A DNA stretch of 45,170 nucleotides from a virus: IMG/VR virus record IMGVR_UViG_3300037486_000106, positions 1 through 45,170 of that record; one strand, 5' to 3'. Of this stretch, positions 1 to 45,170 are shown piece by piece. A model generated the notes under the pieces. That model ran no database searches, was not told the origin of the DNA, and saw only the letters and a list, made by a program, of their open reading frames with translations. The position numbers and the translations under genes are program-made. How positions within the stretch are numbered: the first letter of the stretch is position 1; the number at the start of each line of letters is the position of its first letter.

Positions 1-640
1 CTGGGAGAGCTGAGATCAGCAACTTCTTCTTGACGTAGGACGCCGCCGAGTCCTCGATGAGCAACACGTCAGCCGCAGCGGGAGTCGCCTTATTGGTCAG
101 CGCGCTCAGCTCATTCGCCTCGTTGTCGTGGATGGCGTTTGCGTCATAGTAGGTGTGGGTGTGACCGGCCGTTGCGAAATCGCTAGCTACGATCTGCTTC
201 TTGTTCCAACTGTCCGACTCATCCTCAATGAGCAACACGTCAGCGGCAGCGACGGTCACGAGAGAGAGCTTTTGAATCTCAGCGGCTTCGTTATCGTGGA
301 CTGCATTCGTGTCGTAGTAGGTGTGGGCGTGACCGTTCAGAGAGAACTCGCTGACGAGCACCTTCTTCTTGGCGTACGTGGCCGCACTGTCTTCGATCAC
401 GAGAACATCCGCCGCAACCGGCGGGGTCTTCTGAGTCAGGGCGCTGATCTCACCAGATTCGTTGTCGTGTAGAGCCGCTGCGTCGTAGTAGGTATGGGTG
501 TGGCTAGCCAGAGAGAACTCGCTGACGAGCACCCTCTTCTTGGCGTAGGCCGCAGCGCTGTCCTCAACCAGCAGCTCGTCGTTCGCAACCGGTGGCGTCT
601 TCTGAGTGATGGCATGAATCTCGCTTGCGATGTTGTCGTG
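1..640 (-). repeat. Tandem fibre repeats, about 170 bp each
   Basis: HDN boxes begin at residues 59, 116, 173 and 229 of the fibre gene, giving periods of 57, 57 and 56 residues. H-x-H pairs lie at residues 105/107, 162/164 and 218/220. The repeats are also visible in the DNA as recurring GTGTGGG(T/C)GTG and ATCCTCGAT-like stretches. The fourth copy is cut by the window edge. Confidence 0.8.
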
Positions 641-814
641 GATGGCGTCTACGTCTCCGATGAGATAAGGAAGAGTTGACCAAAGACCAGTTCCATTCCC
701 GAGCTTGAGCTTCCCGGTGTCGGTCTCGTATCCCCACTCACCATCGGCAAGGATTGGATCCACAGACGTCCAGTTCGCCAACGTGTCCCTACGAATTTGA
801 ATGATGTCAGCCAT
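1..814 (-). CDS. Tail fibre / receptor-binding-type protein (C-terminus outside window)
   Basis: I translated this gene by hand from the minus strand. The ATG at 814 is followed by 271 codons that run off the left edge without a stop. Residues 5-50 (IQIRRDTLANW..., ETDTGKLKLGNGT) resemble the short N-terminal domain of many phage fibres (the major tropism determinant N-terminal type), which attaches the fibre to the tail. After it come about four tandem repeats of 56-57 residues, each with an HDN box, a D-V-L-(V/L)-I-E-D box and an H-x-H-T-Y-Y-D box. H-x-H motifs in T4 gp37 bind iron in the fibre shaft, and a similar role here is inferred. The start overlaps the previous gene's TGA (ATGGCTGA). 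Fibre identity is good; the receptor is unknown. Confidence 0.75.
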   Translation of the reverse strand, partial: MADIIQIRRDTLANWTSVDPILADGEWGYETDTGKLKLGNGTGLWSTLPYLIGDVDAIHDNIASEIHAITQKTPPVANDELLVEDSAAAYAKKRVLVSEFSLASHTHTYYDAAALHDNESGEISALTQKTPPVAADVLVIEDSAATYAKKKVLVSEFSLNGHAHTYYDTNAVHDNEAAEIQKLSLVTVAAADVLLIEDESDSWNKKQIVASDFATAGHTHTYYDANAIHDNEANELSALTNKATPAAADVLLIEDSAASYVKKKLLISALP

Positions 815-1268
815 TGGCATCTCCGCCGTCTACGAGCTGCTCGAACGTATAGATACTGTCAGCGTGACCACCGTCGATGTGGTAGTCACCACCACCCCCG
901 CCACCTCCGACCTGGAACCACGTCGGGACTCCGAGTGCATCAAGAAGATCGATGAACAGAACGGCCTCTCCGGTCGTCCTGTCCACGGAGGTATGCAGCG
1001 CTCGGCTCCCGGTGGCCGCGGGCATGTCAAGTGTCCCGCCGCCACCGCCGCCGCCCGTGTCCTCCTCCGTTGAGGCGGTAGCCCTGTGGTAACTCATGAT
1101 CCGCATGATCTCTGCCAGACGTGTCTGGTTCATGTTGAGGATGACGTGGAGCTGCCGGATGTAACGCACGCAGTCGTCCGCCGTCAGTGGCGGCGATGGG
1201 AGCGGCAGCACCGAAGGGAGCGTTGTGTCTGGATAACGCTCGGCCGCGAGCTGAGTCGCTGTCGTCAT
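807..1268 (-). CDS. Small virion-associated protein with two seven-glycine tracts
   Basis: This is a 153-residue protein of no recognised family. The ATG at 1268 overlaps the TGA of the upstream 902-residue gene (ATGA). That start is preferred over an upstream in-frame start that would overlap the gene further. Residues 31-66 are predicted helical (DDCVRYIRQLHVIL...). Two runs of seven glycines follow, at residues 72-78 and 121-127, flanking a compact segment ending in VPTWFQV. Glycine runs of this kind act as flexible or polyglycine-helix linkers in some phage structural proteins. Its place between a tail-tube-like gene and the fibre gene suggests a tail or fibre-connector part. Confidence 0.65.
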   Translation of the reverse strand: MTTATQLAAERYPDTTLPSVLPLPSPPLTADDCVRYIRQLHVILNMNQTRLAEIMRIMSYHRATASTEEDTGGGGGGGTLDMPAATGSRALHTSVDRTTGEAVLFIDLLDALGVPTWFQVGGGGGGGDYHIDGGHADSIYTFEQLVDGGDANG

Positions 1269-3973
1269 CGCCCACCGCGCCTTGAGTACATCCCCGTAGC
1301 CCCGCCCCAACGAAAGACGCTGGCTACGTCAGACTCCATGCTGAACCTGTGGCGCCGACCGGTCTGGCGGTACGTCGTCCTCCGCCGCGCAGTGCTCGGC
1401 TGAAGAACGGACTCCTGCCGAAGCTCCGACCCGTCACTCTGCTCAGAGATCAGCGTCCAGGTCAGCTCGTCCTGAGCGTCAAGCTCGACGTTGTGGTGCA
1501 TCTCGTGAAACGTATCAAACGCGTACAAATCGTCAAAATCGTACCAGCCCGTCTCCATGAAGACGTGGACAGGGACGCCATTGTCGTTCGCCATTGACCA
1601 GTCGAGGGTGTAGGCGGACAGGTTCTTCCGCAGGATCATGAAGTTCCACACGCCGCCCTGGAAGGCGCTGTACGGAAGCTCCTGAAGCTGAAGGTACGTC
1701 GTTTCAGGGAAGTCACCGTAGACCATGTCGGTCTGCGTGTAGACGTTCATGGACGCCATGACCTCCCACTCTGTGGGCCACTGCACGAACCATGTCGGCC
1801 ACACGTTGCCCTGGTCGATGCTCATGACGATTCCGTTGTTCATCCCGTAGTTCTCAAGACCCTTGATGGGGAAGAAGAACCACAGCAGGTTGCGCTTGGT
1901 GTCCACGGTGCCGTGCGCCCAACCGAGCCGGTCGGTGTCGAGCAGCGGAGAGATGGCGTGCCGGATATGACGCCCTGCGTCTATTGGAACCGCGCCGTCG
2001 TAGATGTACACCCCTCCGTCTCGGCCGAGCCAGCACAGGCGCCCGTCCGGCAGGTACACCACGCTGGCGTCAGAGCACGGACCTACGATCCCGGCCTTGA
2101 TCAGCTCGAAGCGCATCGGAGCGCTGACGCCCATGAACTCAACCTGAGACACGCCGTGGTAGATGGCGTCGGTCTTCAGAATGGCGATCGTGATGGCGTT
2201 CAGCTCTCGCATGGCAACCAGGTTGCCGTAGGTGTCCGCGAGCTTGAACTCCGTCTCGTACCCGAGGTCGAAGTCCTGTGGGGCCGAGAGGTAGACCGAC
2301 AGCCCCTTGCCAAGGACGAGGCGGTTGTTGGCCAGCGCCATGCACGTCGCCAGCGGAGCCGAAACCTCGTCACCATCAATGATGCCGTCCTCGTCGATGT
2401 CACCGACCGGCCGGAACTCGTCAAGCGTTTCCATCCAGGCGACGGGTGGGATCTGGCCGTTGGTGGCGATGATGTACTTGTCACCGTTCTTCTCGGTGAC
2501 GCGCCAGACCCACCGGTTGGTGTTGAGGTCCCCGTCGATCTTGTAGGTGAGGTCGTCACCAGGGTCAGGAGGCTCTGTCTCCGTGAACTGAGGACTCAGG
2601 TCGTCCCAGATGTCCGTGGCGAAGTTGAAGTGTAGAAGCCGGTGCTCGGTCCCAACGTACAGCCCGCTGGGCTCCGTGTCCAGGTCCCCCTGGAAGATTG
2701 ACATCCCGTAACCGGTAAGTGGGTCACCCTGCACTCCAGTCCCGGTCTGTCCATTCACGAACCACAGCTCGAGACCACCAAGTGAGTTCGTAGCGGATAC
2801 GAAGTAGTACTCGGAGCCGTCGTCGTACGCCTGCATCTCGACAAGACTGTTCGGAATTCCTGGGAAGTCGTCGTACTGCTCGAACGTCGTCCCGGTGTCA
2901 TCAGTGCGGACATTGTCGGCGCCAACAACACACCACTGAGCCGCAAGAAAGCCCTCTTTGGTATCTGACTTTTGCCACAACCGGTACTGCGCCGATTCCG
3001 AAACCGGGCTCAGTTTCTTGGTTGTTGACCATGAAACGTTGTTCACAGCCCGAGAAACGTACACGAAGCGGTACAGCCCGCGACCGCGAAGAAACGCAAC
3101 CGTCTGACTGTCCCCTATGAAACCTGGAACGGTGAACACGGAATAAGCAAAGGAGTCATTGAAAAACCAGTCATCGACAGAAACGGTAAGGGTGCCACCG
3201 TCGTCCTTAGGGACTAGCTTGGTGTACTGATAGGTCAGACCACCACTCAATGGAGTTCGCACCCAGCAATGATCAAACGGCTCGTCTGCGTTCGCGCCGA
3301 TCAGATGTTGTGACATTGGTCTCTGGACTGCCATGCCACCTAAGAAGTTGGCGGCGTACGTCCCACTTGTAACGGCGCTCGCATTCGTAAGTGCGCAGAC
3401 CCTCGCTTGGTCAGCGCCTCCGTTTCTCCTTGCCTGCCACCAAAGTGTGTCATTCACCCAATCGTAGAACACGGGATCCGTCTTGTAGAGAATCCCAGGC
3501 GATCCATAATTTGCGAGGTAGCTCCCAATTTTCGTAAACGCCAGCGTCTTCGGAGTTGGGAACGAGGAAACGCTAACGGTCCACAGGTCCCCCTGGTCGT
3601 CAAACGCAAGAAGCACTTCGCTGTCCCTGCAGTACGCGAGACGGGACACAACGGACGGCCCGGTGACGTCAGCGGTGATGTCAAACCACTCGAACCCGTG
3701 GTCGACGGAGTAGTACCACTTGTCATCAACCGTCGACTGGTAGATCAGGTACACGCCAAACGCCGCCCAGCACCTTACCGAGGTCGCCGTCTTCTTCCAC
3801 AACGTGACGACGCCGCCGACATCGACTCGGTTTGAACCCGGTCGCGGGCGCACCGTCCCGTCGTACACCATGACGTTGGTGCCGTTACGCATCATGTCAG
3901 GTGTCTGGATCAGGTTAGCAACGTCCTTCCGAACGCCGTTGGTCGGGACGATGATCGGGACGCGCTCGGTCAT
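1265..3973 (-). CDS. Large tail protein, probable tail-tube/nozzle (T7 gp12-like) type
   Basis: This is a 902-residue protein. The N-terminus (PTNGVRKDVANLIQTPDMMRNGTNVMVYDGTVRPRPG, residues about 10-46) has the pattern of podovirus tail tubular protein B: a G-V-(S/R) start, a pDxxR-like stretch, an N-G-N-V-like segment and a closing RPG. The rest is rich in beta strands, with recurring Trp/Gly blades. A conserved-looking core near residues 540-700 (ANNRLVLGKGLSVYLSAP, LCWLGRDGGVYIYDG) is typical of virion proteins with a propeller. The start overlaps the preceding TAA (TAATG). It probably forms the distal tube or nozzle of a short tail. Family assignment is by pattern only; P22 gp10-like stabilisation proteins are an alternative. 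Confidence 0.6.
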   Translation of the reverse strand: MTERVPIIVPTNGVRKDVANLIQTPDMMRNGTNVMVYDGTVRPRPGSNRVDVGGVVTLWKKTATSVRCWAAFGVYLIYQSTVDDKWYYSVDHGFEWFDITADVTGPSVVSRLAYCRDSEVLLAFDDQGDLWTVSVSSFPTPKTLAFTKIGSYLANYGSPGILYKTDPVFYDWVNDTLWWQARRNGGADQARVCALTNASAVTSGTYAANFLGGMAVQRPMSQHLIGANADEPFDHCWVRTPLSGGLTYQYTKLVPKDDGGTLTVSVDDWFFNDSFAYSVFTVPGFIGDSQTVAFLRGRGLYRFVYVSRAVNNVSWSTTKKLSPVSESAQYRLWQKSDTKEGFLAAQWCVVGADNVRTDDTGTTFEQYDDFPGIPNSLVEMQAYDDGSEYYFVSATNSLGGLELWFVNGQTGTGVQGDPLTGYGMSIFQGDLDTEPSGLYVGTEHRLLHFNFATDIWDDLSPQFTETEPPDPGDDLTYKIDGDLNTNRWVWRVTEKNGDKYIIATNGQIPPVAWMETLDEFRPVGDIDEDGIIDGDEVSAPLATCMALANNRLVLGKGLSVYLSAPQDFDLGYETEFKLADTYGNLVAMRELNAITIAILKTDAIYHGVSQVEFMGVSAPMRFELIKAGIVGPCSDASVVYLPDGRLCWLGRDGGVYIYDGAVPIDAGRHIRHAISPLLDTDRLGWAHGTVDTKRNLLWFFFPIKGLENYGMNNGIVMSIDQGNVWPTWFVQWPTEWEVMASMNVYTQTDMVYGDFPETTYLQLQELPYSAFQGGVWNFMILRKNLSAYTLDWSMANDNGVPVHVFMETGWYDFDDLYAFDTFHEMHHNVELDAQDELTWTLISEQSDGSELRQESVLQPSTARRRTTYRQTGRRHRFSMESDVASVFRWGGATGMYSRRGGR

Positions 3974-5325
3974 TACCTAATCCTTGTTCCGATGAGGTTG
4001 ATCTTGTGACCATCCATGATGGTGACAGGCTCCGTCATCCTGGCAGCCTTAATTTTGATCCTGAATTTTCCGGCGCTAGGAGTCTCCTTGTTCAACTTCG
4101 TATACCAGTGGCACTTCGATACCATGTAACTGTTGTAGAAGTTGTAGAACCTGTTCTGTCCCGTAGAGGTGTTGTAATAATAGATCCCATGATGGTACCC
4201 AACGGTATGGACAGCGAGAAACTCTCCTCCCTGATCTTCAGACACCTCGACGTCAGAAATGAGAAAGTCATTAAAGTCTCCGTTAGGGACGATCCCCATT
4301 TCCATTTCCCACTTCCACAATCCAGGGTAGTTGTTGGGAGAGTTGATGTCGCAGAAGTCATCACCAAGAGCTTCAAAGAACACAAGCGCGCTCAAGTCTC
4401 CTGGACTCAAGCTCCCAAGAGACGGAGTAAAGTACACGTACTTGTACGTGTCAGGGTAGAGTTTCCATCTCTCTGGATCAGTCGGACTGATATACGTTTC
4501 ATTGGGACTTTCATGAAGCCCAATGCTGACGCCGTATGCCCAGCTACCGGGACGATGAACTACTTGCCAATTGGGAGTCGCTGGTAGGCTAGTATTTGCG
4601 ATTTCGGCCACTCCCATTTGCGTTGTTTCACTCGGGACAAAAGTATCAATGACGTCATCAAGTTCAGCAATGGACTGAGCGCCGGAACCTGGGTCTGAAC
4701 CAACCCACTCTAGCGTTTCGTCGTCCCAGAGCTTCAAGAACTTCCCGACATGAGGGGTAACTGGATACTCAGGCACATCACCGATGTCAGAAAGTTGCGC
4801 CACCGATGCCGTTGGAGCGATTGCGGAAAACGTGAGCGCGTCCTCGTCATCGTTAACAACAACGAACTCACCACCGTGCCCAACGAAGGTGTTTGGATCT
4901 GGATCATCAGTGCTAACGTCAGACAAGCCGAGGAACGTGCCGATGCCCTCGTTAAGGGAAGCGAGAAAAACCCATGCGTCATCGACGTACTCATACAGGT
5001 CCAGAGACGACGCCATCGCGCACAGCTTGAACCTGGACCCGTCCGTTGTTTCAAACTCGACGCCAGATGCGGCCTTGGCTGTAGCTGCCGTAGTCAGGAA
5101 GCGAAGAACGCCGTTGATCGAACCATCAGTGTTTACCTGAGCCCCTCCATTGGCATCCACGGCGCCATCGTCAAAGGACCCTGAAGCGAAAATGGGTGAA
5201 GAGATGACGTGGTCGAGCGCCACACCGATCAGGTCGGCAATATCCTGCTCCAACTCGATGTCCCAGTTGTCGGTCTGACCGATCTTGGTCGCGTCGCTCG
5301 TTCTGTTGCTACTCAACTCAGCCAT
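3973..5325 (-). CDS. Putative tail/fibre-associated structural protein
   Basis: This is a 450-residue acidic protein of unrecognised family. The N-terminal half contains modules common in phage fibre or baseplate proteins: a G-S-I-N-G-V-L-R-F segment near residue 70, then segments like LNEGIGTFLGLSDVSTDD and IAPTASVAQLSDIGDVPEY, which resemble the 'L-x-D-V' linker repeats of phage tail proteins. The C-terminal half is rich in aromatic residues and probably beta-sheet. The ATG lies one base after the adaptor-like gene's stop, with AGGAGG upstream. The context between an adaptor and the tail-tube-like protein supports a virion role; the exact role is unknown. Confidence 0.6.
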   Translation of the reverse strand: MAELSSNRTSDATKIGQTDNWDIELEQDIADLIGVALDHVISSPIFASGSFDDGAVDANGGAQVNTDGSINGVLRFLTTAATAKAASGVEFETTDGSRFKLCAMASSLDLYEYVDDAWVFLASLNEGIGTFLGLSDVSTDDPDPNTFVGHGGEFVVVNDDEDALTFSAIAPTASVAQLSDIGDVPEYPVTPHVGKFLKLWDDETLEWVGSDPGSGAQSIAELDDVIDTFVPSETTQMGVAEIANTSLPATPNWQVVHRPGSWAYGVSIGLHESPNETYISPTDPERWKLYPDTYKYVYFTPSLGSLSPGDLSALVFFEALGDDFCDINSPNNYPGLWKWEMEMGIVPNGDFNDFLISDVEVSEDQGGEFLAVHTVGYHHGIYYYNTSTGQNRFYNFYNSYMVSKCHWYTKLNKETPSAGKFRIKIKAARMTEPVTIMDGHKINLIGTRIR

Positions 5326-5326
5326 G

Positions 5327-6001
5327 TCATGCCTCCTGCATGGACGCCGGAGCGTCGTTCCTCATCGAATCGGAAATGTTCACAACCTCCACAGCATCCT
5401 CAAGGAGGTGTTGGTATACAGGGATCCTCTCCTCGTCTTCCAGGTACACGCACGCGTAGCACGCAGCCTTGTAGATGACTGGATACGGAGCGTAGATCAG
5501 CCAGTTGTTCTGGCTGGACGTGTCAACATGTGGACCGTTGAACGTCACTTTGAGAAGAAGGTCATCCTCCTGCGCATTCATGATGAAGACCATCCCGCCG
5601 CGCTGCGTTGCCCCGTAAAGGATCCCGTCCGCACCATCACTGGCAACGTCCATGAGAGATTCGAGAGAACTGTAGATCTGGATCTTCGTCCACGCTTCGT
5701 TTGAGACCCATGCGTTGTAGTTTGTACCGACTTCATCAAAGTCTCGCACGTAGTACATGGCCTCGACAACCTCTGCCGCGATAGAGTTGCCGCCTGAGTC
5801 GACCAACGAAGACGCGATGAACGAAGTTGACCCAGCGGGCAACTCAATCTGACCGTATCCCTCATTGTAGGCGGTTTCAAACCGCCTTCCAAGGTAGTTG
5901 ATTGCCTGATTGAGGTGCAGCGCTCTCACTCCAGGAGGGTACCTTTCGTCGGTAGCATCCAGAATGTCTCGAAGGTGCTCAGAGGCTGTCTCGATGTCCA
6001 T
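5327..6001 (-). CDS. Head-tail adaptor (tail tubular protein A-like)
   Basis: This is a 224-residue protein. The C-terminal third (YPVIYKAACYACVYLEDEERI, then a helix with VYQHLLEDAVEVVNISDSMR) fits the helical pattern of podovirus gp11/gp4-type adaptors, where a hydrophobic alpha helix is followed by a short acidic turn and a long helix. The middle is beta-rich (VEAMYYVRDFDEVGTNYNAW). Such proteins bind the portal ring and carry the tail tube. It lies between the head genes and the large tail protein, as expected. The assignment rests on pattern and position. Confidence 0.6.
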   Translation of the reverse strand: MDIETASEHLRDILDATDERYPPGVRALHLNQAINYLGRRFETAYNEGYGQIELPAGSTSFIASSLVDSGGNSIAAEVVEAMYYVRDFDEVGTNYNAWVSNEAWTKIQIYSSLESLMDVASDGADGILYGATQRGGMVFIMNAQEDDLLLKVTFNGPHVDTSSQNNWLIYAPYPVIYKAACYACVYLEDEERIPVYQHLLEDAVEVVNISDSMRNDAPASMQEA

Positions 6002-6004
6002 CTA

Positions 6005-6328
6005 CTATCCCCCCAGAGCGATCAGCTCCTCGATCAACTGTACCGCCTTCTTACCGAAGGTGGCAACGCCTCGCTCCTTCGCCAGGTCGCGAAGGGCGTC
6101 CCACTTCAGACCGCGAACGTGCTCCTCCCAGGACGGGAGGTCAACAGTTGTTGACCTCGGCTGGGGCGCCGAGTCGTCGATGATCTTGATGAGCCCGGCG
6201 GCGAACCGCGGGTGCTCCTCGATCTTCTCCTGCTCGTGCTTGAGCGCCGTGAAGTAGTGCCCGCCGGTCCACCCCCTGACACCGGCCAGCCTCCCGTTGA
6301 ACGAACCAAAGTAGTGCTTGATGGCCAC
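6005..6328 (-). CDS. Small protein with C-terminal SAP/HeH-like domain
   Basis: This is a 107-residue protein. Residues about 73-104 (LKWDALRDLAKERGV, then KKAVQLIEELIAL) match the helix-extension-helix pattern of SAP/HeH domains, short folds that bind DNA or proteins and are often found in phage head-module proteins. The start is GTG at 6328, with GGAG about nine bases upstream. The gene ends three bases before the adaptor-like gene. A perfect copy of the 22-base palindrome (6137-6158) lies in the linker before the C-terminal domain and encodes RSTTVDL. The function is unknown; a head-tail joining role is possible. Confidence 0.6.
   Translation of the reverse strand: MAIKHYFGSFNGRLAGVRGWTGGHYFTALKHEQEKIEEHPRFAAGLIKIIDDSAPQPRSTTVDLPSWEEHVRGLKWDALRDLAKERGVATFGKKAVQLIEELIALGG
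6137..6158. repeat. Dispersed palindrome, copy 1 (perfect)
   Basis: The sequence is GAGGTCAACA, centre GT, then TGTTGACCTC: two perfectly complementary ten-base arms. It lies inside the 6005-6328 gene. Confidence 0.85.
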
Positions 6329-6345
6329 GATCTGTCTCCAAGAAT

Positions 6346-6368
6346 GGGCCGGGTGCTGTCCCCGGCCC
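6346..6368 (-). terminator. Intercistronic hairpin
   Basis: GGGCCGGG and CCCGGCCC form a perfect eight-base stem with a seven-base loop. It sits in the 54-base gap between the 6383 and 6328 genes. No U-tract follows on the minus strand, so it may be a partial terminator, a processing site or an mRNA stabiliser rather than a full stop. Confidence 0.5.
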
Positions 6369-6382
6369 CGCTGTTGGTCGAG

Positions 6383-6547
6383 TCAGTTCTCGACGGTTGG
6401 TAGAAGCAGCTCGGACTCGAGCCGCTGGATCAGCAGGACGATCTCATCGATCCTTCCTGCAACGACGCCAAGTGCGTGAATCTGCTGAGCCTCAGCGGTC
6501 CTCAGCTCCTCCAGTCGCTTCTTCAGGCTGTCGAGAAGTTCCTGCAT
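6383..6547 (-). CDS. Small coiled-coil protein
   Basis: This is a 54-residue protein, almost wholly predicted helix with heptad-spaced leucines (LLDSLKKRLEELRTAEAQQ, IVLLIQRLESELLL). The ATG at 6547 is chosen because it lies two bases after the upstream gene's TAG with AGGGG before it; the longer reading frame would overlap that gene. No family is recognised. Its place among head genes suggests a structural or assembly helper role. Confidence 0.55.
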   Translation of the reverse strand: MQELLDSLKKRLEELRTAEAQQIHALGVVAGRIDEIVLLIQRLESELLLPTVEN

Positions 6548-6549
6548 GA

Positions 6550-7185
6550 CTAGCCCCTGTTCGTCGCGGCGTTCGTACACATGATGTAGTAGGGAACACC
6601 GGCCTCATTCACAACGCGGATCGAGTGCGTCATGGCCTGCGTGGTGTGCGTCGCGAACACGGTTCCGTTCGACGCAGCCGGAATGACGGCGAGGTTCGAC
6701 ATGCGAACGGTGCCGACATCCACGAAACGAATGAACCCGTGAACGGTTGGGAGCGTGTTGTTGGCCCCGATGAAGGAGTCAACAATCAGCGACGCCACCT
6801 TCCCACTCAGAGTGCGGGTCGCATCAGCGGCCTCGAAGGTCGCCCGAAGACCTGCGCTCTGGCCAGTGGCCGTCGCTCCAACCTGGATCGCGACGGTGGA
6901 GTGGATACCAACCGCGTTGGCGTATCCGGTGCCAGTCACGTACGCGAGAGCCCTGATGGCATCACCGTAGCCTGCGCCAGCGGTCACACCGGCAAGATTC
7001 AAGCGGGCGTACACCGCTCGAGCGTCGCCGCTCACCGCCGTGGTCTTGTGGTACAGGGCGATGAACTTGCGATCGGCCATTGAGGTCTCGACTTCGTTCG
7101 TCGCCGAACCGTAGTCGACACCACCGAATTCGCCACTGTGGCGAACCTTCAGCCTGCCATCGTCAAACCTTGTTCTCAGTCCCAT
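6550..7185 (-). CDS. Head-module structural protein, unknown
   Basis: This is a 211-residue protein rich in Ala, Gly, Thr and Val, with regular beta-like segments (ARAVYARLNLAGVTAGAGYG, ATRTLSGKVASLIVDSF). It is directly downstream of the major capsid gene, where decoration or capsid-accessory proteins often lie. A good ribosome site (TGGAGG) precedes the ATG and falls inside a small TGCCT/AGGCA inverted repeat (7189-7200). Cysteine is nearly absent. I do not recognise a family; a capsid decoration role is a guess from position. Confidence 0.6.
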   Translation of the reverse strand: MGLRTRFDDGRLKVRHSGEFGGVDYGSATNEVETSMADRKFIALYHKTTAVSGDARAVYARLNLAGVTAGAGYGDAIRALAYVTGTGYANAVGIHSTVAIQVGATATGQSAGLRATFEAADATRTLSGKVASLIVDSFIGANNTLPTVHGFIRFVDVGTVRMSNLAVIPAASNGTVFATHTTQAMTHSIRVVNEAGVPYYIMCTNAATNRG

Positions 7186-7202
7186 TTCTGCCTCCAGGCA
7201 AT

Positions 7203-7228
7203 GCCCAGGGGGCCGAAGCCCCCTGGGC
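7203..7228 (-). terminator. Strong hairpin after the major capsid gene
   Basis: GCCCAGGGGGC and GCCCCCTGGGC form an 11-base perfect stem closed by a CGAA tetraloop. It lies 15 bases after the capsid stop codon. There is no U-tract on the minus strand, so partial termination or protection of the capsid mRNA 3' end is more likely than full termination. Confidence 0.6.
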
Positions 7229-7243
7229 GGGTTAGGGCGCTAG

Positions 7244-8584
7244 TTAGGCCAGCGCCGACAGCCCGGTCCACACGGCGTGGACCTCGGGGAGAGCGAGCCG
7301 GAGCCCGCACTCGGTCATGTAGAAGCCCTTCCGGGCGTCTTCACCGGGGAGCTGGACGTTATCCGTCCACGCGGTGTCGCGGCCCTTCATCGACACGTAC
7401 TCGACGTACTTGGTGTCGATGATCAGGACGTCCTGCGTCTGCTGTGCCGACTCGGCGAGCAGCTTGTGGGGGATGATGTTCAGCGTACCGAACGGGCAGC
7501 GGAGCTGGAAGACCTCGAGTCCGTAGGTCTGCTTCTTCGGCAGGGACTCGGCGCTCCAGTTCCAGGTGGAGTTCGTGCGGACCATCTTGTTGAGGATGTT
7601 CAGCGCACGGTAGCCGGACACACCGGCCTTCTCCTTCGACCCGTAGGTGAAGGTGACTTCCATCTCGTCCTCGATGGTGTCGATGTCGACACCGGCCGAG
7701 AAGTCGACGGAGCCCTGGGCCTGCTCGACGAAGTACCGGAACCCACCGGTCGTGCGGGCGTACTCGGCGTCGTTGGCGCCGGAGCCGTAGTCCGCAGTCT
7801 GGATGGCGGTCGTCTCATACGGGACGCCGTTCAGGAGCGCCCACTCGAGCTTCATCATGTGACGCTCGAGGCACTCGCCCTTGAACTGCGGCCACGGCTT
7901 GTACGGCCGGGTCTTCATCTGCTCCGCGGTGCCCGTGATCTTCACGGAGTCCTTGAAGATCCCCGTGTAGTTGGACACGATGCTGGCGCGCTTGGTCAGC
8001 GAGGTCGGAACGAGTGAGCCCTCGTTGTAGACCGAGCCAGCCCACCGAAGAACGGAGCCGTCAGCGACGGTACCGTAGGTCGGGCTACCGGTAGGGTCGT
8101 TGACGTTGGTCGAGCCCCAGTACCGGTACACGGTCATGGTGTCTGCGTCGGTGATCGACGCGACAACCATCAGCTCAGGCCCCTTGATGCCGATCACGGG
8201 GCTTGACTGCGAGCAGTCCGCGGGGTCTTCGACCCGCAGAATGTCGCCAGCCTTGAAGGCCCGCGCCGGGGTGGTGCCCTCATTGGCGTACGCGGCGCCG
8301 TCACCGGACTGGAACACCTCAAGGGTGTCCACTTCCAGGAGGCCGGTGCCAGCGACGAGAGTCCCCTGCACGATGCAGGTCTGCTTGGGCAGACGCCACT
8401 CGAACAGCTTGAACTCAGGGTCATCCGTTGTCGACTCAGGGAGCTTCGACAGGATGTAGGTGAACGGAGACGGACTGTCAGGGAACAGCTCGAAAGCTGC
8501 CTGACGGTAGTTCTTCGGGCGGTAATCCGGGTGCGTCCAATCCCCGGTACCTTCCATCCCAAAGTGGGTTACTTCGACGGCCAT
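7244..8584 (-). CDS. Major capsid protein, SU10 family
   Basis: This is a 446-residue protein. It forms the capsid shell in hexamers and pentamers (HK97 fold). The segment RASIVSNYTGIFKDSVKITG (about residues 200-219) and the following helix (ECLERHMMKLEWALLNG) match the SU10-like major capsid family, where the N-Y-T-x-I-F-x-D signature precedes the spine helix. The C-terminal part also fits: CPFGTLNIIPHKLL, VLIIDTKYVEYVSMKGR and the final GFYMTECGLRLALPEVHAVW. An insertion near residues 75-175 with AGDILRVEDP is probably the surface-exposed domain. It is preceded by the scaffold gene and flanked by hairpins on both sides. Its ribosome site GGAGG (8590-8594) is inside a stem. Confidence 0.88.
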   Translation of the reverse strand: MAVEVTHFGMEGTGDWTHPDYRPKNYRQAAFELFPDSPSPFTYILSKLPESTTDDPEFKLFEWRLPKQTCIVQGTLVAGTGLLEVDTLEVFQSGDGAAYANEGTTPARAFKAGDILRVEDPADCSQSSPVIGIKGPELMVVASITDADTMTVYRYWGSTNVNDPTGSPTYGTVADGSVLRWAGSVYNEGSLVPTSLTKRASIVSNYTGIFKDSVKITGTAEQMKTRPYKPWPQFKGECLERHMMKLEWALLNGVPYETTAIQTADYGSGANDAEYARTTGGFRYFVEQAQGSVDFSAGVDIDTIEDEMEVTFTYGSKEKAGVSGYRALNILNKMVRTNSTWNWSAESLPKKQTYGLEVFQLRCPFGTLNIIPHKLLAESAQQTQDVLIIDTKYVEYVSMKGRDTAWTDNVQLPGEDARKGFYMTECGLRLALPEVHAVWTGLSALA

Positions 8585-8588
8585 TTCT

Positions 8589-8613
8589 TCCTCCAGTAGT
8601 CGTCACTGGAGGA
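8589..8613 (-). promoter_or_regulatory. Hairpin sequestering the capsid gene ribosome binding site
   Basis: On the leftward mRNA, bases 8613-8605 (TCCTCCAGT) pair perfectly with 8597-8589 (ACTGGAGGA) around a seven-base loop. The second arm contains the GGAGG that lies five bases before the capsid ATG. The element fills most of the 35-base gap after the scaffold stop. Translation of the upstream gene could open the stem, linking capsid and scaffold output; this is inference. Confidence 0.6.
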
Positions 8614-8619
8614 GGCTGG

Positions 8620-9723
8620 TTACCTTCCGAAGGACTGCGCCCGTGACTCGTGGAGTTCCTTCTTCAGTTGCTCGAATTCGTTCGGCGCCGCCGCGTTACC
8701 GGTAGCCTTCCTCGACGTCCCTCCGCCACCAGACGCCATCTTGGCGCGATCCCGAGTGTCGGGAGCTGCGGCGGTCGTAGTCTCCTTACGAAGGTGGCGC
8801 GTGGCGGTCCTGTAGGCCGCGTACGCTCCCTTCAAGGTTTCCGGGTCGGACAGCTCGGTCACGATGTCCAGCTTCTTCCACGGCTGTCTGTTCTCTTTCG
8901 AGGACATCCAGTCGATGAAGGTCTGGCGCTCGGTCGCGTCAGCGAGGGGAGCGTACAGCTCATCGGACGCCAGCGACTGCATGGAGCCGTGGAGTCTCTC
9001 GAACCCCGTTGTGCGCGACGTTGTCGCTTCCTGCATCCCGACCCACTCCTTCGTCTCCTGGACCGCCTTGACAAGACCGGCCCCAACCATCCGCATGGTC
9101 TCGAGCTGGTGGGCGATATGAGAAACGAAGCGCGGGTACGCCTCAACGATGTCTGGCTCAAAGGAGCCTGACTCAGCGAGCTTCTTCAGAACCGGCACGT
9201 ACGATCTCTCCACGTTGTCGCCGAAGTCCTTGGGAGTTACCTGGGGACCTTCAGGCTCGGCGGGCTGCTTGGGCACACTGGCCTGCATCTCCCTTACCTT
9301 CGCCTCGAGCTTCTCCTCGAACTCCCGCTTCAGCTCGTTGTAGAGCTTCGCGTTGTGCATCTCCTGGTGGTCACGGGTGATGACCTTCCCGATAAGACCA
9401 GCTTCCTCCAACTGCGCGGCAGTTACTTTCTGCCCACGCAGCGCGCCGTACATCTCCTGATCGGGTACGGTGTACAGCTTGACCTGTGGAGTACCGTCCT
9501 GAACCGGTGGAGTGTCAGCCGGAGTGCCGGGCTCGAAGGTTTCCTTGGCTGAATCGTCTACGGGCTCCGGTGGTTCGGTTTTGGCTTCGCTCTCGAGCGT
9601 AGCTTTCCCGTCACCGTCGTCGTCACGATCCCGCTGGTACCGCGCGCCCTGGAACTCCTTCTGAAACTTCTCGATTTCAGAAGCCGGGTCCTCGGTCGTT
9701 GCCTGTGTTTCAAGGTCAGGCAT
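8620..9723 (-). CDS. Probable scaffolding protein
   Basis: This is a 367-residue, highly charged protein. Residues 1-70 are acidic and low-complexity (E/P/D-rich). A helical coiled-coil centre follows (LYNELKREFEEKLEAKVREM, near 127-146). A long helical middle and a basic, Gly/Ser-rich tail (RAKMASGGGGTSRKATGN) lead to a final helix (FEQLKKELHESRAQ). An acidic N-terminus, a helical core and a basic C-terminal helix placed directly upstream of the major capsid gene are the usual marks of phage scaffolding proteins, which shape the procapsid and leave before packaging. The ribosome site is AAAGGAGAGG. The call rests on composition and position. Confidence 0.7.
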   Translation of the reverse strand: MPDLETQATTEDPASEIEKFQKEFQGARYQRDRDDDGDGKATLESEAKTEPPEPVDDSAKETFEPGTPADTPPVQDGTPQVKLYTVPDQEMYGALRGQKVTAAQLEEAGLIGKVITRDHQEMHNAKLYNELKREFEEKLEAKVREMQASVPKQPAEPEGPQVTPKDFGDNVERSYVPVLKKLAESGSFEPDIVEAYPRFVSHIAHQLETMRMVGAGLVKAVQETKEWVGMQEATTSRTTGFERLHGSMQSLASDELYAPLADATERQTFIDWMSSKENRQPWKKLDIVTELSDPETLKGAYAAYRTATRHLRKETTTAAAPDTRDRAKMASGGGGTSRKATGNAAAPNEFEQLKKELHESRAQSFGR

Positions 9724-9758
9724 TTACCTCTCCTTTCGTGATCCCGCTAGGCAGGTCG

Positions 9759-10118
9759 TCACAGTTGGCCGACAGCGTCGGGTTGGCCGGAATGGCTCCC
9801 GTCTGATTCGGCGTTGATCTCTTCAAGGGCTTCATGGAAGTCCTTTCTCCTGGCCTCATAGTCATCCACAAACGCAAGGTCTGTCAAGAGCTTGTTCATT
9901 TTGGCCTGAAGTTCACCAAGAATGAACACGGCGACGTGGGGCGCGTCCTCCCTTGGGTTGTAGGCCAGCGCGTTCCCCATCTTTTCCTCAACGCCCCGCA
10001 GTAGACCGCGGACGTACGTTGAGTCACTGAGGTTGTTGATGGCTTCGTTGTACGCCGGTTGGTTCTCATCGAACCACCGACGCTCTTCGTTGAGGTACTG
10101 CTCCTGCTCTGGCGTCAC
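9759..10118 (-). CDS. Small acidic helical protein between portal and scaffold
   Basis: This is a 119-residue protein, acidic and mostly helical (EQYLNEERRWFDENQPAYNE..., FVDDYEARRKDFHEALEEIN). No family is recognised. The start is GTG at 10118, overlapping the portal's TGA (GTGA) with a G-rich ribosome site before it, which implies translational coupling to the portal. It is probably a head-assembly accessory protein. Confidence 0.6.
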   Translation of the reverse strand: MTPEQEQYLNEERRWFDENQPAYNEAINNLSDSTYVRGLLRGVEEKMGNALAYNPREDAPHVAVFILGELQAKMNKLLTDLAFVDDYEARRKDFHEALEEINAESDGSHSGQPDAVGQL

Positions 10119-12157
10119 ATTCCCCCCTGCATCGGAACCATGTTACCGGCCTGCACGCCAGAGGCAATCTGCTCAGGACCCATGACCTCGGTGCTACCGG
10201 CGACCATCGGCGGAGGCATCGGCTGGGTCTGGAAGTAGAACTGATCGAAGTAGTCCACCCCCAGGGCGCGCACAAGCTCGTTGAAGATGGCGTGCGGGTT
10301 GAGCGCCCGCCCGTCAGGCATCGGGTTGAGAAGCTGAGGCGCCGTGGACAGCGTCTGCATGATGTTGCCCCACACGGAGGCGTTGCGGGCCGGATCCTTC
10401 GCCATCGTCGGGGTACGCACCAGGTACTCGTACTCGCCCTGGAGGTCCATCCCGCGGATGGCCTCGAACGGAGCGCCACCCATCGACGGCGGACCCATCC
10501 CCATCTGACCACCGAGCTGCTCGACCAGCCGCCCGGTCAGCATCACCATCTCCTTGACGTCAGCGAACTGCTTGATGTTCTCCACCGCGGCCTTCATCGC
10601 AGGCCCAACGAGCTGGCTGTCGATGAGCTGCGCGGTCGTTCCGATGCGGAGCGTCGCTGCGTTCGACAGATTCTCGATCTCGCCGAGCGTCCGCTTCGTC
10701 GGGAGCGGCATGCCGCCGACGCTGTCAGGCGTCGCCGCCAGGCGCTGCGCGCTGTTCAGGAGGTAGTTGTGGAACTCAAGGTGAGATGACGTGATGTTGG
10801 AAAGCTGGAGCTGCGCGTACATCTGGTTGATGCCGAGCCGCCCCGTCTTGTGGAGCGCCTTCCCCTCGCGGGTGAGCCTGATGATCTTCCCAGGCGCCGG
10901 GTTGGCGAAGTCTGCGCGGTTGATCAGGTCATCGTTGATGATGGCTTGGTCGTTCACTGACTTTTTGGTGTTGGTGATGTGAGAGTTGATGAACCAGTTG
11001 TCGGCGCGCTGCATCCCGAGCAGCAACTGGGCGGTGCTCGGCACCCACGGTGCGTGCATGTCGAGGTCGCCGTGCGCCGTGAAGTAGGTGAACGAGTCCC
11101 CGTGGTTCTGCTCGAGCTTGTGAGCCCGAACGATCACGTGCTCGTTGACGACGCTGAACTGCCAGATCTCCTGCTCGGAGGCCGGGCTCAGGCCAAGCTC
11201 TGAGGGGATGATCTTCCACTGGATGTTGGCCATCTCCAGCAGCGGATGCGGGTCCCTGGACTTGTAACCGTAGGTCCCCTCCATCCATCGGCCGTCGTCC
11301 TTCCGTCGCTTGTAGTCCTGGCTGGAAAGTTCGCGGCACCTGTCGACGTTGATGTACGGCCCCTGGCGCCGCTCCAGTCGACCGGCGTCAAGCTCGAGCC
11401 AGTTGACGTAGGCAACGTCTCCGATGTACTCCATGTTGTACCACTGCGCACTCGGAACTGAGTTGTCGAGAATCATGTTGCGCGGATCGATCGTGTTCAC
11501 TCTGTTGCCCTGCGTCCGCACCTGTTCGACGGGGTCGCCTGGGTTGATCCCGCGCATCATCATCTCTTCAGGTGCGTAGATCTTCCAGGCTGGAACGATC
11601 TCGTACGTCTCACGCCACCCCAGCGACCACATGCAGATCCCGTAGCGCTCCACGTCGTAGAGCGCCTGCCAGACCTGGTGTTCGATTCTGGAGTCGCGGC
11701 AGTCTTTGTTCAGACGCGCCTCCATGAGGCGGGCTTTGCGGAACCCATCTGAGCTGTAGCTCTCCAGGTGGGCGAAGGGGTCGGTACCGGTGAGAATGTT
11801 GAAGTTGTGGGCGAGGCGCGTCTGGATGATGTGATAGATCAGCGGGACAGCGACCTGCCCCTTGAACGGCATCTCCTTCTTGGTTGGGTCCTTGGTCTTG
11901 TCTCCGCGCGTGGCAGGAGCCGACAGGTCGAGGTAGAGACGGTTGTACTTGTCGACCTCATCCCAGTCATCGTAGCGCTGGCGGATGTGGCGGTCGGCGT
12001 CGCGGATGATGTCGATCAGCTTGGCGAGGATCTCTCCATGGAGCCCGTTCGGGTTGTCCGCGTCGAGTTTTACATGCAGCGGCTGATCCACCGACTCGAT
12101 GGTCTCGACCTCCAGCCCCTCGTCGTCCGTCCCTTGCGGGATGTCTTGAAACTCCAT
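10115..12157 (-). CDS. Portal protein
   Basis: This is a 680-residue protein. It forms the dodecameric ring at the capsid vertex through which DNA is packaged and ejected. The N-terminal helical segment with DADRHIRQRYDDWDEVDKYNR and the later stretches PFKGQVAVPLIYHIIQTRLA, DRHIRQRYDDW and VVNEHVIVRAHKLEQNHGDS are of the type seen in large podovirus portals. A long helical stem/crown region follows (NTKKSVNDQAIINDDLINRAD; LEFHNYLLNSAQRLAATPDS). The C-terminus is Met/Pro/Gly-rich (QPMPPPMVAGSTEVM), a common feature of portals. Size, gene order (terminase side, portal, scaffold, capsid) and composition agree. The ribosome site is AAGGAG before the ATG at 12157. Confidence 0.82.
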   Translation of the reverse strand: MEFQDIPQGTDDEGLEVETIESVDQPLHVKLDADNPNGLHGEILAKLIDIIRDADRHIRQRYDDWDEVDKYNRLYLDLSAPATRGDKTKDPTKKEMPFKGQVAVPLIYHIIQTRLAHNFNILTGTDPFAHLESYSSDGFRKARLMEARLNKDCRDSRIEHQVWQALYDVERYGICMWSLGWRETYEIVPAWKIYAPEEMMMRGINPGDPVEQVRTQGNRVNTIDPRNMILDNSVPSAQWYNMEYIGDVAYVNWLELDAGRLERRQGPYINVDRCRELSSQDYKRRKDDGRWMEGTYGYKSRDPHPLLEMANIQWKIIPSELGLSPASEQEIWQFSVVNEHVIVRAHKLEQNHGDSFTYFTAHGDLDMHAPWVPSTAQLLLGMQRADNWFINSHITNTKKSVNDQAIINDDLINRADFANPAPGKIIRLTREGKALHKTGRLGINQMYAQLQLSNITSSHLEFHNYLLNSAQRLAATPDSVGGMPLPTKRTLGEIENLSNAATLRIGTTAQLIDSQLVGPAMKAAVENIKQFADVKEMVMLTGRLVEQLGGQMGMGPPSMGGAPFEAIRGMDLQGEYEYLVRTPTMAKDPARNASVWGNIMQTLSTAPQLLNPMPDGRALNPHAIFNELVRALGVDYFDQFYFQTQPMPPPMVAGSTEVMGPEQIASGVQAGNMVPMQGGM

Positions 12158-12166
12158 GAGATCTCC

Positions 12167-13834
12167 TTACGGTGCCGTGTACGCCAGTTCTTTGAGTCGG
12201 ATGTACTGGATGAAGCCGGTCGTCGCGGAGGACATCTGAAAGTTGATTGCGAACATCGGGACGACTTGGTGCCGCCTGCTGCTGTACTCCAGATAGTTCG
12301 CGTTGAGGAACTGCTTCCCTACACCTCCGACGAGATACAGCTTGTGAGTCGCGTCGGCTTCGACGTTGGCTGTGATGTTCCATGACCCAGGAGGGCTGTC
12401 GATGCCATCTGCTCGCGGCCACCAGCGGGCGCGGAACGTCCCGGTGAAGGCTCCGTCAGTCCTGCTTGCCGTGGGGATGAACTGCACCTCATGGAAGTAC
12501 CACTGTCGCGTAACGCCGACTCCTGGAGTGTTGTTCGCCAGCGACGTCGCCAGCGCCCCGGTTGCATCAAGGGCGTGAAGGTAGTACGTCTCGCGCAAGG
12601 TCAGGCTGAAGCAACCCTCGGTAGCTAGCGGACGCATCCCAAGAGAGATGTAGAGCCGATTGTTGCTCTGGTAGAAGTCCTTGGTCAGCACAGTCAGGGA
12701 GATGCCGCCCTTGGCAACGTGTGGGGTGTTGAACTCGTCCAGCAGCGAAGGCAGCACGTAGCAGCGGAAGAGCGACGTGCCGGAGTCGAGCGGTTGGATC
12801 GCGCAGTAGTTCCCGTTAACGAGATCCTCGACAACTGATCCGAACGTCGCATCGTAGGTCGAGCCGTCGAAGATCCCGAGCGTGTTGGACGGCCAAGAAG
12901 TGAGGTTCCCTGGAGTCCAGTCCGTCATGTCGATGTCCACAACGCGCTCTGGGATGTCCACGTCTGGGACGGTCTGCTTGATGATCGCTGGGAAGGAGAC
13001 TGGTGGCGTCTGATTGAAAAGACACTCACCGACCACCGCAGCCTCGTAGTGCATAGCCCAACAGTAGTTGTCCATGTAGCCAGAGTTGCGGCTGTCCACG
13101 TTATCGAGTCCGACAAGCTGGTACATCATGCCTTCGTATCCGGGCCAGAGGATGCGATTCCAGGTCTGCGAGACTTGCGTATCGCTCATGGCAAAGTCGA
13201 AGGCGCGGAACACCGCTCCGTGAGTGAACGCTGGTTGGTTCGCACCGCCAACGTGAGCCTGGATCGCAGAGGTATACTGGTTCCCGATTTTGTCATTCCC
13301 CTCGTTGTACTCAGCAAACCACCGTCGCGAGTGATCCTCGTGTTCTAACACCCCGTCAACGTAGAGACGCACCTGATTGTCGTCGTAGACGACGGTGACG
13401 TGGTGCCACTCTCCGCGAGGGATCAGGTGAGTGAACTCAACGTAGCCGCTGGCAATTGTGATGTTGCGCCCGATGCGCCACGTCCCGGCCCCAGCCCCAG
13501 TGTCCGCGTTATACTGAATGACGATGGCTCCGCTCGTCCCTGACGGCTCGTACACGTAGCGGAGCCCAGGTGTTGCGTACCAGTCCGAACGGACGAACAT
13601 CCAAAACTGGAACGTGCGCCAGCTTCGCGGAGATTGCTGTCCGCCCTGGTATCTGGAGTTGGGGTCCCAAGCATACCCAGTTGCGAGATTTCCGCTCACG
13701 AGCTGCGTGACGGTCGCAGGGTTGTACCACGCTTCCTCGTATGGAACGTCGCTCTCTGGCTCGAGAACACTAAGAAGGCGCGCCCCCGGTCCAGTCAGCG
13801 CCCCCATCCATTCGTGGGCCTGGCGCGTTCGCAT
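12167..13834 (-). CDS. LamG / concanavalin-A-like domain protein in the head module
   Basis: This is a 555-residue protein. Residues about 70-215 have the pattern of a LamG-type jelly roll: WRTFQFWMFVRSD, then GEWHHVTVVYDDNQVRLYVD with the W-H-H-V and V-x-L-Y-V-D-G core at 141-161, then a closing strand near AVFRAFDFAMSDTQV. The remaining 340 residues are beta-rich with unusual amounts of Trp and Tyr and are not recognised. LamG folds bind sugars or act as trimerising surface domains. Its place between a small structural gene and the portal is unusual for an adsorption protein, so it may decorate the capsid. Confidence 0.65.
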   Translation of the reverse strand: MRTRQAHEWMGALTGPGARLLSVLEPESDVPYEEAWYNPATVTQLVSGNLATGYAWDPNSRYQGGQQSPRSWRTFQFWMFVRSDWYATPGLRYVYEPSGTSGAIVIQYNADTGAGAGTWRIGRNITIASGYVEFTHLIPRGEWHHVTVVYDDNQVRLYVDGVLEHEDHSRRWFAEYNEGNDKIGNQYTSAIQAHVGGANQPAFTHGAVFRAFDFAMSDTQVSQTWNRILWPGYEGMMYQLVGLDNVDSRNSGYMDNYCWAMHYEAAVVGECLFNQTPPVSFPAIIKQTVPDVDIPERVVDIDMTDWTPGNLTSWPSNTLGIFDGSTYDATFGSVVEDLVNGNYCAIQPLDSGTSLFRCYVLPSLLDEFNTPHVAKGGISLTVLTKDFYQSNNRLYISLGMRPLATEGCFSLTLRETYYLHALDATGALATSLANNTPGVGVTRQWYFHEVQFIPTASRTDGAFTGTFRARWWPRADGIDSPPGSWNITANVEADATHKLYLVGGVGKQFLNANYLEYSSRRHQVVPMFAINFQMSSATTGFIQYIRLKELAYTAP

Positions 13835-13837
13835 GAG

Positions 13838-14224
13838 TTAGGTTCCGCTGCGGAAGCTGCGGAACTTCCCGGTGACAACGGTTGCGTTCCCAACCTGCAC
13901 CGTGTTGAGAACGGGGAGAATGAACTGCCACCCGCTGAAGTACGACGGGTCAATCCTGGCCGCGTCACTGACCCCGATCGTGATGATGTAGGGCGTTCCA
14001 TCGTCCTTCTTAATCACCTTGGTCGGGAGAACGGTTGGGCTGTCACCGACCTTGAAGGTGACGGACGCCCCCGTTAGCGTGGCATCCGTTTCGATGCCAA
14101 CGAAGTCGTGACCCTCTCGACGCCAGGCCGTGACCGGAGACGCTGCACTGATCGCCACAGACAGCGCCTGCGTTTTGACGTCCGCCTTCTTCTCCGCCTT
14201 GCTCTCCGCTGATCCAGTCGCCAT
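13838..14224 (-). CDS. Small structural protein, unknown
   Basis: This is a 128-residue protein. A Lys/Ala-rich N-terminus (ESKAEKKADVKTQ) is followed by a beta-rich, Ig-like-looking domain (VAISAASPVTAWRREG, GASVTFKVGDS, GTPYIITIGVSDAARI). AGGAGG precedes the ATG, and the gene lies 10 bases downstream of TerL. Small Ig-like proteins in this position often decorate capsids; that role is inferred, and the family is not recognised. Confidence 0.55.
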   Translation of the reverse strand: MATGSAESKAEKKADVKTQALSVAISAASPVTAWRREGHDFVGIETDATLTGASVTFKVGDSPTVLPTKVIKKDDGTPYIITIGVSDAARIDPSYFSGWQFILPVLNTVQVGNATVVTGKFRSFRSGT

Positions 14225-14233
14225 TTGTTCCTC

Positions 14234-15625
14234 CTAGTCCAACTCAAGTCCGAAGAGCCCGTCTGGTTTTGGCGCTTCGTCTTTCAACTGCTTCATCCAC
14301 TGGCGCCTCCGTGCGTTCTCTGGCATCTCGAGCACGGAGTCGTCCTCTCTGGAAATGTAGACGTTCGATACTGGACTGTCAATCGATGCCCAGTACCCAA
14401 TCGCATCTGTGGCGTGCGTAAGCGTCGAGCGCTCGTCGGATGACTCCGTGATCTTCAGCAGGCCGGTGCCCTTCTCGTCCCACTCCACGAACGCGAAGTC
14501 GCGGATGAGCATCTCACAGGTCTCGTCGATGAGCAGCGGCTCCCACTCACCTGTCCCGCGAAGCACCGAGTTCATGGAGTTGACGCGGGACCGGACCATC
14601 GGGTTTGACTTCGGCACGACGATGTCTACATGTGAGGAGTACCCTCGGAACGCCTCGGTGATTGTATCGAAGGAGTTCTGACCAGTCTGGGCAGCCAGAC
14701 CAAGGCCAGTAGCGTCACCGAAAATCTGCACACCGCCAGAGTGATGCGGAAACGCGAGCCTGAAGTCTTGCACCATCTTGGGAATGGACGTCCGTCCAAT
14801 CTGCACGATCTCCGTAAGAACACGAGGTGTCCGCCCGTTGACCTGAATAACAGGCCAGACCATGCAACGGGCGTTGAAGTCGCAGCAGAGCTTGATTGGA
14901 AGTCGGTCACGGTACTCCCCCATGAGGTTCTTGCGCACGTGGAGCGAGCGATGAAAGTCCTCGTAGGCCGGGGAGTTCACCCAATCCACGAACTGCCCCA
15001 TCAGCTCCTGGTCCTTCCAGGCGCCCTTGTACTTGTCTTCAAGTGAGGTGATGAAGTAGTCGGGGAGGAAGATGTTCGAGTGTGACGAGCACTGCGTTAT
15101 CGAGTACTCGGAGCGCTTGTCCTTGACGAACAGGTTGTAGACCCAGTTCATCCCCTTCGGCGTGGTGGTGATCCAGGCCCGGCCGGGGTCAAGCCTGAGC
15201 CGACCGAGCATGATGTCCCACACCAGCTCCGGCATCATCGCCGCCTCGTCCAGGAAGAACCACCCGAGGTTCGGGCCACGCAGCTTCTCGGGGTCGTCGC
15301 CGGAGCGGAAGATGATGTCCGTGCCGTGGACCGTGATCATCCGCATCTCGCTCTTGATCCACTCCTGAACGATCCCGGCCTTGTCGAAGATCTTCATCAG
15401 GGTGTCGAGCGTGGCGTCCATGAGCATCCGGTAGGTGGGCGCAATAACAGCCCCCCGCGAACCGGGGGGCTGTCGAAGAATCTCGAGGACGCCAGCGTAG
15501 GTCTTGCCTGAGCCGACGCCTCCAACGAACGATCGGAACCGCGCCTGGTTGGCCCAAAACTGAGTCTGGGGAACCGTTCCTTCTACCTTGAGTCGTACCT
15601 CAGACTCGGTTGGACGAGAACTCAA
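14234..15625 (-). CDS. terL: Terminase large subunit
   Basis: This is a 463-residue packaging motor with ATPase and nuclease domains. Walker A is GGVGSGKT at 35-42, and Walker B with the catalytic acid is WFFLDEAA at 122-129 (D126, E127). The coupling motif TTTPKG is at 153-158. RNase H-like nuclease acids are D249 (CCDFNAR), D304 (FGDATG) and D407 (THATDAIGYW). Together they place the gene firmly in the terminase large subunit family. The enzyme docks on the portal and translocates and cuts DNA. The ATG overlaps the preceding stop by four bases (ATGA). A run of small zinc-ribbon genes separates it from the small subunit. Confidence 0.95.
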   Translation of the reverse strand: MSSRPTESEVRLKVEGTVPQTQFWANQARFRSFVGGVGSGKTYAGVLEILRQPPGSRGAVIAPTYRMLMDATLDTLMKIFDKAGIVQEWIKSEMRMITVHGTDIIFRSGDDPEKLRGPNLGWFFLDEAAMMPELVWDIMLGRLRLDPGRAWITTTPKGMNWVYNLFVKDKRSEYSITQCSSHSNIFLPDYFITSLEDKYKGAWKDQELMGQFVDWVNSPAYEDFHRSLHVRKNLMGEYRDRLPIKLCCDFNARCMVWPVIQVNGRTPRVLTEIVQIGRTSIPKMVQDFRLAFPHHSGGVQIFGDATGLGLAAQTGQNSFDTITEAFRGYSSHVDIVVPKSNPMVRSRVNSMNSVLRGTGEWEPLLIDETCEMLIRDFAFVEWDEKGTGLLKITESSDERSTLTHATDAIGYWASIDSPVSNVYISREDDSVLEMPENARRRQWMKQLKDEAPKPDGLFGLELD

Positions 15626-15876
15626 TTCATCTTCTCCGCGGTTAGCGAAAGCAGGCTCTTGATCGCCACGAAGTTCCTCGCCATCGTGGAGACCTCCTCC
15701 TGCGTGACGCAGTCACAGTAGGTGTGACGCGTCACCCCATCGTACCAGGTGAGGCGCCCTGGCGCGATCACCTTCCCGCCGCACTTCGCACACTCCACAG
15801 TGGGGGCGTTGGACACGACGAAGAACGGTGTCTCGTCATCTGCGATCTGCGCTTCCATCTGCCCCTGATTGAGCAT
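15622..15876 (-). CDS. Small protein with one C-x2-C zinc-type motif
   Basis: This is an 84-residue protein. CAKCGG at 29-34 and CDC at 54-56 could form a treble-clef or ribbon zinc site, and the C-terminal half is helical (TMARNFVAIKSLLSLTAEKMN). The ATG at 15876 overlaps the preceding TGA (TGATG); a second in-frame Met at residue 7 is possible. It is translationally coupled to TerL downstream. The role is unknown. Confidence 0.6.
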   Translation of the reverse strand: MLNQGQMEAQIADDETPFFVVSNAPTVECAKCGGKVIAPGRLTWYDGVTRHTYCDCVTQEEVSTMARNFVAIKSLLSLTAEKMN

Positions 15877-16133
15877 CAGTCCTCCATGGCCGCGGCGATC
15901 TTCGGGTCGTCCATACCCTTGATGTCACGCAGGTCCTTCACGCAGCCGCTCTTCGGCGTCCACCCTGCGCCCTTGAAGTGTACCACCTTGGCCAGGTTCC
16001 CGATGATCTCGGTCTTGGTCTTCCTCGACCCGCACTCCGGGCAGGCTGGTCGCTTCGGCAGGTCCTTGATGAACTGCCGCCACACGTCGAAGTGGTGACC
16101 GCAGGCCTTACAGGTTCGTTCTTGAATTGCCAT
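15876..16133 (-). CDS. FmdB-type zinc-ribbon protein
   Basis: This is an 85-residue protein. CKACGHHF at 8-15 and CPECGS at 31-36 form a classic zinc ribbon. VVHFKGAGWTPKSG at 49-62 matches the F-K-G-x-G-W tail that follows the ribbon in FmdB-family putative regulators. Members occur singly in many bacteria and phages and have no settled function. The start overlaps the end of the upstream gene by 26 bases. It is one of a run of five C-x2-C proteins. Confidence 0.7.
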   Translation of the reverse strand: MAIQERTCKACGHHFDVWRQFIKDLPKRPACPECGSRKTKTEIIGNLAKVVHFKGAGWTPKSGCVKDLRDIKGMDDPKIAAAMED

Positions 16134-16350
16134 GCTTCACCACCGTGTAGCTCTTCCCGCACCCCGCGCCCCACTCAGTCGGGCACCTGTGGTCATGCGG
16201 ATCTTCAATGTAGATGTCGACCGCCAGCGCGTGCAGGCCGCAGTGCGGGCAGTGCCAGTCGAGGTACCCGTTGCCAATGTCGCGAGCCACAACTTCCGGC
16301 GTGCAGGACCTGACCAGCCGATCCCAGTTGGCGAACTGCGGGGCGAACAT
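16108..16350 (-). CDS. Small zinc-binding-type protein
   Basis: This is an 80-residue protein. CPHCG (about 34-38) and a later C-P...GCGKSY element could bind zinc. The ATG at 16350 overlaps the TGA of the HEXXH gene (TGATG), which fixes the start against a longer frame beginning at 16371. No family is recognised. Confidence 0.6.
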   Translation of the reverse strand: MFAPQFANWDRLVRSCTPEVVARDIGNGYLDWHCPHCGLHALAVDIYIEDPHDHRCPTEWGAGCGKSYTVVKHGNSRTNL

Positions 16351-16838
16351 CAGTTGTCGTCTTCCTCCCACACGCTGATGCCGTGCTCCTCGGAGATCGC
16401 GACCATCCGCTCCTTCACGTCCTCGTGCCCAGGGTAGCTTGCCACCCCGTGGTCACCGTACTTGGTGACCGTGCGCAGCTCGTCGAACAGTTGGACCCAG
16501 GCGCGCCGGTATCCCATGAGTTCCCCCATGATGTCCCCGCCAACATCCTGCAGCACCCCGTGCATCAGGGAGCCGATCGCGTTGACCTGCTCCTCCGTGA
16601 GCCCGAGCGACAGGTGGTGGTCCCAGATGTGGACGACCTCGTGGCACACGGCCGCGGTCTTCGCCTGGTTGTCCTGGTTGTTGTCCACGTAGATGATGCA
16701 CGCCGGGAGATCGACCGCCGCGCTCAACTTCTCCTCGCCGTCATGCAGGTCCCCGACCTCCATCACGGTGTACTCCACCCCGAACACATCAACGGGTCCG
16801 CAGTCCTCGGTGTCGAACAGGTCGAACTCGATGGCCAT
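16350..16838 (-). CDS. HEXXH putative metallopeptidase (IrrE/ImmA-like pattern)
   Basis: This is a 162-residue protein. The core CHEVVHIWDHH contains HEXXH at 66-70 with a further His pair at 74-75. It is preceded by a beta hairpin (ACIIYVDNN) and followed by a helix with EEQVNAIGSLMHGVLQDVG. This strand-helix(HEXXH)-helix layout is that of small phage zinc peptidases related to the IrrE/ImmA N-terminal fold, which cleave regulators. The target is unknown, and it may be a degenerate metal-binding fold. The ATG at 16838 follows GGGGAGG; the open frame extends far upstream, but that part is low-complexity and overlaps other genes. Confidence 0.65.
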   Translation of the reverse strand: MAIEFDLFDTEDCGPVDVFGVEYTVMEVGDLHDGEEKLSAAVDLPACIIYVDNNQDNQAKTAAVCHEVVHIWDHHLSLGLTEEQVNAIGSLMHGVLQDVGGDIMGELMGYRRAWVQLFDELRTVTKYGDHGVASYPGHEDVKERMVAISEEHGISVWEEDDN

Positions 16839-16840
16839 GG

Positions 16841-17137
16841 TCACCTCCCCTGGATGCGCTTGATGAAGCGCGGGTCCACCGCGACCGGAGCGTCCGGCCC
16901 GGTGATCTGCGGGCGCTGCTGGGACTCGGCCACCTTCGCGGCCAGGACGTCCACCGCCCCCATGCTGCGGAACTTGTGGAGGAAGGACGCGGCGTCCAGG
17001 GCCTTCGCGCACTGGGCGCACACGTGGGCGGCGAGCCGCTCCCTCGGGGGACCTCCGCTGATGCCGGTCCCGATCTCCACCGTGAGCATCTCGTCCTCGA
17101 TCGCCGTCTTGCACAGGTCGCAACGAAGCACGATCAT
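16841..17137 (-). CDS. Small protein with two C-x2-C pairs
   Basis: This is a 98-residue protein. CDLC near residue 6 and CAQC near residue 42 are spaced like a zinc ribbon or treble clef around a beta-rich region (LTVEIGTGISGG). The C-terminal part is helical and then Pro-rich. The ATG at 17137 has GGAGGTG before it. No family is recognised. It sits two bases upstream of the HEXXH gene. Confidence 0.6.
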   Translation of the reverse strand: MIVLRCDLCKTAIEDEMLTVEIGTGISGGPPRERLAAHVCAQCAKALDAASFLHKFRSMGAVDVLAAKVAESQQRPQITGPDAPVAVDPRFIKRIQGR

Positions 17138-17388
17138 CGGGCACCTCCGTCCCACTCCCCGCACCAATCGTAGCAGCCGACGAGCGGCCACCGGTTGAGA
17201 AGGTCCGTGGACGGGGCGTGTCTATGGCACCTGTGCTCGTACATGAACCTGCACGTGCCGCACTTCGGTGTGGTCTCCATCTGAGGCCCGAGGGTAGGCT
17301 CGAGGGTGAAGATGCGCGGCTTGGGCTCCCCCTCGGGGTTCTTCCATGTCCCGGTGTCAGGATGCACGTACCCGCTGTCGCCCCTCAT
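17134..17388 (-). CDS. Cys/His-rich small protein
   Basis: This is an 84-residue protein. The C-terminal part has CGTCRFMYEHRCHRHAP and then GCYDWCGEW, six Cys plus His in a pattern suited to binding zinc or iron. ATG at 17388 overlaps the TGA of the upstream gene (ATGA), which decides the start. The N-terminal half is polar and probably flexible. No family is recognised. Confidence 0.6.
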   Translation of the reverse strand: MRGDSGYVHPDTGTWKNPEGEPKPRIFTLEPTLGPQMETTPKCGTCRFMYEHRCHRHAPSTDLLNRWPLVGCYDWCGEWDGGAR

Positions 17389-17660
17389 GACGCCGCCTCG
17401 GCCTTGGCCCAGGCCTGCCTGACGCGGCGCACCATGGTGAGCGGGCGCGCCGGGGGGTTCACCCACTCATCGAACCACGTGGTGAGGCCGTCGTCATCGA
17501 GGATGGCGCGCAGCTTGGCGAGCGCCTCCTCGTCGGACGCGGCCTTAACGACGGCGCGCACCTCCTTGACCACGCTCTCGGCGACGCCATCGCCGGGGAG
17601 GTACGCGGTCCCTGAGACCTTGTTGTAGATGCTGAGCAACTTCGACGCTGGGTACCCCAT
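17385..17660 (-). CDS. First gene of the leftward virion operon, unknown
   Basis: This is a 91-residue, mainly helical protein (GVAESVVKEVRAVVKAASDEEALAKLRAIL). AAGGAGG lies eight bases before the ATG at 17660, and the promoter at 17719-17748 lies just upstream. It heads the chain of zinc-type genes that leads into TerL. No family is recognised. Confidence 0.6.
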   Translation of the reverse strand: MGYPASKLLSIYNKVSGTAYLPGDGVAESVVKEVRAVVKAASDEEALAKLRAILDDDGLTTWFDEWVNPPARPLTMVRRVRQAWAKAEAAS

Positions 17661-17718
17661 ACAAACCTCCTTGGTTGTGGGGCAGTGCGCGATATGCGCG
17701 GCGCTCCGTTACGGGGGG

Positions 17719-17748
17719 AGTATGGGTGGAACTGTACACACTTGTCAA
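17719..17748 (-). promoter_or_regulatory. Sigma70-like promoter for the leftward virion operon
   Basis: On the minus strand, TTGACA (17748-17743) is followed after 18 bases by CATACT (17724-17719). A perfect six-base inverted repeat (ACACTT/AAGTGT, 17738-17755) covers the -35 box and may be an operator. The expected start is about 50 bases before the ATG at 17660. Confidence 0.55.
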
Positions 17749-17936
17749 GAAGTGTGGAGCCTTTTTTGGGGAGGCTGGCCATGGAGCCGTCAGTGCCTAC
17801 TCGTTGACCCCCGCGCGGGCACGCACCCCCCTCCCCCGCCCGCCGCGCGTGGCCCGCCGCCCAGGGCACAGTGAGCACGGCCCCCTGCACCCATGCGCAC
17901 AGCGTAAGCCTAGCGCGCTCAGTAGGTTAGCAAGCA

Positions 17937-17958
17937 GAGGTCAACAAGTGTTGACCTC
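17937..17958. repeat. Dispersed palindrome, copy 2 (perfect, intergenic)
   Basis: The arms GAGGTCAACA and TGTTGACCTC flank the centre AG. This is the only copy in a clearly non-coding region. Confidence 0.85.
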
Positions 17959-18088
17959 GGGGCAGGGAGCATGGCTCTTTGCAGCGTGGGCGTAGAGGGG
18001 GGTGGGCAGGCCTGAGACCCCACAGCGTGGGTATAGGCGCCCCGCCACCAATCCCACGGTCCATTGCCCCTAGCTGGTCGCCTAGAGC

Positions 18089-18631
18089 CTACAGGACCTC
18101 AGCATCTACCACCTCGGCTGGATCGTAGCCTGCGGTAAAGCGTGCGTGCTCGGGCAGTGCGCTCGGATCCTCACGCGGAGGCATCAGCTCGACGACCACA
18201 TTGACGCGGTGCGAGGACTCCACACGCACGTGCTCGCCGTAGCGATCGCGGCGCGCGGCCTTCAGGTAGAAGATGCGCGCGATCGTGTTCGCCGAGGACG
18301 GGTTCAGGCACTGGTCGTAGAGCACGTCCTCGACCGCATCGATGCGGCCCTCCAAGATCTCGTGCCACGCGTCGGCGAAGAGCGCGTCGCGCTCGGCCGC
18401 GGTGTTGACCGCACGCCGGGAGATGCCGCAGGCCTTGCATGCCAGGTACACGTTGCCGCGCTCCTCCAGACACTCAAGCCACCTGCGCTTCTCTTCAAGC
18501 GTGAACGACTCAAGCTGCGCCTCGACCTTCAAGATCACGGCGCGCGCCACGTCGCCGTCGACCATCGCGCGCCGCAGTGCGGTCGCGCTACTCTTCGCGA
18601 GGTTCGAGGCCTTCAGGTCAGCTTCACCCAT
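18089..18631 (-). CDS. terS: Probable terminase small subunit
   Basis: This is a 180-residue protein. The segment ERGNVYLACKACGISRRAVNTAAERDALFADAW (about residues 72-104) has the helix-turn-helix pattern of phage small terminases, in which 'G-N-V-x-x-A-C-x-x-x-G-I-S-R-x-x-V' is followed by 'x-x-D-x-x-F-x-x-x-W'. This subunit binds the packaging site and regulates TerL. Helical flanks and an acidic tail fit the family. GGAGG precedes the ATG at 18631. It is separated from TerL by about 2.4 kb of small zinc-type genes. Confidence 0.72.
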   Translation of the reverse strand: MGEADLKASNLAKSSATALRRAMVDGDVARAVILKVEAQLESFTLEEKRRWLECLEERGNVYLACKACGISRRAVNTAAERDALFADAWHEILEGRIDAVEDVLYDQCLNPSSANTIARIFYLKAARRDRYGEHVRVESSHRVNVVVELMPPREDPSALPEHARFTAGYDPAEVVDAEVL

Positions 18632-18664
18632 AACGTCCTCCTGCGCAACAGCATAGCAGGGGGC

Positions 18665-18693
18665 TTGACAACGGCATACAAAGGTAGGATCAT
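18665..18693 (+). promoter_or_regulatory. Promoter for the rightward early genes
   Basis: TTGACA (18665-18670) is followed after 17 bases by GATCAT (18688-18693). The spacer contains GCATACAAAGGT (18674-18685), which also occurs in the spacer of the promoter at 33700-33729. The first rightward ATG is at 18720. Confidence 0.6.
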
Positions 18694-18719
18694 AGGTGCT
18701 GTCGATAGGAGGTTAGAGC

Positions 18720-19016
18720 ATGAAGATCACGGCTGGCATCGTGAAGCGTGGGTCGGCGCAGTGGGTCGGCTTCGAGGACGGCTACACCGCGAAGATCGTC
18801 AAGGTCCGCAACGACCGGCACCGCGGCAGCGTGCGGTACCTCGTTGTGCTCCACACACCGGAGCCTGACTGCGAGCCGCTCTACGGCATGCACCCGGTGC
18901 CGATGTCCTGCATGTACATCATGACCGAGTGCAACGGCTGGGCGATCGTGCGGCGCAGCGTCGCCGCCCACGCTCGGATCCACGGCGGCATCCTGGCTGG
19001 CGGCAACACGGTCTGA
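18720..19016 (+). CDS. First rightward early gene, unknown
   Basis: This is a 98-residue, probably beta-rich protein (KITAGIVKRGSAQWVGFEDG, GSVRYLVVLHTPEPD). TAGGAGG lies before the ATG at 18720, just downstream of a promoter, so it is probably expressed early. A GC-rich hairpin follows the stop. No family is recognised. Confidence 0.6.
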   Translation: MKITAGIVKRGSAQWVGFEDGYTAKIVKVRNDRHRGSVRYLVVLHTPEPDCEPLYGMHPVPMSCMYIMTECNGWAIVRRSVAAHARIHGGILAGGNTV

Positions 19017-19031
19017 GCGTCAGCATCGCGG

Positions 19032-19052
19032 GACGCCGCCACAGGCGGCGTC
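19032..19052 (+). terminator. Hairpin after the first early gene
   Basis: GACGCCGCC and GGCGGCGTC form a perfect nine-base stem with an ACA loop, 15 bases after the stop codon. No U-run follows, so termination may be partial. Confidence 0.55.
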
Positions 19053-19430
19053 ACTCGATGCCTATGCGGCAGTGGTCCTTTGACAACCTGAAGCAAGCTG
19101 GAGCAAGCGGCAGGAACGCTACCTTCCGTCTGGTCCTGGCAAGTACCGTCTGACGTGACAGTCGGGGAACGCCAGTGTGTGCCGGACGGGCGAGCGCCGG
19201 GAGGTGCCACGCAGCAAGGTCCAAAACGCGGCCGAACTACCTCAGCAACCTTCAGGCCCAAACAGGGCGCACTTCGACTCGCTCTCTGACAACACGCAAC
19301 AGACAACGCAGGCACGCTTCGGCGTGTCCTGCTTGAGCCGCCTCGGACACGATCCACTGGGCAGGACCCACGGGCATGTCGGGCAACGGGGCGACTCAAG
19401 CAGGCCACATCGGCCTAGCAGGAGGTTCAC
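19053..19430 (+). other. Long untranslated leader region
   Basis: This 378-base stretch has no ORF with convincing codon pattern or ribosome site. It contains short direct repeats (AGCAAGC twice, TGGTCCT twice, CCGTCTG twice) and, at its 3' end, the inverted repeat described separately. It is probably a structured 5' leader or a small RNA gene. Confidence 0.4.
19328..19404 (+). ncRNA. Candidate structured RNA upstream of the 19431 gene
   Basis: CCTGCTTGAG (19328-19337) and CTCAAGCAGG (19395-19404) are a perfect ten-base inverted repeat. They enclose 57 bases that contain further short pairings such as TGGG-CAGGA-CCCA. The element ends 16 bases before AGGAGG and the ATG. It does not have tRNA arms. 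A regulatory leader or small RNA is possible; the fold has not been computed. Confidence 0.4.
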
Positions 19431-19715
19431 ATGAGCATGAAGTTGTACGTGGTGCAGTGGCCGAACATCACCGAGCCGGGTTGCAACGAGGTCGCCTTCA
19501 ATAGCCTGGCACAGGCGCTTGTCGCGTTCGGGAAGCGCGTCGAGCGCTACGAGAGCGCGAGCGACCGCAACCTCATGATCGACTGGTCGTCGATCGAGGG
19601 CGGCAAGGACCTTGAGCAGTACGGCTACATCGTGGCGTACCTCGAAGGCGGCGACATGATCGCCGATGCCAAGGTCTGGGTGAAGACCATCCGGCAGTTC
19701 AACTACTCAACCTGA
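19431..19715 (+). CDS. Small early protein, unknown
   Basis: This is a 94-residue protein (SMKLYVVQWPNITEPG..., ALVAFGKRVERYESASDRN, YGYIVAYLEGGDM) with mixed alpha/beta character and no recognised family. AGGAGG precedes the ATG. The next intergenic cassette begins at its stop codon. Confidence 0.6.
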   Translation: MSMKLYVVQWPNITEPGCNEVAFNSLAQALVAFGKRVERYESASDRNLMIDWSSIEGGKDLEQYGYIVAYLEGGDMIADAKVWVKTIRQFNYST

Positions 19716-19790
19716 GTGCAACGAGAGCGGCCCACAGAGTGGGGCCGCTCACGCCGCCTTCAGGCGAGCACACACGGAGGTGTTGTCATG
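19713..19790 (+). repeat. Stop-to-start intergenic cassette 1
   Basis: The cassette begins at the stop codon with TGAGTGCAACG. A terminator-like hairpin follows (GAGCGGCCC/GGGCCGCTC, 19725-19750), then a small hairpin (CGCCT/AGGCG, 19755-19766). A leader ending GGAGGTGTTGTCATG supplies the ribosome site and start of the next gene. Confidence 0.65.
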
Positions 19791-20303
19791 AGCATTCAGT
19801 ACAGGATTAAGGTGCGGAACGAGGACATGCCGAGCCGCTACGTGGTCAAGCTCGGGTGCTGGTCGAAGCTGGTCTTCGACAACATCAAGGACGCGACGCG
19901 CTGCTACGAGGCCTGCGCCAAGGCGCTCGGCTCCATCAAGAGCCACACGTTCAACCTGACCGTCGACGGCAAGGAGTACGACGCGGTGCGCGACGTGGTC
20001 ATGCCGCTCGGCGACGACCTGACGCTCCAGACCGAGCCGATCGGCACCGAGGGCGAGGTCGCCTGCAACGGGACCTGGGAGAGGTACTACCTGTGCGACG
20101 GCGTGCCCAAGGGCAACGGCGGCTACTGCTCGTGCTGGCGCACGATCGACGCCGACGAGTACGACGAGTGCCTCGACATGCAGCGGAGCGACAACGCGTG
20201 GCAGGCCTACGAGTCCGGCGGCACCAGGCACATGTGCCCCACGTGCCAGGGCAAGCAACTGACCGTGACCACCGAGGTCGTGACCAAGGTGTCCGGTTGC
20301 TGA
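19788..20303 (+). CDS. Early protein with cysteine clusters, unknown
   Basis: This is a 171-residue protein. The start at 19788 is set by the GGAGG in the cassette; the longer frame begins before the hairpins and is unlikely. The N-terminal half is beta/alpha (IQYRIKVRNEDMPSRYVVKL, a segment of the kind seen in small phage proteins of unknown role). The C-terminal half has scattered Cys (YCSCWRT, CPTCQG), which may bind zinc. No family is recognised. Confidence 0.6.
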   Translation: MSIQYRIKVRNEDMPSRYVVKLGCWSKLVFDNIKDATRCYEACAKALGSIKSHTFNLTVDGKEYDAVRDVVMPLGDDLTLQTEPIGTEGEVACNGTWERYYLCDGVPKGNGGYCSCWRTIDADEYDECLDMQRSDNAWQAYESGGTRHMCPTCQGKQLTVTTEVVTKVSGC

Positions 20304-20376
20304 GTGCAACGCGCAGGGCCGCTACATGCGGCCCTGTTCGCTGCCCTTAGGGCAAGCACAAGGAGGTGTCGTCATG
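20301..20376 (+). repeat. Stop-to-start intergenic cassette 2
   Basis: It begins TGAGTGCAACG at the stop codon. CAGGGCCGC-TACAT-GCGGCCCTG (20314-20336) is followed by GCCC-TTA-GGGC (20343-20353), then a leader ending GGAGGTGTCGTCATG. GTTGC/GCAAC (20296-20310) also pairs across the stop codon. Confidence 0.7.
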
Positions 20377-21126
20377 AAGAAGCTGAGTGTGGCTGAGTTG
20401 GTGCTGGTGCCGGTGCGGACCTTCCGCACAGAACAGGTCAACGCCGCAACCGTGGCCGAGTACGCGGCCCTCATGGAGCGCGGGGTGGAGTTTCCTCCGC
20501 TCACGATTGCCGAGGTCGGCAAAGCCAAGCAGCGCGTCATGGTCGGTGGCATGCACCGGCTCGCCGCGGCCGTCAAAGCCAAGCTCACCGAGTTGCCCGT
20601 CAACCTCGTGGTCTGCGCCGCGGCCATCGACGCCGAGGTCCTGGCCTACACCGACAACGGATCGCACGGGCTACGCCTGACCGCGGAGGAGAACCGCAAG
20701 GCGCTGCTCGCCATCCTCCAGACGCCGACCTTTGCCAAGCTGTCGCACGCCGCGGCAGCGAAGCGCCTGGGCGTCTCCGACATGTCGGTCAAGCGGTACC
20801 GCGACGCGGTGGGCGAGAAGTCGCCCAAGGTCGCGCAGAGCGGGCACAAGGCCAAGAAGGGAGCGATCGAGAAGGGCATCCAGGTCGACAAGGGAGGCAA
20901 GGTCGAGGCAGTGCCGGTCAAGGGCAAGGCAACGGCCTGGCACATCCACGAGGGTGGCTCGTGGTCCGGCGGTGGTGTCGACCAGATCGTCGAGGCCATC
21001 ACCACGCGCGTGACCGAGGGCATCGGACGCAAGAGCGTCAAGAGCTGGAACGAGCGCTGTGACTACCTGCGCAGCATCGCCGCGCAGCTCACGGCGTGGG
21101 CGGACGCGAACAGCGCGAAGGAGTGA
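20374..21126 (+). CDS. ParB-like nuclease/HTH domain protein
   Basis: This is a 250-residue protein. Residues about 8-95 follow the ParB/Spo0J N-terminal fold: a starting strand (LVLVPVRTF), FPPLTIAEVGKAKQRVMVGG with the G-G-M-H-R-L box at 58-63 (equivalent to GxxRxxA), then helices and LAYTDNGSHG. A KorB-type helix-turn-helix follows at about 122-145 (LSHAAAAKRLGVSDMSVKRYRD). The C-terminal part is Lys-rich and then a tryptophan-containing domain. ParB proteins bind palindromic sites and spread or hydrolyse CTP; phage members also act as regulators or nucleases. No ParA is seen in the window. The start at 20374 follows the cassette's AGGAGG. Confidence 0.75.
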   Translation: MKKLSVAELVLVPVRTFRTEQVNAATVAEYAALMERGVEFPPLTIAEVGKAKQRVMVGGMHRLAAAVKAKLTELPVNLVVCAAAIDAEVLAYTDNGSHGLRLTAEENRKALLAILQTPTFAKLSHAAAAKRLGVSDMSVKRYRDAVGEKSPKVAQSGHKAKKGAIEKGIQVDKGGKVEAVPVKGKATAWHIHEGGSWSGGGVDQIVEAITTRVTEGIGRKSVKSWNERCDYLRSIAAQLTAWADANSAKE

Positions 21127-21128
21127 CC

Positions 21129-21242
21129 ATGAAACCGCAGCGCAACGGCGAGGACTGGGCCACGATCCTCTACTGGGTCTTCGTGGCCCTGTGGTGCGCG
21201 GTCGCTCCGCTCGGGCTTCTGGTCTATGAGCTACTGACCTGA
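21129..21242 (+). CDS. 37-residue single-pass membrane peptide
   Basis: This gene was translated by hand. It begins ATGAAACCG two bases after the ParB-like gene's stop and ends at TGA (21240-21242), where cassette 3 starts. A polar N-terminus (MKPQRNGEDW) is followed by a 24-residue hydrophobic helix (ATILYWVFVALWCAVAPLGL, then LVYELL). Small membrane peptides of phages can be holins, antiholins or superinfection-exclusion factors; here the role is open. Confidence 0.55.
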   Translation: MKPQRNGEDWATILYWVFVALWCAVAPLGLLVYELLT

Positions 21243-21313
21243 GAGCATCGTGCAGGGCCGCTACATGCGGCCCTGTCCGTTGCCCTTGAGGGCACAAAGG
21301 GGGTGTCGTCATG
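21240..21313 (+). repeat. Stop-to-start intergenic cassette 3
   Basis: It begins TGAGAGCATCG at the stop codon. The same CAGGGCCGC-TACAT-GCGGCCCTG hairpin as cassette 2 (21253-21275) is followed by GCCCTT-GAGGGC (21282-21293), then a leader ending GGGGGTGTCGTCATG. Confidence 0.7.
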
Positions 21314-21613
21314 ATCGAAGTTAGGATCCAGGTGTCGTCGGAGCGGATGCTCGGGAGGATCGGGGACGTGCTCAGAGCCGAGTCACTCAAGGTCGCAAGC
21401 GAGATGGTCAAGGCTCGCGAGGACCTTGAGGCCGCGGACAGGTACGACTCGATCACCGGGACGAAGAAGTCTCGCGAGATGGTCGACCGGCTGGTCGAGT
21501 TGGTCGACGACCTCACCAGCGAGACCACGGAGTTGATGACGCTCGGCCTGCGGTTCGCTCGCAAGGAGTGGCTGCGGACCATGCTCAACGAGATGGGAGA
21601 GGGGGCGCTCTAA
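21311..21613 (+). CDS. Small helical early protein
   Basis: This is a 100-residue protein, mostly predicted coiled coil (KVASEMVKAREDLEAADRY, VDRLVELVDDLTSETTELM). The start follows cassette 3. The TAA overlaps the next ATG (TAATG). No family is recognised. Confidence 0.6.
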   Translation: MIEVRIQVSSERMLGRIGDVLRAESLKVASEMVKAREDLEAADRYDSITGTKKSREMVDRLVELVDDLTSETTELMTLGLRFARKEWLRTMLNEMGEGAL

Positions 21614-21969
21614 TGGACTACGTGAGCGGGTACAGAAGGGCGTTGGAGGCCGCGGGAGCCGAGGTGCTCGCGTTCGAGGAGTTCGGGTCCTATCAGGGCA
21701 GGTGGGTTGCGAAGGTGCGGCACGGCGGCGAGGTCAAGTGGATCTCGGACTACTACGGGTCGTGTTCAGGGTGCGACGCGTTCGAGGCAGAGTTCGGCTG
21801 GCATGCGGAGGATCAGGCCGACTACCAACAGCGGCTCGCCGAGTTTGGTGACGAGTACTTGGAGGATGCGCAGACGTTCGAGCAGGTACTCAAGATGTTC
21901 TCCGACGCGTCGGACTGGGACCTGGACTCGGAGGACGCCGCGGAGTGGGTGGAAAGGAACAAGTCATGA
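21613..21969 (+). CDS. Acidic protein with Y-G-S-C-S-G-C-D motif
   Basis: This is a 118-residue acidic protein. GSYQGRWVAKVRHGGEVKWI and the following YYGSCSGCDAFEAEFGW (about residues 47-63) form a motif found in many small bacterial and phage proteins of unknown function. The start at 21613 overlaps the previous stop, so the frame before it (from 21568) is unlikely. The C-terminus is helical and acidic. Confidence 0.65.
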   Translation: MDYVSGYRRALEAAGAEVLAFEEFGSYQGRWVAKVRHGGEVKWISDYYGSCSGCDAFEAEFGWHAEDQADYQQRLAEFGDEYLEDAQTFEQVLKMFSDASDWDLDSEDAAEWVERNKS

Positions 21970-22232
21970 AGTGCCCAGTGTGCGGAGGTCCAGGCGTTCA
22001 CCAGGGTGACCTCGGAGCGCTGCGCTGGTACCGCTGCCGACAGTGCGGCATGGAGTTTACCGGCACGGAGTCGAGGGCGTGGTACAAGGTCTCCGACGAG
22101 CCGCAGGAGCCGGTCGAGAAGTACCACGACACGTCGACCGCGTACGGCCAGCACTGGCTGGACGACGACCCGTACGAGGTCGAGTACGAGCGTCGCCACG
22201 GGGGGCGGCACATGCACGAGACGTCGAGGTGA
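21966..22232 (+). CDS. Zinc-ribbon protein, last rightward gene
   Basis: This is an 88-residue protein. CPVCGG at 3-8 and CRQCGMEF at about 25-32 form a zinc ribbon directly at the N-terminus. The C-terminal half is polar, rich in Tyr, Asp and His. ATG overlaps the previous TGA (ATGA). A strong terminator follows. No specific family is recognised. Confidence 0.7.
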   Translation: MKCPVCGGPGVHQGDLGALRWYRCRQCGMEFTGTESRAWYKVSDEPQEPVEKYHDTSTAYGQHWLDDDPYEVEYERRHGGRHMHETSR

Positions 22233-22260
22233 GGGGTCTGTTGCGTGAGTCAGAGAGCAC

Positions 22261-22292
22261 GGCCCGGCGGGCAACCGCCGGGCCTTTTCTTT
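22261..22292 (+). terminator. Rho-independent terminator of the rightward operon
   Basis: GGCCCGGCGG and CCGCCGGGCC form a perfect ten-base stem with a GCAA tetraloop (22261-22284), followed by TTTTCTTT. It lies between convergent operons. Confidence 0.9.
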
Positions 22293-22318
22293 GTCCGGGC
22301 ACCATGCTCGGGCCTTGC

Positions 22319-22615
22319 CTAGGGATCCCTGTCACCGTACATGTTCTCGTACCACTCCTTCACCGCCTTGAGCGATCGTGCAACCAGGGTTGAGGCACCA
22401 GCCTTCCGCCACTCATCGAGACGGAACTCCTGAGTCTGGCTGGTGCATCCAACTGCTGACTTGCACTCAATGACGAACATCCCACCAGCACAACATCCGT
22501 AGATGTCCGGGTCTCCGACCACGTGCGCCGGGCCAGGACCGTTGACACGCGCCACGGTGCAGTGCTGCGTGTTCAGCCACCTGACGATGGACCCCTGTAG
22601 GTCACGCTCGGCCAT
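22319..22615 (-). CDS. VRR-NUC domain nuclease
   Basis: This is a 98-residue protein, a stand-alone VRR-NUC (restriction-like fold) as found in many phages. The catalytic order is visible: GDPDIYG at 34-40 (acid), FVIECKSAVG at 47-56 (E-x-K) and SQTQEFRLDEW (Q motif) near 59-69. Such enzymes cut branched DNA or act with SNF2 helicases, and a SNF2 helicase is encoded in the same operon. The ATG at 22615 overlaps the end of the phosphoesterase gene by 14 bases, with AAGGGAG upstream. Confidence 0.88.
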   Translation of the reverse strand: MAERDLQGSIVRWLNTQHCTVARVNGPGPAHVVGDPDIYGCCAGGMFVIECKSAVGCTSQTQEFRLDEWRKAGASTLVARSLKAVKEWYENMYGDRDP

Positions 22616-23837
22616 ACAGCTCCCTTGCGTTGACCTGCGGCGTGCTGATCAGTCCGCACTCAGCGTCATACACGAAGCCGAGTGACGCGCGGTGCTGCCA
22701 CGAGAAGCCCTTGATCTTGTGCCACTCGTTCCAGGTCACCATGCTCGGCAGGAACTTGATGTTGACGCCGAACTCACTGAAGGTCACGGACTCACGGTGC
22801 TGGTCTCCGCAGTGCCACTCGCGCTGCCAGACCTTGTCGCTCCACACGTCAGCGCACTCGCTCGCCATGAGCGAGGCGAGCTTGTTGGGCTTGATGCTGT
22901 GGCCGTGCTCGAAGCCAACCAGGTTGCAGCCGAAGTTCCAGAACTTGTAGGGCGCCGGGCTGCAGTCCACGGACACGTCCTCGTCGTTGCGGAAATACGC
23001 ATTGAGGATCCGTCCGAGCGCAAACTCGCTCTGTCGTGCGTGATTGCCGGGCACCATCACCACGTGGACCGGGGCGATCTTCTTGAGCCGCAGCACCGTA
23101 GCGATGAGCATCTCCTCACCCTTGGCGAAGGTGTGGTGCCAGCTCTCCATCTCAGGCTGGCCGGTGCCTTCCGTGGTGGTGTGGAACACGTTGTCAGCGT
23201 GCAGGAAGTCGTTGCCTGCAACGAAGCAGATCTGCCAGAACGGGCCAAACGGTCTGGCGCGCTCGAGCAGCATCTCGATGCCGTTCCACCACAGGTCTTC
23301 CGCGATCGTGTGTGAGTACTCGTGGCCGCTGGCCGGGGAGAACGCACGCATGCCGAAGTGCGGGTCCATGACGCTGATCTCGAGGGCGCGCTGCTGCCCG
23401 ATGTTGTGTTGGAAGAGACGCCACTTCGAGGGCTCGACGGGGCTCAGCTCCTCGAGCCTCGTGATCAGCGCTTCGAGGTTGCGCTCCTCGTGCGTCTTGC
23501 GGTAGAGCCACGCCTTGACCTGCCAGTTACCGGCCCAGGTGTTGGCGATCCATCGCTTCACGTACCACGCATCCATGTCAACCTCGGCCAGCTTAAGGAG
23601 TTGATCGAGACTCTTCGTCTTGGACTCGGCCTCGACTACGCCTGAGACCTCAGCGGAGTCGCCATCTTCATCGATGGAGATGTTGTGGCCAACCACCTTC
23701 CGCAGACCTTCGTAGATGCAGCGGATCCGGTGCCTGGTGATGTCGTGTCCCTCGGACTTGAGGATCTGTTCGATCTTCCAGTCCTTGTGGCCCTGAGCGC
23801 TCAGTTCTTTGATGCGAGCTGCAAGATCTTGTCCCAC
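22602..23837 (-). CDS. Metallophosphoesterase with N-terminal helix-turn-helix-like region
   Basis: This is a 411-residue protein. The N-terminus (residues 1-50, DWKIEQILKSEGHDITRHRIRC) looks like a DNA-binding helix-turn-helix. The calcineurin-like core has the metal ligands in order: DPH (158-160), GND (208-210), GNH (264-266) and the final HGH (311-313). An alternative final His set lies in CGDQHRES. This family includes SbcD/Mre11-type nucleases and other phosphatases. In this DNA operon a nuclease role is likely but unproven. GTG at 23837 is chosen because GAGGAGG precedes it; an earlier start would overlap the neighbour more. Confidence 0.8.
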   Translation of the reverse strand: MGQDLAARIKELSAQGHKDWKIEQILKSEGHDITRHRIRCIYEGLRKVVGHNISIDEDGDSAEVSGVVEAESKTKSLDQLLKLAEVDMDAWYVKRWIANTWAGNWQVKAWLYRKTHEERNLEALITRLEELSPVEPSKWRLFQHNIGQQRALEISVMDPHFGMRAFSPASGHEYSHTIAEDLWWNGIEMLLERARPFGPFWQICFVAGNDFLHADNVFHTTTEGTGQPEMESWHHTFAKGEEMLIATVLRLKKIAPVHVVMVPGNHARQSEFALGRILNAYFRNDEDVSVDCSPAPYKFWNFGCNLVGFEHGHSIKPNKLASLMASECADVWSDKVWQREWHCGDQHRESVTFSEFGVNIKFLPSMVTWNEWHKIKGFSWQHRASLGFVYDAECGLISTPQVNARELYGRA

Positions 23838-24124
23838 ACTTCCTCCTCTGTGTTGCACACAATCACGTCGTCGTAGACGGTGGCCTCCACCGTCGTGCCT
23901 TCAAACGCCTCCTTGGTACCGACGTAGGCGATCAGGGCGAGGCCGGTCCTGTCACGGCCCGGCTTGTCCTTGGCCCACTTCCAGAGCTGGTCCTTCGTGT
24001 ACTTGAACGCCGCCTTGGCGTCCTTCGGCCAGTCCTTTACTCGCCTCGGGAGCCGCATCTGCACCACCGTGGTCGGCGTTTGCGTACCCCTGCGTGGCTT
24101 CGCCCAGATGTCCATGTACTTCAC
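23801..24124 (-). CDS. Small replication-operon protein, unknown
   Basis: This is a 107-residue protein. The N-terminal half is basic (KPRRGTQTPTTVV, KDWPKDAKAAFKYTKDQLWKW) and the C-terminal half beta-alpha (LALIAYVGTKEAFEGTTVE). The listed start is GTG at 24124, overlapping the upstream TGA (GTGA); ATG at 24115 is an alternative. It overlaps the phosphoesterase start by 37 bases. The function is unknown. Confidence 0.55.
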   Translation of the reverse strand: MKYMDIWAKPRRGTQTPTTVVQMRLPRRVKDWPKDAKAAFKYTKDQLWKWAKDKPGRDRTGLALIAYVGTKEAFEGTTVEATVYDDVIVCNTEEEVWDKILQLASKN

Positions 24125-24336
24125 TTCTTCACCAGCACTTCGTCAGGGTGCACCGGCTCGATGCCGAGGTCCTCCCTGAAGTCAACGACCCGTACCAGCA
24201 CAGGAACGTCGTCCGTCTTGATAACGTGGACGATCAGTCGGCCAAGAGCCTCGAAGAGGCTGTGTTGCACCTCATCCTTGGCGAACCATCGATCCTTGTC
24301 GAGGTAGACCTCGACGTACTGGATCTTGTCGCTCAT
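24121..24336 (-). CDS. Small protein, unknown
   Basis: This is a 71-residue protein with alternating beta strands and one helix (IQYVEVYLDKDRWFAKDE, LFEALGRLIVHVIKTDD, PVLVRVVDFRED). ATG at 24336 overlaps the TGA of the DUF3310 gene (ATGA). No family is recognised. Confidence 0.6.
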   Translation of the reverse strand: MSDKIQYVEVYLDKDRWFAKDEVQHSLFEALGRLIVHVIKTDDVPVLVRVVDFREDLGIEPVHPDEVLVKK

Positions 24337-24635
24337 CGCCAATCCTCCGGTCCACAGAACTTCTCGATCTCGAACTTCAGGTACTGAATCGCCTTCTGGA
24401 GATCGAGGACCTTGTGACCCTTGTGGTTGCACCGGCAGATGTACTTGATCGCGTTGCCGAGCGCGTAGTCGAGCTTCTGGTCTACGATGAAGTCGATCAC
24501 CTCGATCTTGCCGGTGGTGTAGTGTTCAGGGTGAGCCACCTCGTTCCTCTCCGCCCCACACCACGGGCAATCTTCATGTCCATTACCTTTGGCCCAGCCA
24601 CAGTAAGGGCAGAACAGTTCTTCCTCGTTGCTCAT
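24333..24635 (-). CDS. DUF3310 protein with N-terminal zinc ribbon
   Basis: This is a 100-residue protein. CPYCGWAKG and CPWCGAE form a zinc ribbon in the first 30 residues. The following HPEHYTTGKIEVIDFIVDQK and NAIKYICRCNHKG, with LDLQKAIQYL, match DUF3310, a common phage family often labelled nucleotide kinase without firm proof. ATG at 24635 overlaps the helicase stop (ATGA). The fusion to a zinc ribbon is seen in some phage members. Confidence 0.85.
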   Translation of the reverse strand: MSNEEELFCPYCGWAKGNGHEDCPWCGAERNEVAHPEHYTTGKIEVIDFIVDQKLDYALGNAIKYICRCNHKGHKVLDLQKAIQYLKFEIEKFCGPEDWR

Positions 24636-26230
24636 GTCCACATCACCTTTCTCTCGCCAGGTACCGTGACCATGACGAGCCTGTGCTTGGCTCGAGACGC
24701 ACCAACGTAGAACGTGCGAAGCAGGCCATCGCGTCCGAGCCGGTTGTTCTTGTTGCGGTACGCCTCGGGGCTGACGTACGGGAGGAGGTACACCGTGTCC
24801 GCCTCACCACCCTTCACGCTGTGAATTGTACCAACAATCAGCTTCGGTGTCGCGTAAAGGGCGTCCCTTCCGAGCTTGTCGAGCACGCGCTTGATGTAGC
24901 TCATGGACGAGATCGTGCCACCGTAGCCGAACTTGATGCTTTCCTTGAGCGCGGAGAAGAACGCGTTGTGATCTCCGGCCTTCGCGGCCTCGAAGAAGCC
25001 GCTCAGCTCGTCGCAGTCTATCGCCTCGGCGGGCATGATAGAGCGCGAGTGTGCGTTACAGCGAAGCTGCGTTATCACGCTTTCCGGGGCTTTTCGTAGC
25101 ATCGATACAACACGGTAGGCCTGGGACCAGGTCCACATTTGTTGACCTTCGCTCGGCATAAGGAAGCACCGGTAGGCGTCAGCGTACTGGGTCTTCAGTG
25201 GGTTCCAGGTCTTTCCTTCTGACCGGCTGCGGTACGGGTTGTGGTACGGGACGCCGTCAGCGCGGAGCTGATGGAGGAACTTGTTGAGCATGTAGCCGCA
25301 ACTGGCAAGCAGCATGACACTAGAAATGTCACCATCATCAAGGTCACGGTGCAGACCATTCATGAAGTTGAGAACACTAGACTTAACGACTGTTCCACCG
25401 TCACCAACTGGGTCGAAGTTTTTCGTGATCTTGACCGAGATTTTGTCACCGAACTTCTTCGCCCTGTCGTAGATAGCACGGCTCATGCGGTAGCTGCGTG
25501 GCAGCACGTACTGCTGCTCGGGCGGGGCGAACTCGATGAAGTCCTTGACGCTGGCGCCACGCCACTCGTACAGGGCCTGCTGGTCATCGCCAGCAACGAT
25601 CGTCTTCTCGGTGGTCAGGGACCACTGCTTGATCAACCGCATCTCGAGGCGGCTCAGGTCCTGGGCCTCGTCCACGAAGATGTACCGCGGCGCCGCCGGG
25701 TGCTGCTGGCAGGTCGCCGTTGCCCGCACGATCAGGTCCGTGAAGTCGGACAGACCGTTGACCTCCTTCCAGGTTGTCCACTGGGAGTAGAACCTGAGCA
25801 CCTCCTTCGGCCACTCAGTCGTCGGCTGCTCCATGGCGCGACGCCGGTCGCACTCCGCAAGCAGCCGCATGGCGTTGTTGGTGCCCTCAGAGTCGTAGAG
25901 TGCGTTGCCGAGGTTGAGCGGCAGCTTCCGCTTTGTGGTGCGGTTGAAGTCACGGATCAGGTCCTCGTCGTACACCAGGCGCACGGAGTCACCGATGGTC
26001 TGCAGCGCACGCAGCGCGAGGGCGTGGACCGTGCCGACGTGTGGGAACTCAATGCCTTGCACCTTCAGCTTCACACGCTCAGCGATCTCGTGAGCCGCGG
26101 TCCTGGTGAGCGAGCAGATCAGGATGTCTCCTCCGTACAGGTTTTCTTCCACGGCCCGCGCGATGCGGCCCACAAGCGCGGTCGTCTTGCCGGAGCCGGG
26201 GGCGCCCAGGATGGTGTAGTGGTTGCTCAT
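24632..26230 (-). CDS. UvrD/Rep-type SF1 DNA helicase
   Basis: This is a 532-residue ATP-dependent 3'-5' type helicase. Walker A is GAPGSGKT at 9-16, motif Ia TRTAAHEI near 42-49, Walker B YIFVDEAQDLSRLE at about 183-196 (DEAQ 187-190), and motif III AGDDQQALYEWRGA at 213-226. Motif IV is LPRSYRMS, motif V GTIHSVKGGEADTVYLLP, and motif VI YVGASRAKHRL near the C-terminus. It is shorter than cellular UvrD (about 720) and appears trimmed in the 2B region. It probably unwinds DNA in replication or recombination. ATG at 26230 follows GAGGTG. Confidence 0.92.
   Translation of the reverse strand: MSNHYTILGAPGSGKTTALVGRIARAVEENLYGGDILICSLTRTAAHEIAERVKLKVQGIEFPHVGTVHALALRALQTIGDSVRLVYDEDLIRDFNRTTKRKLPLNLGNALYDSEGTNNAMRLLAECDRRRAMEQPTTEWPKEVLRFYSQWTTWKEVNGLSDFTDLIVRATATCQQHPAAPRYIFVDEAQDLSRLEMRLIKQWSLTTEKTIVAGDDQQALYEWRGASVKDFIEFAPPEQQYVLPRSYRMSRAIYDRAKKFGDKISVKITKNFDPVGDGGTVVKSSVLNFMNGLHRDLDDGDISSVMLLASCGYMLNKFLHQLRADGVPYHNPYRSRSEGKTWNPLKTQYADAYRCFLMPSEGQQMWTWSQAYRVVSMLRKAPESVITQLRCNAHSRSIMPAEAIDCDELSGFFEAAKAGDHNAFFSALKESIKFGYGGTISSMSYIKRVLDKLGRDALYATPKLIVGTIHSVKGGEADTVYLLPYVSPEAYRNKNNRLGRDGLLRTFYVGASRAKHRLVMVTVPGERKVMWT
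25128..25149. repeat. Dispersed palindrome, degenerate copy
   Basis: CAGGTCCACA, centre TT, then TGTTGACCTT: 17 of 20 arm bases match the consensus. It lies in the helicase gene in a different reading phase from the other coding copies, so it is the least certain member. Confidence 0.45.
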
Positions 26231-26485
26231 GCGCACCTCACAGCGGGTATAGGGTCTAGTGGATGAAAGTTGAGATCCGTCTCAAATAAGGCGGCTACTC
26301 CGCGCGCGAGGCGCTCAACCACCCGTGGGAAAGTGCCAAAATGGCACGAAATATAGTATAAAATAGACGTAAATAGGATAAAATATAGAACGTAAACTAC
26401 TGAAAACAAGCGGGTATATAGTAAAATAGAACGAAGTGCCGTTCCTATCCGATGTTTTCTTTGGTGGGATTTCCCTAATACCCGG
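26231..26485. other. AT-rich intergenic region, candidate replication origin
   Basis: In this GC-rich genome, 26347-26433 is strongly AT-rich. It carries three near-direct repeats of TAAAATA(TA)GA(A)CG at 26359-26369, 26379-26392 and 26422-26433. A perfect inverted repeat GTGCCA-AAA-TGGCAC (26333-26347) lies at its left edge. It sits between the primase and helicase genes. It could also contain the helicase promoter. Iterons, AT-richness and neighbours together suggest an origin; this is inference. Confidence 0.45.
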
Positions 26486-28114
26486 TTATTCACCGTCCGA
26501 CTCCACGAGCCTCGTCGGGACCAGGAGGCACGCCATCCTGACTCCCTTGTAGGTCTGACTCTGCTTCTTGATGCCGACGTTTCGCAGCCCCAGGGTCGCC
26601 TGGTGCATCTCACGGTTGGACCGCAGGTCAGGGTAGGTGATGGTCGCGTGCGCGTTCAGGGCGGCTGTGGGCACCACGTACATCGATCCGTCGAGGAACG
26701 GGCGCCCGGTCTCCCTGGCCTCCTCGAGTGAGTCCGCCATCTCCTCGTTGTTGACGTAGTTCTTGATCGCGCGCAGGAGCTGTGCCGAGGTGTCGGCCTC
26801 TACGGGCTCGTACTCGTCGGCCATGTTCCAGGCAATCTGAACTGCCTTGCGCCACTTCTCGTTCGGCATGCTGGCCTGCTTGCCGGTGTAGTACGGGAAC
26901 GGGATCCCGGTGTTGTTGAAGATATGGCGCTGACATGTCTGGCGACTCAGAGGGTCAGGAAGGTTCACCTTCTTGATGCCGTCCCTCGTCTCGATGTGAA
27001 CGTGGAGGACCGTGTCGGAGATGATGTCGCCACCCGACATGACGAAGAAGCGTGAGACGTTCTTGACAACGGTAGGATTCGGGAAGTCCATGAGGGCCGC
27101 GATGGCCATGATCTGCTTCTCCCTGTCGTCGGACTCAATGATGGCCTCAATGTCGTCTGTGCTGAGGCTGTCAACCTCACACTTTGCAATCTCTGACGCC
27201 CACACCTCCGGGCGGTCGATCCTTAACTGGTCCGGTGCGTACCCGCACTGGTCGATAAGAAAGCGCATGGTCATATCGACGACGTCCTGTTTGTCGAGGC
27301 CAGCCTGGGTCAGAAAAGAAAGCATCGAGAAACGCCAGCCGCTGGGCGTCCTGTCCTCCGGCCCCCGCTGCTTCGTCCATGTTTCTGAGAACTTCGGATT
27401 GATCGTCGAGAGCTGAATCAGGAGCTGGGTGTTCAGCTTGCAGTTCGGGTCCAGCGTAAAACCCAGCTCGTCCGAGTTCACGGTGACCGGCCCAGACAGC
27501 TTCCTCGAGACTGGCAGCTTCTCGATCATGTCCTTCTCCACGGATCGATCGCAGAAGCTGTGGATCACAACGGGACGTCCAGTACCGCTGTGGATTGAGC
27601 CAGGGATCCTCAAGACCCTCGCTAAGTCGTGCGTCGAGTCGAGATCGTAGGGGCACATGTCTTTGGCCCACTGCTGGAAGCGCTTGCTCAGCAGGTACGC
27701 CTCCTCGAACGACCTCTGATCCGTGATGTAGACCGGGGAGGAGAGCACTAAGTACACGTGCAGCCCTGTCCCAGATCGAACGATGATGGTGTACGGGATG
27801 TAGTTCTCGATCCACTTGAGCGCCTCCTCCACTGTTGGGAAGTGAACCTTTCCCTTCTTCTTCTCTCCGCAGTCGACGTCGAGCCACAGGAACGCCAGGA
27901 CGTAGCTCTTGTCCTGCTTACCGCGACCGTGGGTCGGAGGCTGCCCTACCGGACAGGTTCGGAAGTAGATGTCCTCCTTCCCCTGGTACTCGTCAAGGTG
28001 GAGCCTGTCGCCGATATGGTGTGACTTGAACGACCCGTCCTTGAGGCCAACAACCATGTAGGCCTCTCCTTCGACCTGGCCGTACAGTCGGTCAAAGAAC
28101 TCGTTGACGTTCAT
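26486..28114 (-). CDS. Archaeo-eukaryotic-type primase (AEP/PrimPol-like)
   Basis: This is a 542-residue protein. AEP catalytic motifs are visible: motif I with D79 and D81 (FLWLDVDCG), motif II S-G-T-G-L-H-V-Y at 114-121 (H119), and motif III DLARVLRIPGS at 163-173, followed by an H-S-G tail. These enzymes synthesise RNA/DNA primers. The rest (about 200-542) has helical regions and an unassigned C-terminal part. It may contain a PriCT-like helical domain, but I see no Walker A, so a fused helicase is absent. ATG at 28114 overlaps the preceding TGA (ATGA). The longer frame upstream lies in the neighbour gene. Confidence 0.82.
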   Translation of the reverse strand: MNVNEFFDRLYGQVEGEAYMVVGLKDGSFKSHHIGDRLHLDEYQGKEDIYFRTCPVGQPPTHGRGKQDKSYVLAFLWLDVDCGEKKKGKVHFPTVEEALKWIENYIPYTIIVRSGTGLHVYLVLSSPVYITDQRSFEEAYLLSKRFQQWAKDMCPYDLDSTHDLARVLRIPGSIHSGTGRPVVIHSFCDRSVEKDMIEKLPVSRKLSGPVTVNSDELGFTLDPNCKLNTQLLIQLSTINPKFSETWTKQRGPEDRTPSGWRFSMLSFLTQAGLDKQDVVDMTMRFLIDQCGYAPDQLRIDRPEVWASEIAKCEVDSLSTDDIEAIIESDDREKQIMAIAALMDFPNPTVVKNVSRFFVMSGGDIISDTVLHVHIETRDGIKKVNLPDPLSRQTCQRHIFNNTGIPFPYYTGKQASMPNEKWRKAVQIAWNMADEYEPVEADTSAQLLRAIKNYVNNEEMADSLEEARETGRPFLDGSMYVVPTAALNAHATITYPDLRSNREMHQATLGLRNVGIKKQSQTYKGVRMACLLVPTRLVESDGE

Positions 28115-28449
28115 GACTTCTTCTTCTTCTTCTTCGATGGGACGATGCCCGCCTTTCTCTTGTATATCTCGAGCAGCTTCCTGGACCCGTGCCGCTTCCT
28201 CAGCTTGGCGATGAGCGAAACGATCTCGAGCATCTCCTCGTGTGTTGGGAAGTGGTACTTGAACTGGCGAGCGTAGTCCTGGATCCACAGGTAGGAGAAC
28301 TCCTCCATCGAGCGGCTCCTGAGCCACTGCTCCGCGTCCTCCTTCCCCTTGACGGCGTCCTTGACAGCCGTGTCAACGATGGCTCGGAGTAACCGCATCT
28401 CAGGGCGGATCTCGGTCGGGAGATCCTCGATTGGGTCGTAGTTCTTCAT
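28111..28449 (-). CDS. Small basic-tailed protein, unknown
   Basis: This is a 112-residue helical protein (RPEMRLLRAIVDTAVKDAVKG, EEFSYLWIQDYARQFKYHFP), ending in a Lys-rich tail with six consecutive Lys. ATG at 28449 overlaps the preceding TGA (ATGA) and has GGAGG upstream. It is coupled to the primase, so a replication accessory role is possible. No family is recognised. Confidence 0.6.
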   Translation of the reverse strand: MKNYDPIEDLPTEIRPEMRLLRAIVDTAVKDAVKGKEDAEQWLRSRSMEEFSYLWIQDYARQFKYHFPTHEEMLEIVSLIAKLRKRHGSRKLLEIYKRKAGIVPSKKKKKKS

Positions 28450-28778
28450 GGCGCCCTCCTCAGCAGGCGCTTCCACCACGGAAGGTTCCAGTAGTCCCAG
28501 CACATGGCGTAGTGATGCAACCGCCCCTGGAGGCTTACATAACGAAAATGGAGGTTCTGGAAGCGCTGCGAGCTATCCTCTTTCAGGCTGAGTATGGTCT
28601 CCTCAGCGTTCCTATGCGCCAGCTTCAGCGTGGCGAGGGACAGCTTCAGGAAGTCCTCGTAGGCGGACTGGAGGCTGTCCATCATGGCCTCCTGGGTCAG
28701 CTTCACCTCGACGATACCGGCGCCCTGGCGAAACAGCAGGTCCCTGAACCTGGCCCTCTGACCGACGTTCTTCATCAT
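28446..28778 (-). CDS. Small helical protein, unknown
   Basis: This is a 110-residue protein (QEAMMDSLQSAYEDFLKLSL, ATLKLAHRNAEETILSLKED), mostly helical, with an aromatic C-terminus (WDYWNLPWWKRLLRR). ATG at 28778 has AAGGAG before it; an adjacent ATG at 28775 is possible. It lies right after a terminator. No family is recognised. Confidence 0.55.
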   Translation of the reverse strand: MMKNVGQRARFRDLLFRQGAGIVEVKLTQEAMMDSLQSAYEDFLKLSLATLKLAHRNAEETILSLKEDSSQRFQNLHFRYVSLQGRLHHYAMCWDYWNLPWWKRLLRRAP

Positions 28779-28792
28779 GTGCTCCTTTGCGA

Positions 28793-28824
28793 AAACAGCC
28801 CGGCCCCTTGTTATCGGGGCCGGG
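28793..28824 (-). terminator. Rho-independent terminator after the ssDNA-binding-like gene
   Basis: On the minus strand, CCCGGCCCC and GGGGCCGGG form a nine-base perfect stem with an eight-base loop (28799-28824), followed by CTGTTTTCGC. It lies directly after a near-perfect palindrome copy. Confidence 0.8.
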
Positions 28825-28826
28825 TC

Positions 28827-28848
28827 GAGGTCAACAGGTGTTGGCCTA
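28827..28848. repeat. Dispersed palindrome, near-perfect copy at a gene end
   Basis: GAGGTCAACA, centre GG, then TGTTGGCCTA: two arm differences, one of them the T/C change seen in other copies. The last three bases are the stop codon of the 28846 gene read on the minus strand. Confidence 0.7.
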
Positions 28849-29574
28849 GTACGGGATCTCGGATGAGGTCTCTTCGGCCACCTGGGAGAAGACCATAGCG
28901 AGGCCCTTGTAGATGCCGAAGGCGGATACCTTCTCCTCCTCATCCAGCAGGCGGATGAAGGACGGCGAGATCTTGGCGTAGTCGATGCCGCTCTTGCTCC
29001 TCTCCTTCACGAGCTTGAAGGAGCTGACGGCGTGGAAGTAGGGCACCTTCTTCGACGTGAGCCGGAGGAGGTACTTGTCGACCTCGCGCACGCTCGTCGG
29101 GGGGACGTTCATCACGAACGGGAGCATGGCCTCCGGCGGGAGCACCATGAGGAGCTTCCGCTGTGAACAGGCCTGCCCGCCGGTCTCCTCGTTGGACCCC
29201 CACTGCGACATGGGGCAGTCGGAGCACCGCCCGCCGTACCCGCATCCGGGAACGTCGGGGATGCCGTAGATGCCGTCCTTGGAGGCGCAGTTGGGCGGCT
29301 CGTTGCCACCGTCGTACTTCTCCTTGTAGTAAGAGCGGATGTTCTGGACACCGACCACGACGCCGGTCAGCTCCTTCTTCGGCTCGGGCTCGCCATCGAG
29401 GCCTGGGACCTCCCACGACAGGGCGCCGCCGCTCGGGACCTTGACGCGGTCGAGCATCGAGGGGTCGACGCCGTTCCCGCCCATGTTGATGTTGACGATG
29501 TCCTGGAGACCGAAGTCACCTTCGGCCGGGACCAGGGCGGCGAACGTACCTGCCTTCGCGAGCTTGTCGGACAT
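28846..29574 (-). CDS. Probable single-stranded DNA-binding-like protein with Cys cluster
   Basis: This is a 242-residue protein. A central cysteine set (NCASKDG, GCGYGGRCSDCP, ACSQRK, about residues 94-137) looks like a metal site. It is followed by LLMVLPPEAMLPFVMNVPPTS and a strand-rich region with YFHAVSSFKLVKER. This layout recurs in phage replication proteins often linked to ssDNA binding. The C-terminus is acidic, as is usual for such proteins (EEETSSEIPY-like tail). A GGGAGG site precedes the ATG. The family call is tentative. Confidence 0.55.
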   Translation of the reverse strand: MSDKLAKAGTFAALVPAEGDFGLQDIVNINMGGNGVDPSMLDRVKVPSGGALSWEVPGLDGEPEPKKELTGVVVGVQNIRSYYKEKYDGGNEPPNCASKDGIYGIPDVPGCGYGGRCSDCPMSQWGSNEETGGQACSQRKLLMVLPPEAMLPFVMNVPPTSVREVDKYLLRLTSKKVPYFHAVSSFKLVKERSKSGIDYAKISPSFIRLLDEEEKVSAFGIYKGLAMVFSQVAEETSSEIPY

Positions 29575-29586
29575 GTGGCTACCTCC

Positions 29587-30111
29587 CTATTCGGTTGCCA
29601 GTTCGTACTGTTGATGTTCGGACACGGTTTCCGCAACGTCCAAGGTGTACCAGCCCCAGTCCCACCATTGGGGCGGAGAGCCGGTGTATTCGAGCAGGCC
29701 GGTGTAGTGTCTCCAGTGGTAGTACTGCCAGGTGTAGCATTCGATCGACGCCTGGCCTCCGGCCACCACGGTTACATTCGCGTACGTACCGACATCCGGG
29801 TTCCAAACGAACTGTTCGACCCCAGGTCCTGGGAGTAGGCACCCATCAGGACCGGCGAGGCACTTGACCTCAACCTCGAGCAGCGGGAGCGGCGGCATCT
29901 GTGGGCCGATGATGTTCATGACCCAGTACAGGTCGCCTGTCGGCTCGGGCATGCTCCATGGGAGATTGAAGTTCTCGGTTGGGACGAAGGCTAGGTCCTC
30001 CATCACACCGATGAACTGGTCACCCGCCAGCTCCTCCGGGTAGCTCTGGGCGGCAGCGTTCCCGATGAAGGCTGTCGCAAGGACAAGGATCAGAAGCAAG
30101 GTTCTTCGCAT
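29587..30111 (-). CDS. Secreted protein with signal peptide, unknown
   Basis: This is a 174-residue protein. The N-terminus MRRTLLLILVLATAFIGNAAA is a clear signal peptide, with likely cleavage after AAA (residue 21, before QSY). The mature part is rich in Trp and Tyr, especially YTWQYYHWRHYTG and PPQWWDWGWYTL, with two nearby Cys (KCLAGPDGC) and a further one later. A small beta-sandwich is likely. No family is recognised. It might act in the cell envelope, for example in exclusion of other phages. ATG at 30111 has GGAGG upstream; the longer frame (from 30165) would add an unlikely N-terminus. Confidence 0.65.
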   Translation of the reverse strand: MRRTLLLILVLATAFIGNAAAQSYPEELAGDQFIGVMEDLAFVPTENFNLPWSMPEPTGDLYWVMNIIGPQMPPLPLLEVEVKCLAGPDGCLLPGPGVEQFVWNPDVGTYANVTVVAGGQASIECYTWQYYHWRHYTGLLEYTGSPPQWWDWGWYTLDVAETVSEHQQYELATE

Positions 30112-30121
30112 GTTACCTCCT

Positions 30122-30135
30122 GCCACGGTCGTGGC
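30122..30135. repeat. Short inverted repeat before the secreted-protein gene
   Basis: GCCACG-GT-CGTGGC is a perfect six-base inverted repeat in the 50-base gap before the ATG at 30111. It may be an operator or leader stem. Confidence 0.35.
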
Positions 30136-30161
30136 GTTGTTCCATGGTACACGAACGCTGG

Positions 30162-30359
30162 TCACTCCTCAAGTGCCTCGATGGTGTCTGCGAACTTGCG
30201 CAGCTTCTCCGCCGCCTCCTTCGGCGAGATCGGGTCGTAGTCCGGCATCTTGGAAAAGTGCACGTGGTACTTCGGGTAGAACGCCAGCTCTCGCCGGTCC
30301 AGGTGCTTCACACCGTCTTTCAGGATCTCTCTATTGAACGTGCAGTACAGGCTGTCCAT
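30162..30359 (-). CDS. Small protein, unknown
   Basis: This is a 65-residue protein (DSLYCTFNREILKDGVKHLD; ending EKLRKFADTIEALEE). ATG at 30359 overlaps the preceding TGA (TGATG). No family is recognised. Confidence 0.55.
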   Translation of the reverse strand: MDSLYCTFNREILKDGVKHLDRRELAFYPKYHVHFSKMPDYDPISPKEAAEKLRKFADTIEALEE

Positions 30360-30598
30360 CACTTGTCTCCTTTCGTCGGGCATGGCTCACCTTCCAGGGC
30401 GCTGATGGCAGCGGCAAGCGCATTTCTCATGGCAAATGTTGGTTGGCGAAGATACGCCAGCGCCGCGTCCACTACGGATTGCAGCCGCTCCACCTCTGCG
30501 GTGAGGCGGGCGATCTCATCGGCGGCTTCGTCGCACACCGCTCTGGCGTCGTTGGAGTGGGTGTCGAAGGTGCGGAGCCGTTCCACAAAGTCACTCAT
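30359..30598 (-). CDS. Small coiled-coil protein (paralogue pair A)
   Basis: This is a 79-residue protein, nearly all helical (ADEIARLTAEVERLQSVVDA), ending in ISALEGEP. It resembles the next gene in having a VVDAAL segment and an AL(E/D)GEP end. ATG overlaps the preceding TGA (ATGA). The role is unknown. Confidence 0.55.
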   Translation of the reverse strand: MSDFVERLRTFDTHSNDARAVCDEAADEIARLTAEVERLQSVVDAALAYLRQPTFAMRNALAAAISALEGEPCPTKGDK

Positions 30599-30837
30599 GG
30601 CTCACCGTCCAGGGCGCGGAGGGTCTCACGAAAAGTCTGGTACTTCGTTTGGAGTTCCCTCATCGCCACGCAGTGTTCAGCGTTGTCGAATGGTTCGGCA
30701 TCAAGTAAGGCGTCACAGCGGTCTTCTGCTGCGGTGAATTCCAGTGCCGCGTCCACCACGGCTTGCTGCTTGGAGAGCAGACCTCGAAGGTGCTCGCACT
30801 CAGTCATCAGCCGCTCAGCATCTTCGTACGGGCTCAT
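30595..30837 (-). CDS. Small coiled-coil protein (paralogue pair B)
   Basis: This is an 80-residue helical protein (RLMTECEHLRGLLSKQQAVV, DAALEFTAAED), ending in LRALDGEP. It shares VVDAAL and the terminal AL(E/D)GEP with its neighbour, suggesting an old tandem duplication. ATG overlaps the preceding stop (TGATG). Confidence 0.55.
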   Translation of the reverse strand: MSPYEDAERLMTECEHLRGLLSKQQAVVDAALEFTAAEDRCDALLDAEPFDNAEHCVAMRELQTKYQTFRETLRALDGEP

Positions 30838-31256
30838 CAGTCGCTCCGCTTCAGGCTGAGCGCGAGGTCCTCGTAGAGGTGGACGTGGTCGCGCAGCCCC
30901 TCGGGAAGGCGCTCACGCAGCTCGTCCGTGCTGCACATGCGGTCGGGGTCATACTGGTTGACGAAGCCGGTGAGGGTTTGGGCGTTCACCGTTTCTGTGA
31001 CGATGGCATCGAAGCCCTCGGCCTTCAGGGCCTCGATGAGCCCCGGCATGCCAGCGCTGCTGGCGCGCATGATGCGCCTCGGGGACACGGTCACCCCGCG
31101 GACGTTGACCTTCCCGGCGCCCTCGGACGCCAACATGCTGTGGATCTTCGCGGCGAGGTCCTTCTTGAGCCGCTTCCGCTCATTGAGCAGGTTCTCCTCA
31201 CGCACGAGGGCCTCGTCCAATTCGATGTAGTCCACGATGAGCTTGGTGTCGATCAT
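30837..31256 (-). CDS. Phage protein of unknown function, helical then alpha/beta
   Basis: This is a 139-residue protein. An N-terminal coiled coil (ALVREENLLNERKRLKKDL) is followed by a region with VNAQTLTGFVNQYDPDRMCS, near the C-terminus, that recurs in other phage proteins. I recognise the pattern but not a function. GGGAGG precedes the ATG at 31256. Confidence 0.6.
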   Translation of the reverse strand: MIDTKLIVDYIELDEALVREENLLNERKRLKKDLAAKIHSMLASEGAGKVNVRGVTVSPRRIMRASSAGMPGLIEALKAEGFDAIVTETVNAQTLTGFVNQYDPDRMCSTDELRERLPEGLRDHVHLYEDLALSLKRSD

Positions 31257-31257
31257 G

Positions 31258-31638
31258 TCAATCCTCCCAGTTGAGTGGTACCCGGACGAACAGGCGCCCG
31301 GTTGAGTCCGATGAGCTGAGCACTAGTGTGCGGTGACGCAGCGCGTGTAGTCCGACAACCTTCGCTGGGGTGACGATCAGCCCGACCCTTCCGTTGCGCA
31401 TCAGCCGGATCTTGTAGCCGGTCCCCTTCTGGAACCTGGCGCTCCCGACATCGACGCCCTCCCCAACGAAGAGGTCAATGTAGTGGTCACCCGGATACCA
31501 CTTCAGTTTCTTGAGCAGTGACTCCCCGATCTCCCAGTGTGCCTTCCTCGTGCCGTGCCGACCGAGATGCACCGCGAGCGTGACATCATCAGGGCCGGTC
31601 TTGTACTGCGTGTAGGGCTCGATTGCCTTGAAGCTCAT
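31258..31638 (-). CDS. Small beta-rich protein, unknown
   Basis: This is a 126-residue protein (DDVTLAVHLGRHGTRKAHWE, YIDLFVGEGVDVGS, YKIRLMRNGRVGLIV). It resembles small phage proteins with AbrB-like or OB-like strands, but I cannot assign it. ATG at 31638 overlaps the HNH gene's stop (ATGA); the long upstream frame lies over that gene. Confidence 0.55.
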   Translation of the reverse strand: MSFKAIEPYTQYKTGPDDVTLAVHLGRHGTRKAHWEIGESLLKKLKWYPGDHYIDLFVGEGVDVGSARFQKGTGYKIRLMRNGRVGLIVTPAKVVGLHALRHRTLVLSSSDSTGRLFVRVPLNWED

Positions 31639-32048
31639 ACCGTCCCCCATCCGAGAACGAATCGGTGTCTCCACATGTGGCAGTCGCGGCACAACCACAT
31701 CACGTTGAGCCAGTCTTTCTGCTGGTAGCTGTCGTGATGTGCATGGATGTCGTCCGTTCGTCCACACCGCTCGCACGGGAGCGGAGTCAGTTTCCCATTG
31801 CGAACGGCGTGACGAGCGGCGGACTGCGCAGCCGTGTGCTGAGTCTGGTTGGAATGACGCTGCCTGGTAAGTTCTCTGTGCCTCTCCCTGTAGTCCTTGT
31901 TTTCGGAAAAGCGCTTCTTGAAGACAGCTTTCTCGCAATCAATACAATTGGAGTTGGTGTAACCAGAACTTCTGAAATAGAAATTCTCCATGGTCATTGG
32001 AAGCTCTCGTCCGCACCCCTTACACGTCTTAATGTCAATCAAGATCAT
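31635..32048 (-). CDS. HNH endonuclease
   Basis: This is a 137-residue protein. An N-terminal zinc ribbon (CKGCGRELP, CIDCEKAVF) is followed by a C-terminal HNH core: CERCGRTDDIHAHHDSYQ (paired His) and NVMWLCRDCHMWRH (Asn, final C-x2-C-H). Such enzymes are often homing or packaging-linked nucleases; here it sits in the replication operon and overlaps the SNF2 stop by four bases. It may be a free-standing homing enzyme that entered the operon. Confidence 0.85.
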   Translation of the reverse strand: MILIDIKTCKGCGRELPMTMENFYFRSSGYTNSNCIDCEKAVFKKRFSENKDYRERHRELTRQRHSNQTQHTAAQSAARHAVRNGKLTPLPCERCGRTDDIHAHHDSYQQKDWLNVMWLCRDCHMWRHRFVLGWGTV

Positions 32049-33679
32049 CCGAGTTCCTCCAGTATGGCCTCGATCACGTCCTTGCGCTTTGCGAGCGCCT
32101 TGTTGATGGTCTCATCGATGGTGCCCTTCGCGATGAGGTGGATGTACGTCACGTGTTCCTGCTGCCCAGGACGGTGGACGCGCGCCAGGCTCTGCTCGTA
32201 CGACCCGAGGTTGAAGTCCTTCGACAGGTAGATGCAGTACCTGGCCTGCACCATGCTGATGCCGACCCCACCGGCCTGGATCTGCACGGCAATGACCGCG
32301 GGCATACCGTCACGGCAGGACTGCTTCCACTCCTCAAGCTGCTTGCTCTCTCCAGACAGCTCAAAGCTGGGTCTCCCGTACTTGGCGCACACCTCGCGAA
32401 CGATCCGCAGGTCGCACTTGAACCGGCAGAACACAACCGCTGGCTCTCGGATGTCTTCGAGCACGTCGAACAGCAGACCCATCTTCGAGGTCCCAACCTC
32501 GGTGTCCGTGCCCATGGTGTTCCGTACAGATCCCTGAACGATCTGCGCCAGCCGCAGCAGCTTCACCAGTGCGTTGCTCGCCGTTATGGTGCCTCCCTTC
32601 ACCTCGGCGATGAAGTTGGTCTTCATGTCTTCGTAGACGCTCTTCTCGGCGCCGTCCAGCTCGCAGTACCGGTTGGTGTGTACCACCTCCGGTAGGTCGA
32701 GCACGTCGTCGCTCTTCACCTGGATTGCCAGGTTGTGGAACTTGTCGTTCCAGTCTTCCGTGTTCTTGAACCCGAGGGTCTGGTAACCACCGAACCCCCC
32801 GGTGATGATGTACTGCGACTTGTAGATCTGGTGGTTGCAGCCCCACACGGATGGGTCGATGAAGCGCGCCTGGGCGAACATGTCGTCGATGCTGTGTGGG
32901 CACGGGGTCCCGGTGAGCGCGAGTCGGAACGTCTCCGGCTTGTTCTTCGGGATCCCTCCAAGGAAGCGCGACAGCTTGCCGCCGGGACTCTTCGCGCGGT
33001 GGCTCTCATCGACGATGATCATGTCGAACCACTCCTTGAGCACGAAGTCACGGAAGGGCTGGCGCCACACCGCCTCGTGGTTGATGACGATGACACCTTC
33101 TTGACCACGGTCACGCAACCACGCCATGGCGTACTTCTGACGTGACTCAACGCTGTGCTTGCGCGAGCATACGAGAACGCCAGCGGCGGCGCCGTGAACG
33201 CTGAACTCCTCCGGCCATACGTCCATCACCGACACCGGGCACGTGATCAGCACGCGCCTGCACTTCAGGGCCGTGATGAGGTCGATGGCCACCTTCGACT
33301 TGCCGGTGCCCATATCGAGGGCCAGCATCGCCCCGCCCTTCGCGCGCATCCGGTTGAGGGCGAAGTGGTACGCCTGTAACTGGTGCAGCCAGGGCCTGGT
33401 GCGCATGTGATCAGGGATCGGCAGGTCAACCTCGCGCTTCGCGGCCAGGGCCACGCTGAGCGCCTTCTCCTGTTCGGCGAGGTCAACAAGTGTTGGCCTC
33501 ACGTCGGCAAACGGGAACATGTGCGTCAGCAGGCGGTAGGACTCGAGCGTCCTGGGGAAGGTCCAGGACTTGCTGTCCGCGTCCCACCACCGGCCAGGGA
33601 TGACCTTGAGCACGTCCTTGATGGGGTACGTATCACCAGTGATAGCGATGCGGTCGCCGATGCCGTCGATGTGCAGCAT
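32045..33679 (-). CDS. SNF2-family DNA helicase/translocase
   Basis: This is a 544-residue protein. An N-terminal domain (residues 1-60, GDTYPIKDVLKVIPGRWWDA and SKSWTFPRT) resembles the HARP-like module seen in SMARCAL1-type and phage SNF2 proteins. The ATPase core has DMGTGKSKVAIDL (motif I), a MIIVDESHRAKSP box (motif II, DESH), ALTGTPCPHS (motif III), and helicase-C motifs with QAGGVGISMVQARYC and SLARVHRPGQQEHV. It probably remodels forked or branched DNA together with the VRR-NUC enzyme. ATG at 33679 follows GGAGG; a GTG at 33709 would lie upstream of the expected transcription start. Confidence 0.9.
   Translation of the reverse strand: MLHIDGIGDRIAITGDTYPIKDVLKVIPGRWWDADSKSWTFPRTLESYRLLTHMFPFADVRPTLVDLAEQEKALSVALAAKREVDLPIPDHMRTRPWLHQLQAYHFALNRMRAKGGAMLALDMGTGKSKVAIDLITALKCRRVLITCPVSVMDVWPEEFSVHGAAAGVLVCSRKHSVESRQKYAMAWLRDRGQEGVIVINHEAVWRQPFRDFVLKEWFDMIIVDESHRAKSPGGKLSRFLGGIPKNKPETFRLALTGTPCPHSIDDMFAQARFIDPSVWGCNHQIYKSQYIITGGFGGYQTLGFKNTEDWNDKFHNLAIQVKSDDVLDLPEVVHTNRYCELDGAEKSVYEDMKTNFIAEVKGGTITASNALVKLLRLAQIVQGSVRNTMGTDTEVGTSKMGLLFDVLEDIREPAVVFCRFKCDLRIVREVCAKYGRPSFELSGESKQLEEWKQSCRDGMPAVIAVQIQAGGVGISMVQARYCIYLSKDFNLGSYEQSLARVHRPGQQEHVTYIHLIAKGTIDETINKALAKRKDVIEAILEELG
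33479..33500. repeat. Dispersed palindrome, near-perfect copy in the SNF2 gene
   Basis: GAGGTCAACA, centre AG, then TGTTGGCCTC: a single arm difference (T to C class). It encodes RPTLVDL in the linker after the N-terminal domain. Confidence 0.75.
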
Positions 33680-33699
33680 GCCCACTTCCTCCGACACAC

Positions 33700-33729
33700 A
33701 TTCTCGCACACCTTTGTATGCTATGTCAA
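33700..33729 (-). promoter_or_regulatory. Leftward early-type promoter for the DNA-metabolism operon
   Basis: On the minus strand, TTGACA (33729-33724) is followed after 18 bases by GAGAAT (33705-33700). The spacer has GCATACAAAGGT, shared with the rightward promoter at 18665. The predicted start leaves a very short leader before GGAGG and the ATG at 33679. Confidence 0.6.
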
Positions 33730-33733
33730 TAGG

Positions 33734-33772
33734 GCAAAAAGGTGGCCCCCGGAGCTAGGCTCAACGGGGGCC
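33734..33772 (-). terminator. Rho-independent terminator of the internal-protein operon
   Basis: On the minus strand, GGCCCCCG and CGGGGGCC form an eight-base stem, extended inside by GAGC/GCTC, and are followed by ACCTTTTTGCCC. It separates the 2968-residue gene from the promoter of the SNF2 operon. Confidence 0.85.
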
Positions 33773-33804
33773 GGAAGGAGGTGAGCACACGCAGACACTA
33801 TACA

Positions 33805-36800
33805 CTACCTCTCTTCCGCTTGCAAGTACCTCTTCACGAAGGCGCGCTGGACCGCAAGCGCCCTGTCCCTGGCCTCCTTGCTGTCCGAGTCCGGGCGCTT
33901 GCGCCAGTCACGCAGCAGCCGCTGTGCGCGCTCCGACTCCTTGACGAGCCCGAGCTTCCAGCCGTGCTTCCGATCCCAGCGGGCGTAGTCCTCAGCGTCG
34001 CCGTTCTTCTTGAGGTACTCCCGCTCCTCCTCGGCACGCTGCACGTCGTCCACCGCGTCGTAGAACTCGCCTGGCACGTAGTACTGCGGGGAGGTCTCGG
34101 ACAGGAAGCGGCGCAGGATCATCCAGTCGTTCCATACCGTCTCCTCACCCGTGATCAGCTTCTTCCCAAGATCGAACGGACGCTGGGCGAAGAACTTCCC
34201 GGCCGGGCCGATGTAGCTGTCCAGCACGTAGGCCAGCGCGTTGGCGTTCAGGTCGATGACACCAGGGCGGTACTCCGACCCACCTGTGAGCTGGTTCAAC
34301 TTCTCCGTGGCGGCGATGAGCACCTTCTCACTGGCCGTCTTCGCAGGGTAGTGGCGGGCGGAGTCGGAGCGCTTGTCCCACGGCGCCTGCATGGGGTAGA
34401 TGCGTCCGCCCCAGTAGGTCTCGTTGGCCAACACGTCGGTCCACGGCTCGATCAGCGTGGGGATGATCGGCCGCGTCATGGCGTAGCCGCTCTTCTCGAA
34501 GCTGGTCTCTCCCAGCGGCGAGAAGTGTGTGGTGAGCCCGGCGAGCATGCGAACCGCGGCCTCACCCGCGGCCTCGCCGCGGTCCTGGCCGGAGAACATC
34601 ATGTGCTCCAGCTCCTTGCCGAGCTGAGCCCAGATGCCGAACCCGTAGGGCAGCGAGATCTGGACGAACTCGCCGTCCGTGCCGGGGATGCCGAGGATCC
34701 AGTGGCGGAGCTTCGTGAAGTTGGTGACCTTGTCGTACCGGTCCTCACCGTCATCGTCGTCACCCATAACGGCGCGCGACCATACCGACGTGAGGAACCC
34801 GAGGCCGACGTAGAACGCGGCCAGCTTCTTCCCGGCCGGGGTTTGCATGGACTTGAAGAACCGGTCGACGCCCTGTACCCCAGCGTTGAAGAACAGGTAC
34901 ATGGCCCCAACGGCCCCGCCGATGTCGCCGCGCCGGTTGAAGTTGACGGTGATGTTCTTGGCCAGGCTCGCGGCCTTGGCCTTGCTCGCGCCGTGGCGCT
35001 GCGCCACGACGTAGGTGGCGAGTCGAAGGCCGTTCTCCGTGGCCTCGTTGATGGCTCCGATGTAGTTGCCGACGTTGCGCAGCCCACGCATCGTGGTGGC
35101 AACGGCGCCCGAGTTCATGTTGCTCAGGATGGCCTTCTGCATGTCCTCGATGCCGTTCATCCCGAAGAAGCCGATGCGCGCTCCGGTCTCCTTGAACTCG
35201 TGGTACGCGTCCGTGTAGTCGTTTGTCAGGAAGCCGAAAGTGTCAGGGAAGTTGGCCGCGAGGATCCCGCGCACCGCCCTGCTGGACTCCTTCGCCACCT
35301 CAGCCGCGGCCTTCGCACCCATGTCGGTCGACGCGGAGACGATCGCCTGCTGCCAGTCACGGGCGAAGTTGGTGAGGATGAACTCCGGCGACCAGGTGGT
35401 GTAGAGCTGCGCCATGGTGCGCATGACGGCGCGCACCGCGCGGACCCACTTCCACAGGTTCTCCACACCGAGGCCCTTCATGGCCTCGATCATGTAGCGG
35501 TCCTTGAGGTGGATGTAGAACGTCTCGCCGTTGCGCTTGGCTCCGACGACGTTGGCCTGCTGGTTGGCGAGCCAGTCCTGCACCTCGTTGACCACCCCGG
35601 TCTTCTTGTCGTAGACGCGCTTCTTGACCTCCTTGTTGACCTCCCACAGGTTATCGTTGGGGTGGGCCTCGGCCAGCTCGAGGAGCGCTACGGCCACGCG
35701 GTTGCGTTCGATGAGGTCCACGGCGCGCATGGCGTCGACGAAGGACTGGGCGAGGATCGGGTTGACCTTCGAGTCCTCCTCGCGCCCGGTGACGAACGGG
35801 AGCGCGGCCCCGCGGACATCGAAGCCAGGAGACGACGGGTAGAACCCGTACAGCTCGATGACCTCCTCGATGTCGCCCTCGGAGCCCCGGCCCTTGAGCG
35901 GCACGTAGTGCTTGTACCGCCCCATGGTGTTGTCGTACTCCTTCTGCGTGATGATCCCCGCGGCCACCCACGCCTGCATGCGCTCCGTGAGCATGGGGTA
36001 GACGTACTGACCGGCCAGCTTCCCAAACTCCCCGATCAGGCCCTCCTGACGGGTCTGCTGCATGATGACGTCGGCCTGCGTGTCGGAAAGACCGGAGTTC
36101 AGCTCCTTCTGGTTCGTGACGGCAACAATCCGCTCCTCCAGCTTCACGAGCTTCGCTTCCCAGCGCCGGATGGAGTTATTGAGCCGGTCGATGTGCGCCT
36201 GGTCCGTGGCGCTGGCCAGCTCGTCATTCAGGACCTGGAGCTTGTCCTGGAGCTTGCCCTTGCGGAGCTGGAGCAGGGTCAACTTGCGCTCACGCCACAC
36301 CTCACGGATGTGGGCGTTGCGCTCCTTGGCGTGCGCGGCGTGCAGATAGAGGTCGAACTTCTTCAAGATCTCGGTGTAGGATTCGGGCCTGCTCGCGGCC
36401 AGCTCGCGCAGGGCGAGCATCAGGGGCTGTTGGTACTTGGCGGCGATGCGAAGGGTGGCCTCCTGCACCTTGCCGTGGTACAGCTCCTCGGCAAGGCGAA
36501 CGTCCAGTCCCTCGCCAAGGAAGATCCCCTCGTCCTCGAACATGTCGTTCAGGCGCTTGAAGCGGATGAAGCTGTCCTGGACCTTCTTCACGAACCAGTC
36601 CCAGCGGTCAGATCTCGGAAGGCTCCACCCTGGGCCGGAGCCGGTGGCGTACTGCGTACCGAACTCCTGCTCGTCATCCACGACCTGCATCTCGCCAACC
36701 GGCGGGCCTGGGCTCCTGTAGCTGACGGAGAACTGCGGACGCCGGGGTCTCGTGGCGACGAGGCCAACAGATGTTGACCTCACCTCCTCAAAGTACTGAG

Positions 36801-39800
36801 ACACAACGGCTTCGTCTGTCCCTGTCGGGAAGTACACCGTCCCGTCGTCCTTGAGCACGGAGGCGATGAACTCGATGTCGGCGCGCTTCACCTCCTTCAG
36901 CTTGGGGAATCGAAGGTGGTCGTACTTCTCGCCCTCCTGGATGTTCTCGAGCCGGAGAGCACCCTTCCACGCCAGCCGCTCCTTGGCGGTAAGCTCATGG
37001 CCCTCAGAGAGTTCCGATACGTCGATGTCACGGTTGACCTGGACAAACCCTCGGGATTCGTCCACCATCCCGTCGTAGCCCAGCTCGCGCAGCCGCTTCA
37101 TCACCGCGTTGATGTCGCCGTCGTTCTCCCGGTAGAGCGTGGTCAGCGCCTCGCTCGAGGTCGGGATGAGCTTCAGCTTGGCGATGACCTTGTTGATGTA
37201 CTTCGCCGTGGAGACGACCTGGTGCTCCGCCTTGCCGGTGTCGATGTACAGGTGGATGACCGCGGACTCGGGGTCGAGCTTGCCGGTCTCGGGGTCGTAA
37301 CGGAAACGAGCGCGCTCGGCACCGGTAGCACCGGTACCGGCGAACTCGCGCTTGATGCCTGTCTGGGTTACGTCTTGGGCCGAGAAGTGCCAGTAGTGCG
37401 GGTACTCCTTCGCATCGCGTCGAAGAGCCGCCTCTGTACCTCCACGGGCAACGGCCCACTCTGGGGCGTCGCCGAGCCCTCGCTCTTGAGCTTCGAGGTA
37501 GTGCTTGGCGAGTTGATCGGCAACCCGATCTTCCACATCTCGGAGTAGCTGCTCTCGTCCTTGGATGATGTCGGCATAGGTTTCTCCAGTCCCCTCCCTC
37601 GCAATGAAGAAGGTGTCCGCCATGAACGTGCTCACCTTACCACGGAACTGCTTGGCAACCCCCCTGACCACCTTGTGGAACTCGAGGTTCGGCATGTCGG
37701 AGATGTTCAGGAACCGCATCCCATTGTCCGCCGGGTACAGCGCGATCTGCCCGGCGTCAACCAACTTGACGATCTCCTCCGTCTGCTCAGGGGAGAACGG
37801 AGCGCCGATGTCCAGCTCGGCCATGTTGCGGTCGCCCTCGGGGCCAGGGTCCTTGAAGACGCGGTACCCGGCCACCGAGTTCTGCCCGGTGAGCATGCCG
37901 CGGATGACGGCCGCGAGCTTGACCTGGTCCTTGCTTGCCGCATCCCACGTGAAGGTGTACTCGGCGCCGCGCTTGGCCGCGGCTGGGTACTTGATCTGGC
38001 GTGACGGGTTGAGCTGGATCTGTCCGTCAGCGTAGTACGCGCTGTTGCCGAGCAGCATGGTGTTGATGTCGGCGATCGGGTACAGGCCCATGACCTGTCC
38101 GATGATGTCCCCGACCTCGTCCGTGAACGCGTTCTCGACTCCGATCGTAAACCAAACCTTTTCAGAAAGTGTAGCTCCAGGAAGGTTCTTGAACCAGCCG
38201 ACTCCAGGGATGGCCTCCATGGAGACGACGGCGATCTTCCGCCTCAGTCCGTCAGCGTAGTTGGCGAGTGCCTCCTCCCTGAGCGGGTGGGTGGTCGGGT
38301 CGGACTTGAGGTCGCGCTTGATTTCCTTGTGGAACATCTGCCGGTAGAGCTTCTCGTAGCCCGGCGTCTTCACCATGACCGGTCTACCGTCCTTACCGAG
38401 CATTACCTCGCCGTCAACGATCCTCGGAACGTGCGTCGGTATCTTGCGTCGCCTCGCCTCAGCGAGAACGCTCGGCTTGATGTCCATCCACACGGTCTTC
38501 GCGTACACCCACATCATGGCCTGCGCCTGGTGCGGCTCCACGCCGAGTTCCTTGGCAACGCGCTCAGTTTCCTTCTTCATGGCGGCGTACTGAGCGTCGG
38601 TCGGGCCGTCGCCGGAGAACCCGAAGAGGCGCATCATCCAGCGGTCGATCGTGACCCGGTCGGTCCCGCCGGAGGTGACGATGTCGATGAGGTTGGAGAA
38701 GAAGGAGTTGGTCTTCTCCCCTTCCCACGGCGCGTTCTCATACAGGATCTCCGCGGCCTTCTCGTGGAAGACCTTGTACTTCCCGATCTTCTCGCGCAGG
38801 AACTCCTCCTTGGAGTACCCGGCCTTGTACCGGTGCCAGGCCGCGAGGGCCACGTGCCAGTTGTCTACGACCAGCTTCTCCGGTGAGTAGACGGCGATCA
38901 GGCGCGCGAACTTGCGCGCGTCCTCGACGTTGCCGCCGGTCATCTCGAGGATGGCCTCGGCGGACGACTCATACCAGTACCGGCCCTCGCGTCCGAGTTC
39001 ACCTAGCTTCTCGAGCCGCGCCCGCCAGGTGGCGAGCCGTGATCGCGTCCTCGCCGCAGGCGGGTACCCAACCACCCCCTGCGAGAAGAGCGGGAGCTGC
39101 TCCCCTCCTGGAGTCTCGATCTGCACGTCCAGCTCTCCGAGCATGCGTGCGTACTCAGTTCTGGCCGTTGGCGTGACACCTGGGACACCGACAACGCGTG
39201 TCAGCTCCGTCTTCAGGCGCCCCTTGGCGGCTTCAGTTTTCTCCGGCGCGTAGACCGAGTACTCGCCTTCACGGACTTCGGTTTTGAGTGCCTCGGCAAA
39301 CTTCATCCCTATGACATCGGCAGGGTCGTTAAGGTCAATGTCGATCCCAAGCATGTCCCAGAGGTTCGTCCCACCAAACAACGTCGCCATCTTCCTAAGG
39401 AGCCCACCAACCCACTCAAGGAATCTCCCGAATGATGGCGGGGCATTGTCTTGCCTTGCGATGACAGAGACGGCGCTCCAGAACTGACCATGGAAGGATT
39501 CCATGACGTGCGCCAACACCTCATCGTTGAACCTGGCCTTGTTCCCAAGAATGTGCTGGTAAGACTTGCTGTTCCTGACGTAGTTCTCCATGATGACGAA
39601 CATGTCAGGGGCCTGCTTGCGAACGGCCTTGTACAGGTCAGCCCACAGCAGTGGGTCACGCTTGTAGAGGTCGTGGATCATCTCATGGACGATGGTCCCG
39701 CTGACGACGCGCTTCTTGTCGGCCTTCGTGTTGATCCAGATCTGGCCTGGGAAGATGGAAAATCCGAACGAACCTGGCTGCGGAGCCGACTCGTAGAACG

Positions 39801-42711
39801 TCAACGTGATCCCGAGGCTCTGCGCGAAGTCAGCGAACATCCTCTGCTCATCGGTGTAGTCCGAAGGCTCGAGGATGCGCATGGAGTCAATGGCCTGCTT
39901 CGCCGCCTTGGCCGCGCGCTCGCGCCGTGTGGTATCGAGCATGAACGGGTCCGTCAAGGAGAGCATCTGCTCATACTGCTCTCTGAACTTCTGGGACAAC
40001 TCGATCTGCTCATTCACGGACGTGAAGGTGCGCGGGCTAGTCGGCCCCTCGCGGCGCCGCAGCTCGTTGAACGACATGGAGTACTTGGTCCCGGCCACGC
40101 TGTTGACGTAGGCCTTCGCGGCCTTGAGGTTGGGGAACGGCTTGCGGGCCGTGACCTTACCACTGGCGGACTTGCGCACAACCGTGTAGTTCTTACCGGT
40201 TCTGGAGATCTCCAGCGTTCCACCGCTGTCGAGGGGGATGGTTGTCGCCTCCTCGGTGATGTCCCGAGCCAGGAGCCGCTCCGGCCGTTGTGGTCCTTCA
40301 GGGGTCTCAATCGGCGGAGCGGTCTCCGGCTCGGCGACAGCTACTTCTTCTTGCGCTTCTTGCACGGCATTGGGCACCTCCGTTTTCAGCATGTCCACCA
40401 GCTCGAGGGTGGCTCGAGCGGCGTTCCTGCGGGTCTCAGGGTCCAGACGCAGCGCGCTGATGCGCTGCATCTGCCTCAGGTTCAGCCTGTCCGAGTCCGC
40501 CGTCATGTGGAGCTTCCCGGCGACGGTGCGGAACAGCTTGGAGATGTACTCCGCCACGGCGCGCACCGGGCCTGGGGCCTTCGCCAGGTCGGCCACGTTC
40601 GCGTAGTCCGCGAGGGCCTGCATGACGTTCACGGCTACGTGGGGCTGCTCCATCACCGCGGCGAAGATCTCGTCCTCGGACGGGTCGACGAGGCCGCGGT
40701 CGGACAGATTCTTGGTCGACTGCGCCCACAGGTTGGTCTTGCGGATGGCCTCCATGACGCCCTGGTAGACCTCAGGAGCGGCCTCCTTGATGTCGTGGAC
40801 GATCTCGTGGAACATCGTCCCGAGCACGGCCACGGGGGCACGGTTGCGGTTCACGGAGACGTCGATAGCGATGAGGCCTGGGCGCACGAACACGCCGTGG
40901 TGGACGGGCTCACCAGGGACCTGCGGCTGCGTGAAGAGCACGACCTTGCGGCCCTTCCCGATCCTCTCCAGCCCCTTGAGCCCGCGCTCGAAGATCGTGC
41001 GCGGCTCGACCACCTGGACCTGACCGATGCGCGCTCGGCGCGCCGCGGCCAGCTCGGGCTGGCCCTGCGCCTCGGCGTCCGCGGCCACGGCCTCAATCCC
41101 CGCACCGATTGCGGAGATTACGTCCTCATTCTCCGCTTCCGGCTGCGCAGGCTTGTGCTGGGGCTCGAGGATGTCCATGACGCGCTGCTCGGCGGCGTCG
41201 ACCTCCTGAGAGATCTCCTCCACGGGGCGTCCAACGCGGGCGGAGATTGACTCTATGTCAAGCGGCTCCTCATTGACGAACTGCTGCGCCTCCTCCCTCG
41301 TGAGGAAGGTCGGGGTCTCACGGTGCCTGGTCTCCCCGGCGTTCGGCGTGGGCTCAGGACGCAGGTCGATGTTGCCCTGAAGCGCCTGCTCCTCTGGGGA
41401 CAGGGTGCGCTTGAACCTGGTGACGGCCTCATCTACCTGGACCGCGCGCTCCTGCGGTGTCTGGGTTACGAGTCCAGCGGCTCCACCAAGGGCACCTCCT
41501 CCGATAGCTCCTTGGGCACCGGCCTCGCGAAGCTCCTTCCGCTCGGACTCTGTGTATGGGTCAAACCTTGGCAGACCGAGTGACTGCCGACGCATGTCGA
41601 TGTTCCACGCTTGCTGGCCAGTCTCGGTCAGCCACTCAATGAGTGCAGATTCAGTTGCGTTCTGGCCACGTCCGTACATAAACCCGAGCAGACCACCGCG
41701 CTGTGCGAGCCGCTTCGGTAGCTTGCTGAAGACGCGCTCGAGGCCGATGCGCTCCATAGCTGACGGAATCAGCGCGTCCACCACGTTGTCGATGGACCTC
41801 TGTCCCTCGCCACCGGCCGCGCGAACGTCAGAGGTCTGCTCGCCGGAAATCTGGGACAACAGCATGATCCCACCCGCGGCCTGACCTACTCCTGGGATGG
41901 CGTTGAGCAGTGCGATTGGGGCCATGGTGATGGCGGCGTTTACCGCGGCATCGTAGGCGTACTCTGGGACGTTCCCAAACTGGCCCTTCTTGGCCTCCCC
42001 CCAGATGTCATCGATGGTCTTCTTCGGCTCATCTCCGAAAAGCGCCCTGGACAGCACGTTCCCAGACTGTCGGAACTGATCAGCGGCGGCTCCCCTCTCA
42101 GTCTGCTGCTCAGCAGTACCGGCCTCGATGTCCTGAACGATCTGTGAGCCCTCAACGGCCTGAATCTCCTGCTTCCACAGTTGGAGAGCTGGCATCAGCG
42201 GAGCAAGAGCTGCCTTCGCCAGAGGGTGCATGTTGTCTGGGTCGAGCTTCTGAGCGATCTCTACTGGGAGCTGATTGATCGCCCCGAGTACATCACCGAA
42301 TCCCTCGTAGGTCGCGGCCCCAGTCCCGATGGAGCTTTCTAGCCACGGCTTGGCCATCTTCCCACCGGCGGCGATCAACTGCCCGATCGGACTCCCGGCC
42401 ACGCCCTGGACGCCCTCTGTCATCGCCTGCGCTTCAGCCATTTGATCGACGGCAGGAGCGCCGCCCATCATGGTTGGCGCAAACGCATCGACGATGTCAG
42501 CACCGGCCGGTCCCAGGGCCTGCTGCATCTGGAACGCCGGGTCAGGGTTGAACTTGGAGCGCATTGAGTCCACGAACGCGGTGTGGTCCTCAAACGCGAA
42601 CTCCTTCATGTTTGGATCGAGCTGAGCGAGGTGCTCGTACGCTGCCTGAAACTCGACCTGAGGGAGCTGGTACGTTCTCGGGTCGGAGAAGAACCCCTTC
42701 CAGTTGGGCAT
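33805..42711 (-). CDS. Giant internal virion/ejection polyvalent protein (2968 residues)
   Basis: The protein has several apparent domains in order. A hydrophobic, membrane-active-looking stretch lies at about 259-290 (AITMAPIALLNAIPGVGQAA), followed by a Gly zipper near 401-415. A first HEXXH motif is HEIVH at 635-639, and a second is HEMIH at 1009-1013 with a following acid (NDEVLAH). An alpha-helical domain at about 1200-1400 has TVDR-like VTIDRWMMRLFGF. A segment near 1750-1840 (PHYWHFSAQDV...) resembles the ADP-ribosyl-type domains of phage polyvalent proteins. Helical regions include LHAAHAKERNAH. A C-terminal part near 2430 (QLYTTWSPEFILTNFARDW) matches LPD38. Large polyvalent proteins are packaged in the head and injected with the DNA. 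GGAGG precedes the ATG. Confidence 0.75.
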   Translation of the reverse strand: MPNWKGFFSDPRTYQLPQVEFQAAYEHLAQLDPNMKEFAFEDHTAFVDSMRSKFNPDPAFQMQQALGPAGADIVDAFAPTMMGGAPAVDQMAEAQAMTEGVQGVAGSPIGQLIAAGGKMAKPWLESSIGTGAATYEGFGDVLGAINQLPVEIAQKLDPDNMHPLAKAALAPLMPALQLWKQEIQAVEGSQIVQDIEAGTAEQQTERGAAADQFRQSGNVLSRALFGDEPKKTIDDIWGEAKKGQFGNVPEYAYDAAVNAAITMAPIALLNAIPGVGQAAGGIMLLSQISGEQTSDVRAAGGEGQRSIDNVVDALIPSAMERIGLERVFSKLPKRLAQRGGLLGFMYGRGQNATESALIEWLTETGQQAWNIDMRRQSLGLPRFDPYTESERKELREAGAQGAIGGGALGGAAGLVTQTPQERAVQVDEAVTRFKRTLSPEEQALQGNIDLRPEPTPNAGETRHRETPTFLTREEAQQFVNEEPLDIESISARVGRPVEEISQEVDAAEQRVMDILEPQHKPAQPEAENEDVISAIGAGIEAVAADAEAQGQPELAAARRARIGQVQVVEPRTIFERGLKGLERIGKGRKVVLFTQPQVPGEPVHHGVFVRPGLIAIDVSVNRNRAPVAVLGTMFHEIVHDIKEAAPEVYQGVMEAIRKTNLWAQSTKNLSDRGLVDPSEDEIFAAVMEQPHVAVNVMQALADYANVADLAKAPGPVRAVAEYISKLFRTVAGKLHMTADSDRLNLRQMQRISALRLDPETRRNAARATLELVDMLKTEVPNAVQEAQEEVAVAEPETAPPIETPEGPQRPERLLARDITEEATTIPLDSGGTLEISRTGKNYTVVRKSASGKVTARKPFPNLKAAKAYVNSVAGTKYSMSFNELRRREGPTSPRTFTSVNEQIELSQKFREQYEQMLSLTDPFMLDTTRRERAAKAAKQAIDSMRILEPSDYTDEQRMFADFAQSLGITLTFYESAPQPGSFGFSIFPGQIWINTKADKKRVVSGTIVHEMIHDLYKRDPLLWADLYKAVRKQAPDMFVIMENYVRNSKSYQHILGNKARFNDEVLAHVMESFHGQFWSAVSVIARQDNAPPSFGRFLEWVGGLLRKMATLFGGTNLWDMLGIDIDLNDPADVIGMKFAEALKTEVREGEYSVYAPEKTEAAKGRLKTELTRVVGVPGVTPTARTEYARMLGELDVQIETPGGEQLPLFSQGVVGYPPAARTRSRLATWRARLEKLGELGREGRYWYESSAEAILEMTGGNVEDARKFARLIAVYSPEKLVVDNWHVALAAWHRYKAGYSKEEFLREKIGKYKVFHEKAAEILYENAPWEGEKTNSFFSNLIDIVTSGGTDRVTIDRWMMRLFGFSGDGPTDAQYAAMKKETERVAKELGVEPHQAQAMMWVYAKTVWMDIKPSVLAEARRRKIPTHVPRIVDGEVMLGKDGRPVMVKTPGYEKLYRQMFHKEIKRDLKSDPTTHPLREEALANYADGLRRKIAVVSMEAIPGVGWFKNLPGATLSEKVWFTIGVENAFTDEVGDIIGQVMGLYPIADINTMLLGNSAYYADGQIQLNPSRQIKYPAAAKRGAEYTFTWDAASKDQVKLAAVIRGMLTGQNSVAGYRVFKDPGPEGDRNMAELDIGAPFSPEQTEEIVKLVDAGQIALYPADNGMRFLNISDMPNLEFHKVVRGVAKQFRGKVSTFMADTFFIAREGTGETYADIIQGREQLLRDVEDRVADQLAKHYLEAQERGLGDAPEWAVARGGTEAALRRDAKEYPHYWHFSAQDVTQTGIKREFAGTGATGAERARFRYDPETGKLDPESAVIHLYIDTGKAEHQVVSTAKYINKVIAKLKLIPTSSEALTTLYRENDGDINAVMKRLRELGYDGMVDESRGFVQVNRDIDVSELSEGHELTAKERLAWKGALRLENIQEGEKYDHLRFPKLKEVKRADIEFIASVLKDDGTVYFPTGTDEAVVSQYFEEVRSTSVGLVATRPRRPQFSVSYRSPGPPVGEMQVVDDEQEFGTQYATGSGPGWSLPRSDRWDWFVKKVQDSFIRFKRLNDMFEDEGIFLGEGLDVRLAEELYHGKVQEATLRIAAKYQQPLMLALRELAASRPESYTEILKKFDLYLHAAHAKERNAHIREVWRERKLTLLQLRKGKLQDKLQVLNDELASATDQAHIDRLNNSIRRWEAKLVKLEERIVAVTNQKELNSGLSDTQADVIMQQTRQEGLIGEFGKLAGQYVYPMLTERMQAWVAAGIITQKEYDNTMGRYKHYVPLKGRGSEGDIEEVIELYGFYPSSPGFDVRGAALPFVTGREEDSKVNPILAQSFVDAMRAVDLIERNRVAVALLELAEAHPNDNLWEVNKEVKKRVYDKKTGVVNEVQDWLANQQANVVGAKRNGETFYIHLKDRYMIEAMKGLGVENLWKWVRAVRAVMRTMAQLYTTWSPEFILTNFARDWQQAIVSASTDMGAKAAAEVAKESSRAVRGILAANFPDTFGFLTNDYTDAYHEFKETGARIGFFGMNGIEDMQKAILSNMNSGAVATTMRGLRNVGNYIGAINEATENGLRLATYVVAQRHGASKAKAASLAKNITVNFNRRGDIGGAVGAMYLFFNAGVQGVDRFFKSMQTPAGKKLAAFYVGLGFLTSVWSRAVMGDDDDGEDRYDKVTNFTKLRHWILGIPGTDGEFVQISLPYGFGIWAQLGKELEHMMFSGQDRGEAAGEAAVRMLAGLTTHFSPLGETSFEKSGYAMTRPIIPTLIEPWTDVLANETYWGGRIYPMQAPWDKRSDSARHYPAKTASEKVLIAATEKLNQLTGGSEYRPGVIDLNANALAYVLDSYIGPAGKFFAQRPFDLGKKLITGEETVWNDWMILRRFLSETSPQYYVPGEFYDAVDDVQRAEEEREYLKKNGDAEDYARWDRKHGWKLGLVKESERAQRLLRDWRKRPDSDSKEARDRALAVQRAFVKRYLQAEER
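36760..36781. repeat. Dispersed palindrome, near-perfect copy in the giant gene
   Basis: GAGGCCAACA, centre GA, then TGTTGACCTC: a single arm difference. It encodes RSTSVGL in a linker between domains of the giant protein. Confidence 0.75.
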
Positions 42712-42719
42712 CTGGCCTC

Positions 42720-43769
42720 CTACTCGAACTGAGAGGAGTAGGCGACTCCAGTAGACCCAGGTTGAGCAGCGGAGGAAACAGGAGCCTGGCCTCCGCCCTG
42801 CTTCTGCGCCATGATCGAGGTCAACAGCTCAGGAGGGAGCATCTTGTTGGCGACCATTTGGACGACCTGAAGGAATGCGTTCTTGTCAGTCGCGGCACGA
42901 GTGATGACGTCCTGGAGGGCCTGGTCTTTGCCCATGAGACCCTCGTCGATGTTGCCGACCTTTTCCGCAGCACCGGCGATCGGGGTGTGGGCCGAGAAGC
43001 TGCCACCATCCGTTGGGAACTGCCGAGGATTCAGAGGGTCATTCTTAGGAGGAGCGGCCCCTGCGGTAGCGCCCTCGTTGACCGCCTGTTCCAGCGTGAG
43101 GTTGGCCTTCTGTACTCCCTGAAGCGAGTTCACCATGGCGGTGACGCCGGTCGTGTCCGTGCCGCCTCCACTCTCGCCCTTGATCGGCTTGTAGATGTTC
43201 TTCTTCATCGGGACACCGTTGGGGCCACGGACCACGATGGTTGTCGACTCGCCTGGTTGGAGGTTTGCCTTGACAACATTCTCGTCCATGATGGTGTTGT
43301 CCGCGAAGTACTGCTTGATGTCACCTTCAGCGGCCCTGCTGTCAGCGAAGGTTTTGGCACCAAAGAAGCTCGTCTTCATCGTCTCCGGTATCGTCACCCC
43401 ACGCCGCTTCGACTCCTCCTCAAGTGGACCCCAGTCCGCCCCAGCGGCATTCTTGAGGCGGGCCTCGTCCGCATCCAGATCTGCCTTTTCTTGGTCTGCG
43501 AGGATCATGCGGTGCTGGCTCCATTGGAAGTTCTGCACTGCCCGTCCCGCAGAAGCAGCCTCACGCTGCTCCCCGGCCTCGGCCCGCTTCTCGGAGCCAC
43601 GCGCCATGTCCATGCGCTCCTCCTCGAGCGTCTGGCTCCGGCGCCGCTGCTTGAAGGCGTCCGCCATCTCCAGGGTCTGGCCCGCCGCGGCGCCGAACTT
43701 CGGAGACGCGGCCCCTCCCGCGAACCCGAGGATCGCCGGGAGAAGATCCATGAGCGTCATCTTGGCCAT
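42720..43769 (-). CDS. Internal virion protein, unknown
   Basis: This is a 349-residue protein. A short hydrophobic N-terminus (MTLMDLLPAILGFAGGAA) is followed by a long charged coiled-coil region (MADAFKQRRRSQTLEEERMD to about residue 110). Then come a beta-like middle and an Ala/Gln-rich C-terminus. This make-up is common among phage internal or ejection proteins, which sit in the head and cross the cell envelope. It lies nine bases upstream of the giant gene. Its role is inferred from these features. Confidence 0.6.
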   Translation of the reverse strand: MAKMTLMDLLPAILGFAGGAASPKFGAAAGQTLEMADAFKQRRRSQTLEEERMDMARGSEKRAEAGEQREAASAGRAVQNFQWSQHRMILADQEKADLDADEARLKNAAGADWGPLEEESKRRGVTIPETMKTSFFGAKTFADSRAAEGDIKQYFADNTIMDENVVKANLQPGESTTIVVRGPNGVPMKKNIYKPIKGESGGGTDTTGVTAMVNSLQGVQKANLTLEQAVNEGATAGAAPPKNDPLNPRQFPTDGGSFSAHTPIAGAAEKVGNIDEGLMGKDQALQDVITRAATDKNAFLQVVQMVANKMLPPELLTSIMAQKQGGGQAPVSSAAQPGSTGVAYSSQFE

Positions 43770-43770
43770 A

Positions 43771-44322
43771 CTACCCCCTGAACACTGGGCGCATCGGAGA
43801 GAACGAGCTACTCGGGAGCCCCGGAGGCGGCGGTCCCTTCTCGCGCTTGAAGAGCTGCGAGCCGAGCATGAGCCCGAGCTGCGCCATCTCCAAGCTGGTC
43901 ATACCACCGGCCCCGCCCTGCGCGCCATCCTGCGCGGGTTGAGAGGACGGCATCACACTCCCGGTAGGCGGGATGTACGCCGCGGAGTTGTCGGTCGAGC
44001 CTGGCCTGATGAGACTCTGCTTGTCGTACTGCTCCAGGGTCCGTCCGATTGCGCTCGGCGGGGCCACCGGCTGGGGCATGGGTGTCCCACCGGCTCCAGT
44101 GTTGACGGGCTGCGTCTGGAGCTGCGGTGTGGGCTGCTGAGCGTTCGCTGGGTCTTCAGTAATGGACTCAAGAGAGACAGGCTTCATCGCCTCGAACTCA
44201 GGCTTCGACGCGTTCGCCCCTGCCGCGGCGGACTGCATCGCCGCCTGCTTCTGAGCTTGATCCGCGGCGTACTTGCTGGCGATAGCGGAAATGATAGCTG
44301 CGATGATGACCGGAGCGGCCAT
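43771..44322 (-). CDS. Internal virion protein with N-terminal membrane helix
   Basis: This is a 183-residue protein. An N-terminal hydrophobic helix (VIIAAIISAIASKYAADQAQ) is followed by a Pro/Gln/Thr-rich disordered region and a short second helix (SLEMAQLGLMLGSQLF). It overlaps the upstream gene by one base. Short membrane-active internal proteins of this form precede large ejection proteins in several podoviruses. The family is not recognised. Confidence 0.6.
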   Translation of the reverse strand: MAAPVIIAAIISAIASKYAADQAQKQAAMQSAAAGANASKPEFEAMKPVSLESITEDPANAQQPTPQLQTQPVNTGAGGTPMPQPVAPPSAIGRTLEQYDKQSLIRPGSTDNSAAYIPPTGSVMPSSQPAQDGAQGGAGGMTSLEMAQLGLMLGSQLFKREKGPPPPGLPSSSFSPMRPVFRG

Positions 44323-45170
44323 TACTTCTTACCCCCAGTCGAGGTCCCGGCGGATCCCGTCATACCAGGGATCATGCCGAACGGGCCGTAGATGGAGTTC
44401 AGGGCCTCGGAGTACATGCGCATCTGCTCCTCGTAGGGGGCGTTGAGCTGTTCCTGCTCGATGCCGCGGAACTGATCCCCAAGACCGCTCATCCCACTGA
44501 TGGCGTTCATGAGCATGTTCTGCTCCTGGCCACCGAGCCCGGCGAGGGCCTGGCCGACACCGGCCATGCCGGACGCGCCGAACTGCTGGCCCTGCTGCTG
44601 CGCACCACCGGCCTGCCCGTAGATCCCGAGCTGCGACAGGAGCTGGTTGGCCGACTGCTGGCCACCGCCAAAGAGCCCTGAGGCCCCGGCCTGCGTCCCG
44701 CCGAGGAGCCTGTCGATCCCACGCTCCTCGCGCCCCATGGCGTCCTGGATGAGGGGCATGATGGTCTGCGCCTGCTGTGAGGCGAGCGCACCGGTCATCG
44801 CGCCGGACCTGCCGATGCCGGAGAGGCCAGCGGCGTCCTTGATCATGGGCGCCATGACCTCCTGGAACTTGGCGTTCGCGGCCTTGATCGCCGGGTCGTT
44901 TTCGATGTTCGCACCCGTGACCTGCGTGCCCGCGATGCCAGGCATGCTCCGGTAGAGGTTCATGGCCTCCTGGGTCTGACTGGGGAGCTGGGAGAGCCCG
45001 CTGGCCCCGCCTACCATCGCCTGGTAGTAGGGGTTGAGCTGACCGGACTGCCCGAACATGTCCTGGGCCTGGCCGAGGGCACCGTAGGCCCCCTGCACGC
45101 CGCCCTGGCCAGCCGTGGGCAGTCCCCCGGCCAGCTTGCCACCCGCCGCCTGGAACGGGTTGACGCCAGC
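44322..45170 (-). CDS. Gly/Gln-rich internal virion protein (N-terminus outside window)
   Basis: The open frame continues to the right edge: codons before the GTG at 45098 read PFQAAGGKLAGGLPTAGQ in frame, so the true start lies outside. The visible 282 residues are rich in Gly, Gln, Ala and Met, with short motifs such as GLGGQEQNMLMNA and GMAGVGQALAGLGGQ. One segment (NDPAIKAANAKFQEVMAPMI) is helical. The composition resembles flexible phage internal or tail-tape-like proteins. No family is recognised. Confidence 0.6.
   Translation of the reverse strand, partial: AGVNPFQAAGGKLAGGLPTAGQGGVQGAYGALGQAQDMFGQSGQLNPYYQAMVGGASGLSQLPSQTQEAMNLYRSMPGIAGTQVTGANIENDPAIKAANAKFQEVMAPMIKDAAGLSGIGRSGAMTGALASQQAQTIMPLIQDAMGREERGIDRLLGGTQAGASGLFGGGQQSANQLLSQLGIYGQAGGAQQQGQQFGASGMAGVGQALAGLGGQEQNMLMNAISGMSGLGDQFRGIEQEQLNAPYEEQMRMYSEALNSIYGPFGMIPGMTGSAGTSTGGKK

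Follow-up and report, generated by a model that had tools for sequence, protein, structure and literature searches.

A dispersed palindrome family in a tailed phage lineage and an orphan ParB-like protein as its candidate binder

The chromosomal cell-division factor Noc has an N-terminal membrane-binding helix, and many palindromic sites for it are scattered over the chromosome. It is an orphan relative of ParB; phages and other mobile elements often carry orphan ParB-like proteins, most of them uncharacterised (PMC12704722). Dispersed sites for ParB-family proteins have been described on the linear prophage N15, the plasmids RK2 and pSM19035, and the Myxococcus plasmid pMF1, in the last case also inside ORFs; N15 and pMF1 additionally encode a ParA partner (PMC3235114). 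KorB of RK2 acts over long distances as a clamp that slides from distal OB sites, which are 16 bp long, lie upstream of promoters and work with a KorA partner (PMC11790492). Phages offer a further comparison in the stoperators of Cluster A mycobacteriophages, 13-bp asymmetric sequences that lie in one orientation, are mainly intergenic, number 24-34 per genome and are bound by the lysogeny repressor (PMC3029335).

The palindrome family described here comes from an uncultured bacterial virus, record IMGVR_UViG_3300037486_000106, which was analysed in its entirety (45,170 bases) and is referred to below as the window. Like the sites of N15, RK2, pSM19035 and pMF1, its copies are scattered over a mobile replicon and, as on pMF1, occur inside genes, but the site sequence differs from that of all four. 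Two other viral contigs with the motif emerged from a collection scan, and searches with the ParB-like protein and the terminase recovered the same lineage, so that three independent genomes were available: the window, G001 (37.8 kb, ~72% DNA identity) and G002 (22.6 kb); two further contigs, 99.9% identical to G001, were left out of the counts. Both relatives are incomplete, and the window and G001 jointly span ~49.5 kb. Because G001 links the end of the window to its start through ~4.3 kb that the window lacks, the genome is ~49.5 kb long and circular or circularly permuted. A search of INPHARED with positions 1-25000 of the window found no near DNA match. The portal protein (10115-12157, minus strand) resembles that of phage SU10 (PF23899, E 1.9e-8), which suggests a podovirus-like particle. 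Near the left end, positions 276-617 comprise two tandem 171-nt copies that are 74% identical.

With zero to three arm mismatches, six copies of GAGGTCAACA-NN-TGTTGACCTC are spread across 30.6 kb of the window (Table 1), and GAGGTCAACANNTGTTGACCTC with ≤3 mismatches likewise gives six matches. No place in the window has four or five mismatches, the counts at six to eight are background, and a blind repeat search grouped the identical six copies as one family (D2). All six copies lie exactly where the first-pass annotation had placed them, and they have 0, 0, 3, 2, 1 and 1 arm mismatches in the order of Table 1. That annotation had doubted that such a repeat would recur by chance, and had proposed counting it against shuffled sequence and searching related phages for it. 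Both checks bear this out: 100 dinucleotide-preserving shuffles gave 0.00 expected copies against six observed, which together with the empty four- and five-mismatch classes rules out a chance origin, and the two independent relatives carry six (G001) and two (G002) copies. Merging the genomes gives ~8 site places per ~49.5 kb, namely 6137, 17937, ~22.2 kb, 25128, 28827, 33479, 36760 and one in the piece missing from the window.

Table 1. Palindrome copies in the window, the genes that they lie in or touch, and the candidate binding proteins.
Feature	Positions	Strand	Sequence	Arm mismatches	Remarks
107-aa gene of the structural region	6005-6328	-			Contains site A, read as RSTTVDL
Site A	6137-6158	.	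GAGGTCAACAGTTGTTGACCTC	0 (perfect)	
Site B	17937-17958	.	GAGGTCAACAAGTGTTGACCTC	0 (perfect)	Intergenic, downstream of the small terminase gene
Small terminase subunit with HTH	18089-18631	-			phrog_4044, E 6.7e-13; rival candidate binder
ParB-like protein, longer form, 266 aa	20326-21126	+			
ParB-like protein from the likelier start, 250 aa	20374-21126	+			Proposed binder of the sites
UvrD-like helicase gene	24632-26236	-			Contains site D, read as GQQMWTW
Site D	25128-25149	.	CAGGTCCACATTTGTTGACCTT	3	
Site E	28827-28848	.	GAGGTCAACAGGTGTTGGCCTA	2	Final three bases are the stop codon of the next gene listed
Gene ending at site E	28846-29574	-			
SNF2-type helicase gene	32045-33709	-			Contains site F, read as RPTLVDL
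Site F	33479-33500	.	GAGGTCAACAAGTGTTGGCCTC	1	
Giant gene	33805-42711	-			Contains site G, read as RSTSVGL
Site G	36760-36781	.	GAGGCCAACAGATGTTGACCTC	1	

For four of the six window sites, G001 has a counterpart in the corresponding position; the other two, F and G, fall in regions outside the DNA covered by the relatives' contigs. The G001 counterparts of site A (G1r 11754) and of site E, the latter at the identical stop codon, show 20/20 arm identity; that of site D is CAGGTCCACAGTTGTTGACCCC; and site B has counterparts in both relatives, with surrounding flanks that align poorly. There is also turnover. The ~22.2-kb site, beyond the 3′ end of the plus-strand operon, occurs in G001 and G002 and is absent from the window, and no G002 counterpart of site A was found. 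The site in the ~4.3-kb missing piece lies inside a 137-aa gene of G001. Across seven orthologous site pairs the arms are 92% identical (129/140), the centre bases 36% (5/14) and, in ungapped comparison, the 20-bp flanks 37% (104/280), a contrast that is partly ascertainment, as it is the arms by which a site is recognised and not every pair is independent; the matching of positions between genomes is not selected for by site recognition. Among the 28 half-sites of the three genomes, positions G3, G4, C6, A8, C9 and A10 are invariant and position 1 varies most. The T/C change remarked on earlier is confirmed at position 5 (T in 21 half-sites and, occasionally, C, in 7), and the centres are as variable as was first described, their two bases being essentially random. 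As observations on the surrounding DNA, a protein with an ArdC-type anti-restriction N-terminal domain (L018, 9959-10915, minus strand) adjoins the 22.2-kb site of G001 and was not found at the matching place in the window; a GC-rich hairpin lies 3′ of gene 28846-29574 (minus strand); and the 2968-aa product of the giant gene matches uncharacterised giant phage proteins (phrog_14770, phrog_616) over its C-terminal third.

The placement of the copies indicates what is conserved. Coding copies occupy two reading frames and the others are non-coding: RSTxVDL or a close variant is encoded in three window genes, GQQxxT in the helicase and in a small gene of G001, and stop codons are overlapped by site E and its counterpart and by the 22.2-kb site in both relatives. 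Since the sites keep neither to one reading frame nor to coding sequence, some falling at stop codons and some between genes, selection acts on DNA and not on peptide or RNA. The initial proposal that a dimeric protein binds these palindromes is well supported by their symmetric, invariant arms, their free centre and a conservation independent of reading frame. Simple operators, which had been offered as one form that such binding might take, appear unlikely because most copies are inside genes (four of six in the window) or at gene ends.

On the present sequence evidence, the ParB-like protein is probably the best candidate binder. Its likelier start is position 20374 because a ribosome-binding site, AAGGAGGTG, lies ahead of that ATG at 20360-20368. 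The protein has a ParB/Srx-type N-domain followed by a helix-turn-helix and matches ParB-like PHROG families (E 6.5e-6 and 1.3e-5) and a cyanobacterial plasmid ParB (5e-12); the Pfam ParB model did not match it, with only weak HTH matches found, a PDB sequence search gave no useful match, and no match to it was found in INPHARED. Its AlphaFold model is of modest confidence (mean pLDDT 59.9; ~75-88 across most of residues 21-160), and Foldseek aligned this model to Noc, ParB-CDP and KorB (from KorB-KorA) with probability 1.00 over ~150-160 columns. The best structural match of the model is Noc (7nfu; the Noc proteins compared are those of Bacillus and Geobacillus), which it would also resemble as an orphan ParB relative; unlike Noc, it has no evident membrane-binding helix, and the site sequence differs. 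The predicted fold is matched by KorB as well (8qa9), but the phage palindrome is longer than OB, most of its copies fall within a gene or at the end of one, and a KorA-like partner was not identified. G001 and G002 encode orthologues with 70% and 58% identity, with 20/26 and 23/26 identical residues in the HTH stretch against 164/235 and 116/214 in the rest; all three proteins share a GG-x-HR stretch and, further along, a DN-xx-HGL stretch. No site was seen adjoining the ParB-like gene's own promoter. A 49-bp repeat with a GC-rich hairpin (20300-20348 and 21239-21287; 90% identical), with a similar hairpin near 19716-19790, precedes genes of the short plus-strand operon, just upstream of ribosome-binding sites; these are possibly processing or terminator elements.

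A partition-type site had been among the first suggestions, and this suggestion held in part. A ParB-family site seems the best fit, because all three independent genomes with the site family also encode a predicted ParB-fold/HTH protein. Active partition is not indicated, because no ParA-type ATPase (PF13614), the partner encoded with ParB in ParABS systems and by N15 and pMF1 (PMC3235114), was found in the window, G001 or G002 by a search that matched 14/14 control genomes, unless the phage borrows a host ParA. The only proteins returned by an HTH-based search were two distant ones, on contigs without the motif, and one of these has a long C-terminal extension. Neither the ParB-like protein nor the sites were found in distant terminase relatives (22-40%), which is weak support because these contigs are fragments and far away.

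As the three genomes belong to one lineage, co-occurrence does not single out ParB among the shared genes. The main alternative binder is the small terminase subunit because it, too, is present in all three: it has an HTH-type match, and site B lies ~130 bp beyond its stop codon. We consider it rather unlikely that the sites are bound by such another phage protein, be it the terminase, for which they would be genome or packaging marks, or a small repressor that escaped recognition and acts in a stoperator-like manner. Packaging signals usually lie at one place, against ~8 sites here, and the packaging or methylation mark first suggested for the palindromes gained no specific support, the terminase remaining a candidate binder. 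For a repressor, several small phage genes are without annotation and stoperators set a precedent for many sites of a phage protein scattered over a phage genome (PMC3029335); the palindromes, however, are symmetric over 20-bp arms and half are in genes, unlike the short, oriented stoperators, and most small genes of the plus-strand operon were not found in G002.

Binding by a host protein, such as a regulator or nucleoid protein put to use by the phage, appears less probable still. In some actinobacteria (L108, L109, L111, L114, L116, L086) the core palindrome adjoins a TetR_C_16 regulator or FAD_binding_3 monooxygenase gene, probably as the operator of the adjacent TetR_C_16 regulator, and its position between these two kinds of gene implies that a sequence of this kind can serve dimeric repressors of cells. 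When 84,980 bacterial and archaeal species were searched, in a scan that a looser host motif would escape, there were nevertheless just 84 stretches, one per record, with no dispersed family, ruling out a host-wide motif. Unannotated small proteins or a host protein are possible but less likely binders. Many of the 84 stretches look like terminators, and similar palindromes serve as such in AT-rich bacteria; some phage copies adjoin stop codons as well. That the phage copies are themselves intrinsic terminators, a repeated peptide motif or chance is nonetheless highly improbable. T tracts follow 0/14 copies and T/C changes in one arm leave an unpaired position in one strand, which argue against an RNA hairpin or terminator; the two frames, seen within long genes, and the copies between genes rule out a peptide motif; and none is expected by chance. 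The 20-mer core also occurs, once per contig, in four other viral contigs, which were taken as chance or unrelated.

The explanation that we favour, with somewhat better than even confidence, is that the palindromes are dispersed sites, ~8 in a genome of ~49.5 kb, at which the orphan ParB-like protein encoded by the phage itself binds. A ParB-like dimer would read two AGGYCAACA half-sites; the site, with two 9-bp half-sites and a free centre of 2 bp, exceeds the KorB operator (16 bp) in length, which is a point against. By analogy with Noc and KorB, each site would load nucleotide-bound clamps that slide into adjacent DNA, and the scattering of sites would give the protein access to most of the genome. 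Its most probable use would be long-range control or organisation of phage DNA, by silencing it or by keeping copies compact or apart, over ParA-driven partition. More tentatively, and as a possibility that we would not yet call probable, an orphan ParB-type sliding clamp loaded at ~8 sites may coat, silence or organise the genome of a tailed phage without ParA during infection.

The first-pass annotation knew of no described phage system with this sequence. Against the collections searched, the sequence of the site is indeed new, as is its pairing in this lineage with an orphan ParB, and they do not form a new category because dispersed ParB-family sites are already known from N15, RK2 and pMF1 (PMC3235114). 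In this lineage a sharply defined, conserved candidate target occurs together with an orphan ParB-like protein and, if the proposed pairing is true, would provide a compact case of a role for a ParB clamp without ParA in a virus.
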